Of a stretch of DNA of 64,000 nt, positions 1 to 64,000 are shown piece after piece. The notes beneath the pieces are model-generated. The model was not told the origin of the DNA, searched no databases, and was given only the letters and a program-made list of their open reading frames with translations. Both the position numbers and the translations under genes were made by a program. Source of the stretch: Sipunculus nudus (lineage: Eukaryota; Annelida; Sipuncula; Golfingiida; Sipunculidae); the NCBI GenBank assembly GCA_026874595.1, contig CM049317.1, forward strand, positions 42,370,401 to 42,434,400, read 5' to 3'. The first letter of the stretch is position 1; every line of letters begins with the position of its first letter.

Positions 1-1150
1 CTCTGCGTCCGTTTGTGCTTCTGTTTCACACATAAACCCACATATCTCGGGAACCGTTTGACGGATCAGGAAAATTTTTTTGCACAAATGTATCCCTTGA
101 AGAGCTTTATAACATACACAAAAAATGGTAGCGCCACCTGCAACCATGTTTGCACAGTGTCCATCTGTTCGTCTGCCTTGGGTTAAAATCACTCATATCT
201 CTGCAGTGATTTGTTTAATTCACCTGAAATTCGGCATGCGTATACATCCTGGATAGCTTTTCTGATTTTACGACAGGTGGCGCCACCTACATTCACGTTT
301 ACGCTGCCGACATCCAAGCTCATATCTCGGGAACCGTTTGACCGATTGGGCCAAAATTTTGCATGTGTATAGATCTCACATAGCTCTTTATCATACGCAA
401 AACTGGTGGCGCCACCTGCAGCCATTTTTGCACAGCTCCCGTCTGTTTGTTTGCCATGGGATAAAATCACTCATATCTCTGCAGTGATTTGACTAATTCA
501 CCTGAAATTCGGCATGCGTATACATCCTGGATAGCTTTTCTGATTTTATGACAGGTGGCGCCACCTACATTCACGTTTACGCTGCAGACATCCAAGCTCA
601 TATCTCGGGAACCGTTTGACCGATTGTGCCAAAATTTTGCATGTGTATAGATCTCACATAGCTCTTTATCATACGCAAAACTGGTGGCGCCACCTGCAGC
701 CATTTTTGCACAGCTCCCGTCTGTTTGTCTGCCATGGGATAAAATCACTCATATCTCGGCAGTGGTTTGACATATCTGCCTAAAATTTTGCAGGTTTATA
801 CATCCCCGACAGCTTTCTTGATTTTATGACAGGTGGCGCCACCTGCATTCAAGTTTATGCAGCAGACATCCAAGCTCATATCTTGGAAACTGTTTGACCG
901 ATTGGGCCAAAGTTTTGCATGTATATAGTTCTCATATAGCTCTTTATCATACGCAAAACTGGTGGCGCCACCTTCAACCATTTTTGCACAGCGTCCATCT
1001 GTTTGTCTGCCACGGGCTAAAGTCACTCATAAACATATAGTGGTTTGACTTATCTGCCTCAAATTTTGCATATGTATACAACTTGGATGGCTTTCTGGAT
1101 TTTGTGGTAGGTGGCGCAACCTACATACACCATTTGGCTGCAGACATCCA
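1..1150 (-). repeat. 278-bp tandem repeat (core of family K)
   Basis: About four units with a 278-bp period, the clearest being 189-466 and 467-744. Each unit carries two copies of the palindrome GGTGGCGCCACC about 130-145 bp apart. Units towards the 5' end (796-1150) are more diverged. Open frames of 76-93 codons recur once per unit, but 278 is not a multiple of three, so each is closed in the next unit. I regard them as non-coding. Confidence 0.85.
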
Positions 1151-1271
1151 TGCTAATATGCAACACTTCACTCTATTTCCCCTTGCCACTCAATCCATGC
1201 CTCACTTCATCCGTTCCACTCTGATTTAGGCGTATACACGTAGTCGCTTGTCGACTACCCGTATTCTAGTT
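1..1271 (-). mobile_element. Helentron-like non-autonomous element (HINE/pearl), family K, inverted, 3' part outside window
   Basis: The 5' end lies on the right, on the minus strand: AACTAG followed by a hairpin (GTAGTCG / CGACTAC, 1240-1258) and a variant of the GTATCCGCC subterminal repeat (here GTATACGCC). The rest is tandem repeat running off the left window edge. The same 5' end in plus orientation opens the copies at 17502 and 63170. The architecture is that of HINE/pearl elements, which transpose through an autonomous Helentron in trans. No Rep or helicase frame is present here. Confidence 0.8.
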
Positions 1272-1994
1272 ATACCATTGTTAGTTCTGTATGTGACCAT
1301 TACCTGTAAAAGATGATTAATTATTCTCACCTCTTTGTGACACACAACTCTCCTTGGTTTTGGCGCCTGTTGTTGAAGCTGGTACACTAGAAACAGAAAA
1401 GTCATGTAAGATATCTCACATCCATATTTAAATTCCACAGGGATTGACATCCTTGAGAGACAAACAGTGACCTGCTACGGCGGTCAGACATACAAATTAA
1501 AGCTGGCAAATTGACAAAGGCCTGTGTAGAACTGGGTTCTCAAACTTTGTCATCAAAATTTATTAATTAAAATAATAAAGTTATGTTTTCACAGAATGAA
1601 TCAATTACATTTATTGTTAAGTTAGATTTCATGATGCCAAAGAACCTTGAACAATTTGTAGAATGACTTCCTGAGTGCTCAAAATCATATTTTTTGCCTA
1701 CAGTCCTCAAAAAATAGGTTACAGTGACCTTATTAAGGCTTTCCAAGAAGATTTTACCAGAACCTCCCTGGATGTTGTGTTAGAAGATTCTAGGCCTAAT
1801 GGATACAATTTGTACCCATCTGACTCATTGGATACATAAAATCATGTTTTTAGCCAGCAGTTTGCAGAATATAGGTCACCATGACCTAGAGAGAAGTGGT
1901 TTTGATTAATATTAGAGCTCTGAAATGTAACAAAAGGATTTTAAGGCAAAAAAATTAATTATATGTGTCTTAGGCACCGCCTAAGTCATTTTAA
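1272..1994. other. Intergenic DNA with a decayed core-repeat relic
   Basis: No gene seen. From about 1690 to 1900 there are degraded relatives of the segment found intact near 6950 and 17150 (an IR3 palindrome followed by a conserved tract), so this is probably an old element fragment. A perfect AGGTCA-CCA-TGACCT palindrome lies at 1873-1887. Confidence 0.5.
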
Positions 1995-1995
1995 A

Positions 1996-2025
1996 CCCTC
2001 CCCCCCCCCCCCCCCCCCCCCCCCC
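1996..2025. repeat. Poly-C tract
   Basis: A run of cytosines, 25 or more uninterrupted after a single T at 1999. Such tracts are slippage-prone, and the exact length may be an assembly artefact. Confidence 0.95.
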
Positions 2026-3739
2026 GTGTCAAATGTTTTTATTGCCCAAGTGTCACATGGTAATCTTCTGATGTGCTTGATTGCTACTTAAACAAGTGAC
2101 CCATGGGTCATGACGCTCAGCTGCCAAGCATGACCTGTGACATCATGGAGATTCACAACTTCTAGTCAAATTTTGAAGAACCAATTTGTTGAAAATTTTC
2201 TATGACAACAGAAATATATATCACCTATGTCTGGTTAAAACACAGTGAATTGATGGTCTGAGGAAAATGCATGATTGTTAAGCTATCAGGAACTATTCCA
2301 ACAGCTTGCTTGAAACCTGTCAGTCTCAAAGGAACACCACAAAGGGCAAATATAAGATCAAAATATATAGCAAAAATCAAGGAAATACATGCAAGAATTA
2401 TTGAGAAACAGGTGCTTCTGCATGAATTTTTATTCAATACAAGCCAACTGTACTGCACTTTTATAAATGATGGTAATATTTATTCAGAAATATTTGACCC
2501 AATCCTTTACAAGATTACATAAATATACATCCAACTGCATGCACTTTAACTGTTCTTGAGATAATATGATCAAAAGGAATTAAAAGATGGTTGCCTGGTG
2601 GCCATATGGGACTTCTGACAAGTCTGAAATCAGACAACAAACATTCTCTAAATCGGACCAAACATGAAAGAAAAATTACTGAAACTGCACTGAAGAAAGA
2701 ATTTCTAAGGTGGCTAACTGGCAGACATAATGGATTTCTGACAAGTATGACATTTGATATCCCACATTCTCCAATAAGAGACCAAACTTGGGGCAAATTA
2801 TCCAGTAATGAATGCCCAAAATAATTCAAAAGGCATGTCCAGGCCCTCATATCAGATTTATAGATATGCAATTGTAAAAAGTGTAAGTCCAATATTTTTT
2901 ATTATCACTCTGCTTTTCAATGGGGTCAGCAGGGTAGGTAAACTGCCAAACCTGAAAGAAAAGAAATGCAGAAAGCATGACTAAGAGTCTTGAAATAAAA
3001 CAAAAAGCCATCCTAAATCAAGGTACACATCCACATATTATGAGAACAAACACTTGCTTTTATATGTGGTGATATATATTAAAATATTCAGATATCTAGG
3101 AAACTAAGTTTATTGCTAGGATTCCATAAAATAAACTGCAAAATGTTCCCATCATCTTATAAATCAGTAGCTAAACCTTAACACTTAACTCTCATAGTCT
3201 TAATGCCTGGCTGAAGTATTCCAACAACAGTGTTTTTGTTATGAAGTAACGAGGTACTTTATCACTGAGCCTTATCACTTAATAGGCTGATACAAAAGGG
3301 AGTCATATGTCACCAGTGTCACTCACAATTACAGCCACACAGGGAGATGTACCAGCTGGAGTGGGATGGTTATATATACAAGAAAAATAGAGATGGTCTA
3401 TAAAATAAGTAATTGTGAACATCCCTGACCTATGACCTTGGCCTTTTGCCCATATATCAACTGGATTCTTTCTAAATGATGGGTAACTACTAACCACTTA
3501 AATCTGGTGTAATTACTTGGCAACCAATGGGTGAATAACTTTGACCTGCAACCTTTAACCTGCTGACCAGCTGACCCCAAAATCAATAAGTTATTTATTC
3601 AAGCAAAAAGCCTCATAAATATGAAGTTTGAGTCAAACTGAGTGATGCATAGATGTGGCATATGTGAAAGACTGAAGGTTTGGGTTGAACAGTTACACTT
3701 GAAATATGCTCACAAGCATTTAGAACAATTGAATATTGT

Positions 3740-4185
3740 GACCTTGACCTTTGACTTTTTGACCTCAACATCAATAGGCTTCTTTCCTTATTGGTAGGTA
3801 CGCCATATAAGACAGATGGAAGGTACAGATTGAAAAGTTTGCCTGAAAATGACTCCACGCAAAAGTGGGTGCTGTGAACTTGACCTTTGACCTCAAAAAT
3901 CAACAGGTTTTTTCCCCTGTTGGCAGAGAAGCGATATCAGTGCTAGAAGGTTTGGAATGAAAAGTCTAGCTTAGAATGTGTCCACAACCTTTTCAAAGAA
4001 GTGGATCCTGTGACCCTGACCTTTGACCTTGTGACCTCAAAATCGATAGGATTCTTCTCCAACTTAGTAGGTGAGCTATATGTGAAAAATCAAAGAATTG
4101 GGATGAAAGGGTTGGCTTAAAATGCATCCACAGGCTTTTCAAAGAAGAGGCTCCTGTGACCTTGACCTTTGACCTTTTGACCTCA
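3740..4185. repeat. Diverged tandem units with nuclear-receptor half-sites
   Basis: Three to four diverged units, each containing TGACCTTGACCTTTGACC-type strings and text resembling 'TGTGAAAGATGGAAGGTTTGG'-like spacers. The same units recur at 16590-17090 in the related element. Perfect DR1 strings (AGGTCAAAGGTCA on the minus strand) occur near 3885, 4018 and 4160. Confidence 0.75.
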
Positions 4186-5469
4186 AAACAAGGGACCTAT
4201 GGGTCACGGCGCTCAGCTGTTATATATGATAAAAAAATATGATTTAGATATGATTCACGTGCTGGTTTTGTGTGGTAATAAATATAAGCTGTATTATGAG
4301 TTGTTGTTGTTTAGCTTATGTATGATTTTGATAGTATCTCTGGAGACAGGGAAGAGGATTGATTTCATTTATTTTATTAACAAATGGAGTACTATTGTCG
4401 CACATATTTTGACTTGGCCATATAACTTATAAGCAGAACATATAATATAAGAGTTTAACTATTAATTAAAAAAATTACAAATATTGTCCCAAATATAATT
4501 TTTATTAAAAATAATAAGAGAACCCTATGATTTTTTAAAATGAAATATAACTGAAATGATTATTAAAATAATATTAAAGAATATATTCATGAATGCATTA
4601 ATGAATACATTTGGAAAGTATTTGCACTGGTATTTTACCTGAATTCCCGTTCTGTATGCAAGAAATTTTATAATGGAGTACATATTCATATTCGTATTTA
4701 AATACAATTGCAAATTATTCGCACCATGTCGGGTATTTATTCAGTTTTCACCGAACAATGATGTTGAGTATCCAGAATATACAAAATAACAAATTTAAAT
4801 AATGATCATAAATAAGTACCTGGTTTTATGGCTTTTATTTATATTAAAAAAAATAAATGTAATATATTCATTTTGGATAAATTTCACATCGATGTACACA
4901 CTAGACACAGTAGGAATCTAGATTAATATTATCAACTGCATCTTTGTCCATCATTACTTTCCTTCATATGATCCCCAATCATTAGTAATAAATAATATGA
5001 TTTACTTTTTTATCATTAAAATTGAACTGAAAAGTACCATAGGTGACTGCATGGTGTTATTTGGAATACATGACATTCTGTCCATCGATACAAGATTCTT
5101 ATATCATCAGTAACTGCAAGTTAATTTCCTGTTATTATAAACTAACAAATTCCTTTTCTATTTTTCTTTAATTTGTTATTAAAAACTAATAAAAAATTAT
5201 TAATTTATTGTTTATTGTTATGTTGTTGGTTAAAACTACTAGATGAGTTGGGTTGGACACCTGGATCAACTGTGGCTGGCCATTATATAATAAGCTGCCT
5301 GGAGCCCAAGTTTATGCCTCCCCTCAAGCATGCATATTTTGCTGAAAGTTCAACAAGGTCAACATACAGGTGACTCAAGAGGGGCTGGAGAGGGCCAAGG
5401 TCTGACATGGTCTCATAGAAACATTTACAAAAGCTACAATTTTTGGCCAATTTCTTTCAGCTTTCTAAA

Positions 5470-6690
5470 CTAAAAAGCTGAAATCCTTATGTGTGCATGA
5501 CATGAAAATTATATCAACAGTGCTCACAGGAAACAAACGTGCCATGGTCAAAGTTGAGCAAAATTTAAGGTACTAATTTTATATTTATACTAATAACTTA
5601 TAAAATTTGAAAAATTCAGGACTAATTTTAGGTATTTAATTGAATCTTGATTAAATAATGTTACATCCCTGACAAAAAAATCTCTAGCTTCAGCAATCTC
5701 CTTGTTAAGGGAGTAAATATATTTCTTGATTTTTTACAAAGTGCATTATGTTTTGGCCCATAACTTAAAACAATTACGCAATACTGACATCATTTCTGGC
5801 ATGTGCATAGAGAATGTATAGAAAAATATGTATATTATATATGATTAAAGTCAGATCAGTTGTTTTGATATTAGGCAGTCTTGAAGTGTAAAAATGGGTT
5901 TTAAATGGAAAAATGAAGTTTTTCATTAATATCTCGAAGGTATTAAGTCCTAGTGACCAAATTCTTGGCATGGTAGGGGATTTTGGAGACATCTAATTTT
6001 ATGCCAAATTTAAGGAACTGAGAGCTGAAGCTGGGGAGCTGAGCTCTTGCAAACTGCATAACACTAGCTTTATGTAAACTTATGTTACATGGTGTTTGAA
6101 AACTCGAATAAAATCTACAGTTTTTGATCAACTGGTTTCAAATTTTTGGTGTTAACAGACAAAATGCTACCAAAAACATGCTGTGAAAATTAAATCCACA
6201 GTACTTACAGGAAAAAAACGTGCCATGGTCAAAGTTGGGCTAAATTTAAGGTACCAATTTTTTATTTTTGTTAATATTTTAAAAAATTTAAAAGATTTTG
6301 ATCTAATTTTGGGTATACAATTTAATTTTGATTAATTAAAGTTATATTACTGGAAAAAAAGTCCATAGCTTTAACATGTTTTGTGTTAAGTGATCAAATA
6401 TCTTTCCTGATTTTTTACAAAATGAAGTATGTTTGGGCCCATAACTTTTTTAAATTATATAATACAGACATAATTTCTGGCATGTACATAGGAACTATAT
6501 AGAGGAATATTTATGGTAAATATGAGGAAAAACAGATGAGTCGTTTTGATATTAGGCAGTCCTGAAGTGTGAAAATGGGTTTTTAATAAAAAATTGAGGT
6601 TTTTCCTTAATTTCTCAAAGGAACGAAGTCGCAAAGACCCAGTTTTCGGCTTGGTAGGAGATCTTGGGGACATCTAACATTATGCTGAAT
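5470..6690 (+). repeat. Approx. 670-bp tandem repeat, two units
   Basis: The two units start near 5500 and 6180. Each runs from a 'CTGTGAAAATTAAATC'-like stretch through GTGCCATGGTCAAAG, GGGCCCATAACTT and TGGCATGTACATAGG to TTGATATTAGGCAGTC. Diverged single units occur at 19250-19610, 20640-21060, 37046-37180, 43930-44400 and 44690-45200, so this core is a widespread dispersed repeat. Confidence 0.8.
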
Positions 6691-6732
6691 TTTGGATTCC
6701 TAGGTCTTACGGTTTCAAAACGTGCCAAATCT

Positions 6733-6783
6733 ACGGACGGACGGACGGACGGACGGACGGACGGACAGACGGACGGACGACGG
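6733..6783. repeat. (ACGG)n microsatellite
   Basis: About ten tetranucleotide copies with minor variants, just before the 3' stem-loop of the nested element. The same position holds such a repeat in most C, T and G family members. Confidence 0.95.
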
Positions 6784-6800
6784 ACAATGGACCATGACTA

Positions 6801-6831
6801 TAGCTCAGATGACTTATAGTCAGCTGAGCTA
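6801..6831 (+). other. 3'-terminal stem-loop, family C
   Basis: TAGCTCAG-A-TGACT pairs with AGTCA-G-CTGAGCTA around a TAT loop. The distal arm is the reverse complement of the 5' subterminal repeat. Sister stem-loops are at 7126-7157, 17313-17344, 26618-26649, 27521-27551, 35452-35482, 44487-44517, 45258-45287 and 59221-59251. Confidence 0.85.
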
Positions 6832-7159
6832 AAAATTATGGTTCTTCCCCTGTTGGTAGGTGAGCTGTATGTGAAAGATGGACGGTTTGGGATGAAAATT
6901 TTGTCTCTAAGAGTTATTTCTGGGGGGTGCAAACACACCCCATAACTTCGAGAATATAGGTCGCAGTGACCTAATTTCAGGTTTGCAAGGAGATCTTTTT
7001 ATAACCTCTAAGACTGCATAGGGTTCATGGCCCTAGCCCCTACGGTTACGATTTGTGCCCTGCTAACGGACGGACGGCCGGGCGGACGGACAGACGGAAG
7101 GACGACGGACAAAGACCCATCGCTATAGCCCAGCATGACTGAAAGTCAGCTGAGCTAAA

Positions 7160-7851
7160 AAAATCTTACTCCCGCGTCTTTCAGTTTTCTCTGAGTAATA
7201 GCTTGGCCAATTTTACCAATGAATATACTACAAAACATTAAAAATCCTCTAAGACTTGCCCAATTAGACCCCTTACATTGTTTATGATTACTAATATCTC
7301 ATATTTCCATGTATGTGGACTATTTTCTGTAACTGCCGCTACGCAGCGCCAGTGTTCATAGCAAATGATGTGTCAATATGCTCGGTTTTCTGTAAAACGT
7401 ATACTATCCTTTAAATAAACACTTTGAATCGGTCCAATTTTTGTGTGAGAGCATTCAAATGTAAAATTTTGTCCCACAAAGAGATATTATTTGTGTATTT
7501 TTCCTATTTTCATGCTTCGTGACCGTGTGGCTAGATTAAACATGGCTGCCATTGCGGCTGATCAGAAGATATCAGTTTTTAAACCAACTTCAATTATACT
7601 TCTTTTGCAATTAAAATTTAAATACGATATACCAACAAAGATTATATGAGACTTAAAGAAATTTCTAATGTATTTCTTTATCAGACTATCTCGTATCTTG
7701 TTCTAAAATGCATGAACATAATGCATCTTGATAGGGAATCCCCCATGTATTGGCTATTGGCAGGCCCCGCGTGTTCCGGCGTTCAGTGCGATGTTTTGAC
7801 ACCAGTAGTTTTACATAATCTGCTTTGTATGTTGATATTACACGTAAAAGA
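7160..7851. other. Non-repeat stretch with a short ATG-GCT frame
   Basis: This segment does not resemble other parts of the window. It holds a 35-codon frame from 7542 to 7649 beginning MAAIAADQKISVF, in a good initiation context (AAACATGG) and close to a YY1-like ATGGC motif. No splice donor or homology is evident, so a promoter and first exon are only a guess. The 84-codon frame at 7646-7900 runs into the next element and looks spurious. Confidence 0.25.
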
Positions 7852-8653
7852 AACAAGAGCACCGCAAACATGCATAATACGCCCGTCGTGTATCTGGTGA
7901 CCTCTGACCTAATTAAATTTGCGTGAAATTTGATGAGAATGTAATTCAGGTGAGAAACAATTGGTAAATATGTATAAAGAATTTCATGTATATCCGTAGG
8001 ATTTTTGTAAGTAACCAAGGTACCTCCAAAGTGCAGCGACCTCTAGCCTCATTAAATTTGCATGAATTTTGATGAGAATGTAAATCAGGTGACAAAGTCT
8101 ACTGGTAAATATGTATAATGAGTTTCATGTATATCCATAGGATTTTTGTAAGTCACCAAGGTACCTCCAAAATATTGTGACATCTGACCTCAAATATGCA
8201 TGAATTTTGAAGAGAATAAAAATCACGTGAGAAAGTCTATTAGTAAATATGAATAATTAGTTTCATGAAAATCCACAGGACCACCAAGGTGCCTCTAAAG
8301 TGTGTTGACCTCTGACATCATTAAATATGCATAGATTTTGCTAGAATTCGAACTTAGGCGAACTATTTTATTGATTAACATTTCTGATGAGTTTTATGAA
8401 AATCCTTCATATTCCTCGTAAGTTATCACCGTGACACCACAAAGTAGCCAAATCCCGTGACCTTATTAAATATGCAGGGATGTTGCCAGTAATCAAACTT
8501 TGATGAGATAATCTCTTGGTAAGTACTTATGGTGAGTTTTGCAAAAATTCCATCAAAGCCCTGGTAAGTTATCAAGGCAACACTAAATGTTAATGGACGG
8601 ACGGACAGACGGTGCCAGTACCATTATACTCCCTTCATAAGACGGGCGTATAA
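7852..8653 (+). mobile_element. HINE family T (ATACGCCCGTC termini)
   Basis: The 5' end is AACAAG (7852) with subterminal ATACGCCCGTC (7877-7887). The 3' end is a short ACGG stretch (8594-8610) and an imperfect stem-loop (8626-8651) whose last 11 bases, GACGGGCGTAT, are the exact reverse complement of the 5' repeat. The core is about six diverged tandem units of roughly 110-130 bp, each with a 'GACCTCATTAAAT'-like start and 'CCAAGGTACCTCC'-like end. Confidence 0.8.
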
Positions 8654-8694
8654 AAAATGTTACATATTTCGAAGATCATAAACATACACATATA

Positions 8695-10016
8695 AACTAG
8701 ATATTTCTTGACACCGCAGGTGCCATAGTATCCCCAGACAATTAATCCCCCCCCCTTTAAGAATAGGCCCCCCATCTTCAGCAACAATTAATATCAGGCC
8801 ACACTCACAGAAAAGGTCATTCTCATAGAAAAGGTCATGATCCAAATTTCAATATACATCATCCCCTAGCCCATGTCTATGTATATATGCAAGAAATCTG
8901 TCCATTAGTTTTTGACTTATAATGCTCACAATACTGTTAAGTGGCAATGATGGGGTATTAAACGGCACAAAAACAAGTAAAAGAATAACAGGTGGCACCA
9001 CCTGTTTCCCGTACATGACAACACTATCCAAGATCTTCGTTCAAGTTGATTTTTGGACCAATCAATGCATCCCTTATTGAGAAATTAATGATTTTGTGTG
9101 ATTTTCACCATATATGGCAATATTCAAGGTCAAAGCCACTCATTGGAAAGGTCATGACCCCTATTGAAATAAACATTATCCTATAACCCATATCCATGTA
9201 TATGCATAATATGAAAGAAATTTGTCCATTAGTTTTTGACTTATAATGCTCACAGTACTGATAAATGGCAATGATGGGGTATTAAACGGCACAAAATAAG
9301 TAAAAGAATAACAGGTGGTGCCACCTGTTTCCGGTACATGACAATACTTTCCAAGATCTTCGAACATGTTGATTTTTGGACCAATGCATGCATCCCTTAT
9401 TGAGATATTAATGATTTTGTGTAATTTTCACCATATATGGCAATATTCAAGGTCAAGGCCACTCTAATAGGAAAGGTCATGACCCCAAGTTATATATACA
9501 TCATCCCATAACCCATGTCTATGTATATGCATAATATGAAAGAAATCTGTCCATTAGTTTTTGACTTATAATGCTCACAGGTTATAAATGTACTGTTAAG
9601 TGGCAATGATGGGGTATTAAACGGCACGAAAACAAGTAAAAGAATAACAGGTGGTGCCACCTGTTTCGAGTACATGACATTACTATCCAAGATCTTTGGT
9701 CAAGTTGATTTTTGGACCAATGCATGCATCCCTTATTGAGAAATTAATGATTTGTGTGATTTTCACCATATATGGCAATATTCAAGGTCAAGGCCACTCA
9801 TTGGAAAGGTCATGACCCCAATTTAAATAAACATCATCCCATAACCCATATCTATGTATTTGCATAATATGAAAGAAATCTGTCCATTAGTTTTTGACTT
9901 ATAATGCTCACAGTACTGTCAAGTAGCAATTTTGGGGATATTAAACGGCATGAAAACAAGCGGCGGCGCAACCGTGCCTAAACCATTGTAACTCCAGACT
10001 ATGTCTGGCGATACAA
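8695..10016 (+). mobile_element. HINE family P, short copy
   Basis: The 5' end is AACTAG with an imperfect hairpin (8710-8724) and GTATCCCCAGAC (8728-8739). The 3' end is a degraded CGG stretch (9960-9968) and a stem-loop (9988-10014) with GTCTGGCGATAC. The core is about four tandem units of 310-330 bp, each holding one GGTGG(C/T)(G/A)CCACC palindrome (near 8993, 9315 and 9650). Frames of 60-66 codons at 8849, 9176 and 9490 on the minus strand are one per unit and not genes. Confidence 0.8.
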
Positions 10017-10034
10017 TAATATATATATATATGT

Positions 10035-10153
10035 CGAGGGAAGAATGAGAATCTGGGAAGATCTGGAATCCTCCTGGGAAAAATCAGAATTCTGATTTTT
10101 TTCGGGAAAAATGAGAATCCAGAGAAGGTATGAAGGGATTCCCATTCTTCCTG
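10035..10153. repeat. Small fold-back sequence
   Basis: The outer arm GGAAGAATGAGAATC (10039-10053) is matched in inverse orientation near 10135-10151. At the centre lies a perfect 22-bp palindrome (10079-10100) around GAATTC. It is preceded by a short (AT)n run (10018-10031). No target duplication was found. Confidence 0.5.
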
Positions 10154-10159
10154 GGAAAG

Positions 10160-10255
10160 GCATACAGGCCTAATGTAAACATCAGGTATAATGCTATCAT
10201 GCTGGATGTGTTACATGTATATCTACAATGCAAGTACTGAACATTTTAAACCCAA
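10160..10255 (+). repeat. Dispersed repeat, copy 1
   Basis: Shares 'AGGCCTAATG', 'CAGGTATAATGCT', 'ACATGTATAT' and 'CAATGCAAGTACT' in the same order with 62985-63105. The family is unknown. Confidence 0.6.
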
Positions 10256-10329
10256 GTAATATGATAAGGACTCTGACCTTTTCAGAGGAAAGCAATCAAG
10301 AAGAGTCATCTGACAGTGTTAGTGAAAGA

Positions 10330-11453
10330 CAGACAGAAGAACATATGCACAGAGCTGACCACTTTATCTCCTGGTACATACAGATATACAGAAGAACATA
10401 TGAACAGAGCTGACCACTTTACCTCCTGGTACAGACATATATACAGAAGAACATATGACAGAGCTGACCACTTTATCTCCTGGTACAGACAGATATAAAG
10501 AAGAACATATGAACAGAGCTGATCACTTTACCTCCTGGTACAGACAGATAGACAGAAGAACATATGAACAGAGCTGACCACTTTATCCCCTGCTACAGAC
10601 AGATAGACAGAAGAACATATGAACAGAGCTGACCACTTTATCCCCTGCTACAGACAGATAGACAGAAGAACATAAGAACAGAGCTGACCACTTTATCCCC
10701 TGCTACAGATAGATAGACAGAAGAAAATATGAACAGAGCTGACCACTTTATCCCCTGCTACAGATAGACAAAAGAACATATGACAGAGCTCACCACTTTA
10801 TCCCCTGCTACAGATAGACAGAAGAACATATGAACAGAGCTGACCACTTTATCCCCTGCTACAGACAGATAGACAGAAGAAAATATGAACAGAGCTGACC
10901 ACTTTATCTCCTGCTACTGACAGATAGACAGAAGAACATGCACAGAGCTGACCAATTTATCCCCTGCTACAGACAGATAGACAGAACAACATATGAACAG
11001 AGCTGACCACTTTATCTCCTGCTACAGACAGATAGACAGAAGAACATATGAACAGAGCTGACCACTTTATCTCCTGCTACAGACAGATAGACAGAAGAAC
11101 ATATGAACAGAGCTGACCACTTTATCCCCTGCTACAGACAGATAGACAGAAGAACATATGACAGAGCTGACCACTTTATCTCCTGCTACAGACAGATAGA
11201 CAGAAGAACATATGAACAGAGCTGACCACTTTATCTCCTGCTACAGACAGATAGACAGAAGTACATATGAACAGAGCTGACCACTTTATCCCCTGCTACA
11301 GATAGACAGAAGAACATATGACAGAGCTGACCACTTTATCCCTTGCTACAGATAGACAGAAGAACATATGAACAGAGCTGACCACTTTATGCCCTTCTAC
11401 AGACAGATAGACAGAAGAACATATGAACAGAGCTGACCACTTCATCCCCTCGC
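10330..11453 (+). repeat. 55-bp minisatellite, about 21 copies
   Basis: The unit contains AGACAGATAGACAGAAGAAC, then ATATGAACAGAGCTGACCAC, then TTTATCCCCTGCTAC. I counted 21 copies of the CAGAGCTGACC segment. Variants lack a short piece (ATATGACAGAG instead of ATATGAACAGAG, or loss of one CAGA). The unit length is not divisible by three and frames close within a few units, so it is non-coding. Confidence 0.93.
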
Positions 11454-11811
11454 TGAGGATAACAGGAGTGTATAACAAAGGAACACTGACTATCATTTTT
11501 TTGTGTGTCTTTTAACAAACAATTCAGCAATACTTGAGCTATGTTCTGACAAGTAACCTTACATATCTTGTGTTCTGTGCTTTATCCATAGCTTTTTATA
11601 TTGGTCATTGAACATGTAATATTTTTTTAGGGTCAGCAGGACAATTTCTTTTTAAATGTGCTATAATTAACAATATGCTAAAAAACATCAATCTTCGAGG
11701 GGCAATGTTGCCTATTAGGTCAAACATGGTACATTCATGATAACTTACTTTAAATATACACCTTACACCATGATCAAAACCAAAATCAGTTGTTGTTGAA
11801 AGATTTCTTAC
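11454..11811. other. No gene seen
   Basis: AT-rich unique-looking DNA downstream of the minisatellite. If the minus-strand exon candidate next to it is real, this would be its following intron. Confidence 0.4.
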
Positions 11812-12029
11812 TGATAGAATATTTGAGAGAATGCAACAGGAGCTGGTGAACTGATACTTACAATAGGTGCTGGTGAATTGATACATATATAGTGCTGGTG
11901 GATTGATACTTATATTTGGAGCAGGGGAAACGATACTTGCAACAGGAGCTGGTGAACTGATACTTACAATAGGAGCTGTGAATTGATACTTACAATAGGA
12001 CTTCCACATAGGTATGGAGAGATCAGCAT
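11812..12029 (-). CDS. Candidate internal exon, product unknown
   Basis: On the minus strand a good acceptor (TTTTATATTTTCAG, ending at 12030) precedes 218 bases that end at a good donor (GTAAGA, from 11811). One frame is open through the whole interval and beyond both splice sites (11605-12108). The interval is largely a 27-bp tandem repeat. In another frame each unit would read as nine residues like PIVSISSPA, but units of 25 and 26 bp break that frame. It may be a real exon of a repetitive protein, a decayed one, or a minisatellite with chance splice signals. No domain is recognised and no neighbouring exon was identified. Confidence 0.25.
11835..11993 (-). repeat. 27-bp minisatellite, six units
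   Basis: Unit lengths are 27, 27, 25, 27, 27 and 26. Units 1 and 5 are identical. On the minus strand three units carry GTAAGTAT, a perfect 5' splice-site core, and one carries GCAAGTAT. Confidence 0.9.
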
Positions 12030-12207
12030 CTGAAAATATAAAACACCACATTATCACGCTGATATGCAAAAATATTCTGTAACATTGAAGCTGTAATACA
12101 AAACCCACAGGTGTAACAAAGGAGTGGGCAACAAAAATTACAAGCTACCAAGAACACTTAGCTGACTAGCATGACATTACAGCCATAAATTCACAACAGA
12201 ATATATG

Positions 12208-12440
12208 TGGAGTATGGTGATGTAATGGTAAGGTGCCAGACTTGTGACTAAGTGGTCAGGGTTCGAATCCTGTAGACTCTCACTTCTTTGCTGGGACTTT
12301 TATCAAGGTCTTAGCCACAAGTGTGCACTGTGCATATGTCTACCCCGTATTACAAAATGGTACATGATTAAAGCTCAGTTGAAATGATTTGACTGAACAT
12401 GTAATTGGATGAGCAATGCAATTTTATACCTACACGTTTG
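12208..12440 (+). mobile_element. tRNA-derived SINE
   Basis: Box A-like TGGTGATGTAATGG (12215-12228) and a perfect box B GGTTCGAATCC (12260-12270) are spaced as in an internal RNA polymerase III promoter. The cloverleaf is poor: the anticodon stem is short and the acceptor arms do not pair well, so this is not a functional tRNA. A non-tRNA body follows. The 3' limit is uncertain. Confidence 0.6.
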
Positions 12441-14014
12441 CATACTTGTTCAAAAATTTTTTTTTAACTATGTATATTTTTAAGTTTTGTACTGTTGAGT
12501 AGTGACCGTTGCTTTCAAATGGCCAGTTGGCTGGCCCGGTCCCCTTAATGACCTGAGACATCACAGCCACAAACAGTTCAGTGCCTGGCTGCAGCAGCCC
12601 TGGTCACCCACTCCATTGTGAAGAAGGGGATCAATGACTGACTGACTGTCTTTGTTCTGGCCCCTGAAAAACATGCAGTTCTTGAAACCTAAAGACACAC
12701 ATGACTTTGCATGGAATACCCTGAATACTTTATAAATGTTTGCATTTTCCACAGAAGAGTAAAAGTTTATATATATTTGCTGTGAAGACAGTTAAGGGAG
12801 ATCCTTTAACAACACGGTGTGCAGCCAACATGGATACTACACCCTATAACACTGCATCACTCAGTCTCATATAAATTTATAGAAACAAGACAAGTTCATT
12901 TGAGAAGTTTATTCATATGGGTTGTTTTTTTATATATTTTTTATAATATATAACACATCATTTTCTAAATATAATTCTATGCATAAACATGTTTTTTTTT
13001 ATTTGCTGATATGTGTGCGGGACTTTATCTTGGCTATTCCCCCAATGTCTCAGTACCGCGGGTACTCAATACCATCGGCATACATGTGGGCCCTAGCAAG
13101 TAGTAACCTAAACACATGTGTGGGCTCTGTAGCAGCCCAAGGAAGCTGCCACTGGCAAGTTAACTGTAAAGTATTCTGATCCAGTTATTGGGAAGGTGAC
13201 TTTAAACCTGTAACTTTAACCTTTTAACAGGAATTTATAACCCAAATTTGACAGGTTCTTGATTAAGTAATAGTTCATATCTTGATGAAGTCTGAATGCA
13301 GTCACTGCAAAAAGGGATTACAGAAAATGTAAAACTAAGACAGAGATGTTTAAACAAGGAACTCATGTGTCACATCACTAAGCTGAAGCTTGGAAAATTT
13401 TAGCAAATTCAAAATATACTTATTTCTTTTTTTTTAAATATATTTATATCAGCATTTGAAAAGGTGAGAGGAAAAGGCCCTGCTAACTGGTGTTATTCAA
13501 ATATTAAATATATGTTTGCTGAACTAATACAGTGCAATTTTATGTACTTTATCAAATATGCAGGAGCCTCTCATGATCAAATATTTCTAAAAGTATAATT
13601 ATATCAGCTATGTGACAGTAATATGTGCATAAAATAACCATGGGATGAATGAACACCTGTCAATAACAGAATAATGAAGAATGAGGAGATTAGCAGAATA
13701 TTATAATACACATTTAATTTATTAACTGAAATAAAATGTTGTAACAAAAATATAATTTTCAAATGAGTATTAACTAAATCTGATCAGTATATATTGTACT
13801 GTGTAATACATGAAATTGTGGCCTGAAACCATTTAGCAATGCATTGAAGAAAAAAAACATGTGCCTAAGAGTTATATGGAGAGATACATTCGACCAACAA
13901 AAAATGTGGTGTTATCATAAATCTGAAAACAGGTCATATATTTCATATGCAAATTCAAAACAATTTAATCATGGCTAAAAGTATCTCCTATCATGGTTTT
14001 AACACATCATTTAA
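12441..14014. other. No supported gene
   Basis: AT-rich DNA. The frame at 12922-13179 (85 codons, starting in a T-run) and the one at 12561-12752 (minus) show no recognisable domain and no clear splice signals. I see no tandem repeat or element ends here. This is one of the few stretches that may be original host sequence. Confidence 0.4.
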
Positions 14015-14016
14015 TA

Positions 14017-14587
14017 AGCCCCTTTCACACTCACAGATAGCAACAGGGATCACCCCGGACCTTAATCCGTGGTGTTCCGGGGACAGCAGCGCAATTTCGT
14101 AAATGGGGCTTTCACATATTCACGGATAGCAACACAGATAATCCCGGAGCATCGTTCCGGAATCATCTGTGTTATCTACGGCATCACCGTGTAAACACCA
14201 GGCGTCACTGTGTTAACACCGTGTTGCATCCGTAGTGATCCTTGGTGCAACAGCATGATCGGAGAAAAAAACCTAAACTTGCACCCGGAAAGTGCCGGTC
14301 TCAATACGGAGTTCCCAGTGGCTACACGGAGACTCCCTGGTGTATACGGTGGCTACATGGAGGTGCACGGTGCCTACAAGGATTGATACGGATGATGTTT
14401 CATCCGTGTACTCCGGGACGAAAAATTGTGCAGGTTTAATTTTTTCTCCGAACATGCCGGTGCGCCAAGGATCACTATGGATGCAACACGATGTTAACAC
14501 GCTGATGCCCGGAGTTTACACGGTGATGACCGGTAATGATGATCCGGGATGATCCATGATGCTATCTGTGAATGTGTGAAAGGGGCT
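14017..14587. mobile_element. Long fold-back MITE
   Basis: Terminal inverted repeats begin AGCCCCTTTCACAC (14017) and end GTGTGAAAGGGGCT (14587). Homology between the arms continues inwards for most of 14017-14280 against 14430-14587. Flanking TA dinucleotides (14015-14016, 14588-14589) are compatible with a TA target duplication, which would point to a Tc1/mariner-type source, but two bases are weak evidence. It is markedly richer in GC and CGGT/ACGG strings than its surroundings. The frames at 14242-14552 are by-products of the inverted structure. Confidence 0.8.
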
Positions 14588-14949
14588 TAAGACTGAACAT
14601 ATAACAATTTACAGCTAAATACTACAGATTCTAGGGGGCTAGATCATGCAAGTTCAGGAGCATGGACGATTCCCTGATTCCAGCTAGAACACTTGCATTA
14701 CACTACACATAAAAACAGGATTGTTAATGATTATAAGTGTCTTAATGCCATTATTAAACCTTAAATTGTGTCAACTAGTACTTATAAAATCCAAATATTT
14801 TATCACTTTTTTTTTAATTTTATTGAAAATTATAAATTTGCAATATATAGAGCATGGGATTAACTGACTGAAGATGTAGCAAGACCTGAAAATTTATTTT
14901 GCAAAAAATACAAAATTCATCAACAGTACCAAACAAAATATGAAATTAT
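14588..14949. other. No gene seen
   Basis: AT-rich spacer between the fold-back element and the next family C element. Confidence 0.5.
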
Positions 14950-17346
14950 AACAAGTGACCCATGGGTCATGACGCTCAGCTGCCAAGGATGACCTGCGAC
15001 ATCATGGGCTGCAAATCACAACTTCTAGTAAAATTGTTGCAGAACCTATATGCCAATTTTCTTTAAACTTTCTACATTGCCATAAATTCTTATCATATAT
15101 GTCTGGTTAAAACATAGTGAATGATGGTCTGAGGCAAAATGTATGGTTGTTGAGCTATCAGGAACTAATCCCACAGCTTGCTCGATACCTGTCAGTCTCA
15201 AAAGGAATACCACACAGGCCACATATAAGATCAAAATATAGCAAAAGTTCAAGGAAATCCATGCAAGAATTATTGTGAAACGGTTGCTTCCATATTAATT
15301 TTTATTCAATACAAGCCAACTGTACTGAGCTTTCATAAATGATGGTCATATTTATTAAGAAATCTTTGACCCAATGCAAGATTACATTAATATACATTCC
15401 ACTGCATTCACTTTAATAGTTCTTGAGATAATATGTTCTAAAGGAATTTAAAGATGGTGACCTGGTGGCAATATTGGATTTCTGACAGGTAGGAAATTGA
15501 ACAACAAACATCCTCTAACAGGGACCAAACATCATAAAAAAATCACAGAAACTGTCCAGGCAAAAGGATTTCTAAAATGGCTACCTGGCAGACATAATGG
15601 TTTTCTGACAAGTCACACATCCTCCAATAAGACACTAAACTTGTAGCAATTGCTTCAACGAATGTAACAGTTATGAATGTCCAAAACAATTCAAAAGGCA
15701 TGATCAGGTTGGAGAGCTCTCATATCAGATTTATGAACATGCAAATGTAAAAAGTGCAAGTCAAATTTGTTTTAATTATCAGCTTGCTATTCAATGGGGT
15801 CAGCAGGGTAGGTAAACTGCAAAACCTAAAAGAAAAGAAATGTAGAAAGCATCACTAAGAGTCTTGTAATCAAATAAAGCCATCCTAAATCCAGGTACAG
15901 ACCCACATATTATCAGAACAAACACTTGCTGGTATATCTGATGATTTGCATAATAATATTCAGATATCTAGAAAACTAAGTTTATTGCTATGATTCCATG
16001 ATATAAACTGCAAAATGTTCCCATCATTTTATAAATCAGTAGCTAAACTTAACACTTAACTCTCATAGCCTTAATGCCTGGCCAAAGCATTCCGGCAACA
16101 GTGTTTTTGTTATGCACTAATGATATATCCTTATCACTCCATGAGCTGATACAAAAGGGAGTCATATATCACAAGTGTCACTGACAATTATGGGCACATA
16201 GTGAGATGTACCAGTTGTGAGTGCCATATGGTTATATATACAAGAAAACAAGAAAAATAGAGATGGTCTACAAAATAAGTTATTGTGAACATCCCTGACC
16301 TATGACCTTGGCCTTTTGCCAACATATAAACTGGATTCTTTCTAAAGATGGGTAACTACTAACCACTACTAACCACATCTGGCCGGGTGTAATTACTTGG
16401 CAACCAATGAGTGAATAACTTAGACCTGCAACCTTTAACCTCCTGACCAGCTGACCTCAAAATCAATTAGTTATTTCTTCATGCAAAAAGTTTGAATCAA
16501 ATTCAGTGATGCATAGATGTGGCATATGTGAAAGACTGAAGGTTTGGGTTGAACAGTTTCACTTGAAATATGTTCACAAGCATTTAGAACAAGATTGTGA
16601 CCTTGACCTTTGACCTTTTGAACTCAACATCAATAGGCTTCTTCTCCTATTGGTAGGTAAGCCATATATGACAGATGGAAAGTATAGATTGAAAAGTTTG
16701 CTGAAAATGACTCCACGCAAGAAGAGGGTGCTGTGAACTTGACCTTTGACCTCACAATCAACAGGTCTTTTCCCCTGTTGGCAGAGAAGCAATATCAGTG
16801 CTGAAAGGTTTGGAATGAAAGGTCTAGCTTGAAATGTGTCCACAACCTTTTCAAAGAAGTGACCTTTGACCTTGTGACCTCAACATCTATAGGATTCTTC
16901 TCCCACTTAGTAGGTGAGCTATATGTGAAAGATCAAAGAATTGGGATGAAAGGTTTGGCTTAAAATGCATCCTGAGGCTTTTCAAAGAAGTTTGTTCTGT
17001 GACCTTGACCTTTTACCTTGTGACCTCAAAATAATTTTGGTTCTACCCCTGTTGGTAGGTGAGCTGTATGTGAAAGATGGAAGGTTTGGGATGAAAATTT
17101 TGGCTAAAAGAATTATTTCTGGGGGGTGCAAACACACCCCATAACTTCGAGAATATAGGTCGCAGTGACCTAATTTCAGGTTTGCAAGGAGATCTTTTTA
17201 GAACCTCTAAGACTGCATAGGGTTCATGGCCCTACCGCCTATGGTTACGATTTGTGCCCTGCTAACGGCCGGACGGACAGACGGAAGGACGCCGGACAAA
17301 GACCCATCGCTATAGCCCAGCATGACTGAAAGTCAGCTGAGCTAAA
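14950..17346 (+). mobile_element. HINE family C, copy 2, uninterrupted
   Basis: The 5' end is AACAAG with TGACCCATGGGTCA (14956-14969) and GCTCAGCTG. The 3' end is an ACGG-like stretch (17265-17300) and a stem-loop (17313-17344). It is collinear with 2091-7159 apart from the 2.65-kb insertion there, and shows the empty site around 17026-17044. Parts of it also recur in inverse orientation at 24296-25400. Confidence 0.85.
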
Positions 17347-17376
17347 AATCATTTTGTTTATTGAACCTGTCAACTG

Positions 17377-17435
17377 GAAAGGGGGGGAGGGGGGGGTGGA
17401 GAGTGACAGACAGACAGAGGGGGGGGGGGGGGTGA
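17377..17435. repeat. G-rich tract with (GACA)n
   Basis: Two guanine runs flank a short GACAGACAGACAG stretch. The run lengths may be unreliable in the assembly. Confidence 0.9.
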
Positions 17436-17501
17436 GAGCTCAGTGGTGCTACCATCAGGCAGCCTGACCTAGAATCAGCCAGCAGCCCAAGTACCTTACA
17501 T

Positions 17502-19018
17502 AACTAGAATACGGGTAGTCGACAAGCGACTACTTGTATCCGCCTAAATCAGAGTGGAACGGGTGAAGTGTTGCATATTAGCATGGATATTTTATCCCAT
17601 GGCAGACAAACAGATGGGAGCTGTGCAAACATGGCTGCAGGTGGCGCCACCAGTTTTGCGTATGATAAAGAGCTATGTGAGATTTATACACATGCAAAAT
17701 TTTGGCCCAATCGGTCAAACGGTTCCCTAGATATGAGCTTGGATGTCGCAGCGTAAACTTGATTGTAGGTGGCGCCACCTGTCATAAAATCAGAAAAGCT
17801 ATCCAGGATGTATAAGCATGCCAAATTTCAGGTGAATTAGTCAAACCACTGCAGAAATATGAGTGATTTTAACCCAAGGCAGACGAACAGATGGACACTG
17901 TGCAAACATGGTTGCAGGTGGTGCCACCATTTTCGGTGTATGTTATAAAGCTCTCCAAGGGCTACATTTGTGCAAAAAAATTTTCCTGATCGGTCAACAG
18001 TTCCTGAGATATGAGCTTGGATGTCTGCAGCGTAAACGTGAATGTAGGTGGCGCCACCTGTCATAAAATCAGAAAAGCTATCCAGGATGTATACGCATGC
18101 TAAATTTCAGGTGAATTAGTCAAGTCACTGCAGAGATATGAGTGATTTTAACCCAAGGCAGACAAACAGATGGACACTGTGCAAACATGGTTGCAGGTAG
18201 CGCCACCATTTTTGGTGTATGTTATAAAGCTCTCCAAGGGCTACATTTGTGCAAAAGAATTTTCCTGATCGGTCAAACGGTTCCTGAGATATGACTTTTG
18301 ATGTCTGCAGCGTAAACGTGAATGTAGGTGGCGCCACCTGTCATAAAATCAGAAAAGCTATCCAGGATGTATACGCATGCCCAATTTCAGGTGAATTAGT
18401 CAAGTCACTGCAGAGATATGAGTGATTTTAACCCAAGGCAGACGAACAGATGGACACTGTGCAAACATGGTTGCAGGTGGCGCCACCATTTTTGGTGTAT
18501 GTTATAAAGCTGTCCAAGGGCTACATTTGTGCAAAAGAATTTTCCTGATCGGTCAAACGGTTCCCAAGATATGAGCTTGGATGTCTGCAGCGTAAACGTG
18601 AATGTAGGTGGCGCCACCTGTCATAAAATCAGAAAAGCTATCCAGGATGTTTACGCATGCCCAATTTCAGGTGAATTAGTCAAGTCACTGCAGAGATATG
18701 AGTGATTTTAACCCAAGGCAGACGAACAGATGGACACTGTGCAAACATGGTTGCAGGTGGCGCCACCATTTTTGGTGTATGTAATAAAGCTCTCCGAGGG
18801 CTACATTTGTGCAAAAAAATTTTCCTGATCGGTCAAACGGTTCCCGAGATATGTGGGTTTATGTGTGGAAACAGACGCACAAACGGACGCAGAGCGCAAA
18901 GGAAAGGTCAGAGGTCAAAACAAAATCGGGGCGCAGCAGTTCACATGTGACCCGAACATAATCCCGGGTTTCGGAAAATTCCGCCCAGCGGTTACGGAGG
19001 AGTTCTCCGGACACCTAC

Positions 19019-19058
<40 letters not shown>

Positions 19059-19105
19059 CCAGCTGAAAACATAGTATCCGCAAAACTCTGTTTTGGCGGA
19101 TACAA
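17502..19105 (+). mobile_element. HINE family K, complete copy
   Basis: The 5' end is AACTAG, with hairpin GTAGTCG-acaag-CGACTAC (17515-17533) and GTATCCGCC followed by TAAATCAGAGT (17536-17555). The core is about 4.5 units of 278-280 bp with paired GGTGGCGCCACC palindromes. Near the 3' end is (GGC)n (19019-19057), then a stem-loop at 19074-19103 (GTATCCGC-AAAAC / GTTTT-GGCGGATAC, 3-nt loop). The last arm reads ACTCTGTTTTGGCGGATAC, matching the 5' subterminal repeat over about 20 bp. This is the best complete example of the family in the window. Confidence 0.88.
19019..19057. repeat. (GGC)n microsatellite
   Basis: Uninterrupted trinucleotide repeat just before the 3' stem-loop of the K element. 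The same position is used in P elements at 41595, 51230 and 53301. Confidence 0.95.
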
Positions 19106-20639
19106 TAAGCCCAGGAAGGTGCATGACAACACCACCTGGACAGTAACCTTGCCTGATGTTACAATGGTCTTCTAAAACCTATTCCGAAGTTTCAGTTTTT
19201 GATCAACAGCTTTCACATTTCAAATTATAAAAACTAAAAACCTTACCTATCCATAATATGAAAATTAAATGAACAGTGCTTGCATGAATAAAGTGCCCTG
19301 GCTAAAGATGGGCAAAATTTCAGGTTAGGATTTTACATTATATGCAAATAACTTAATGAAATTGCAAAATACTGATCTATTTTTTGGCATACAATTAAAC
19401 CTTAATTAAATACAGTTAGATCTATCTTGAAAAAGGTTTTCTAGCTTCAACAGTTATCATGTTAAGTAAGTGATATCTAACTTTGCTTTTCACAAGGTAC
19501 ATTATGATTATTTTGATGCCCAAACTTTTATAAATTACACAATACTGACCTAATTTTTGGCATGTACATAGGAAATATATGGAGGAATAGTTATGCAAAA
19601 TATAAAAATATAGGATTCATCTTGTTTACTGGGCCTGTTATTTGGAAGGGTTTTGGGGGAGGGGGATGAAGATTGATTCACAATTCTAAATTGCATCACC
19701 ATTTATCCCTAATTTTGTAAGATAACAACATATTATGCATACACATGTACTTATTTTTACCACAAAAATATATATATTTTTTTTAATTTCCAAACAAATA
19801 GATATATGATAACATTACTTGATTGAGAATTTACAATTTTAAATTGCACCTTTATTTATCCATAGTTTGGCTAATATATAATCAAATTATGCTTCTTGAA
19901 GGGTTTAATTATATTTTAATTTGTTTAATTTTTTTAAAAGGAAATTAATTTCTTTAAAAATGTTACATTACCACAACATTGCATTATGGATTACTCCTTG
20001 ATTTCGAGCAGTTTTGTACAATGGAGTGGAAACAGCTTTACAATTAAGGAAATACATTTTAAACAATAACAACTAGAAAATGTCCAGAGGACTGTATCCC
20101 CTGCCAAAAGGGAATGTGAGAAACGTGTACGGACACCATTAAACACACATGTACACACACACCTTCACAGTCACAGGACTGACTGAAAACACTTAGAGCA
20201 GGTTTAATAAGAGAACCTATTCCGTTGCCAATATGGAAAGTGACTTATAGGTTGCACCTACTATCTAATTGATCTAGAAGTAGATCCAAATAAAATTTTT
20301 TTTAGAAATAGTCTCGAAGAAACATGTTGCAGTTTGGTAGGAGATCTTTGGGAAATCTAACAGTATGCCAAATTTTGGATTTGTAGGTCCAATGGTTTCA
20401 AAACATGCCAGATGTGATATGAGAATAACTTTAAACCTGTCACAGCAGGGGATTTCCCCCAGTGACTGTAACTCATCAGGAACCCTGGCTTAGCTGATTT
20501 CCAGAGACCAGGAGTTAGTTGTCTGCATCTGGACAAACAAAGACACTACAATAGAGCCTCAAGAAAAAATTAAAAAACTAGCCCAATTTTCAAGCTTTTA
20601 TTTTTTCAAATTTCAGATTAAAACAAACTCAATATGTAT
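19106..20639. other. Decayed repeat fragments, no gene
   Basis: 19250-19610 is a diverged unit of the 670-bp core. Near 20076 AACTAGAAAATGTCC is followed by AGAGGAC and GTATCCCCTGCC, which has the form of a HINE 5' end with a weak hairpin. No matching 3' end (GGCAGGGGATAC) was found. 20280-20410 is another fragment of the core's 3' part. Confidence 0.5.
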
Positions 20640-21357
20640 TTTTACATGCTGTGAAAATTAAATCAACAGTTCTCACAGGAAAAAAAAAAGTGCCATGTTT
20701 AAAGTTGGGCAAAATTTAAGTTACTGATTTTATTTTTATGCTAATAACTTAAAAAGTTTACAAAATTCAGATCTGATTTTTGGTATACAATTGAACCATA
20801 ATTAAACATAATTATATACTTGGGAAAAAAAGTCTCTAGCTTAAAAAATTGTCATGTTGAGTGAGCAAATATTTTTCCTGATTTATAACAAAGTCAAATA
20901 TGTTCAAGCCCATAACTTAAAGAAATTACACTAAACAGTCCTAATTTCTGGCATGTATATAGGAAATATATAGGAGAATACTCCTGGTAAATATTAAGAA
21001 AAACAGATAAGCGGTTTTGATATTAGACAGTCCTGAAGTGTGATAATAGTTTTCAATCCACACAATGGTTCCTGAGATATAAGCTTCTGAGGGTTTTTCT
21101 ATAATCAGCTCTAAAATGTAGAAAAATGGGTCAAGGTCACCCATCTTCGAACTTGACTGAGATTTTATCGATACTTATCTTCACTGATGAAATAAAATTC
21201 CAACGGTGAATCCTTTTAGAGATATCCCGCTCACAAGGTAAAAGTTAACAGATGCGGAACGGACAGACGGACGGATGGACATCGACAGACAGATGGACGG
21301 ATAGACGGACAGCTTGTGTGACGACAATAGCCCATCAGCCTATGAGCTGAGGGCTAA
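20640..21357 (+). mobile_element. HINE family H, 5'-replaced copy
   Basis: Begins as a 670-bp-core unit, then from about 21060 matches 28990-29301. It ends with an ACGG/GACA-rich stretch (21242-21302) and a stem-loop TAGCCC...GGGCTA (21327-21355). The junction to the following family G sequence is the same as at 29301. Confidence 0.6.
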
Positions 21358-21360
21358 AAA

Positions 21361-21821
21361 CGGCTGTACATGTACATTTGTCATAAAAATTAATTTTCAT
21401 GAAATTTTCTAAGTTTAGGAGCCGTAAAACAGTCAAAAGTAGGTCAACCGGGACGAAACGCGAACTCGATCTGTAACTGGTCATTATCTGCCCACACACC
21501 AAAAATCAGGCCAATATCTGCAGGCACTGCGAAAAAAAGTCCGTACATGTGTATTTGTCATGAAAATTTCTATTTTTCATGAAATTTTCTAAGTTTAGGA
21601 GCCGTAAAACAGTCAAAAGTAGGTCAACCGGGACGAAACGCGAACTCGATCTGTAACTGGTCATTATCTGCCCACACACCAAAAATCAGGCCAATATCTG
21701 CAGGCATTGCGAAAAAAAGTCCGTACAACTGTTTTATTTCGGAAGGACGGAAGGACGGAAGGACGGAATGACGGACATGGGTAAAACTATATGCCCCGGC
21801 CACTTTGTGGCGGGGGCATAA
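21361..21821 (+). mobile_element. HINE family G, 3' fragment
   Basis: Two 180-bp units followed by GGAC/GGAA-rich repeats (21741-21775) and the 3' stem-loop ATGCCCCGGCCAC-TTT-GTGGCGGGGGCAT (21791-21820). Everything 5' of the internal H junction is missing compared with 28236-30301. Confidence 0.75.
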
Positions 21822-23794
21822 AAATATGATTTAGGAATGAGGCATATGCTGGTTTGGTGTGGTAATAAATATAAGCTTTATTATGAGTTGTTGGTGTTTA
21901 GCTTATGTATGATTATGATATTAGCTTTGGAGACAGGGAAGAGGATTGATTTCATTTATTTTATTAACAAATGGAGTACTATTGTCATACAGATTTTGAC
22001 TTGGCCATATAACTTATAAGCAGAACATATGATATAAGAGTTTAACTATTTATGAAAAAAAATTACAAATATTGTCCCAAATATAATTTTTATTAAAAAT
22101 AATAAGAGAATCTTATGATTTTTTAAAAAATGAAATATAATGAAATGATTATTAAAATAATATTAAAGAATATATTCATGAATGCATTCATGAATACATT
22201 TTGAAAGTATTTGCACTGGTATTCATATACTTTCATTTTTACCTGAATTCCAATTCTTTATGCAAGACATTTTATAATGGAGTACATATTCATATTCGTA
22301 TTTAAATACAATTGCAAAGTTTTCCCACCATTACTGGCATTTATTCAGTTTTCACCAAACAATGATGTTGAGAATCCAGAATATACAAAATTCACACATT
22401 TAAATTATGATCAAAAGTACCTGGTTTTATGGCTTTAATTTATATTAAAAAAAAAATGTGATATATTCATTTTGGACTTATTTCACTAATCAATGTACAC
22501 ACTAGACACAGTAGAAATCTAGATTAATAATATCAACTGCATCTTTGTCTTTCATTAATTTCCTTCATATGATCCCTAATGATTAGTAATGAATAATATG
22601 ATTTACTTTTTTATCATTAAAATTGAACTGAAAAATACCATAGGTGACTGCATGGTGTTATTTGGAGTATGTGACATTCTATCCATCTATACAAGATTCT
22701 TTTATCATCAGTAACTGCAAGTTGATTTCCTGTTATTATAAACTAAAAAATTCTTTTTTATTTTTCTTTAATTTGTTATTAAAAAACAATAAAAATTTAT
22801 TAATTTATTGTTAATTGTTATGTTGTTGGTTAAAACTACTAGATGAGTTGGGTTGGACACCTGGATCAACTGTGGCTGGCCATAAGCTGCCTACCTGCAA
22901 CAGTGTATGGCTCGCCTCAAGCATGCATAATTTGCTGAAAGTTCAACAAGGTCAACATACTGGTGACTCAAGAGGGGCTGGAGAGAGTTAAGGTCTGACA
23001 TGGTCTCATAAAAACATTAATAAAAGCTACAATTTTTGGCCAATTTCTTTCAGCTTTCTAAACTTAAAAGCTGAAATCCTTGTGTGCATGACATGAAAAT
23101 TATATCAACCGTGCTCACAGGAAACAAATGTGCCATGGTCAAAGTTGGGCAAAATTTAAGGTACTAATTTTATATTTATACTAATAACATATAAAATTTG
23201 AAAAATTCAGGACTAATTTGGGGTATTCAATTGAATCTTGATTAAATAATGTTACATCCCTGGCAAAAAAACTCTAGCTTCAGCAATCCCCTTGTTAAGG
23301 GAGTAAATATATTTCTTGATTTTTTACATAGTGCATTATGTTTGGGCCCATAACTTAAAACAATTACGCAATACTGACATCATTTCTGGCATATGCATAG
23401 AGAATGTATAGAAAAATATGTATATTATATATGATTAAAGTCACATCAGTGGTTTTGATATTAGGCAGTCTTGAAGTGAAACAATGGGTTTTTAATGGAA
23501 CAAGTGACCCATGGGTCATGATGCTCAGCTGACTTGGAAGAGATTTGCAAAAGTAAATTTTATCATCTGAATGGTAGTATATAACCATTGAACTGAAGCA
23601 TCAAACAGATTAACCAACAGGCTGAGATTGTGTCTGTATTAATATATCTCAAGAATAGAGAAAAAATGTGTAAACTTTAAAAAAAATACATGTGGCTCCA
23701 CCAGTCTGCAGAAACTAATAAAAACACTTAATGGTCAATATCCATGCAAAGAAGCATGGTGGTCTCTGGATTAGTTGTTTAGATACTTCAGCTG

Positions 23795-23880
23795 GTAGTC
23801 GACCAGATGGCCGAAACCCAGAATGCAGAAACTCAGAATACCGAACCCAAAATGCCGAAGCCCATCTTGCCGAAAAAGAA
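23795..23880. repeat. Degenerate CCGAAACCC-type short repeat
   Basis: Repeated 12-14-bp pieces such as GGCCGAAACCCAGAATGC, ATACCGAACCC and ATGCCGAAGCCC. Non-coding in appearance. Confidence 0.7.
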
Positions 23881-24009
23881 AATAAATAATAGCAAATAAT
23901 GTGATTATTGCACAGTAAAGTGATAAATCCGTTGTCTGTTAAGGTATTTTAACAAAAGTTGATACCATCCTCAAATATTTTCAAATAATTAACGGTAATT
24001 TATTTGGCA

Positions 24010-24295
24010 TGTCGGCAGCGGCACTACTATAATATCGGCAATGACAACCCGGTCCTGCTAAGTGTCCATGGCTATATTAGACCCTCGTTTTGCAGGTATA
24101 GTCTGACTAACTGATTTTCATGTAGAAAGTTATATCTTGGGTCACATTTATGCTTCTTTGTGAACTATTTTTTTTTTAATTTACACATCGTTCAACTGCA
24201 TATTAGCCAAGATGGCGGCGGTCGCATGGGGAACTCACGGGAGCGTAGCGGCACTCGAAATCGGCAAGGAAACCGAAGTTATGGGGTGTGTATGT
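24010..24295 (+). other. Non-repeat fragment with YY1-like motif and 41-codon frame
   Basis: AAGATGGCGGC (24209-24219) matches the YY1 consensus and overlaps the ATG at 24212. The frame reads MAAVAWGTHGSVAALEIG and continues about seven residues before it enters the inverted core repeat, closing at 24337. The segment is richer in GC than its surroundings and has no copy elsewhere in the window. It could be a captured promoter plus first exon of a host gene. No family is recognised. Confidence 0.35.
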
Positions 24296-25400
24296 CACTA
24301 TGAGCCCATAATTGTTAGTGACACTTGTGATATATGACTCCCTTTTGTATCAGCTCATGGAGTGATAAGGATATATCATTAGTGCATAACAAAAACACTG
24401 TTGCCGGAATGCTTTGGCCAGGCATTAAGACTATGAGAGTTAAGTGTTAAGGTTTAGCTACTGATTTATAAAATGATGGGAACATTTTGCAGTTTATATC
24501 ATGGAATCATAGCAATAAACTTAGTTTTCTAGATATCTGAATATTATTATACAAATCATCAGATATACCAGCAAGTGTTTGTTCTGATAATATGTGGGTC
24601 TTTACCTGGATTTGGGATGGCTTTATTTGATTACAAGACTCTTAGTGATGCTTTCTGCATTTCTTTTCTTTTAGGTTTTGCAGTTTACCTACCCTGCTGA
24701 CCCCATTGAATAGCAAGCTGATAATTAAAACAAATTTGACTTGCACTTTTTACATTTGCATGTTCATAAATCTGATATGAGAGCTCTCCAACCTGATCAT
24801 GCCTTTTGAATTGTTTTGGACATTCATAACTGTTACATTCCTTGAAGCAATTGCTACAAGTTTAGTGTCTTATTGGAGGATGTGTGATATCAAATGTCAG
24901 ACTTGTCAGAAAACCATTATGTCTGCCAGGTAGCCATTTCAGAAATCCTTTTGCCAGGGCAGTTTCTGTGATTTTTTTATGATGTTTGGTCCCTTTTAGA
25001 GGATGTTTGTTGTTCAATTTCCGACCTGTCAGAAATCCAATATGGCCACCAGGAAGCCAAATTTAAATTCCTTTAGAACATATTATCTCAAGAACTATTA
25101 AAGTGAATGCAGTGGGATGTATATTAATGTTATCTTGCATTGGGTCAAAGATTTCTTAATAAATATGACCATCATTTATGAAAGCTCAGTACAGTTGACT
25201 TGTATTGAATAAAAATTAATATGGAAGCACCCGTTTCACAATAATTCTTGCATGGATTTCCTTGATCTTTTGCTATATTTTGATCTTAAGTGTGGCCTGT
25301 GTGGTATTCCTTTTGAGACTGACAGGTATCGAGCAAGCTGTGGGATTAGTTCCTGATACCTCAACAACCATACATTTTGCCTCAGACCATCATTGTGCCG
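24296..25400 (-). repeat. Inverted copy of the family C core
   Basis: The reverse complement of about 15100-16190, recognised by TGACTCCCTTTTGTATCAGCT, the GGTCAGCAGGG region and the CAGACCATCA end. The similarity is high along the full length, so the inversion is not very old. Confidence 0.8.
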
Positions 25401-26420
25401 CAGAAAAACCTTGTGAGTGGGATAACTAAAAAAATATTTCACTGATTTTTTTCAAACTTTACATTTGTATAGATAAAGGTAAGGGGACAAAGCCTATTTA
25501 AAATGGGGTCATGCCCTATGCTAGGAGAATGACCTTGACCTTGAATAGGTCCATTATTGCTGAAAATAACACAAATTCTTAAATATCTCAAGTAAACTTG
25601 CATGGACTGGTCTAAAATTTAAGGTGACCGAAGATCTTGGATAGCCTTGTGATATACCGGAAACTGGTGGCGCCACCTATTATCCTTTTCTTGTTTTTAC
25701 GCCTTTTAATACCCCCATAATTGCCACTTGACAGTACTGTAAGCATTATAAGTCAACAACTAATGGACAGATTTCTTTCATATTATGCACATGTAGAGAG
25801 ATTGGCTATGGGATGAGGTCTGTTTACATTTGGGTCATGACCTTTACCATGAGAGTGGCCTTGACCTTTAATGTGTCCATATTTGGTGAAAATCACACAC
25901 CTCTTATGATATCTCCAGTGTTGATAGCCGTATGGATTTCAAACGTGACTTATGTATGGCCCACTACTAAAGTAAGAACCCTATAGGTTCTAGGGTCATG
26001 AGGTCTAAGGTCAAGGTCACTGGACTTGCATCTTACAAGATACTGTGGATGCATTTTAAGCCAAACTTTCAAGGTCTTCCATCTTGAATATATAGCTCAC
26101 TTGCCAATAGTGGATGATCCATATCAATTTTGGGGTCACAAGAACAAAGGTCAAGGCCACAGGAGCTATATGTCAAAAAATTAGTTCATTGATGATAATT
26201 CCTGCTTTTATTGATGTATTGATTTCAAACTTGACTTATATATGTCCCATTGAAAAAGCAAGACTCCAATTGATTTTGGGGTCATGAGGTCGAAGGTCAA
26301 GGTCACAGGACACATCTTTAAAAAGATTGTGGATGCATTTTCAGCCAAACATTTCATCTCAGACCTTTAATCTTGCACATATAGTTCATCTGCCAATAGA
26401 GGAAGACCCTTATCAATTTT
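25400..26420 (-). repeat. Inverted family P core fragment
   Basis: The reverse complement of P-family sequence such as 32640-33130, with one GGTGGCGCCACC palindrome (about 25667) and AGGTCAAGGTCA strings. Neither P terminus is present. Confidence 0.7.
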
Positions 26421-27555
26421 GATAACTTCGAGAATGTAGGTCGCAGTGACCTTATTTCAGGTTTGCAAGGAGATCTTTTTAGAACCTCTAAGACTGCATA
26501 GGGTTCATGGCCGCAGCCCCTATGGTTACGATTTCCGCCCTGCTAACGGACGGACGGACGGCCGGACGGCCGGCCGGACGGACAGACGGAAGGACGCCGG
26601 ACAAAGACCCATCGCTATAGCCCAGCATGACTGAAAGTCAGCTGAGCTAAAAATGAAGTTTTTCATTAATATCTCGAAGGTATTAAGTCCTAGTGACCAA
26701 ATTCTTGGCATGGTAGGGAATTTTGGAGACATCTAATTGTATGCCAAATTTTAGGAACTGAGAGCTGAAGCTGGGGAGCTGAGCTCTTGCAAACTGCATA
26801 ACACTAGCTTGATGTAAACAATTTGTTACATGGTGCTTGAAAACTTAAATAAAATCTACAGTTTTTGATCAACTGGTTTCAAATTTTTGGTGTTAACAGA
26901 CAAAATGTTAACAAAAACATGCTGAGAAAATTAAATCCACAGTACTTACAGTAAAAAAATGTGCCATGGTCAAAGTTGGGCAAAATTTAAGGTACCAATT
27001 TTTTATTTTTGTTAATATTTAAAAAAATTTAAAATATTTTGATATAATTTTTGGTATACAATTTAATTTTGATAAATTAAGTTATATTACTGGAAAAAAA
27101 GTCCATAGCTTTAACAAGTTTTGTTTTAAGTGATCAAATATCTTTCCTGATTTTTTACAAAATGCATTATGTTTGGGCCCATAACTTTTTTAAATTATAT
27201 AATACAGACATAATTTCTGGCATGTACATAGGAACTATATAGAAGAATATTTATGGTAAATATGAGGGAAAACAGATGAGTGGTTTTGATATTAGGCAGT
27301 CCTGAAGTGTGAAAATAGGTTTTTAATAAAAAATTGAGGTTTTTCCTTAATTTCTCAAAGGAACGAAGTCGCAAAGACCCAGTTTTCGGCTTGGTAGGAG
27401 ATCTTGGGGACATCTAACATTACGCTGAATTTTGGATTCCTAGGTCTTACGGTTTCAAAACGTGCCACATCTACGGACGGACGGACAGACGGACGGACGA
27501 CGGACAATGGACCACGACTATAGCTCAGATGACTTATAGTCAGCTGAGCTAAAAA

Positions 27556-28235
27556 ATTCGTAAAAATTTGAAAAAAATACAGGGAGTGCCACCAGTCTGC
27601 AGGAACTGATGAAACACTCCATGATCAATATATGTCCAAAGAATCATGGCTATCAAGGCATTAGTTATTCAGATACTGGAGCTTTTGTTTGTATCAAATT
27701 TTTAATTATTCTTGGGGGTATTTATGAGCCCTATAGCTCAGAGAATATGGGTAACAGAAACCTAATTTCAGGTTTCCAAGGAGATTTTTCATTAGTTTCC
27801 CTGGATGTCAAGTACAAAGATTCTAGGTACAGCAGTTACAGTTTGTGGCATGTTAACAGATGACCACTTCATTTGAAGGTCTCAAAAATAAAGAAAAAAA
27901 TTCGTAAAAATTGAAAAAAAATACTGATGGCGCCACCAGTTTACAGGAACTGATGGAACATCCCATGATCAATATGCCTGCAAAGAATCTTGGTGATCAA
28001 TGCAGTAGTTATTCAGAGACTTGAGTTTTTGTTTCAAATTTTGCATTATTCTGGGGGGGGGGGGGGGGGTGCTTCGGAGCCCCATAGCTCCAAGGATATG
28101 GGTAACAGAGACCTAATTTCAGGTTTCAAGGAGATTTATCATGGACCTCCCTGAATATTAAGTTAGAAGATTCCAGGTCCAGTGGTTAGGATTTGTGCCC
28201 TGTTAACAGATTACAGTTTCTTTGAGGTTTGAAAA
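27556..28235 (+). repeat. 336-bp tandem repeat, first block
   Basis: Two units of the GGTGGCGCCACCAGTCTGCAG family, interrupted on the right by the G element. Includes a G-run at 28053-28069. Confidence 0.8.
28053..28069. repeat. Poly-G tract
   Basis: About 17 guanines. In neighbouring units the same spot holds only 5-7 G (TTCTGGGGGGTACTT), so it is a slippage expansion inside a repeat unit. Confidence 0.95.
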
Positions 28236-30301
28236 CTAGATGTGTCGGAACGACACGAATGCCCCCGCCTGGGGCAAATTAGAAACATTTGTTAAATTTT
28301 GTAAATTTTTTTAAGTTCAGGAAGTGTTGTATGGTCAAAAGTAGGTGAACAAGGGCAAAATGCAAACTCGATCTGTAAAGGGTCATTATCAAGCAACACA
28401 CCAAAAATCAGGCCAGTATCTGCAAGCATTGTGAAAAAAAGTCCATATATGTGCATTTTTCATGAAAATTTCTGTCTTTCATGAAATTTTCTATGTTCAG
28501 GATCTGTCATATGGTGAAAAATAGGTTAACTGGGACGAAACGCGAACTCGATCTGTAAGTGGTCATTATGCGCCCACAGACCAAACATTAGGCCAGTATC
28601 TGTAAGCATTGCATTGCGAAACTAGAATATTAGCAAAAGTTAATAATCATTTATAAATTTAAATTGGAGAGGTATATACCATGTTTCATAACAATCCACC
28701 AAATGCTTCCTGAGAAATAAGCTCCTAAGTTTTCTTCTATACTAAGCTCTGTGACCTTGAAAAGTAGGTCAAGATCACCCATCTTTGAACTTGACCAAGA
28801 TTTTGTAAATATAATGCAATAGGACTGAAGAAATGAAGTTCCTGTGTTGAATACCTTTGGAGATATCCTGCACAAAAGGCCAAAATTGAAAAAATCTGAT
28901 AAAATATCATTTAAAAAATCAGAAATTGCAGGTGGCGCCACCAAAATTGTGCAGCACATACAGACCATCAGTCCCAATGATCATAGTAAGTTTTGTGAAA
29001 ATCCACACAATGGTTCCTGAGATATAAACTTCTGAGTGTTTTTCTATAATCAGCTCTAAAATGTAGAAAAATGGTTAAGATCACCCATCTTCGAACTTGA
29101 CCGAGATTTTATCGATATACATCTTCACTGCTGAAATAAAATTCCAACGGTGAATCCTTTTAGAGATATCCCGCTCACAAGGTAAAAGTTAACAGACGTG
29201 GAACGGACGGATGGACGGACGGACACCGAACAGACAGATGGACAGATGGACAGCTTGGGTAACGAAAATAGCCCTTCAGCCTATGAGCTGAGGGCTAAAA
29301 ACGGCTGTACATGTGTATTTGTCATGAAAATTTCTATTTTTCATGAATTTTTCTAAGTTTAGGAGCCGTAAAACGGTCAAAAGTAGGTCAACCGGGACGA
29401 AACACGAACTCGATCTGTAACTGGTCATTATCTGCCCACACACCAAAAATCAGGCCAATATCTACAGGCATTGCGAAAAAAAGTCCATACATGTGTATTT
29501 GTCATGAAAATTTCTATTTTTCATGAAATTTTCTAAGTTTAGGAGCCATAAAACGGTCAAAAGTAGGTCAACCGGGACGAAACCCGAACTCGATCTGTAA
29601 CTCGTCATTATCTGCCCACACACCAAAAATCAGGCCAATATCTGCAGGCATTGCGAAAAAAAGTCCGTACATGTGTATTTGTCATGAAAATTTCTATTTT
29701 TCATGAAATTTTCTAAGTTTAGGAGCCGTAAAACGGTCAAAAGTAGGTCAACCGGGACAAAACGCGAACTCCATCTGTAACTGGTCTATATCTGCTCACA
29801 CACCAAAAATCAGGCCAATATCTGCAGGCATTGCGAAAAAAAGTCTGTACATGTGTATCTGTCATGAATATTTCTTTCATGAAATTTTCTAAGTTTAGGA
29901 GCCGTAAAACGGTCAAAAGTAGGTCAACCGGGACAAAACGCGAACTCGATCTGTAACTGGTCTATATCTGCTCACACACCAAAAATCAGGCCAATATCTG
30001 CAGGCATTGCGAAAAAAAGTCCGTACATGTGTATCTGTCATGAATATTTCTATTTTTCATGAAATTTTCTAAGTTTAGGAGCCGTAAAACGGTCAAAAGT
30101 AGGTCAACCGGAACGAAACGCGAACTCAATCTGTAACTGGTCTATATCTGCCCACACACCAAAAATCAGGCCAATATCTGCAGGCATTGCGAAAAAAAGT
30201 CCGTACAACTGTTTGATTTCGGAAGGACGGAAGGACGGAAGGACGGAATGACGGACATGGGTAAAACTATATGCCCCGGCCACTTTGTGGCGGGGGCATA
30301 A
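28236..30301 (+). mobile_element. HINE family G, complete, with nested H element
   Basis: The 5' end is AACTAG with hairpin GTGTCG-gaa-CGACAC (28242-28256) and ATGCCCCCGCC (28259-28269). The 3' end is GGAC/GGAA repeats (30219-30255) and a stem-loop (30271-30300) ending GGCGGGGGCAT, the exact reverse complement of the 5' repeat. The core is about seven units of 180 bp, five of them nearly identical (29305-30200). It sits inside the 336-bp array. Confidence 0.87.
28620..29301 (+). mobile_element. HINE family H, nested in the G element
   Basis: Starts AACTAGAATATTAGC after GCATTGCGA of a 180-bp unit. It ends with GGAC/GACA repeats (29203-29250) and stem-loop TAGCCC-TTCAGC...GCTGA-GGGCTA (29270-29298) plus an A-run. 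The host unit resumes at TGTACATGTG. One GGTGGCGCCACC palindrome lies at 28932-28943. Confidence 0.65.
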
Positions 30302-30302
30302 C

Positions 30303-30930
30303 AAAAGAGAAAAAAATTTGCAAAATTTGAAAAAATACAGGTGGCGCCACCAGTCTGCAGGAAGTGATGGAACATCCCATGATCAATATTCATGCAGTGA
30401 TCTTGGTGATCAATGCAGTGGTTATTCAGATACTTGAGCTTTTGTATAACTGATGAAACATCTCATGATTAATATGTATGCCAAAAATCATGACCATCAG
30501 TGATGTAGTTAATGAGATATTGAAGTTTTTGTATGAAATTTTTGACTATACTGGGGGGGTACTTTTAGGCCCCATAGCTTGAAGGATATTGGTAACAGAG
30601 ACCTAATTTCTGGTTTCCATGGACATAGGTCTCTCAGAATATGAAGAATGAAGATTCTAGGTCCAGTCTTTACGATCTGTGCCCTGTTAACAGATGTCCA
30701 CATTTTTAAAGGTCTCAAAAATAGAGAAAAAAATTCGTAAAAAATTGAAAAATATAGGTGGCGCCACCAGTCTGCAGAAACTGATGAAACATCTCATGAT
30801 TAATATGTATGCCACAAATCATGACCATCAGTGATGTAGTTAATGAGATATTGAAGTTTTTGTATGAAATGTTTTACTATTCCGGGGCCCATAGCTCAAA
30901 GGAAATGGTTTACGAAATGGATGGACATGC
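30303..30930 (+). repeat. 336-bp tandem repeat, second block
   Basis: Continuation of the array interrupted by the G element. About two units, with palindromes near 30340 and 30756. It grades into P-family sequence after about 30900. Confidence 0.75.
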
Positions 30931-30939
30931 AAAATTTCA

Positions 30940-31850
30940 GACCGAAACCACTCCAGAGAAATGAGCAATTTTCACAGAAAGCAAATGTATGGGTGGATGC
31001 CACACAATAAAGATTGCAGATAGCCCCACCGGTCTTGAATACAAGATGGAGGTATCCAAGATCAATGGACATGCATAATTTCAGCCCAATCTGTCCATTA
31101 GTTTTAGACTTATCATGCTTACAGTACTGTCAAGTGGCAATGATAGGGTATTAAAAGGCGCAAAAACAAAAAAAGGACAGAATGTGGCGCCACCTGTCTT
31201 CCACAGAAGACAAAGCTATCCAAGATCTTTGGTCAATTTGATTTTTGGACCAATCCATGCATCTCTTATTGATATATGTATGATTTTGTGTGATTTTCAC
31301 CATATATGGCAATATTCAAGGTCATGGCCACTCTCATAAGAAAGGTCATGATCCCAATTTAAATATATATCCTCCCATAACCCATGTCTATGTATATGCA
31401 TAAAATGAATGAAATCTGTCCCAATCTCTCCATTAGTTTTTGACTTATAATGCTCACAGTAATGTTAAGTGGCAATGATGGAGGTATTAAACAGCATGAA
31501 AACAAGAATTTATAGGATAATAGGCGGCAACACTAGTTTCCTGTACATGACAACACTATCCAAGATCTTTGGTCAAATTGATTTTTGGATCAATCCATGC
31601 AGGATTTCTTGAGATATTTTATAATTTGTGTGATTTTCTCCCAAAATGGACCTATTCAAGGTCAAGGTCACTCTCCTAGTTAAGGTCATGACCCCATAGG
31701 TTTCGTCCTCTCACCCATATCTATGCACATCTCAAGTTTGGTAAAGATCAGTGAAATATTTTTTGAGTGATCGCGTCCAAAAGAAATCTCGGCGGTGGCA
31801 GCCCGACCATGCTTGAACGATACTATCCCGACTTTGTCTAGGGATACAAT
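30940..31850 (+). mobile_element. HINE family P, 5'-truncated copy
   Basis: Two to three P-core units, a short GGCGGTGGC remnant of the microsatellite (31790) and the 3' stem-loop (31822-31847: CTATCCCGAC-TTT-GTCTAGGGATA). The 5' terminus is absent. Confidence 0.7.
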
Positions 31851-32364
31851 TATCACATTTTTACAATTGATAGGTGGACATATTACCCCTTATTAGTGAA
31901 TTATTAAGCAACTAGTTACCTTAAGATGTTTTCATGAAAAGACTACTACTTATAATCTCAATAATATTTCCAATTTGCATATTTTATTATTTTAAAAATA
32001 TTATTTTATACAGGCACATGTTTTTATCTTATCATATTTGAATGTTTTGTACCCAAAACACTTTATTTTTTCATAAAAGCCAAATAATCAATACATCTAT
32101 ATTTATTGTATAATTAATTCCACCAATTTATTTAAATATGCAAATTTATGCAAATTATCTACATTAATACGTAAAGTTCAACAATTTTGATAACAGAATT
32201 TGATTCTACAGGAAATAAAACCCTAGAATCAATTAAGAATAGTCTTTAATTAAGGCTTATGAATTGTACTTGCCTTACCCTGTCTAAAATGTCATATTTT
32301 GAGCGATATATAACCCAAGCTTTAATATATGGCTGCCATTTTTTGAAGATCGATTTTCATTTAT
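31851..32364. other. No gene seen
   Basis: AT-rich spacer without recognisable repeats. An ATGGCTGCCATTTTTT string (around 32330) resembles a YY1 site, but no frame of note starts there. Confidence 0.5.
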
Positions 32365-33134
32365 AACTAGACATTTCTTGGCACCGCAGGTGCCAGAGTA
32401 TCCCCAGACATAGTAGCCCCCTCCCCTTTAAGAATAGGCCCCCATTTTTAGCAGCATATACTGACACTTGGCAAGCAATTATTGTTTCTTCCATCTATCA
32501 ATCCACAATATTTTTTGAAGATGTTGGTCCTTGACCTTGACCTTTGACCTCATGACCCCAAAATCAATTGGGGTCTTGCTTTTTCAATGGGACATATATA
32601 AGTCAAGTTTGAAATCTTTACATCAATAAAAGCAGGAATTATCGTCCAGAAACTAATTTTTGGACAATTGGCTCCTGTGGCCTTGACCTTTGACCTTCTG
32701 ACCCCAAAATTGATATGGATCATCCACTATTGGCAAGTGAGCTATATATTCAAGATGGAAGACCTGGAATGAAAGTTTGGCTTAAAATGCATCCACAGTA
32801 TCTTTTAAGATGCCAGTCCAGTGACCTTGACCTTTGACCTCATGACCCTAGAACCTATAGGGTTCTAACTTTAGTGGTGGGCCATACATAAGTCACGTTT
32901 GAAATCCATATGGCTATCAACACTGGAGATATCATAAGAGGTGTGTGATTTTCACCAAATATGGACACATTAAAGATCAAGGCCACTCTCATGGTAAAGG
33001 TCATGACCCAAATGTAAACAGACCTCATCCCATAACCCATCTCTATACATGTGCATAATATGAAAGAAATCTGTCCATTAGAATTTGACTTATAATGCTT
33101 ACAGTAGTGTCAAGTGGCCATTATAGGGGTATTA
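32365..33134 (+). mobile_element. HINE family P, 3'-truncated copy
   Basis: The 5' end is AACTAG, with hairpin GGCACC-gca-GGTGCC (32380-32394) and GTATCCCCAGAC (32398-32409). The core holds three perfect DR1 strings (near 32531, 32682 and 32826). It stops where the next family C element begins, and no P 3' end follows. Confidence 0.75.
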
Positions 33135-35484
33135 AACAAGAGGCCCATGGGCCATGACGCTCAGCTGAACTTGAATTACAAGCATGTTTTGCATTCAAAA
33201 TCTAATGAATATGTAGTCATCAGACATTAGTTTTAACTGGTATTGCAAGAATTAAATTTTGCTGGTAACAGCATGTTGCACATACAGACTAGAAATAAAG
33301 TGGAACTGCAAGGTTTTTTTTTGTTCTGGAATGCACAGACAATGAATAAATGATAAATCAACATTCCAAACTTGAGCACATAACCTGGTGTTGAGAAAAT
33401 GACATTCAGTCAGCTGAACCAAAAAATCTTAAAAATCGAAAGAATACAGGTGGTGCCACCAGTCTGCAGAAACTGATGGAACATTCCATGACCAATATCC
33501 ATGAAAAGAATTATGGTGATCAATGCATTAGTTTATCAGATACTTAAGCTTTTGTATCAAATTTTCCATTATTCTTGGGGGTACTTCGGAGTCCCATAGC
33601 TCAGAGATTTTGGGTAACAGAGACCTAATTTCAAGTTTCCATGGAGACTTTTCATGGGTCTCCCTGTCTGTCGAGAATGAAGATTCTAGTTCCAGTCGTT
33701 ACAATTTGTACCCTGTTGACAGATAACTACATCCTTAAAGGTCTCAAAATTAGAGAAAAAAAAATTGTGAAAATTTGAAAAAATACAGGTGGCACCACCA
33801 GTCTGCAGGAACTGATGGAACACCTCTTGATCAATATGTATGCAAAAAATCATGACCATCAGTGTTGTAGTTATTGAGATGTTGCAGTTTGTTTTTATCA
33901 AATTTTCCATTATTCTGGGGGCTAATTGGGAGCCCATCACACAGCTCAAAGTATATGGGTAACAGAGACTTTATTTCAGGTTTCCATGGAGACTTTTCAT
34001 GGACCTATCAGTGTGTCAAGAATGAAGATTCTAGGTCCAGTCTTTATGATTTGTGCCCTGTTCACATTTTTAAAGGTCTCAAAAATAGAGAAAACAATTC
34101 GTAAAAATTGAAAAATACAGGTGGCGCCACCAGTCTGCAGAAACTGATGAAACATCTCATCATCAATACGTATGCCAAAAATCATGACCATCAGTGATGT
34201 AGTTAATGAGATATTGAAGTTTTTGTATGAAATTTTTGACAATTCTGGGGGGTAATTTGGGGCCCCATAGCTTGAAGGATATGGGTAGCAGAGACCTAAT
34301 TTCAGGTTTCCATTGAGACTTTTCATGGGTCTCTAAGTGTGTTGAGAATGAAGATTCTAGGTCCAGTCGTTATGATTTGTGCCACGTTAACAGATGACAG
34401 CATCCTTAAAGGTCTCAAAAATAGAGGAAAAAATCGTAAAAAAATCTAACAATACAGGTGGCGCCACCAGTCTGCAGGAACTGATGGAACATCTGATCAT
34501 CAATACGTATGCCAAAAATCATGACCATCAGTGATGTAGTTAATGAGATATTGAAGTTTTTGTATGACATTTTTGACAATTCTAGGGGGTAATTTGGGGC
34601 CCCAAAGCTCAAAGGATATGGGTAGCAGAGACCTAATTTCAGGTTTCCATGGAGACTTTTCATAGGTCTCTAAGTGTTTCGAGAATGAAGATTCTAGGTC
34701 CAGTCGTTACAATTTGTGCCACATTAACAGATGACAGCATCCTTAAAGGTCTCAATAATAGAGGAAAAAAATCGTAAAAAATCTAACAATACAGGTGGTG
34801 CCACCAGTCTACAGGAACTGATGGAACATCTCATGATCAATATGTATGCCAAAAATCATTACCATCAATGATGTAGTTATTGAGATATTTGAAGTTTTTG
34901 TAAGAAATTTTTGACTAATCAAGGGGGTACTTTTGGGCCCCATAGCTCAAAGGATATGGGTAACAGAGACCTAATTTCTCGTTTCCAAGGAGATTTTTTC
35001 ATTGACCTCTCAATGTCTCAAGAATGAAGATTCTAGGTCTAGTCTTTACGATTTGTGCCTTGTTAACAGATGACAGCATCCTTTAAGGTCTCAAAAATAG
35101 AGAAAAAAATTTGTAAAAAATAAAAAAAATACAGGTGGCGCCACCAGTCTGCAGGAACTGATGGAACATCTCATGATCAATATGTATGCAAAAAATCATG
35201 ACCATCAGTGATGTAGTTAATGAGATATTGAAGTTTTTGTATGAAATTTTTTACTTTTCTGGGGGGTACTTTGGGGCCCCATAGCTAGAAGGATATGGGT
35301 AACAGAGACCTATTTTCTGGTTTCCAAGGAGATTTTTCATGGACCTCTCAGAATGCTAAGTTACAAGGTTCTAGGTCCAGTGGTTACGATTTGTGCCTGG
35401 TTAACGGACGGACAGATGGACAGACAGACGACGGACAAAGAGTGATCGCTATAGCTCAGATGACTTTCAGTCAGCTGAGCTAAA
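33135..35484 (+). mobile_element. HINE family C with 336-bp core
   Basis: The 5' end is AACAAG with the palindrome GGCCCATGGGCC (33142-33153, compensated variant of GACCCATGGGTC) and GCTCAGCTG. The 3' end is a GGAC/GACA stretch (35405-35440) and a stem-loop (35452-35482). The core is six units of 336-340 bp, each with one GGTGGCGCCACC-type palindrome. It shows that the 336-bp array belongs to the C family. Confidence 0.8.
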
Positions 35485-37045
35485 AATTGAAAAAAATACA
35501 GATGGCGCCACCAGACTGCAGAAACTGATGAAACACCCCATGATCAATATCAATGCTAAGAATCATGGTGATCAATGCATTAGTTGTTCAGATACTTGAG
35601 CTTTTGTATCAAATTTTTCATTATTCTGGGGGGTACTTCTGAGCCCAATAGCTCGAAGAATATGGGTAACAGAGACCTAATTTGAGGTTTCCAAGGAAAC
35701 TTTTTATGGGCTTCTCTGCATGTCAAGACAAAGAATTCTAGGTCTAGGCATTACGATTTGTGCCCTGTAAAATTCGTAAAAATCGAAAAAATACCAGTGG
35801 CGCCATCAGACTGCAGAAACTGATGAAACATTCCAAGATCAATATCTGTGCAAAGAATTATGGTGATCATTGCAATAGTTTTTCAGATACTGGAGCTTTT
35901 GTATCAAATTTTCCATCATTCTGGGGGGTACTTGGGAGCCCCATAGCTCGAAGAAAATGGGTAACAGAGACCTTTTTCTAAGTTTCTAAGGAGACTTTTA
36001 ATGGGCCTCCCTGCATGTTAAGAGAGAAGATTCTAGGTCCAGGCGTTACGATTTGTGCCCTGTTAACAGATGACCCCATCTTAAGATCTCATAAATAGAG
36101 AAAATAATTCGTAAAAATAAAAAAAATACAGGTGGCGCCACCAGACTGCAGAAACTGATGAAACATCCCATGATCAATATCCATACAAAGAATCATGGTG
36201 ATCAATGCAATAGTTGTTCAGATATTTGAGCTTTTGTATCAAATTTTCCATTATTCTGGGGGGTACTTCTGAGCCCCATAGCTCAGAAGTTATGGGTAAC
36301 AGAGACCTAGTTTCAGGTTTCCAAGGAGACTTTTCATGGGCCTCCCTGCATGTCAAGAGAGACGATTCTAGGTCCAGTCATTAGGATTTGTGCCCTGTTA
36401 ACCGATGACCGCATCTTTTAATGTCTCAAAAATAGAGAAAAAAACACGTAAAAATCGAAAAAATACAGGTGGCACCACCAGTCTGCAGAAACTGATGAAA
36501 CACCCCATGATCAAAATCAATGCAAAGAATCATGGTGATCAATGCAATAGTTGATCAGTTACTTGAACTTTTGTATCAAATTTTCCATTATTCTGGGGGG
36601 TACTTCGGAGCCCCATAGCTCAGAGGTTATGGGTAACAGAGACCTAATTTCAGGTTTCCAAGGAGACTTTTTATGGGCCTCTCTGCATGTCAAGAGAGAA
36701 AAATTCTAGGTCCAGTCGTTACGATTTGTGCCCTGTTAACAGATGACTGCATCTTCACAGGTTTCAAAAATAGAGAAAAAAATTCGTAAAAATTGAAAAA
36801 ATACAGGTGGCGCCACCAGTCTGCAGAACTGATGAAACACTCCATGATCAATATCCATGCAAAAAATCATGACCATCAGTAATGTAGTTAATGAGATCTT
36901 GATGTTTTTGTATGAAATTTTTGACTATTCTGGGGGGTACTTCGGGGCCCCATAGCTCGAAGGATATGGGTAACAGAGACCTAATTTCTGGTTTCCATGG
37001 ACATTTTTTCATTGACCTCTCAATGTCTCAAGAATGAAGATTCTA
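35485..37045 (+). repeat. 336-bp tandem repeat, third block
   Basis: About 4.5 further units directly after the 3' stem-loop at 35482, in the same orientation. The block ends at GATTCTAGGTCCATG, where it joins a fragment of the 670-bp core (37046-37180). Confidence 0.85.
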
Positions 37046-37180
37046 GGTCCATGTACAATGTATATTATTTTGATGCCCACTATGTCTACATATAACACAA
37101 TATTGACTTAATTTTTGGCATGTACATAGGAATATATGGACGAATATTTATACAAAATATTAAAGTATGAATATATCTGA
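37046..37180 (+). repeat. Fragment of the 670-bp core
   Basis: Matches 19500-19610 (GATGCCCA..., TGGCATGTACATAGG). A GA-rich low-complexity tract follows. Confidence 0.6.
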
Positions 37181-37272
37181 TTAATCTTGTTCTTGTTTAC
37201 GGAGGCTGACATTTGGATGGGGCTCAGAGAAGGGAACAGTGAGGGCAGCTATGAGGTAGATGTAGAGAGAAA

Positions 37273-37274
<2 letters not shown>

Positions 37275-37328
<54 letters not shown>
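37275..37328. repeat. (GA)n microsatellite
   Basis: More than 20 GA dinucleotides. Confidence 0.95.
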
Positions 37329-37608
37329 CAGATAAAGGGGATGGAGCATTCAACAGTACTTAAACACCTGGAAGGTTAAAATCTAAAATATTATAAAAAG
37401 CAGATAAAGTCTGATCGGAAAAGGTAATCTTGGCCATGGTTGGTTGATATGATTGAAGAAATTGTTGCAAATAATATTTTGAGATCTGACCATGTGTTTT
37501 CATTGGTTACCTTTTTGATAAGCTGTTGACAGTTCAACAGTTTACAGATTTGTTCAATGAGATCCAATTATTTTAATAAACCTATTTTCTATTTTATCAT
37601 ATGTATAC

Positions 37609-38101
37609 TAGTGGTGGGAGTCGGTTCCTTTTTCATAATCGATCATCGGTTTCAGCAAACTGATCGATGATCGATTATTAATCGGTTCAGACAAATATAA
37701 AGAAATATACAGTCCTCTGTGAAAATGTACTTCTTTACCCAGCCCGCATGTCTTAGTAATTCTACCTTAGTTATAGAAGTTTTTGCATTTTTTTTATATT
37801 TTCCTATTATAACTAAGAAATGTTATTCAAAGTTTCATTTTAATAAATTATAATAATCAAGATTTTAACTACAATTCAAGACATCTACTTGCTGACCCCA
37901 ATGAATACTCACGCGTATTATTTTTAAATTCACCAACAGCAAGGATTTTCATTTGATAGAATTATGACAACTGCCCACATGCATACATAGGCCTATATCA
38001 TGATTATGATGTAATCCATAGTTGCCTTTGGTAATCGAGCGCTTGAAAATTGCAGCAAAGTGACTGACTTTCGATAAAACTCGATGATCGGCCCACTATT
38101 A
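37609..38101. mobile_element. hAT-type MITE
   Basis: A 493-bp element with ends TAGTGGTGGG and CCCACTATTA (8 of 10 as inverted repeat). It is flanked by a perfect 8-bp direct repeat ATGTATAC (37601-37608 and 38102-38109), the duplication size of hAT transposons. Inside the left end are 14-bp inverted arms ATAATCGATCATCG / CGATGATCGATTAT (37635-37648, 37665-37678). No transposase frame, so it is non-autonomous. Confidence 0.88.
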
Positions 38102-38109
38102 ATGTATAC

Positions 38110-38375
38110 AGTAGCCATAAAGTCCCCACTAAACAGGTGGAAGGATTAACGGGGGAGGGGGTAATGATGGGAGTTAAAACCTCTCACTCTTTCCGTATAT
38201 ATTATCTTTAATTATTAAATTTTATGGAGAAGCAATAGAACTATTGTTCACAGTGCCAAAGAGCAAGGACTCTATGGGATGGGGGAAGGGGATGGTGGGA
38301 GTTACAGCACCCTTGCATATTCATACAGGATATTAAAATGAATTCAAGTGCTCACAGAGAAAAATGTTTATTCAT
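38110..38375. other. No gene seen
   Basis: Short spacer with GGGGGAGGGGG-type G-rich pieces between the MITE and the next P element. Confidence 0.5.
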
Positions 38376-38539
38376 AACTAGACATTTCTTGGCACCACAG
38401 GTGCCAGAGTATCCCCAGACATAGTAGGCCCCCACCCCCTTTATAAATAGACCCCCATTTTTAGCAGCATATACTGACACTTGGCATATTCATTGTTTCT
38501 TCCATCTAACAATCCACAATCTTGTTAAAGATGTTGGTC

Positions 38540-40950
38540 CTGTGACCTTGATCTTTTTAAAGATGTGTCCTGTGACCTTGACCTCTCTTGGCAGGTGAAC
38601 TATATGTGCAAGATGAAAGATCTGAGATGAAATGTTTGGCTGAAAATGCATCCACATCTTTTTTTAAGGTGTGTCCTGTGACCTTGACCTTTGACCTCAT
38701 GACCCCAAAATCAAATCTGGTCTTGCTTTTCCAATGGGACATATGCAAGTTAAGTTTGAAATCTATACATCAATAAAGCAGGAATTATCACCCAGAAACT
38801 AATTTTTGGACAGATGGCTCCTGTGACCTTCACCTTTGACCTTGTGACCTCAAAATTGATAGTGTTCTTCCTCTCTTGGAAGGAGAACTATATGTGCAAG
38901 ATGAAAGATCTGAGATGAAATGTCTGGATGAACATGCATCCACATCTTTTTAAAGATGTGTCCTGTGACCTTGACCTTTGACCTCATCACCCTAAAATCA
39001 ATTTGGGTCTTGCTTTTTCAATGGGACATATACAAGTCAAGTTTGAAATCCATACATCAATAAAAGCAGGAACTATCATCCAGAAACTAATTTTTGGACA
39101 GATGGCTCCTGTGACCTTCACCTTTGACCTTGTGACCTCAAAATTGATAGGGTTCTTCCTCTCTTGGCAGGTGAACTATATGTGCAAGATGAAAGATCTG
39201 AGATGAAATGTTTGGATGAAAATGCATCCACATCTTTTTAAAGGTGTGTCCTGTGACCTTGACCTTTGACCTCATAACCTCAAAATCAATTTGGGTCTTG
39301 CTTTCCAATGGGACATATACAAGTCAAGTTTGAAATCTATACATCAGTAAAAGCAGGAATTATCATCCAGAAACTAAATTTTGGACTGATGGCTCCTGTG
39401 ACCTTCACCTTTGAACTCACAATTGATAGGGGTCTTCTACTCTTGGCAGGTGAACTATATGTGCAAGATGAAAGATCTGAGATGAATTGTTTGGCTGAAA
39501 ATGCATCCACAATCTTTTTAAAAAGGTTTCCTGTGACCTTGACCTTTGACCTCATGACCCCAAAATCAATTCAGGTCTTGCTTTTCCAAAGGGTCAAATA
39601 CAAGTCGAGTTTGAAATCCATACATCAATAAAAGAAGGAATTATCATCCAGAAACTAATTTTTGGACAGATGGCTCCTGTGACCTTCACCTTTGACATTG
39701 TGACCTCAAAATTGATAGGGTTCTTCCTCTCTTGGCAGGTGAACTATATGTGCAAGATGAAAGATCTGAGATGAAATGTTTGGCTGAAAATGCATCCACA
39801 TCTTTTTAAAGGTGTGTCCTGTGACCTTGACCTTTGACCTCATAACCTCAAAATCAATTTGGGTCTTGCTTTTCCAATGGGACATATACAAGTCAAGTTT
39901 GAAATCCATACATCAATAAAAGCAGGAATTATCATCCAGAAACTAATTTTTGGACAGATGGCTCCTGTGACCTTCACCTTTGACCTTGTGACCTCAAAAT
40001 TGATAGGGTTCTTCCTCTCTTGGCAGGTGAACTATATGTGCAAGATGAAAGATCTGAGATGAAATGTTTGGCTGAAAATGCATCCACATCTTTTTAAAGG
40101 TGTGTCCTGTGACCTTGACCTTTGACCTCATAACCTCAAAATCAATTTGGGTCTTGCTTTTCCAATGGGACATATACAAGTCAAGTTTGAAATCCATACA
40201 TCAATAAAAGCAGGAATTATCATCCAGAAACTAATTTTTGGACAGATGGCTCCTGTGACCTTCACCTTTGACCTTGTGACCTCAAAATTGATAGGGTTCT
40301 TCCTCTCTTGGCAGGTGAACTATATGTGCAAGATGAAAGATCTGAGGTGAAATGTTTGGCTGAAAATGCATCCACATCTTTTTAAAGATGTGTCCTGTGA
40401 CCTTGACCTTTGACCTCATAACCTCAAAATCAATTTGAGTCTTGCTTTTCCAATGGGACATATACAAGTCAAGTTTGAAATCCATACATCAATAAAAGAA
40501 GGAATTATCATCCAGAAACTAATTTTTGGACAGATGGCTCCTGTGACCTTCACCTTTGACCTTGTGACCTCAAAACTGATAGGGGTCTTTCTCTATTGGC
40601 AGATGACTCACATGTGCAAGATGAAAGGTCTGAGATGAAATGTTTGGCTGAAAATGCATCCACAATCTTTTTAAAGATGTGTCCTGTGACCTTGACCTTT
40701 GACCTCATGACCCCAAAATCAATTGGAGTCTTGCTTTTTCAATGGGACATATATAAGTCAAGTTTGAAATCAATACATCAATAAAAGCAGGAATTATCAT
40801 CCAGAAACTAATTTTTGGACAGATAGCTCCTGTGGCCTTGACCTTTGACCTTTTGACCCCAAAAGGTATATGGATCATCCACTACTGGCAAGTGAGCTAC
40901 ATATTCAAGATGGAAGACCTAAGATGAAAGTTTGGCTTAAAATGCATCCA
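38540..40950 (+). repeat. 288-bp tandem array with DR1 nuclear-receptor sites
   Basis: Units at exactly 288 bp (for example 39706, 39994 and 40282) are almost identical. Each has two clusters of half-sites. One reads, on the minus strand, AGGTCA-A-AGGTCA-AGGTCA. The other has AGGTCA-CA-AGGTCA-A-AGGTGA-AGGTCA. Open frames of 61-107 codons in both strands repeat with the unit and are not genes, although 288 is divisible by three. Confidence 0.88.
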
Positions 40951-41594
40951 CAGTATCTTTTAAAATGCCAGTCCAGTGACCTTGACCTTTGACCTCATGA
41001 CCCTAGAACCTATAGGGTTCTTACTTTAGTGGTGGGCCATACATAAGTCATGTTTGAAATCCATATGGCTATCAACACTGGAGATATCATAAGAGGTATG
41101 TGATTTTCACCATATATGGCAATATTCAAGGTCAAGGCCACTATCATAGGAAAGGTCATGACCCCAATTTAAATAAACATCATCCCATAACCCATACCTA
41201 TGTATATGCATAATATAAAAGAAATCTGTCCATTAGTTTTTGATTTATAATGCTCACAGTACTGTAAGGTGGCAATTTAAGGGGTATTAAACGGCACAAA
41301 AACAAGTAAAGAATAATAGGTGGCGCCACCAGTTTCTGGAACATGACAACCCTATCCATGATCTTCCATCAACTTGATTTTGGGATAAATCCATGCAAGA
41401 TTTCTTGAGATATTAAAGAATTTGTGTGATTTTCCCCAAAATTGGACCTATTCAAGGTCAAGGACACTCTCCTAGTGAAGGTCATGACCTCATTTTAAAT
41501 AGGCGTCGTCCTCTCACCCATATTTATACATATACCAAGTTTGGTAAAGTTCCGTGAAATATTTTTTGGGTTATCGTGCCAACAAGATTTATAT

Positions 41595-41617
41595 GCGGCG
41601 GCGGCGGCGGCGGCGGG
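41595..41617. repeat. (GCG)n microsatellite
   Basis: Seven trinucleotide copies preceding the P-family 3' stem-loop. Confidence 0.95.
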
Positions 41618-41663
41618 ACCGGTATGAAAACATAGTATCCCCCGACTTTGTCTGGGGATACAA

Positions 41664-42048
41664 TTATTAAATATTTAAGCAGGCAGAAAGGTGCAGAAAC
41701 AAAGCCAATCATTTTTATTCCCATTCTACTGAGCCAGGAAAAATTAACAATATTTGCCTTTATTACTTTATTTCAATACATCATTTTTTTCCAGGTTTAA
41801 AAATTAAACTACACATTTACAGTATAATATATATATATATGAATATTTCAATTGATTCACATTTCTAAATTGCTTCAACGTTCATAGCTAATTAATCTGG
41901 TTTATAGTACCTGTCAACAGAATGGGGTGCAGGGAGAATGGGAGGCTTAGGGGTGAGAGAGAATGGGAGCAAAAGAAAGAGAGAGAGAAAGAGTGAGAGA
42001 GAGAGAGCAAGAGAGTGAGCTAGACTGTCATGGAGAGAGAGAGAGAGC

Positions 42049-42091
<43 letters not shown>

Positions 42092-42420
42092 CCAGAGAAA
42101 GAGGGAGAGGCTCTCTGGTAATTACTGCCTGACCCAGCCTGACCCAGACAATCACATAGGCAGTGGCTAGGTCAGAAGTTGAACCAGTTATGTAATACTG
42201 CCCAAGCACACATTTCACTGACTAGATGAAAACAATCAAGGCATGGTGCTTGAAAACTTGAATGACATCTACAGTTTTTGATCAACTGGCTTCAAATTTC
42301 AGATTTTAACAGATGAAATGCTTATGTGTACATGCTGTGAAAATTAAATCCACAGCACTAACACTAGTAACAGGAAATAAATGTCCACTGTAAGTCATGT
42401 TAATTATCATGCATGCTTTT
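41664..42420. other. AT-rich DNA with GA-rich tract
   Basis: Contains (AT)n at 41828-41840 and an impure (GA)n tract at 41960-42112. The 108-codon minus-strand frame here reads mostly Leu-Ser because of the GA repeat and is spurious. A short core-repeat fragment begins near 42240. Confidence 0.7.
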
Positions 42421-45300
42421 TACAAAGGAGTTAACTGTTATTGAATAATTTCAGGTTGCCCATAGCCAAAAGTACCACTAGCACAAATGATATGAGAGTT
42501 AAACTATTCATTAAAAATTAATTGGAATTATTGAGCAAAATATAATTTTAATTAAAAAATATTAACAGTAACATCTGTAAAGATTTCTTTAAATAATATA
42601 ATTGAAATAAATGATTAAAATAAAATTATAAAATATATTCATGAATGCATTAATGAATACATTTTGAAAGTATTTGCACTCAAATTCTTTCTTTTTACTT
42701 GTCTTAGTATTTGTATTAATTTACATTATTGAACTATTGAATTTTTTTAAAATCATATTTGAACACAATTATTAAGTATTCACTCAAGGTCTCATATTTA
42801 TTCAGTTTCAGTCGAACGAAACTGTTGAGAATCCAGAATATACAAATTTCACAAATTTAAATAATGACTATAACTACCTGGTTTTATGGCTTTAATTTAT
42901 AAAAAAAATATTATATTCACTTTTCAATACTTTCACATCACTGTCAAGACACTAATGACAATAATTAACATCATAATGAGAACTTGTCTTTAAGACCTGA
43001 TTTTTTATCAGATTTTAAAAATTTTATTTTTTTTTAATTTGTATCAGAAAAAAAAAAATCTCTACTACGAGACTAATACATGTGTAAAAAATAACCCAAG
43101 GATCAAAACAAACCAATATATTATACAAGGAGCAAACTGGAGTTGGGAATGTTTAATTTTATTAACTGAAATAAAGTTATCAGAAATATAAATTTTGATT
43201 ATTTACCCAGTATCATGTAACAGCTGATACAACCATGAGTCTGAATGTTATTATTCAAACATATTGACATCTTTAATGAGCACTTGTCTGAGTAATTTTT
43301 TAAAATTTTTTGACATATTTCATTTTTTTAAATTTTGTAATAAAAAAACCCAACAAATTAAACACCTGGAAAAGACCTGGAAATTTAGAATATTTAATAT
43401 GAACAAATGCATCCTTGTCAATCATTAATGCTTCACATAATCCCTTATAGTAAACAACAATTTTATTTAATAATTTATTTTTCATTTTTATGATTGAAAT
43501 TAAAAAATACCCAATGGTGACTGCATGGTGTCATTTAAAATATATTTTCAGCAATCCATGAAAGATCCATAAAACAGTAATTGCAAGGTCCCTGTTACTC
43601 ATTAACCATAGAATTCCTTTTCCATTTATTTTTCTTAAAGTTGTTAATGTAAACCAATAATTTTTTTTAATTATTGTTTATTGTTATGTTTTTGACCAAA
43701 CAATTACAAGAGGAGGGGGGTTGAATAGCTATATCCAGCTGAGGCCACCCAAGAGCTGGCTCTCTGCAGTATATGCCTCGCTTCAAGCATGAAAGGTCAA
43801 TATGGGGACATATAGAGGGGCTTCAGTACAGCCTAGGTGGGACATGGTCTCATAAAAAATGTAATAAAAGCTACAGTTTTGGTCAATTCCTTTCAAATTT
43901 AAGAATTTAGAAGCTGAAATCCTTACGTGAGCATGATCTGAAAATTAAACCGACAGTACTTACAGGGAAAAACATGCCATGCCCAAATTTGGGCAAAATT
44001 TTAGGTACTGATTTCATATTTATGCAAATAACTTATAAAATTTGAAAAATTCAAATCTAATTTTGGTATACAATTGAATCTTGATTTAATGGAGTTATAT
44101 CCCTGAAAAGAAGTCTCTAGCTTCAGCCATTCTTATGTTAAGTGAGTTAATAAATTTCCTTATTTTTTATGAGGTGCATTATGTTCCGGCCCATAACTTC
44201 AACAAATTACGCAATACTGACCTAATTTTTGGTATGTACATAGAAAATGTATGGAAGAATATGCATATTCACGATGATCAAAATCAGATCAGTGGTTTTG
44301 ATATTAGGCAGTCTTATAGTGTAACAATGGTCTCGAAGGAACGAAGTCTTAATGACCTAATTTTGGTATGGTAGGAGATTTTGAGACATCTAACTGTATG
44401 CCAAATTTCGGATTCGTAGGTATAACGGTTTCAAACGTGCAAATTTAACGGAGGACAGACGGCCGACGGACAAAGGACCACGACTATAGCTCCGATGACT
44501 TATAGTCAGCTGAGCTAAAAACAGATCAGTGGTTTCGATATTAGGCAGCCTTGAAGTGTAACAATGGCTTTTTTATGGAAAGCGGAGGTTTTTCCTTAAT
44601 ATCTCGAAGGAACAAGGTCCTAGTGACCCAATTTTCGGTATGCTAGGAGATTTTGGGGACATCTAACTTACAGTCAGCTGAGCTAAACCAGGTGCCATGC
44701 CTAAAGTTGGGCAAAATTTAAGGTACAGATTTTATATTTATGCAAATAACTTATAAAATTTGAAAAATTCAGATCTAAATTTCAGTATATAATTGAATCT
44801 TGATTAAATAAATTAAAATCCCTGACAAAAAAAGTCTCTAGCTTCAGCCATTCTAATGTTAATTGAGTAAATATATTTCCAGACTTTTTAAAACTGCATT
44901 ATATTTGGGCCCATAACTTCAAAAAAATATGCAATACTGGCCTAATTTTTCGTATGTTCATAGGAAATGTATGGAAGAATATGCATATTTACTATGATCA
45001 AATTCAGATCAGTGGTTTTGATATAAGGCAGTCTTAAAGTGTAACAATGGTTTTTTTTTTAGGAAAATGGAGATTTTTCCTTCATATCTCAAAGGAATAA
45101 AGTCCTAATGACCCAATTTTCCATGTGGGAGGAGATTTTGAGACATCTAACTGTATGCTGAATTTCAGATTTGTAGGTCCAACTGTTTCAAAACGTGCCA
45201 GTTAAATGGACAGACGGATGGACTGACAGACACACAGCTGACAAAGGACCATGACTATAGCTCAGATGACTAATAGTCAGCTTAGCTGAAAATGTAAAAA
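42421..45300 (+). mobile_element. Diverged family C core copies
   Basis: 42530-43930 is a decayed relative of the 4440-5460 region, and 43930-45290 holds two diverged 670-bp units. There are two complete 3' stem-loops (44487-44517 and 45258-45287) and one truncated (CAGTCAGCTGAGCTAAA, near 44665). It is older than the copies at 4187, 21822 and 56690. No gene. Confidence 0.65.
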
Positions 45301-46222
45301 TAAGAATCCATGGATCAGACTGGATGTTGTCACTGGATGTTATTCTGGTTCAGCCATTGCCTTCAACATTTATTAAAGATAGCACCACCAGTCTTGAATA
45401 CAAGATGGAGGTATCCAAGATCAATGGACAATTTCAGCCCAAACTGTCCATTAGTTTTAGACTAATAATGCTCACAGTACTGTCAAGTGGCAATGATGGG
45501 TAATTAAAAGGCCCAAAAACAAGAAAAGGACAGAAGGCCAGGTGGTGCCACCTGTCTTCCACAGAAGACAAAGCTATCCAAGATCTTCGGTCAATATGAT
45601 TTTTGGAACAATCCATGCATCCCTTATTGAGATATTTATGATTTTGTGTGATTTTCACCATTTATGGCAATATTCAAGGTCAAGGCCAGTCTCACAGGAA
45701 AGGTCATGACCACAATTAAAATATTAAAATGGATAGGGGTCTTCCTCAATCAGCAGGTGAACTATATTTGCATGATAAAAGGTCCGAGATAAAAAGTTTG
45801 GCTGAAAATGCATATTAATATCAATAGGAATCTTGTTTTATTGATGGGCCATATATAAGTCAAGTTTGAAAACCATATATCAATCTAAGCTTGAACTATC
45901 ATCCTGGTACCTAACTTTTGGAAAGATGGCTCCTGTGACCTTCATCTTTGACCTTGTGCCCTCAAAATGGATAGGGGTTTCCTCTATTGGCTGGTGAACT
46001 ATATGTGCAAGATAAAAGGTCTGAGATGAAAAGTTTAGCTGAAAATGCATCCACAATATTTTCAAAGATGATTTTCCAGTGACCTTGACCTTTGACCTCA
46101 TGATCTCAAAATAAATAGGAATCTTGTCTTATTGATGGGCCATATATAAGTCAAGTTTGAAAACCATATATCATTCCAAGCTAGAGTAATCATCAGGAAA
46201 AGAATTTTTGGACAGATGGCTC
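45301..46222 (+). repeat. Diverged family P core fragments
   Basis: Includes one GGTGGTGCCACC (about 45542), two diverged 288-bp-type units (45720-46210) and one perfect DR1 (near 46085). No termini. It ends at GACAGATGGCTCC, where a ~28-bp piece resembling the family K core (TTTTTTGCACAAATGTA) is joined. Confidence 0.65.
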
Positions 46223-46238
46223 CTTTTTTTTGCACAAA

Positions 46239-46388
46239 TGTAGCCCTTGTATGCAGTGCAAGCTCGTTGGGAAGCGCACCAAATCAGGTATGTACGTTGA
46301 GACCAAGTACAGGTGCATCTAGTGTGACCTCCCTCTGTGCAGGACTGACTGTTTTTTAAAGCATCACAACACATTAGGTAAGGTGTAA
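46239..46388 (+). pseudogene. piggyBac-like transposase C-terminal fragment
   Basis: One frame reads CxxCK-x2-GKRTKSG-x-YVETKYRC, then after two codons CDLPLC-x3-CF-x2-HH, and stops at TAA (46386-46388). This cysteine/histidine pattern is the zinc-binding tail at the C-terminus of piggyBac transposases and of their domesticated relatives. The catalytic DDD domain is missing. A premature TAG (46320-46322) lies between the two cysteine groups, where a glutamine or similar residue would be expected. The left boundary joins repeat DNA, so this is a broken remnant. No piggyBac terminal repeat or TTAA duplication was found. Confidence 0.62.
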
Positions 46389-48050
46389 TTTATATTTTGA
46401 TGTTGCATGTCATGTAACTGATTTATATATGTTATGTTTGTGCATTTCATAGATTTAAACTGTTTTTACACAGATTTAAACTTTTTACATATGTTAACTT
46501 ATATATTTGTATATAGTTATACAGTCACTTTACACTTTTTTCTGCATACACTTGTTTTTACAATCAGTACTGGTATACATTTTCACACATTATTAATAGT
46601 TTATAAGAGTATGCATACACAACCTTATTACAAGTCACTGATAATTATTTTTATAGATTGTCACTGAATGTTGTTTTGTATACTGTCAGTGTGTTTTACA
46701 CCTTATAATTCATATTTACATGTTTGTTTTATAAACAAGTCCATATGTTGTTTACAACATCAGTGCATATATTTACATGTTTATTATGCCAGATATTCAC
46801 TGTGTACCACTATGTACCAGTGTATCTGTTTGTCTACTTTTTTAAGTACAGTATGTCTTATTGTCACTTTATATAATTGATCCCTTCGTGTGTATTTTTA
46901 CAACATTTATTTGTATACCTGTTTCACAGACTATTATATATTTGTATATATGATTCTTTAAGAATTTGGATGTTGCTTTTTATATGCATACCTTATACAT
47001 CTGGTGTTCTTTAGGACTGTTTTATTGTACATTTTATCCATGGGTTATATTTTTATAATGCAGATTCACTTATGTGGTGTTTTCTATTTGTATGGTCTTT
47101 ATTTATAAGAGTAATTAGACCGTCCTATGTATTGTTAATTTGGCATGTGCATCCCCAGGTGAGTACAGTGTCCTGGCCCTCAGAGGTGAGTTCAGTTCAT
47201 TTTTAATTATCATGATTAGTATTGTGTATGGTATTTGTACATGTTGTGTATTTTAATATAAAATGTTTCCTTTATATATTAAGATGTTCAAATGTGTTAG
47301 ATAGCTTATTTGGGACCACTGCAAGGTTGTTTACCCAGGTGGCTTGCTCTCTCACGGCTTTGCAGTGTTAAGGGACAGGGTATCCTGTCACCTGGTGCTC
47401 GCCTTCAGTGGGACCAATTGTGCTTGATGGATTAAATATATACGTGACATTGTGTTTTTCTTACAATTTATTACATTTTTAAGGTAATCATTCTTAACAG
47501 TAAACTGGTAAACTAAATTTTGTAAAAGATAATTTGATCATATTTATTAACCCTCAATGTGATTGTAAGACAGTAATCTAACCAAGTTCTCATTTCTTTT
47601 CAGCGGCCCATTTCAGGGCCACCCAGACATTCATGTCTAAGCATTGGCAATCATAATCTAAAAGCAAGTCCACGCAGACAAATATACACATAAACAGAAA
47701 ACATTTTCATTGAAACAATATAAGTTGTTGAATATAATTTTTTTTATTATGGAAAGGCATAGAAGACCAGTATGAAATATTGTATTATTACCAAAAGCAC
47801 ATTTTAAAAAGACCTTTCTAGCTTTAAAAAAATATTCATTTTTCATTATTTTATATTCTTGTTCATGATGATTTCTTTACATTACTGTGCATTTTTTAAA
47901 TATGTAATAAATGATTGCTCTACTACCAGTGTTCTCATTGTTTCTTATCCCTGCGAGAAAGAATCCGTTCTAATGCATATGTGGCATGACGTGAGAGGAT
48001 TGTTCCAGAACCCCCCCCCCCCCCTCTCCATTTATCTCCCGAGGCCTTCA
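46389..48050. other. AT-rich DNA, no supported gene
   Basis: T-rich on the plus strand to about 47100. Frames at 46434-46880 are T-rich and lack domains. At 47157-47205 two strong 5' splice-site strings (CAGGTGAGTA, GAGGTGAGTT) stand 30 bases apart with no obvious exon. A C14 run is at 48011-48024. Confidence 0.45.
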
Positions 48051-48097
48051 AAATAAACACACCAGACCTTGCCACGTGAACCTTTTTGATGTTAAAG
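48051..48097 (+). repeat. Direct repeat flanking the P composite, left copy
   Basis: About 46 bp starting AATAAACAC and containing CACGTGAACCTT and GATGT. About 78% identical to 53386-53433, which lies just after the right end of the P composite. Confidence 0.6.
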
Positions 48098-48106
48098 CCT
48101 ATTCAA

Positions 48107-51100
48107 AACTAGACATTTCTTGGCACCGCAGGTGCCAGAGTATCCCCAGACATAGTAGGCCCCCACCCCCTTTATAAATAGACCCCCATTTTTAGCAGCA
48201 TATACTGACATTTGGCAAATTCATTGTTTCTTCCATCTAACAATCCACAATCTTGTTAAAGATGTTGGTCCTGTGACCTTGATCTTTTTAAAGATGTGTC
48301 CTGTGACCTTGACCTGTGACCTCATGACCCCAAAATCAAATCTGGTCTTGCTTTTCCAATGGGACATATGCAAGTTAAGTTTGAAATCTATACATCAATA
48401 AAGCAGGAATTATCACCCAGAAACTAATTTTTGGACAGATGGCTCCTGTGACCTTCACCTTTGACCTTGTGACCTCAAAATTTATAGTGTTCTTCCTCTC
48501 TTGGCAGGAGAACTATATGTGTAAGATGAAAGATCTGAGATGAAATGTTTGGATGAAAATGCATCCACATCTTTTTAAAGATGTGTCCTGTGACCTTGAC
48601 CTTTGACCTCATCACCCCAAAATCAATTTGGGTCTTGCTTTTCCAATGGGACATATACAAGTCAAGTTTGAAATCCATACATCAATAAAAGCAGGAATTA
48701 TCATCCAGAAACTAATTTTTGGACAGATGGCTCCTGTGACCTTCACCTTTGACCTTGTGACCTCACAATTGATAGGGGTCTTCCACTCTTGGCAGGTGAA
48801 CTATATATGCAAGAGGAAAGATCTGAGATGAATTGTTTGGCTGAAAATGCATCCACAATCTTTTTAAAGAGGTTTCCTGTGACCTTGACCTTTGACCTCA
48901 TGACCCCAAAATCAATTCAGGTCTTGCTTTTCCAATGGGTCAAATTCAAGTCAAGTTTGAAATCCATACATCAATAAAAGCAGGAATTATCATCCAGAAA
49001 CTAATTTTTGGACAGATGGCTCCTGTGACCTTCACCTTTGACCTTGTGACCTCACAATTGATAGGGTTCTTCCTCTCTTGGCAGGTGAACTATATGTGCA
49101 AGATGAAAGATCTGAGATGATATGTTTGGATGAAAATGCATCCACATCTTTTTAAAGGTGTGTCCTGTGACCTTGACCTTTGACCTCATAACCTCAAAAT
49201 CAATTTGGGTCTTGCTTTTCCAATGGGACATATACAAGTCAAATTTGAAATCTATACATCAGTAAAAGCAGGAATTATCATCCAGAAACTGAATTTTGGA
49301 CTGATGGCTCCTGTGACCTTCTCCTTTGACCTTGTGACCTCACAATTGAAAGGGGTCTTCTACTCTTGGCAGGTAAACTATATGTGCAAGATGAAAGATC
49401 TGAGATGAATTGTTTTGCTGAAAATGCATCCACAATCTTTTTAAAAAGGTTTCCTGTGACCTTGACCTTTGACCTCATGACCCCAAAATCAATTCAGGTC
49501 TTGCTTTTCCAAAGGGTCAAATACAAGTCGAGTTTGAAATCCATACATCAATAAAAGAAGGAATTATCATCCAGAAACTAATTTTTGGACAGATGGCTCC
49601 TGTGGCCTTGACCTTTGACCTTGTGACCTCAAAATTGATAGGGTTCTTCCTCTCTTGGCAGGTGAACAATATGTGCAAGATGAAAGATCTGAGATGAATT
49701 GTTTTGCTGAAAATGCATCCACAATCTTTTTAAAAAGGTTTCCTGTGACCTTGACCTTTGACCTCATAACCTCAAAATCAATTTGGGTCTTGCTTTTCCA
49801 ATGGGACATATACAAGTCAAGTTTGAAATCCATACATCAATAAAAGCAGGAATTATCATCCAGAAACTAATTTTTGGACAGATGGCTCCTGTGACCTTCA
49901 CCTTTGACCTTGTGACCTCAAAATTGATAGGGTTCTTCCTCTCTTGGCAGGTGAACTATATGTGCAAGATGAAAGATCTGAGATGAAATGTTTGGCTGAA
50001 AATGCATCCACAACTTTTTAAAGGTGTGTCCTGTGACCTTGACCTTTGACCTCATAACCTCAAAATCAATTTGGATCTTGCTTTTCCAATGGGACCTATA
50101 CAAGTCAAGTTTGAAATCCATACATCAATAAAAGCAGGAATTATCATCCAGAAACTAATTTTGGACAGATGGCTCCTGTGACCTTCACCTTTGACCTTGT
50201 GACCTCAAAACTGATAGGGGTCTTCCTCTATTGGCAGATGACTTACATGTGCAAGATGAAAGGTCTGAGATGAAATGTTTGGCTGAAAATGCATCCACAA
50301 TCTTTTTAAAGATGTGTCCTGTGACCTTGACCTTTGACCTCATGACCCCAAAATCAATCTGAGTCTTGCTTTTTCAATGGGACATATATAAGTCAAGTTT
50401 GAAATCAATACATCAATAAAAGCAGGAATTATCATCCAGAAACTAATTTTTGGACAGATAGCTCCTGTGGCCTTGACCTTTGACCTTGTGACCTCACAAT
50501 TTATATGGATCATCCACTCTTGGCAGGTGAACTATATATGCAAGATGGAAGACCTAAGATGAAAGTTTGGCTTAAAATGCATCCACAGTATCTTTTAAAA
50601 TGCCAGTCCAGTGACCTTGACCTTTGACCTCATGACCCTAGAACCTATAGGATTCTTACTTTAGTGGTGGGCCATCCATAAGTCATGTTTGAAATCCATA
50701 TGGCTATCAACACTGGAGATATCATAAGAGGTGTGTGATTTTCACCATATATGGCAATATTCAAGATCAAGGCCACTATCATAGGAAAGGTCATGACCCC
50801 AATTTAAATAAACATCATCCCATAACCCATACCTATGTATATGCATAATATAAAAGAAATCTGTCCATTAGTTTTTGACTTATAATGCTCACAGTACTGT
50901 AAGGTGGCAATTTTGGGGGTATTAAACGGCACAAAAACAAGTAAAGAATAATAGGTGGCGCCACCAGTTTCTGGAACATGACAACCCTATCCATGACCTT
51001 CCATCAACTTGATTTTGGGATAAATCCATGCAAGATTTCTTGAGATATTAAAGAATTTGTGTGATTTTCCCCAAAATTGGACCTATTCAAGGTCAAGGAC

Positions 51101-51230
51101 ACTCTCCTAGTAAAGGTCATGACCTCATTTTAAATAGGCGTCGTCCTCTCACCCATATCTATACATATACCAAGTTTGGTAAAGTTCCGTGAAATATTTT
51201 TTCGGTTATGGTGCCAACAAGATTTATATG

Positions 51231-51261
<31 letters not shown>

Positions 51262-51337
51262 GGCGGTGGTGGCGACGGCGGCGGTGGCGGGACCAGTATG
51301 AAAACATAGTATCCCCCGACTTTGTCTGGGGATACAA
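48107..51337 (+). mobile_element. HINE family P, long copy (left half of a composite)
   Basis: The 5' end is AACTAG, with a hairpin (48122-48136) and GTATCCCCAGAC (48140-48151). The 288-bp core has about eight units, then a GGTGGCGCCACC segment (50956-50967). It ends with (GCG)n-type repeat (51230-51291, with GTG and GAC variants) and a stem-loop (51309-51335). It is nearly collinear with 38376-41663. Confidence 0.88.
51230..51291. repeat. (GCG)n microsatellite, interrupted
   Basis: About 20 trinucleotides with GTG and GAC variants. It gives Arg- or Pro-rich shadow frames on the two strands. Confidence 0.95.
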
Positions 51338-53301
51338 TAAAAGCAGGAATTATCATCCAGAAACTAATTTTTGGACATATGGCTCCTGTGACCTTCACCT
51401 TTGACCTTGTGACCTCAAAATTGATAGGGGTCTTCCACTCTTGGCAGGTGAACTATATGTGCAAGATGAAAGATCTGAGATGAAATGTTTGGCTGAAAAT
51501 GCATCCACAATCTTTTTATTGAGGTTTCCTGTGACCTTGACCTTTGACCTCATGACCACAAATTCAATTCTGGTCTTGCTTTTCCAATGGGTCAAGTACA
51601 AGTCAAGTTTGAAATCCAAACATCAATAAAAGAAGGAATTATCATCCAGAAACTAATTTTTGGACAGATGGCTCCTGTGACCTTCACCTTTGACCTTGTG
51701 ACCTCAAATCTGATAGGGTTCTTCCTCTCTTGGCAGGTGAACTATATGTGCAAGATGAAAGATCTGAGATGAATTGTTTGGCTGAAAATGCATCCACAAT
51801 CTTTTTATAGAGGTTTCCTGTGACCTTTGACCTTATGACCCAAAATTCAATTCCGGTCTTGCTTTTCCAATGGGTCAAATTCAAGTCAAGTTTTGAAATC
51901 CAAACATCAATAAAAGAAGGAATTATCATCCAGAAACTAATTTTTGGACAGATGGCTCCTGTGACCTTCACCTTTGACCTTGTGACCTCAAAATTGATAG
52001 GGTTCTTCCTCTCTTGGCAGGTGAACTATATGTGCAAGATGAAAGATCTGAGATGAAATGTTTGGCTGAAAATGCATCCACATCTTTTAAAAGATGTGTC
52101 CTGTGACCTTGACCTTTAACCTCATGACCCAAAAATCAATTTGGGTCTTGCTTTTCCAATGGCACATATATAAGTCAAGTTTGAAATCCATACATCAATA
52201 AAAGCAGGAATTATCATCCAGAAACTAATTTTTGGACATATGGCTCCTGTGACCTTCACCTTTGACCTTGTGACCTCAAAATTGATAGGGGTCTTCCACT
52301 CTTGGCATGTGAACTATATGTGCAAGATGAAAGATCTGAGATGAATTGTTTGGCTGAAAATGCATCCACAATCTTTTTATAGAGGTTTCCTGTGACCTTG
52401 ACCTTTGACCTCATGACCCCAAAATCAATTTGAGTCTTGCTTTTTCAATGGGACATATATAAGTCAATTTTGAAATCATTACATCAATAAAAGCAGGAAT
52501 TATCATCCAGAAACTAATTTTTGGACAGATAGCTCCTGTGGCCTTGACCTTTGACCTTGTGACCCCAAAATTTATATGGATCATCCATTATTGGCAAGTG
52601 AGCTATATATTCAAGATGGAAGACCTGGGATGAAAGTTTGTCTTAAAATGCATCCAAAGTATCTTTTAAAATGCCAGTCCAGTGACCTTGACCTTTGACC
52701 TCATGACCCTAGAACCTATAGGGTTCTTACTTTAGTGGTGGGCCATACATAAGTCATGTTTGAAATCCATATGGCTATCAACACTGGAGATATCATAAGA
52801 GGTGTGTGATTTTCACCATATATGGCAATATTCAAGGTCAAGGCCACTATCATAGGAAAGGTCATGACCCCAATTTAAATAAGCATCATCCCATAACCCA
52901 TACCTATGTATATGCATAATATAAAAGAAATCTGTCCATTAGTTTTTGACTTATAATGCTCACAGTGCTCTAAGGTGGCAATTTAAGGGGTATTAAACGG
53001 CAAGAAAACAAGTAAAGAATAATAGGTGGCGCCACCAGTTTCTGGAACATGACAACCCTATCCATGATCTTCCATCAACTTGATTTTGGGATAAATCCAT
53101 GCAAGATTTCTTGAGATATTAAAGAATTTGTGTGATTTTCCCCAAAATTGGACCTATTCAAGGTCAAGGACACTCTCCTAGTAAAGGTCATGACCTCATT
53201 TTAAATAGGCGTCGTCCTATTACCCATATCTATACATATACCAAGTTTGGTAAAGTTCCGTGAAATATTTTTTGGGTTATCGCGCCAACAAGATTCATAT
53301 G

Positions 53302-53332
<31 letters not shown>

Positions 53333-53387
53333 GGCGGCGGGACCGGTATGAAAACATAGTATCCCCCGACTTTGTCTGGGGATACAA
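51338..53387 (+). mobile_element. HINE family P, 5'-lacking copy (right half of a composite)
   Basis: Continues without a 5' terminus directly from the previous stem-loop at AATAAAAGCAGGAATT, the middle of a 288-bp unit. It holds about four units, a GGTGGCGCCACC segment (53024-53035), (GCG)n (53301-53341) and a second 3' stem-loop (53359-53385). Confidence 0.8.
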
Positions 53388-53433
53388 TAAACACGTGAGA
53401 CCATATCACGTGAACCTTGCCGATGTAAAAGTA
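53386..53433 (+). repeat. Direct repeat flanking the P composite, right copy
   Basis: Partner of 48051-48097; contains AATAAACACGTGAGACC and CACGTGAACCTT. The duplicate may be a diverged target-region duplication or coincidental host repeat. Confidence 0.55.
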
Positions 53434-53885
53434 GTTCTGATTGGCTGAGGAAAGTTTGCAGCGTCACCGCTTAAACTCTCCACCGCTGGCCGAGTGATGA
53501 CGCTGTACATTTGGGCCGTTTAAGGAAAACCCAAACAAACGGGTCATTTTGCATCTTAAATTGCGAATAAAGTGTTTATTTTTATTTATCATTTTTTTTA
53601 GACATGGTAAGATAATCCTACGATTCAAGTCTGCAAAACCGCCTCGTCAATGTACATTGTGTGCTACATATTGGTATATTCATTCATTATCGCTCAAACA
53701 CCGTCAGCCGCGGGGGGCGGGTACTTCAAAAAAATTTGCATGGATCCCCTTAATTAGGAAATTAACAAATGTTTTAATAAATTTAAGTCATATTTGTTTT
53801 TTTTTTCACATTGTAGTACATCAGCAATGTTTTGAATGGGAAGTTTTTAGATATATCAATGTTTATTCAGTCTAATTGTTGATCA
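53434..53885. other. Unique-looking DNA, no supported gene
   Basis: Less repetitive than its neighbours, with a GC-richer start (53457-53545). The 108-codon frame at 53549-53875 has no recognised domain. Confidence 0.35.
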
Positions 53886-55400
53886 TACCAAGTGCACACC
53901 TGTTTACCTGTGGCACCTGATTTTTACCTGTGCAGCATAAACGCGACAGGCCAACTAAACAGAAATTTTATTATAGCATGGAACTTTTACAACCAGAGTT
54001 AACGCAATTTTCGAGATTTTTAGTTTTAAAATCTTCCCATCAGCGATTTAATTGTTTCCAGACTGCACATGTTAAAATGTATTAATTTGTGATAAAAAGG
54101 TATATTACAGGTAACTAGATAAATAGTGCAGTTTGCACCCATAATTTATATATTTTACACAAAAATAAATTTTTTTTTGTTATGTCCCTTATAACACGTA
54201 TAAATATATAATTGAAATAAAAAATTGAGAATTAACCTTTATTTACCTTAACTCACCTGTGCAGGTGAGTATATTTTTACAGGTATCAATTGCCAAAATG
54301 GAAATACACACGTCTAGTAGCTGTGCAGTTGATTTAAAGATAGTTTCTGCATATTGTTTTGACTCCTTCAAAATTTTCCTTTCTACTTTTAAACTGAAAA
54401 GTTGTCTTAATATTCTTTACTTGCAAAGGTAATTAAATATGTTTAAGATCAAAGGTATCATTTCAGGTAACCTGATTAATAGTGCATTTAGTACCTGTAA
54501 TTCATATAATTTACACATGGCACATAAAAATTAAGGTTTTTTTTTGGTGGTCTCCCTTATTACATGTATAAATATATTCTTCACTCGAAAAAAATTATTT
54601 ACCTGTATTTACCTGAACTCACCTGTCCAGGTGAGTATATTTTTATGTGTAACCATAACCAAAATTATCAATTTATATTTTATATCTCTAAAATCAATAT
54701 ATAATATGTTTTGACACAATTGACACCTGTTCATCTATATTCCTCTCTGGCATGATTTTGTCACTGCCACAGGTAATTAGATTAGTTGAAGAACAAAGGT
54801 ATTCACATAGGTAACTTCATTACTGTACTAATAGCACCTGTTCTTATATCAAAAGTGAATCATACAGTCAATAAATAGATAAGGTATTAATTTATAGTAA
54901 CTGTAATGATGAACAAGGTGTTTGCGTGCACATTCAGAATAAAAAAATAATTTACCTATACTTACCTTTACTTACCTGTACAGGTAAACATGTGTTATAT
55001 GTTAACAGAGTCCTAGAATATGCTTTTTGGGTCAGGAAGCGTTTCAGGTGAAAAATATTTGATTTGCACAGTAAAATCCAATTTTATTTGCCCATTCTGG
55101 TTCGTCGGTGGTTCCCTTTCCATTATTAAACCAAATCATTTACCTTTTACTTACCTTTAATTAAAAATTACCTTAGAGTAAAGAAAAATCCTTATATTTT
55201 CCTTTTTTTGATCAAATGGTGAATGGGTTACCTGAACAAGGTAAAGGGGTCACTTTGGTGATTTTCCAGTGAGTGGAAATGCAGGTAGTACAGATTTACC
55301 TGTTTTTACCTGTATATACCTTAGTTACATACATATCAAACCAGGTATGTAGAAAATAAATAAAATAACATGATGGACATATACCTGACAGTAAAAGCTG
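53886..55400. repeat. Decayed ~350-bp tandem repeat rich in ACCTG/CAGGT
   Basis: Landmarks recur at about 350-bp steps: AAAGGTAT...AGGTAAC at 54098, 54451 and 54793, and ACCTGT clusters near 53895, 54251, 54617, 54970 and 55300. The central palindromes are 54251-54270, 54617-54636 and 54970-54989. Each pairs two 9-bp arms (ACTCACCTG / CAGGTGAGT) across two bases. No frame of note. It has no copy elsewhere in the window. Confidence 0.7.
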
Positions 55401-55598
55401 AAAATTTCACAAAGATACCTTTAACAGTTACTGAGTTAATGTCTCTTATATAGATTCATGTCAAAATGTGGAAAAAATGCAAAATAAATCTGAACAGTAG
55501 GAGTGTGACAATCCACAGGCTAATCTGAACAGTAAAGGTGTTAGGTGAGAAAGGCAGTTGCCTCGAGTGAACTGTGACAAATTTGCTTGCTCAGGCTA

Positions 55599-55695
55599 CT
55601 GCACTGAGTGAACTCATGACCTGCACCTGGCTACACTGGGTGAACTTTTGACCTGTACCTGGCTGCACTGAGTGAACTCTTGACCTGTTACCTAA
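55599..55695 (+). repeat. 32-bp tandem repeat, three units
   Basis: Units begin at 55599, 55631 and 55663 with CTGCACTGAGTGAACT-like text and end ACCTG(C/T)ACCTGG. Two further units are at about 55867-55930. In both places the block is followed by AACAGTTGGCAG or ATACAGTTGGCAG. Confidence 0.85.
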
Positions 55696-55764
55696 TCTGA
55701 TACAGTTGGCAGTCTGCAAAAACTATAAATAGATTGGCTCCACATGCAGCCCCGAGAGGCATGA

Positions 55765-55855
55765 CACCCATGAGGTGATCACATGGTGCCCATGAGGTGA
55801 TCACATGGTGCCCATGAGGTGTTCACATGTCACCCATGAGGGGATCACATGCCTT
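55765..55855 (+). repeat. 22-bp tandem repeat, four units
   Basis: CCCATGAGG begins at 55767, 55789, 55811 and 55833, followed by TGATCACATGGTG or variants. It lies between the two blocks of the 32-bp repeat. Confidence 0.9.
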
Positions 55856-55959
55856 GTGCTTGGCTGCACTGACTGAACTCTTGACCTATATCTGGCTGCA
55901 CTGAATGAACTCTTGATCTATTGCCAAATCTGAAACAGTTGGCAGTTTCTTAACCTATT

Positions 55960-56685
55960 TAAATATACAGACACAATCTTAGCCTGTTGGAAAATCTGTT
56001 TATACATACTGAAAGACTTTGGCTAAAATGCATTCTTTCAAGCTGACATATTCATAAACTTTTTATCAAAATATCTAGAATAATAAAAGATGCAGTTTTT
56101 TCACAAATAAGCTGAATCCCACAACATTTGATATATGACAGATTATTGCATAAAATCTGGGGATGGTAGTTCCTGCATTCTGAGAAATTATGGGTTAATG
56201 TACAGATGACCAATGACCCCCGTACAAAAAAAGGTCAATGCAGGTGACCACCAATACCTGAATTTCATATATGGCTCATGTGACCAACGCTGGCAGAAAA
56301 TTTGGTGATGATAGCTCCGGCCGTTTCTGAGATTGTCATTTTAGTATGCTTTTTCGGACAGATGACTAGGTTCAACTTCCTGTAATTCGGCAAAAATTCA
56401 CTGAACTTGATTCATTTGAACAAACTTGAGAGAGATGATATCAAAGATTATTTCTGTGAAATATTGAACAAATTGGCTTGACTGTTTCTGAGGAGAAGAC
56501 TTTTTAAGCTTTTTTAGCTTTTTCCCTATAAAATCTAAGAAAATGCAGTTAGCCAAAAAATAAGCAAAATCCGATTGAGTTTTTTAGATGACTAATTTTT
56601 TGCATAAAATTTCGTGATGCTAACTCTTGCTGTTTTTAAGATAGTATAGGTTAACACCATCGCGTAAGCTCACAGGTTCGCTAAA
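55960..56685 (+). mobile_element. Family F repeat element, first copy
   Basis: Diverged units with GAAATATTGAACAAATTGGC and AAGCTTTTT-like text. The 3' end GTAAGCTCACAGGTTCGCTAAAA is shared with 60303-60328. I could not find a convincing 5' end or stem-loop, so classification as another HINE is tentative. Confidence 0.45.
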
Positions 56686-56689
56686 AAAT

Positions 56690-59253
56690 GTGATTTAGAA
56701 ATAAGGCACATGCTGGTTTTGTGTGGTAATAAATATAAGCTGTATAATGAGTTGTTGTTGTTTAGCTTATGTATGATTTTGATAGTACCTTTGGAGACAG
56801 GCAAGAGGATTGATTTCATTTATTTTATTAACAAATGAAGAACTATTGTCACACAGATTTTGACTTGGCAATATAACTTATAAGCAGAACATATAATATA
56901 AGAGTTTAACTATTTATTAAAAAAAATTACAAATATTGTCCCAAATATAATTTTTATTAAAAATAATAAGAGAATCGTATGATTTTTTTAAATGAAATAT
57001 AACTGAAATGATTATTAAAATAATATTAAAGAATATATTCATGAATACATTTTGAAAGTATTTGCACCGGAATTCATATACTTTCATTTTTACCTGAATT
57101 CCCATTCTTTATGCAAAAAATTTTATAATGGAGTACATATTCATATTCGTATTTAAATACAATTGCAAAGTATTCGCACCATGTCTGGTATTTATACAGT
57201 TTTCACCAAACAATGATGTTGAGAATCCAGAATATACAAAATTAACACATTTAAATAATGATCATAAGTACCTGGTTTTATGGCTTTTATTTATATTAAA
57301 AAATAACTGTAAAAAATTCATTTTGAACTAATTTCACATCAATGTACACACTAGACACAGTAGGAATCTAGATTAATATTATCAACTGCATCTTTGTCTA
57401 TCATTAATTACCTTCATATGATCCCTAATGATTAGTTATGAATAATATGATTTACTTTTTTATCATTAAAATTTCACTGAAAAATACAATAGGTGACTGC
57501 ATGGTGTTATTTGGAATATATGACATTCTATCCATCAATACAAGATTCTTATATCATCAGTAACTACAAGTTAATTTCCTGTTATTATACACTAACAAAT
57601 TCCTTTTCTATTTTTCTTTAATTTGTTATTAAAAACCAATAAAAAATTATTAATTTGTTTACTGTTATGTTGTTGGTCAAAACTACTAGATGAGTTGGGT
57701 TGGACACCTGGATCAACTGTGGCTGTCCATAAGCTGCCTGGCTGCCCCAGTGTATGTTTCGCCTCAAGCATGCATAATTTGCTGAAAGTTCAACAAGGTC
57801 AACATACAGGTGACTCAAGAGGAGCTGGAGAGAGCCAAGGTCTGACATGGTATCATAAAAACATTAATAAAAGCTACAATTTTTGGCCAATTTCTGTCAG
57901 CTTTCTAAACTAAAAAGCTTAAATCCTGATGTTTGCATGATATAAAAATTATATCAACAGTGCTCACAGGAAACAAACGTGCCATGGTCAAAGTTGGGCA
58001 AAATTTAAGGTACTAATTTTATATTTATACTAATAACTTATAAAATTTGAAAAATTCAGAACTAACTTTGGGTATTTAATTGAATCTTGATAGAATAATG
58101 TTACATCCCTGACAAAAAATCTCTAGCTTCAGCAATCCCCTTGTTGAGGGAGTAAATATATTTCTTGATTTTTTACAAAGTGCATTATGTTTGGGCCCAT
58201 AACTTAAAACAATTACGCAATACTGACATCATTTTTGGCATGTGCATAGAGAATGTATAGAAAAATATGTATATTATATATGATTACAGTCAGATCAGTG
58301 GTTTTGATATTAGGCAGTCTTGAAGTGTAACAATGGGTTTTTAATGGAAAAATGAAGTTTTTCATTAATATCTCGAAGGTATTAAGTCCTAGTGACCAAA
58401 TTCTTGGCATGGTAGGGGATTTTGGAAACATCTAATTGTATACCAAATTTTAGGAACTGAGAGCTGAAGCTGGGGAGCTGATTTCTTGCAAGATGTAAAC
58501 AATATAATACATGGTGCTTGAAAACTTGAATGAAATCTACAGTTTTTGATCAACTGGTTTCAAATTTTTGGTGTTAACAGACAAAATGCTAACAAAAACA
58601 TGCTGTGAAAATTAAATCCACAGTACTTTCAGAAAAAAAACGTGCCATGGTCAAAGTTGGGCCAAATTTAAGGTACCAATTTTTTTGTTTGTTAATATTT
58701 TATAAAATTTAAAAGATTTTGATCTAATTTTGGGTATACAATTTAATTTTGATTAATTAAAGTTATATTACTGGAAAAAAAGTCCATAGCTTTAACATGT
58801 TTTGTGTTAAGTGAACAAATATCTTTCCTGATTTTTTCAAAATGCATTAAGTTTGGGCCCATAACTTTTTTAATTTATATAATACAGACATAAGTTCTGG
58901 CATGTACATAGGAAATAAATAGAGGAATATTTATGGTAAATATGAGGAAAAACCGATGAGTGGTTTTGATATGAGGCCGTCCTGAAGTGTGAAAATAGGT
59001 TTTTAATAAAAAATTGAGGTTTTTCCTTAATTTCTCAAAGGAACAAAGTTGCAAAAACCCAGTTTTCAGCTTGGTAGGAGATCTTGGGGACATCTAACAT
59101 TATGCGGAATTTTGGATTCCTAGGTCTTACGGTTTCAAAACGTGCCACATCTACTGACGGACTGACGGACAGACGGACGGACGGACAGATGGACGGACAA
59201 CGGACAATGGACCAAGACTATAGCTCAGATGACTTATAGTCAGCTGAGCTAAA
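56690..59253 (+). mobile_element. Family C element with 670-bp core, 5' end replaced
   Basis: Starts AATGTGATTTAGAAAT right after the F 3' end and is collinear with 4225-6833 and 21822-27553. Two 670-bp units, ACGG/GACGG repeats (59154-59205) and a stem-loop (59221-59251) complete it. It preserves the uninterrupted site used by the insertion at 23500. Confidence 0.8.
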
Positions 59254-59254
59254 A

Positions 59255-60328
59255 CTTAGCCAAACTGGAACCAATCGGATAAACTTTAGAGCACTTATCC
59301 CTTAGATCATTTTTGTGAAATATTGAACAATTTGGCTGAATGATTTTTGAGAAGAAGATTTTCAAAGTTTTTTCAAGCTTTTTCCCCGTAAAATGTAAAA
59401 TAATGGTGGTGGCGACAAAAAAAAGCTGTATCCCGTTCCCGCTAGCTTCTGCAGCTGCAGATGATTGGTATTGGTACCAATGAGGGCTCCAGACCAATTG
59501 AATTACAGACCTGTTGGAATTTGTATATGGCCACCACAGCCCGATTGCTGATTTTCTTTCGCACGTGATAACTCAGCAACAACCTACTGCAGCTTTCCCA
59601 ATTTCACAGGGATCATTGGTGGCTATGAGGGCTCCAGACCTATTGAATTACAGACTTGCTCAAATTCAAATATGGCTAACAGACTACATTCGGTGATTTT
59701 AATTGCACACGTTATTTCAGACATATCTTCTTTAATATCATTTGATCCAGTACAATTTTTTCCCTCATGCATATTGATGAAAACCTGTTTCTGTTTGTAG
59801 TATTTTTAAAATTTTACTTGATTTTTCACCCATATGTAAACTAGTCCAGCACTAGCAGAACGTGGGGCCCTCTGAGGACCATTGTCCGACCACATTTATT
59901 TTTTTTCGGTAAAATTTGAGGATGCTACCTCCTGCTGTTCCTGAGAAATTATGGGTTAATGTTCTGAAAACTAGTCACTAGATGACAAAGTTTAACTTCC
60001 TCTAATTCTGCCGAAAATCACCAAACTTGAACCATTAAAAAAAACTTGAGAGAGTATGTTTCAGGAATCATTTCTGTGAAATATTGGACAATTTGGCTTA
60101 ACTGTTTCAGAGAAGCAGATTTTAAAAGTTTTTATAGCTTTTTCCCTGTAAAATCTACGAAAATCCAATATGCCAAAAATGAGCAAAATCCAAAAGTTTT
60201 TCAGATGACTAATTTTTTGCATAAAATTTGGTGATGCTAGCTCCTGCTGTTTTTGTGATAGTATAGGTTAAAGTACAGACGACAGCCGACGCCACACCAT
60301 CGCATAAGCTCACAGGTTCTCTAAAAAG
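59255..60328 (+). mobile_element. Family F repeat element, second copy
   Basis: Contains two or three diverged units (GAAATATTGAACAATTTGGC near 59312 and GAAATATTGGACAATTTGGC near 60075). A separate ~160-bp direct duplication of GGGCTCCAGACC...ATTGAATTACAGAC lies at about 59485 and 59628. The 3' end matches 56660-56685. Confidence 0.45.
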
Positions 60329-61059
60329 GGGGCTCTTGCCAAGGTTTGGGGATTTTGTTATGGAGTGGTGCTTTAAATATTGGTACTCAAACTAAATCTT
60401 ATAATGCATCATAAATAGGCATATATGATTCTGTACAGAAATCTTGGTACAGTTTCTGTGTTTTGGTTTACGGATTAACACCCAGAAATATTGATTGCTC
60501 ACTGTACATTGCTTTGTGAGTTAGAAAAACAGTAAAATTTTATTTTACTTAGATCAACAATTACTGCTTACCCAGATCTGCCAGTACAGCTAAACTGAGT
60601 GTTCATACAAATTTGATTATTTCAGTGATATCATGGATAAGGATATTAGCTTCATTTATAAAGTTCAAAATGGAGTCGCACATGGAATATTCCAGAGAAC
60701 TTTGGCTCGATCAGATCACAGGAAAGTTAGAAAGTACACTTCCAACTCTGATGTAATTAGGCCAAATGGGATATTTCTGTACATTTATGTCTCACCCGTA
60801 ACACCAACATTTATTGTAATAGAATTCTTAATTATTTATCTTTTATACATGTACATAATCTGGTAAACTTATCTCAAAAATCTCCCAGCTACCACGTTCC
60901 TCCATGGTTAGATAATGATAAATCAATATTACAAAGTCATCATAATCTGTCCCATCCGTAACATACACAGTGTTCCACCTTGCTGGTCCCAGGTTTTACT
61001 TGATGGGAAATTTCTTTCAACTTGCATGTACCTGAGGCAATGAGACACCTGATAGGTAG
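60329..61059. other. Unique-looking DNA, no supported gene
   Basis: The 77-codon frame at 60633-60866 begins MDKDISFIYKVQNGVAHG and its first half has a soluble-protein look, while the second half is hydrophobic. No domain, and splice sites are not clear. It could be an exon, but I cannot support that. Confidence 0.3.
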
Positions 61060-61140
61060 AATCTACATATTAATAGCGCAAGGTGATTTTTGTAATTTTC
61101 CGTATCTCCTCTGATACCACCAGATGGATTGCCGTGAATT
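61060..61140 (+). repeat. Direct repeat, left copy
   Basis: Shares ATTTTCCGTATCTCC, GATACCACC and GGATTG in order with 62478-62575, which has about 18 additional bases between the first two blocks. Confidence 0.65.
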
Positions 61141-62477
61141 TCGACATACATATGCTCCGGGTTTGTCCGAAGAGATTCCACCCACTTTTATTTGCAATAT
61201 TTGGGTTTACGTGCATCATTAATAATTTTAATATTTGCTACCCCGCGGGTGCCTCTTTTCTTTGTGTCTTCAGGGCCGGTAACACAATGGCCATAGAGTG
61301 TGTGATGGCAGGACAGAGTTTTACTCCGGGGGCCTTATCTGGGGTTTTCTTACATTTCATGGTGACCGGCCCGAAATAATCGTCATCGGCGATCCCTGAA
61401 AGGGGGATCTTTGAAAGAATTGTTTTGCAGGAGCCCTCTTTGTGGCCTGATATGCTTGAGTGCACATCTACCAGGTCGCAGAAAATCATGATGGATAGGC
61501 AAAAAATAGTATGGTTCTCAGGCACTTAATTTCAGAAATCTGGGGGCGGGCGATATTTTACTTTTGTTTTGTTTGTTTTGATAAAAAATTTCATATGATA
61601 AAGGAAAGCATGAAAATAACAGAATTCTTTTGTTATACACGCAAAAACTCTACATAACGAAGGAAATCTGATCAAAATTGTATCATTTTATCTTCTTGAA
61701 AGATGAAAATCAAAATAATTTTTTTATGAGGGAGGGGGAGTACAATTGACGCGGGCGGTGCCTGAGAACCATACCTTTTATTTTTTTGGTCTTATACAGT
61801 CGCACTTGGTCGCACGAAGTCCAGGGCCTTGCATGCGATTGAGGCCCTTGACAAATATTCACCAAAATATGTAGGCCTACTATGTAACAGATGTGAAGAA
61901 AATGTTAACCAAATTCACGTCGTGGCTGGTTCGGTGTGATGTGAACATGTGTGGAGAGGCACCACCAAAATTGTAAACACAAAATATTGACTTAAAATAT
62001 TTTGAAAATCGAGATTTTTTCTCATTACTGCCGTTACAAATGTATAATTCCTGTACAAACGTATATTTAATACGTTTGTACTGGTATTTGTTTCTTTTAC
62101 ATGCATGTGCCATCTGATTTTCAATAATGTTTATGTAATACTTTTTGTTCTTAAAGACTTTTAATTCTTTCATTCAGTATGTATGCTTATTGCGTATAAG
62201 TTATGGCCATCATTGTTACTATTTTCACAAATAAAACTGGTATTTTTTGGATTTTCTTCTAAGGTCTAGTCTGTGGACGGTTTCATTTGTATTTATATAT
62301 AATCCTGTTGATCAGTTTCTCATGTCACATGGTACATGTGTAGGTGACTATTTGTCAAAGACCCCGACCACATGTTAAGCACTGGCTTTGGGGGACCGTG
62401 TGCGACTGTACGCTGTTCCGAAACATGTTCCAAACGCTGTTCCGAAAGATATTCATCCACAACACCATACATATAAT
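61141..62477. other. Segment between direct repeats, with inverted repeat and overlapping antisense frames
   Basis: 61200-61500 is richer in GC than its flanks and is open on both strands (61083-61379 plus, 61238-61525 minus). Neither frame is recognised, and the minus frame would have to start at GTG. A perfect 17-bp inverted repeat GTATGGTTCTCAGGCAC lies at 61509-61525 and 61758-61774. Confidence 0.4.
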
Positions 62478-62575
62478 GCATCTATATATTAATATCATAA
62501 CGGGATTTGTGTGATTTTCCGTATCTCCGGATTTTCTATGGATTTACGATACCACCGTACGGATTGTTGTGTCAT
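62478..62575 (+). repeat. Direct repeat, right copy
   Basis: Partner of 61060-61140. Confidence 0.65.
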
Positions 62576-62984
62576 CCCAAACCGTGCGTAGCACAGTTAT
62601 ATGCTAGTAAGTTCAACTCAATAGTCTTACTATTAAATATGTTTAGATAAAAAGTGTTACAGGAGGGACATCAAATTTATACACTAATAAGACAATAAAA
62701 TAAGTCACAAACCTTAAATATGCCATGGACTATTGAAAATCAAGGCACAGTATATTTCTTTTTAGAATTTAATATGAGGAATTTGTCAAATTTGCCAAAA
62801 GAATATCTATGGAGGACCGTTACAGGTGAGACAAAGGCTGGTAATGCTATTTACTTTTACAACAGTTAAATTTTAATATTCCTCTTTACTGATGAATTTT
62901 ATGGTGAGTAAATGCTATAAAATAATCTGCAAATGTTTCTGATAATTCTGATGAAAAGTTGCAGCAGTTAATTTAATACAAGGC
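62576..62984. other. No gene seen
   Basis: AT-rich spacer. Confidence 0.5.
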
Positions 62985-63105
62985 CTAAAGGCCTAATGCA
63001 TACCTGTGCAATGAGATTACACCAGGTATAATGCTTCAATGCTGGAGCATTACTTTTCAAGAACATGTGTAACATGTATATGAACAATGCAAGTACTAAA
63101 CACTT
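62985..63105 (+). repeat. Dispersed repeat, copy 2
   Basis: Partner of 10160-10255. It includes a small inverted pair AATGCTTCAATGC / GGAGCATT that the first copy lacks. Confidence 0.6.
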
Positions 63106-63169
63106 AGAACAAGAAATGATTTAACAAACATCACTGCTGAAATTCTGGCATGGGTGCATACAACACAAA

Positions 63170-64000
63170 AACTAGAATATGGGTAGTCAACAAGCGACTG
63201 TGTATCCGCCAAAATCAGAGTGGGACGGGTGAAGTGAGGCATGGTTTGAGTGGCAAGGGGAAATAGAGTGAGGTGTGTTGCATAATAGCCTGGATGTCTG
63301 CAGCCGAAATGTGTATGTAGGTAGCGCCACCTACCACAAAATCCAGAAAGCTGTCCAAGTTGTATACATATGCAAAATTTTAGGCAGATTAGTCAAACCA
63401 CTACTTGTATATGAGTGAGTTATCCCACAGCAGACAAACAGAAGGACGCTGTGCAAAAATGGTGGCAGGTGGCGCCACAAATATTGTGTATGATTGAGAG
63501 CTATGTAAGATCTATACACATGCATAATTTCAGGGGGATATGTCAAACCAGTCCTGAGATATAAGCCTGAATGTCTGCAGCATACACATAAATGTAGGTG
63601 GCGCAACATGCCATATAATCCAGAAAGCTATCCAAGATGTATAAACATGCAAAATTTTATGCAGATAAGTCAAACCACTACTGAGATATGAGTGATTTTA
63701 GCCCACGGCAGACAAACAGACGGACGCTGTGCAAAAATGGTGGCAGGTGGCACCACCAATTTTGGGTATAATAAAAAGCTATGTAAGAACTATACACATG
63801 CAAAATTTTGGCCTGATTGGTCAAACAGTTTCCAAGATATAAGCTTGGATGTCTGCAGCATAAACATGAATGTAGGTGGCGCCACTTGTCATAAAATCAA
63901 GAAAGCTGTCCAGGATGTATACACATGCAAAATTTCTGGTGGATGGGTCCAACCAATGCAGAGATATGATTTCCCAAGGCAGATGAACAGATGGACACCG
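63170..64000 (+). mobile_element. HINE family K, 5' part
   Basis: The 5' end is AACTAG, with a weakened hairpin (63183-63200) and GTATCCGCC (63202-63210). About 2.5 diverged 278-bp units follow, with GGTGGCGCCAC-type palindromes (some altered to GGTAGCGCCACC or GGTGGCACCACC). It runs off the window, so the 3' end is not seen. Confidence 0.85.

Follow-up and report, generated by a model that had tools for sequence, protein, structure and literature searches.

Terminal families with paired ends

Do neighbouring repeats whose terminal sequences differ belong to one class of transposon, and what moves them? The question is raised by a 64,000-nucleotide stretch of the Sipunculus nudus genome (C12:42370401-42434400 of 1.43 Gb in 153 contigs; hereafter the window), in which a sequence-only reading had seen at least six families built on one HINE-type plan. 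Five terminal families, A, C, K, G and T, recur in the window, family A probably being the one previously called P. Their end sequences are C GTATCCCCAGAC, G ATGCCCCCGCC, T ATACGCCCGTC, K GTATCCGCC and A GCTCAGCTGAC. In all five, an arm X accompanies AACWAG and a palindrome at one end, and the other end is a hairpin closing with an arm that is reverse-complementary to X.

To measure this arrangement against chance, we scanned the window for hairpins in which the last arm has its reverse complement 0.15-7 kb away. The scan returned 12 matches, whereas 20 Markov shuffles gave 0.05 on average and never more than 1; this bears out the proposal of a common plan. Families A, C and G were found in this way, and inspection of the sequence added K and T; the exact arm matches reported for G and T were both located. 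In a pairing matrix, the complementarity of 5' and 3' arms scored 10-14 when both came from one family and mostly 4-8 when they came from different families. That arms of unrelated sequence have stayed complementary points to selection on pairing, and Bao and Jurka remarked likewise on selection for ATIR pairing (PMC3627910).

AACWAG by itself occurs 68 times in the window when 83 occurrences are expected, and we rejected it as a motif enriched in its own right; it is informative only at family ends. The one candidate judged for a further family, H, lies at 54113 and consists of AACTAG and a hairpin with no convincing paired arm. It has 5 copies genome-wide and was dropped, so that this candidate is not a large family and H is not confirmed.

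Autonomous Helentrons carrying the same ends

We searched the genome for Rep/helicase/endonuclease elements with matching ends. At least 143 matches to the Rep family PF14214 occur in the genome. A Pfam scan of the proteins of two Helentron lineages revealed DUF6570, Helitron_like_N (Rep), PIF1 helicase and Exo_endo_phos endonuclease domains, that is, the Rep, PIF1-type helicase and C-terminal AP endonuclease that mark an autonomous Helentron; one protein additionally contains an OTU domain. The A-type 3' end, TCAGCTGAGC-NNN-TGRCCCATGGGYCA-CTWG-TT, is present in at least half of 30 loci retrieved with the C-terminus of one Helentron, about 0.5-1 kb downstream of the endonuclease ORF and in the orientation of that ORF. 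Pairwise homology between A-type copies ends at CTWGTT. At the other end, the copies on C9 and C10 are 98% identical from TTTTTAGCTCAGCTGAC, the hairpin and the GTCC tract onwards, and the flanks before this point are unrelated; the C10 element is ~15.7 kb long. Two G-type Helentrons (C3:41767078 and C5:20312028), with 94% identical protein, are nearly identical up to GGGGGCATTCGTGTCGTTCCGACACATCTAGTTT, ~0.3 kb past the stop codon, where unrelated flanks begin, in agreement with the G element of the window. The 5.9 kb upstream of the Rep domain yielded no 5' end of the G Helentron. Hence both ends for A, seen on full-length autonomous Helentrons, and the 3' end for G, are common to the window families and to an element encoding Rep, helicase and endonuclease.

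In a further lineage, N (on C7), the ends GCTTGCCGGAA / TTCCGGCAAGC-palindrome-CTTG-TT are paired and separated by about 24-25.5 kb, the element-level boundaries of this pair coming from one element, and Rep is encoded on the opposite strand. A search for termini within 17-18 kb around four Helentrons located the 3' end of one (H17) alone. Group-1 Helentrons were considered as partners of C, K and T and set aside, the one with located ends carrying the new type N. About 45 Helentron loci yielded no autonomous partner whose ends match C, K or T. At one locus (L055, 305-2630), a complete C element is nested beside the 3' end of an A-type Helentron.

Orientation and anatomy of the window elements

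The sequence-only reading had placed AACWAG at the 5' end and the stem-loop at the 3' end. In the autonomous Helentrons found in this genome, the stem-loop marks the 5' end, and the 3' terminus, CTWG-TT, reads as AACWAG on the complementary strand; the proposed polarity is therefore reversed. In published HINE and Helitron2 elements, the 5' ATIR lies beside the 5' end and pairs with a downstream IR, and the 3' ATIR precedes a separate palindrome (PMC3627910, PMC4067079, PMC7492417); in oyster HINEs, a GTCC/GTCY microsatellite follows the 5' ATIR/IR module (PMC7492417). When the window elements are read in the reverse direction, their (CGG)n and (ACGG)n tracts become CCG and GTCC tracts after a 5' hairpin, and AACWAG becomes CTWGTT-3'. 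Judged by the order of these parts, the window families fit the published layout only if the direction is reversed.

If the original polarity were nevertheless correct, the elements would represent an inverted variant of the Helentron plan. Such a polarity is self-consistent as long as the autonomous elements are left aside; however, the CTWG end is the 3' end of the coding strand in the A and G Helentrons, and the layout and GTCC microsatellite agree with published 5' modules only after reversal, leaving the inverted variant very unlikely. Since Rep is oppositely oriented in lineage N, the coding strand alone is no proof of polarity, and the argument rests on the order of the ATIRs. With the polarity corrected, AACWAG is unsuitable as a 5' signal in searches.

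In their true orientation the window elements lie mostly on the minus strand, as follows.

23499..26649, minus strand: A-family HINE; 3' CTTG-TT at 23499; T-run/ATIR hairpin of the 5' end at 26649; further 5' end at 27551
33135..35482, minus strand: A-family HINE; 337-bp central repeats at 33421-35405
4187..6831, minus strand: A-family HINE; second 5' end at 7157
14950..17344, minus strand: A-family HINE
28234..30300, minus strand: G-family HINE; sits in a 337-bp monomer; 180-bp central repeats
38376..41663, minus strand: C-family HINE; 288-bp central repeats
48107..51337, minus strand: C-family HINE; additional upstream 5' end at 53387
8695..10018, minus strand: C-family variant HINE; 323-bp central repeats
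17502..19107, minus strand: K-family HINE; 280-bp central repeats
63170..64000, minus strand: K-type element; 3' terminus, 5' part outside the window
1..1271, plus strand (opposite orientation): K-type element; 278-bp repeats and 3' terminus, 5' part outside the window
7852..8654, minus strand: T-family HINE; 138-bp central repeats
32365..32405, minus strand: C-family 3' terminus; matching 5' end not found
2091..2124, minus strand: A-family 3' terminus, remnant

The subterminal repeats (5' and 3' ATIR) are paired in a family-specific manner, as the pairing matrix shows, and the 5' module contains the hairpin of the 5' ATIR with its adjacent IR, followed by the microsatellite; the T hairpin is imperfect. 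A palindrome between the 3' ATIR and the 3' terminus is present in A, C, K and G, while in T the scan passed no clear stem at this position. Doubled 5' ends for a single 3' end are seen in the window at 48107-53387, 23499-27551 and 4187-7157, and autonomous Helentrons also show an internal second 5' end (loci L057-L060).

Insertion sites

For three insertions, the joined flanks align to uninterrupted copies within the window. The flanks of the A element at 23499-26649 match 58268-58426 at 97% over 159 bp and 5829-5989 at 96%, those of the A element at 4187-6831 match 16950-17105 at 90% identity over 156 bp, and the empty sites of the G element at 28234-30300 are intact monomers, for example 35026-35174 (85%). 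In the best case the empty site reads TTTTT and the filled site TTTT/TAGC...CTTGT/T (slashes marking the boundaries), with no duplication. Insertion into a T-run or TT with no target duplication was thus observed at three empty sites of families A and G, and the duplication typical of cut-and-paste transposition is absent from these sites.

This bears on whether the families could be MITEs that move by cut-and-paste and have short inverted repeats, the description first given to pearl elements. Short inverted repeats do lie close to both ends and the copy number is high, but the ends are asymmetric, the three empty sites lack a target duplication, and elements encoding Rep and helicase carry the same ends, which contradicts a MITE origin and makes it exceedingly improbable. 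Nor are these canonical Helitron1 elements, which begin with 5' TC, end with 3' CTRR, insert between A and T and lack an ATIR, because they have a 5' T-run and an ATIR, a 3' CTWG (CTTG rather than CTRR) and T-rich targets.

Taken together, the anatomy, the duplication-free empty sites and the autonomous Helentrons with the same termini support the HINE assignment made by the earlier reading: very probably, the families, with their lineage-specific paired ATIRs in a common layout, are HINEs, short non-autonomous forms, carrying no genes, of the Helitron2-type rolling-circle transposons known as Helentrons.

Abundance and arrangement in the genome

Genome-wide pattern searches, whose counts vary with the mismatch limit, gave 21,979 3' ends for A, 14,098 for K, 4,545 for G and 2,128 for N (2 mismatches each), 1,665 for C (exact) and 469 for T (3 mismatches); mirrored-control patterns gave 0 throughout. 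There are 37,533 A 5' ends, an excess over 3' ends that fits the doubling of 5' ends, the 5' and 3' patterns being of unequal stringency.

Close to the end of C1, A-family 5' ends form long runs of the same orientation, almost all on one strand at 96416-1029141 and all on the opposite strand at 1250337-2230539. On the same contig, at 105182948-105207135 and 64761022-64777638, N-family 3' ends recur each 1.7-7 kb on a single strand, resembling the head-to-tail multimers expected of rolling-circle copying. At C1:63713999-63743320, C-type 3' ends occur four times at 9.76-kb spacing, that is, a tandem 9.76-kb unit.

A palindrome in the central repeats

The cores of the families had been described as unrelated. 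This holds for most of the monomers, but those of A, C and K have in common a 12-bp palindrome, GGTGGCGCCACC, with 44 near-matches in the window as against 0.04 expected (sites include 276-287, 17640-18767, 34120-36817, 41319, 50954 and 53025). The exact sequence AGGTGGCGCCACCT occurs 41,727 times genome-wide, and its mirror control 0 times. Descent of the A, C and K monomers from a common ancestor found no support outside the palindrome, alignment being seen only among the C variants and two single-copy relatives. The palindrome was not found in the literature searched. Speculatively, and with rather low probability, it may be a shared functional site, for instance one bound by a host or Helentron protein, which would make satellite arrays good Helentron cargo.

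Probable sequence-matched partners within a common layout

In the true orientation, each HINE begins with a 5' T-run, an ATIR that forms a hairpin with its downstream partner, a GTCC- or CCG-type microsatellite and central tandem repeats; there follow a 3' ATIR whose sequence complements that of the 5' ATIR, a distinct palindrome, CTWG and a T. By analogy with known Helitrons, the Rep/helicase/endonuclease of each lineage would nick both the T/5' end and CTWG-T, one strand would be copied by rolling circle, and pairing of the 5' and 3' ATIRs together with the 3' palindrome may mark termination. The ATIR is the lineage-specific, sequence-matched pair, with the T...CTWG-T boundary and the layout common to all lineages. 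Going by shared termini, gene-carrying elements with family A and G ends could move the HINEs of those families.

The sequence-only reading had instead suggested that one or a few autonomous Helentrons mobilise several families through recognition of a structure, which would here comprise the 5' hairpin, the paired arms, the 3' palindrome and CTWG-T, and not of a sequence. Lineages with unrelated ATIRs do share the plan and CTWG-T, and the lack of a C-, K- or T-ended partner among the Helentron loci would also be accommodated. However, A and G are each matched in end sequence by a separate Helentron lineage, and lineage N has a third ATIR, so that recognition of structure finds no support where it is testable and, as an account of all families, seems to us unlikely; it may apply to C, K and T only. 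Since the A and G HINEs carry the sequences of their Helentrons, we favour sequence-matched partners within a common layout.

Relation to known elements

Described elements resemble those of the window in many respects. Cg_HINE of the Pacific oyster (PMC7492417), likened here by description, has a 5' subTIR with a complementary IR and a GTCY/GTCC microsatellite, satellite-like central repeats, a 3' subTIR and palindrome, and T-rich targets with no target duplication; that paper could relate Cg_HINEs to no autonomous element, whereas two families here have partners with the same ends. HINE/DINE-1 elements and Helentrons (Thomas et al. 2014, PMC4067079) likewise show subTIRs, a 3' stem-loop, TT insertion and a Rep/helicase/endonuclease partner with common ends, Rep being reversed in some; the ATIR sequences differ, and large arrays and doubled 5' ends distinguish the elements described here. 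Helitron2 (Bao and Jurka, PMC3627910) shares the ATIRs, whose pairing is preserved by compensatory changes, the hairpins at both ends and the 5' T, but its proteins were described without an endonuclease (PMC4067079), which the partners here possess. Pearl/CvA-type bivalve elements (PMC5139131, PMC11136912) are also alike by description, with modular ends flanking short satellite arrays.

The HINE kind itself is known. For satellite-bearing HINEs of the Pacific oyster, no tie to an autonomous element could be made (PMC7492417), and a separate study likewise detected no autonomous partner (PMC7992393); the value of the present families lies in the link between HINEs and Helentrons within one genome, which was beyond the reach of the oyster studies. 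The presence in one genome of two abundant HINE families together with Helentrons of the same ends provides defined end pairs, with which it becomes testable which machine moves which family, and whether it recognises sequence or structure.
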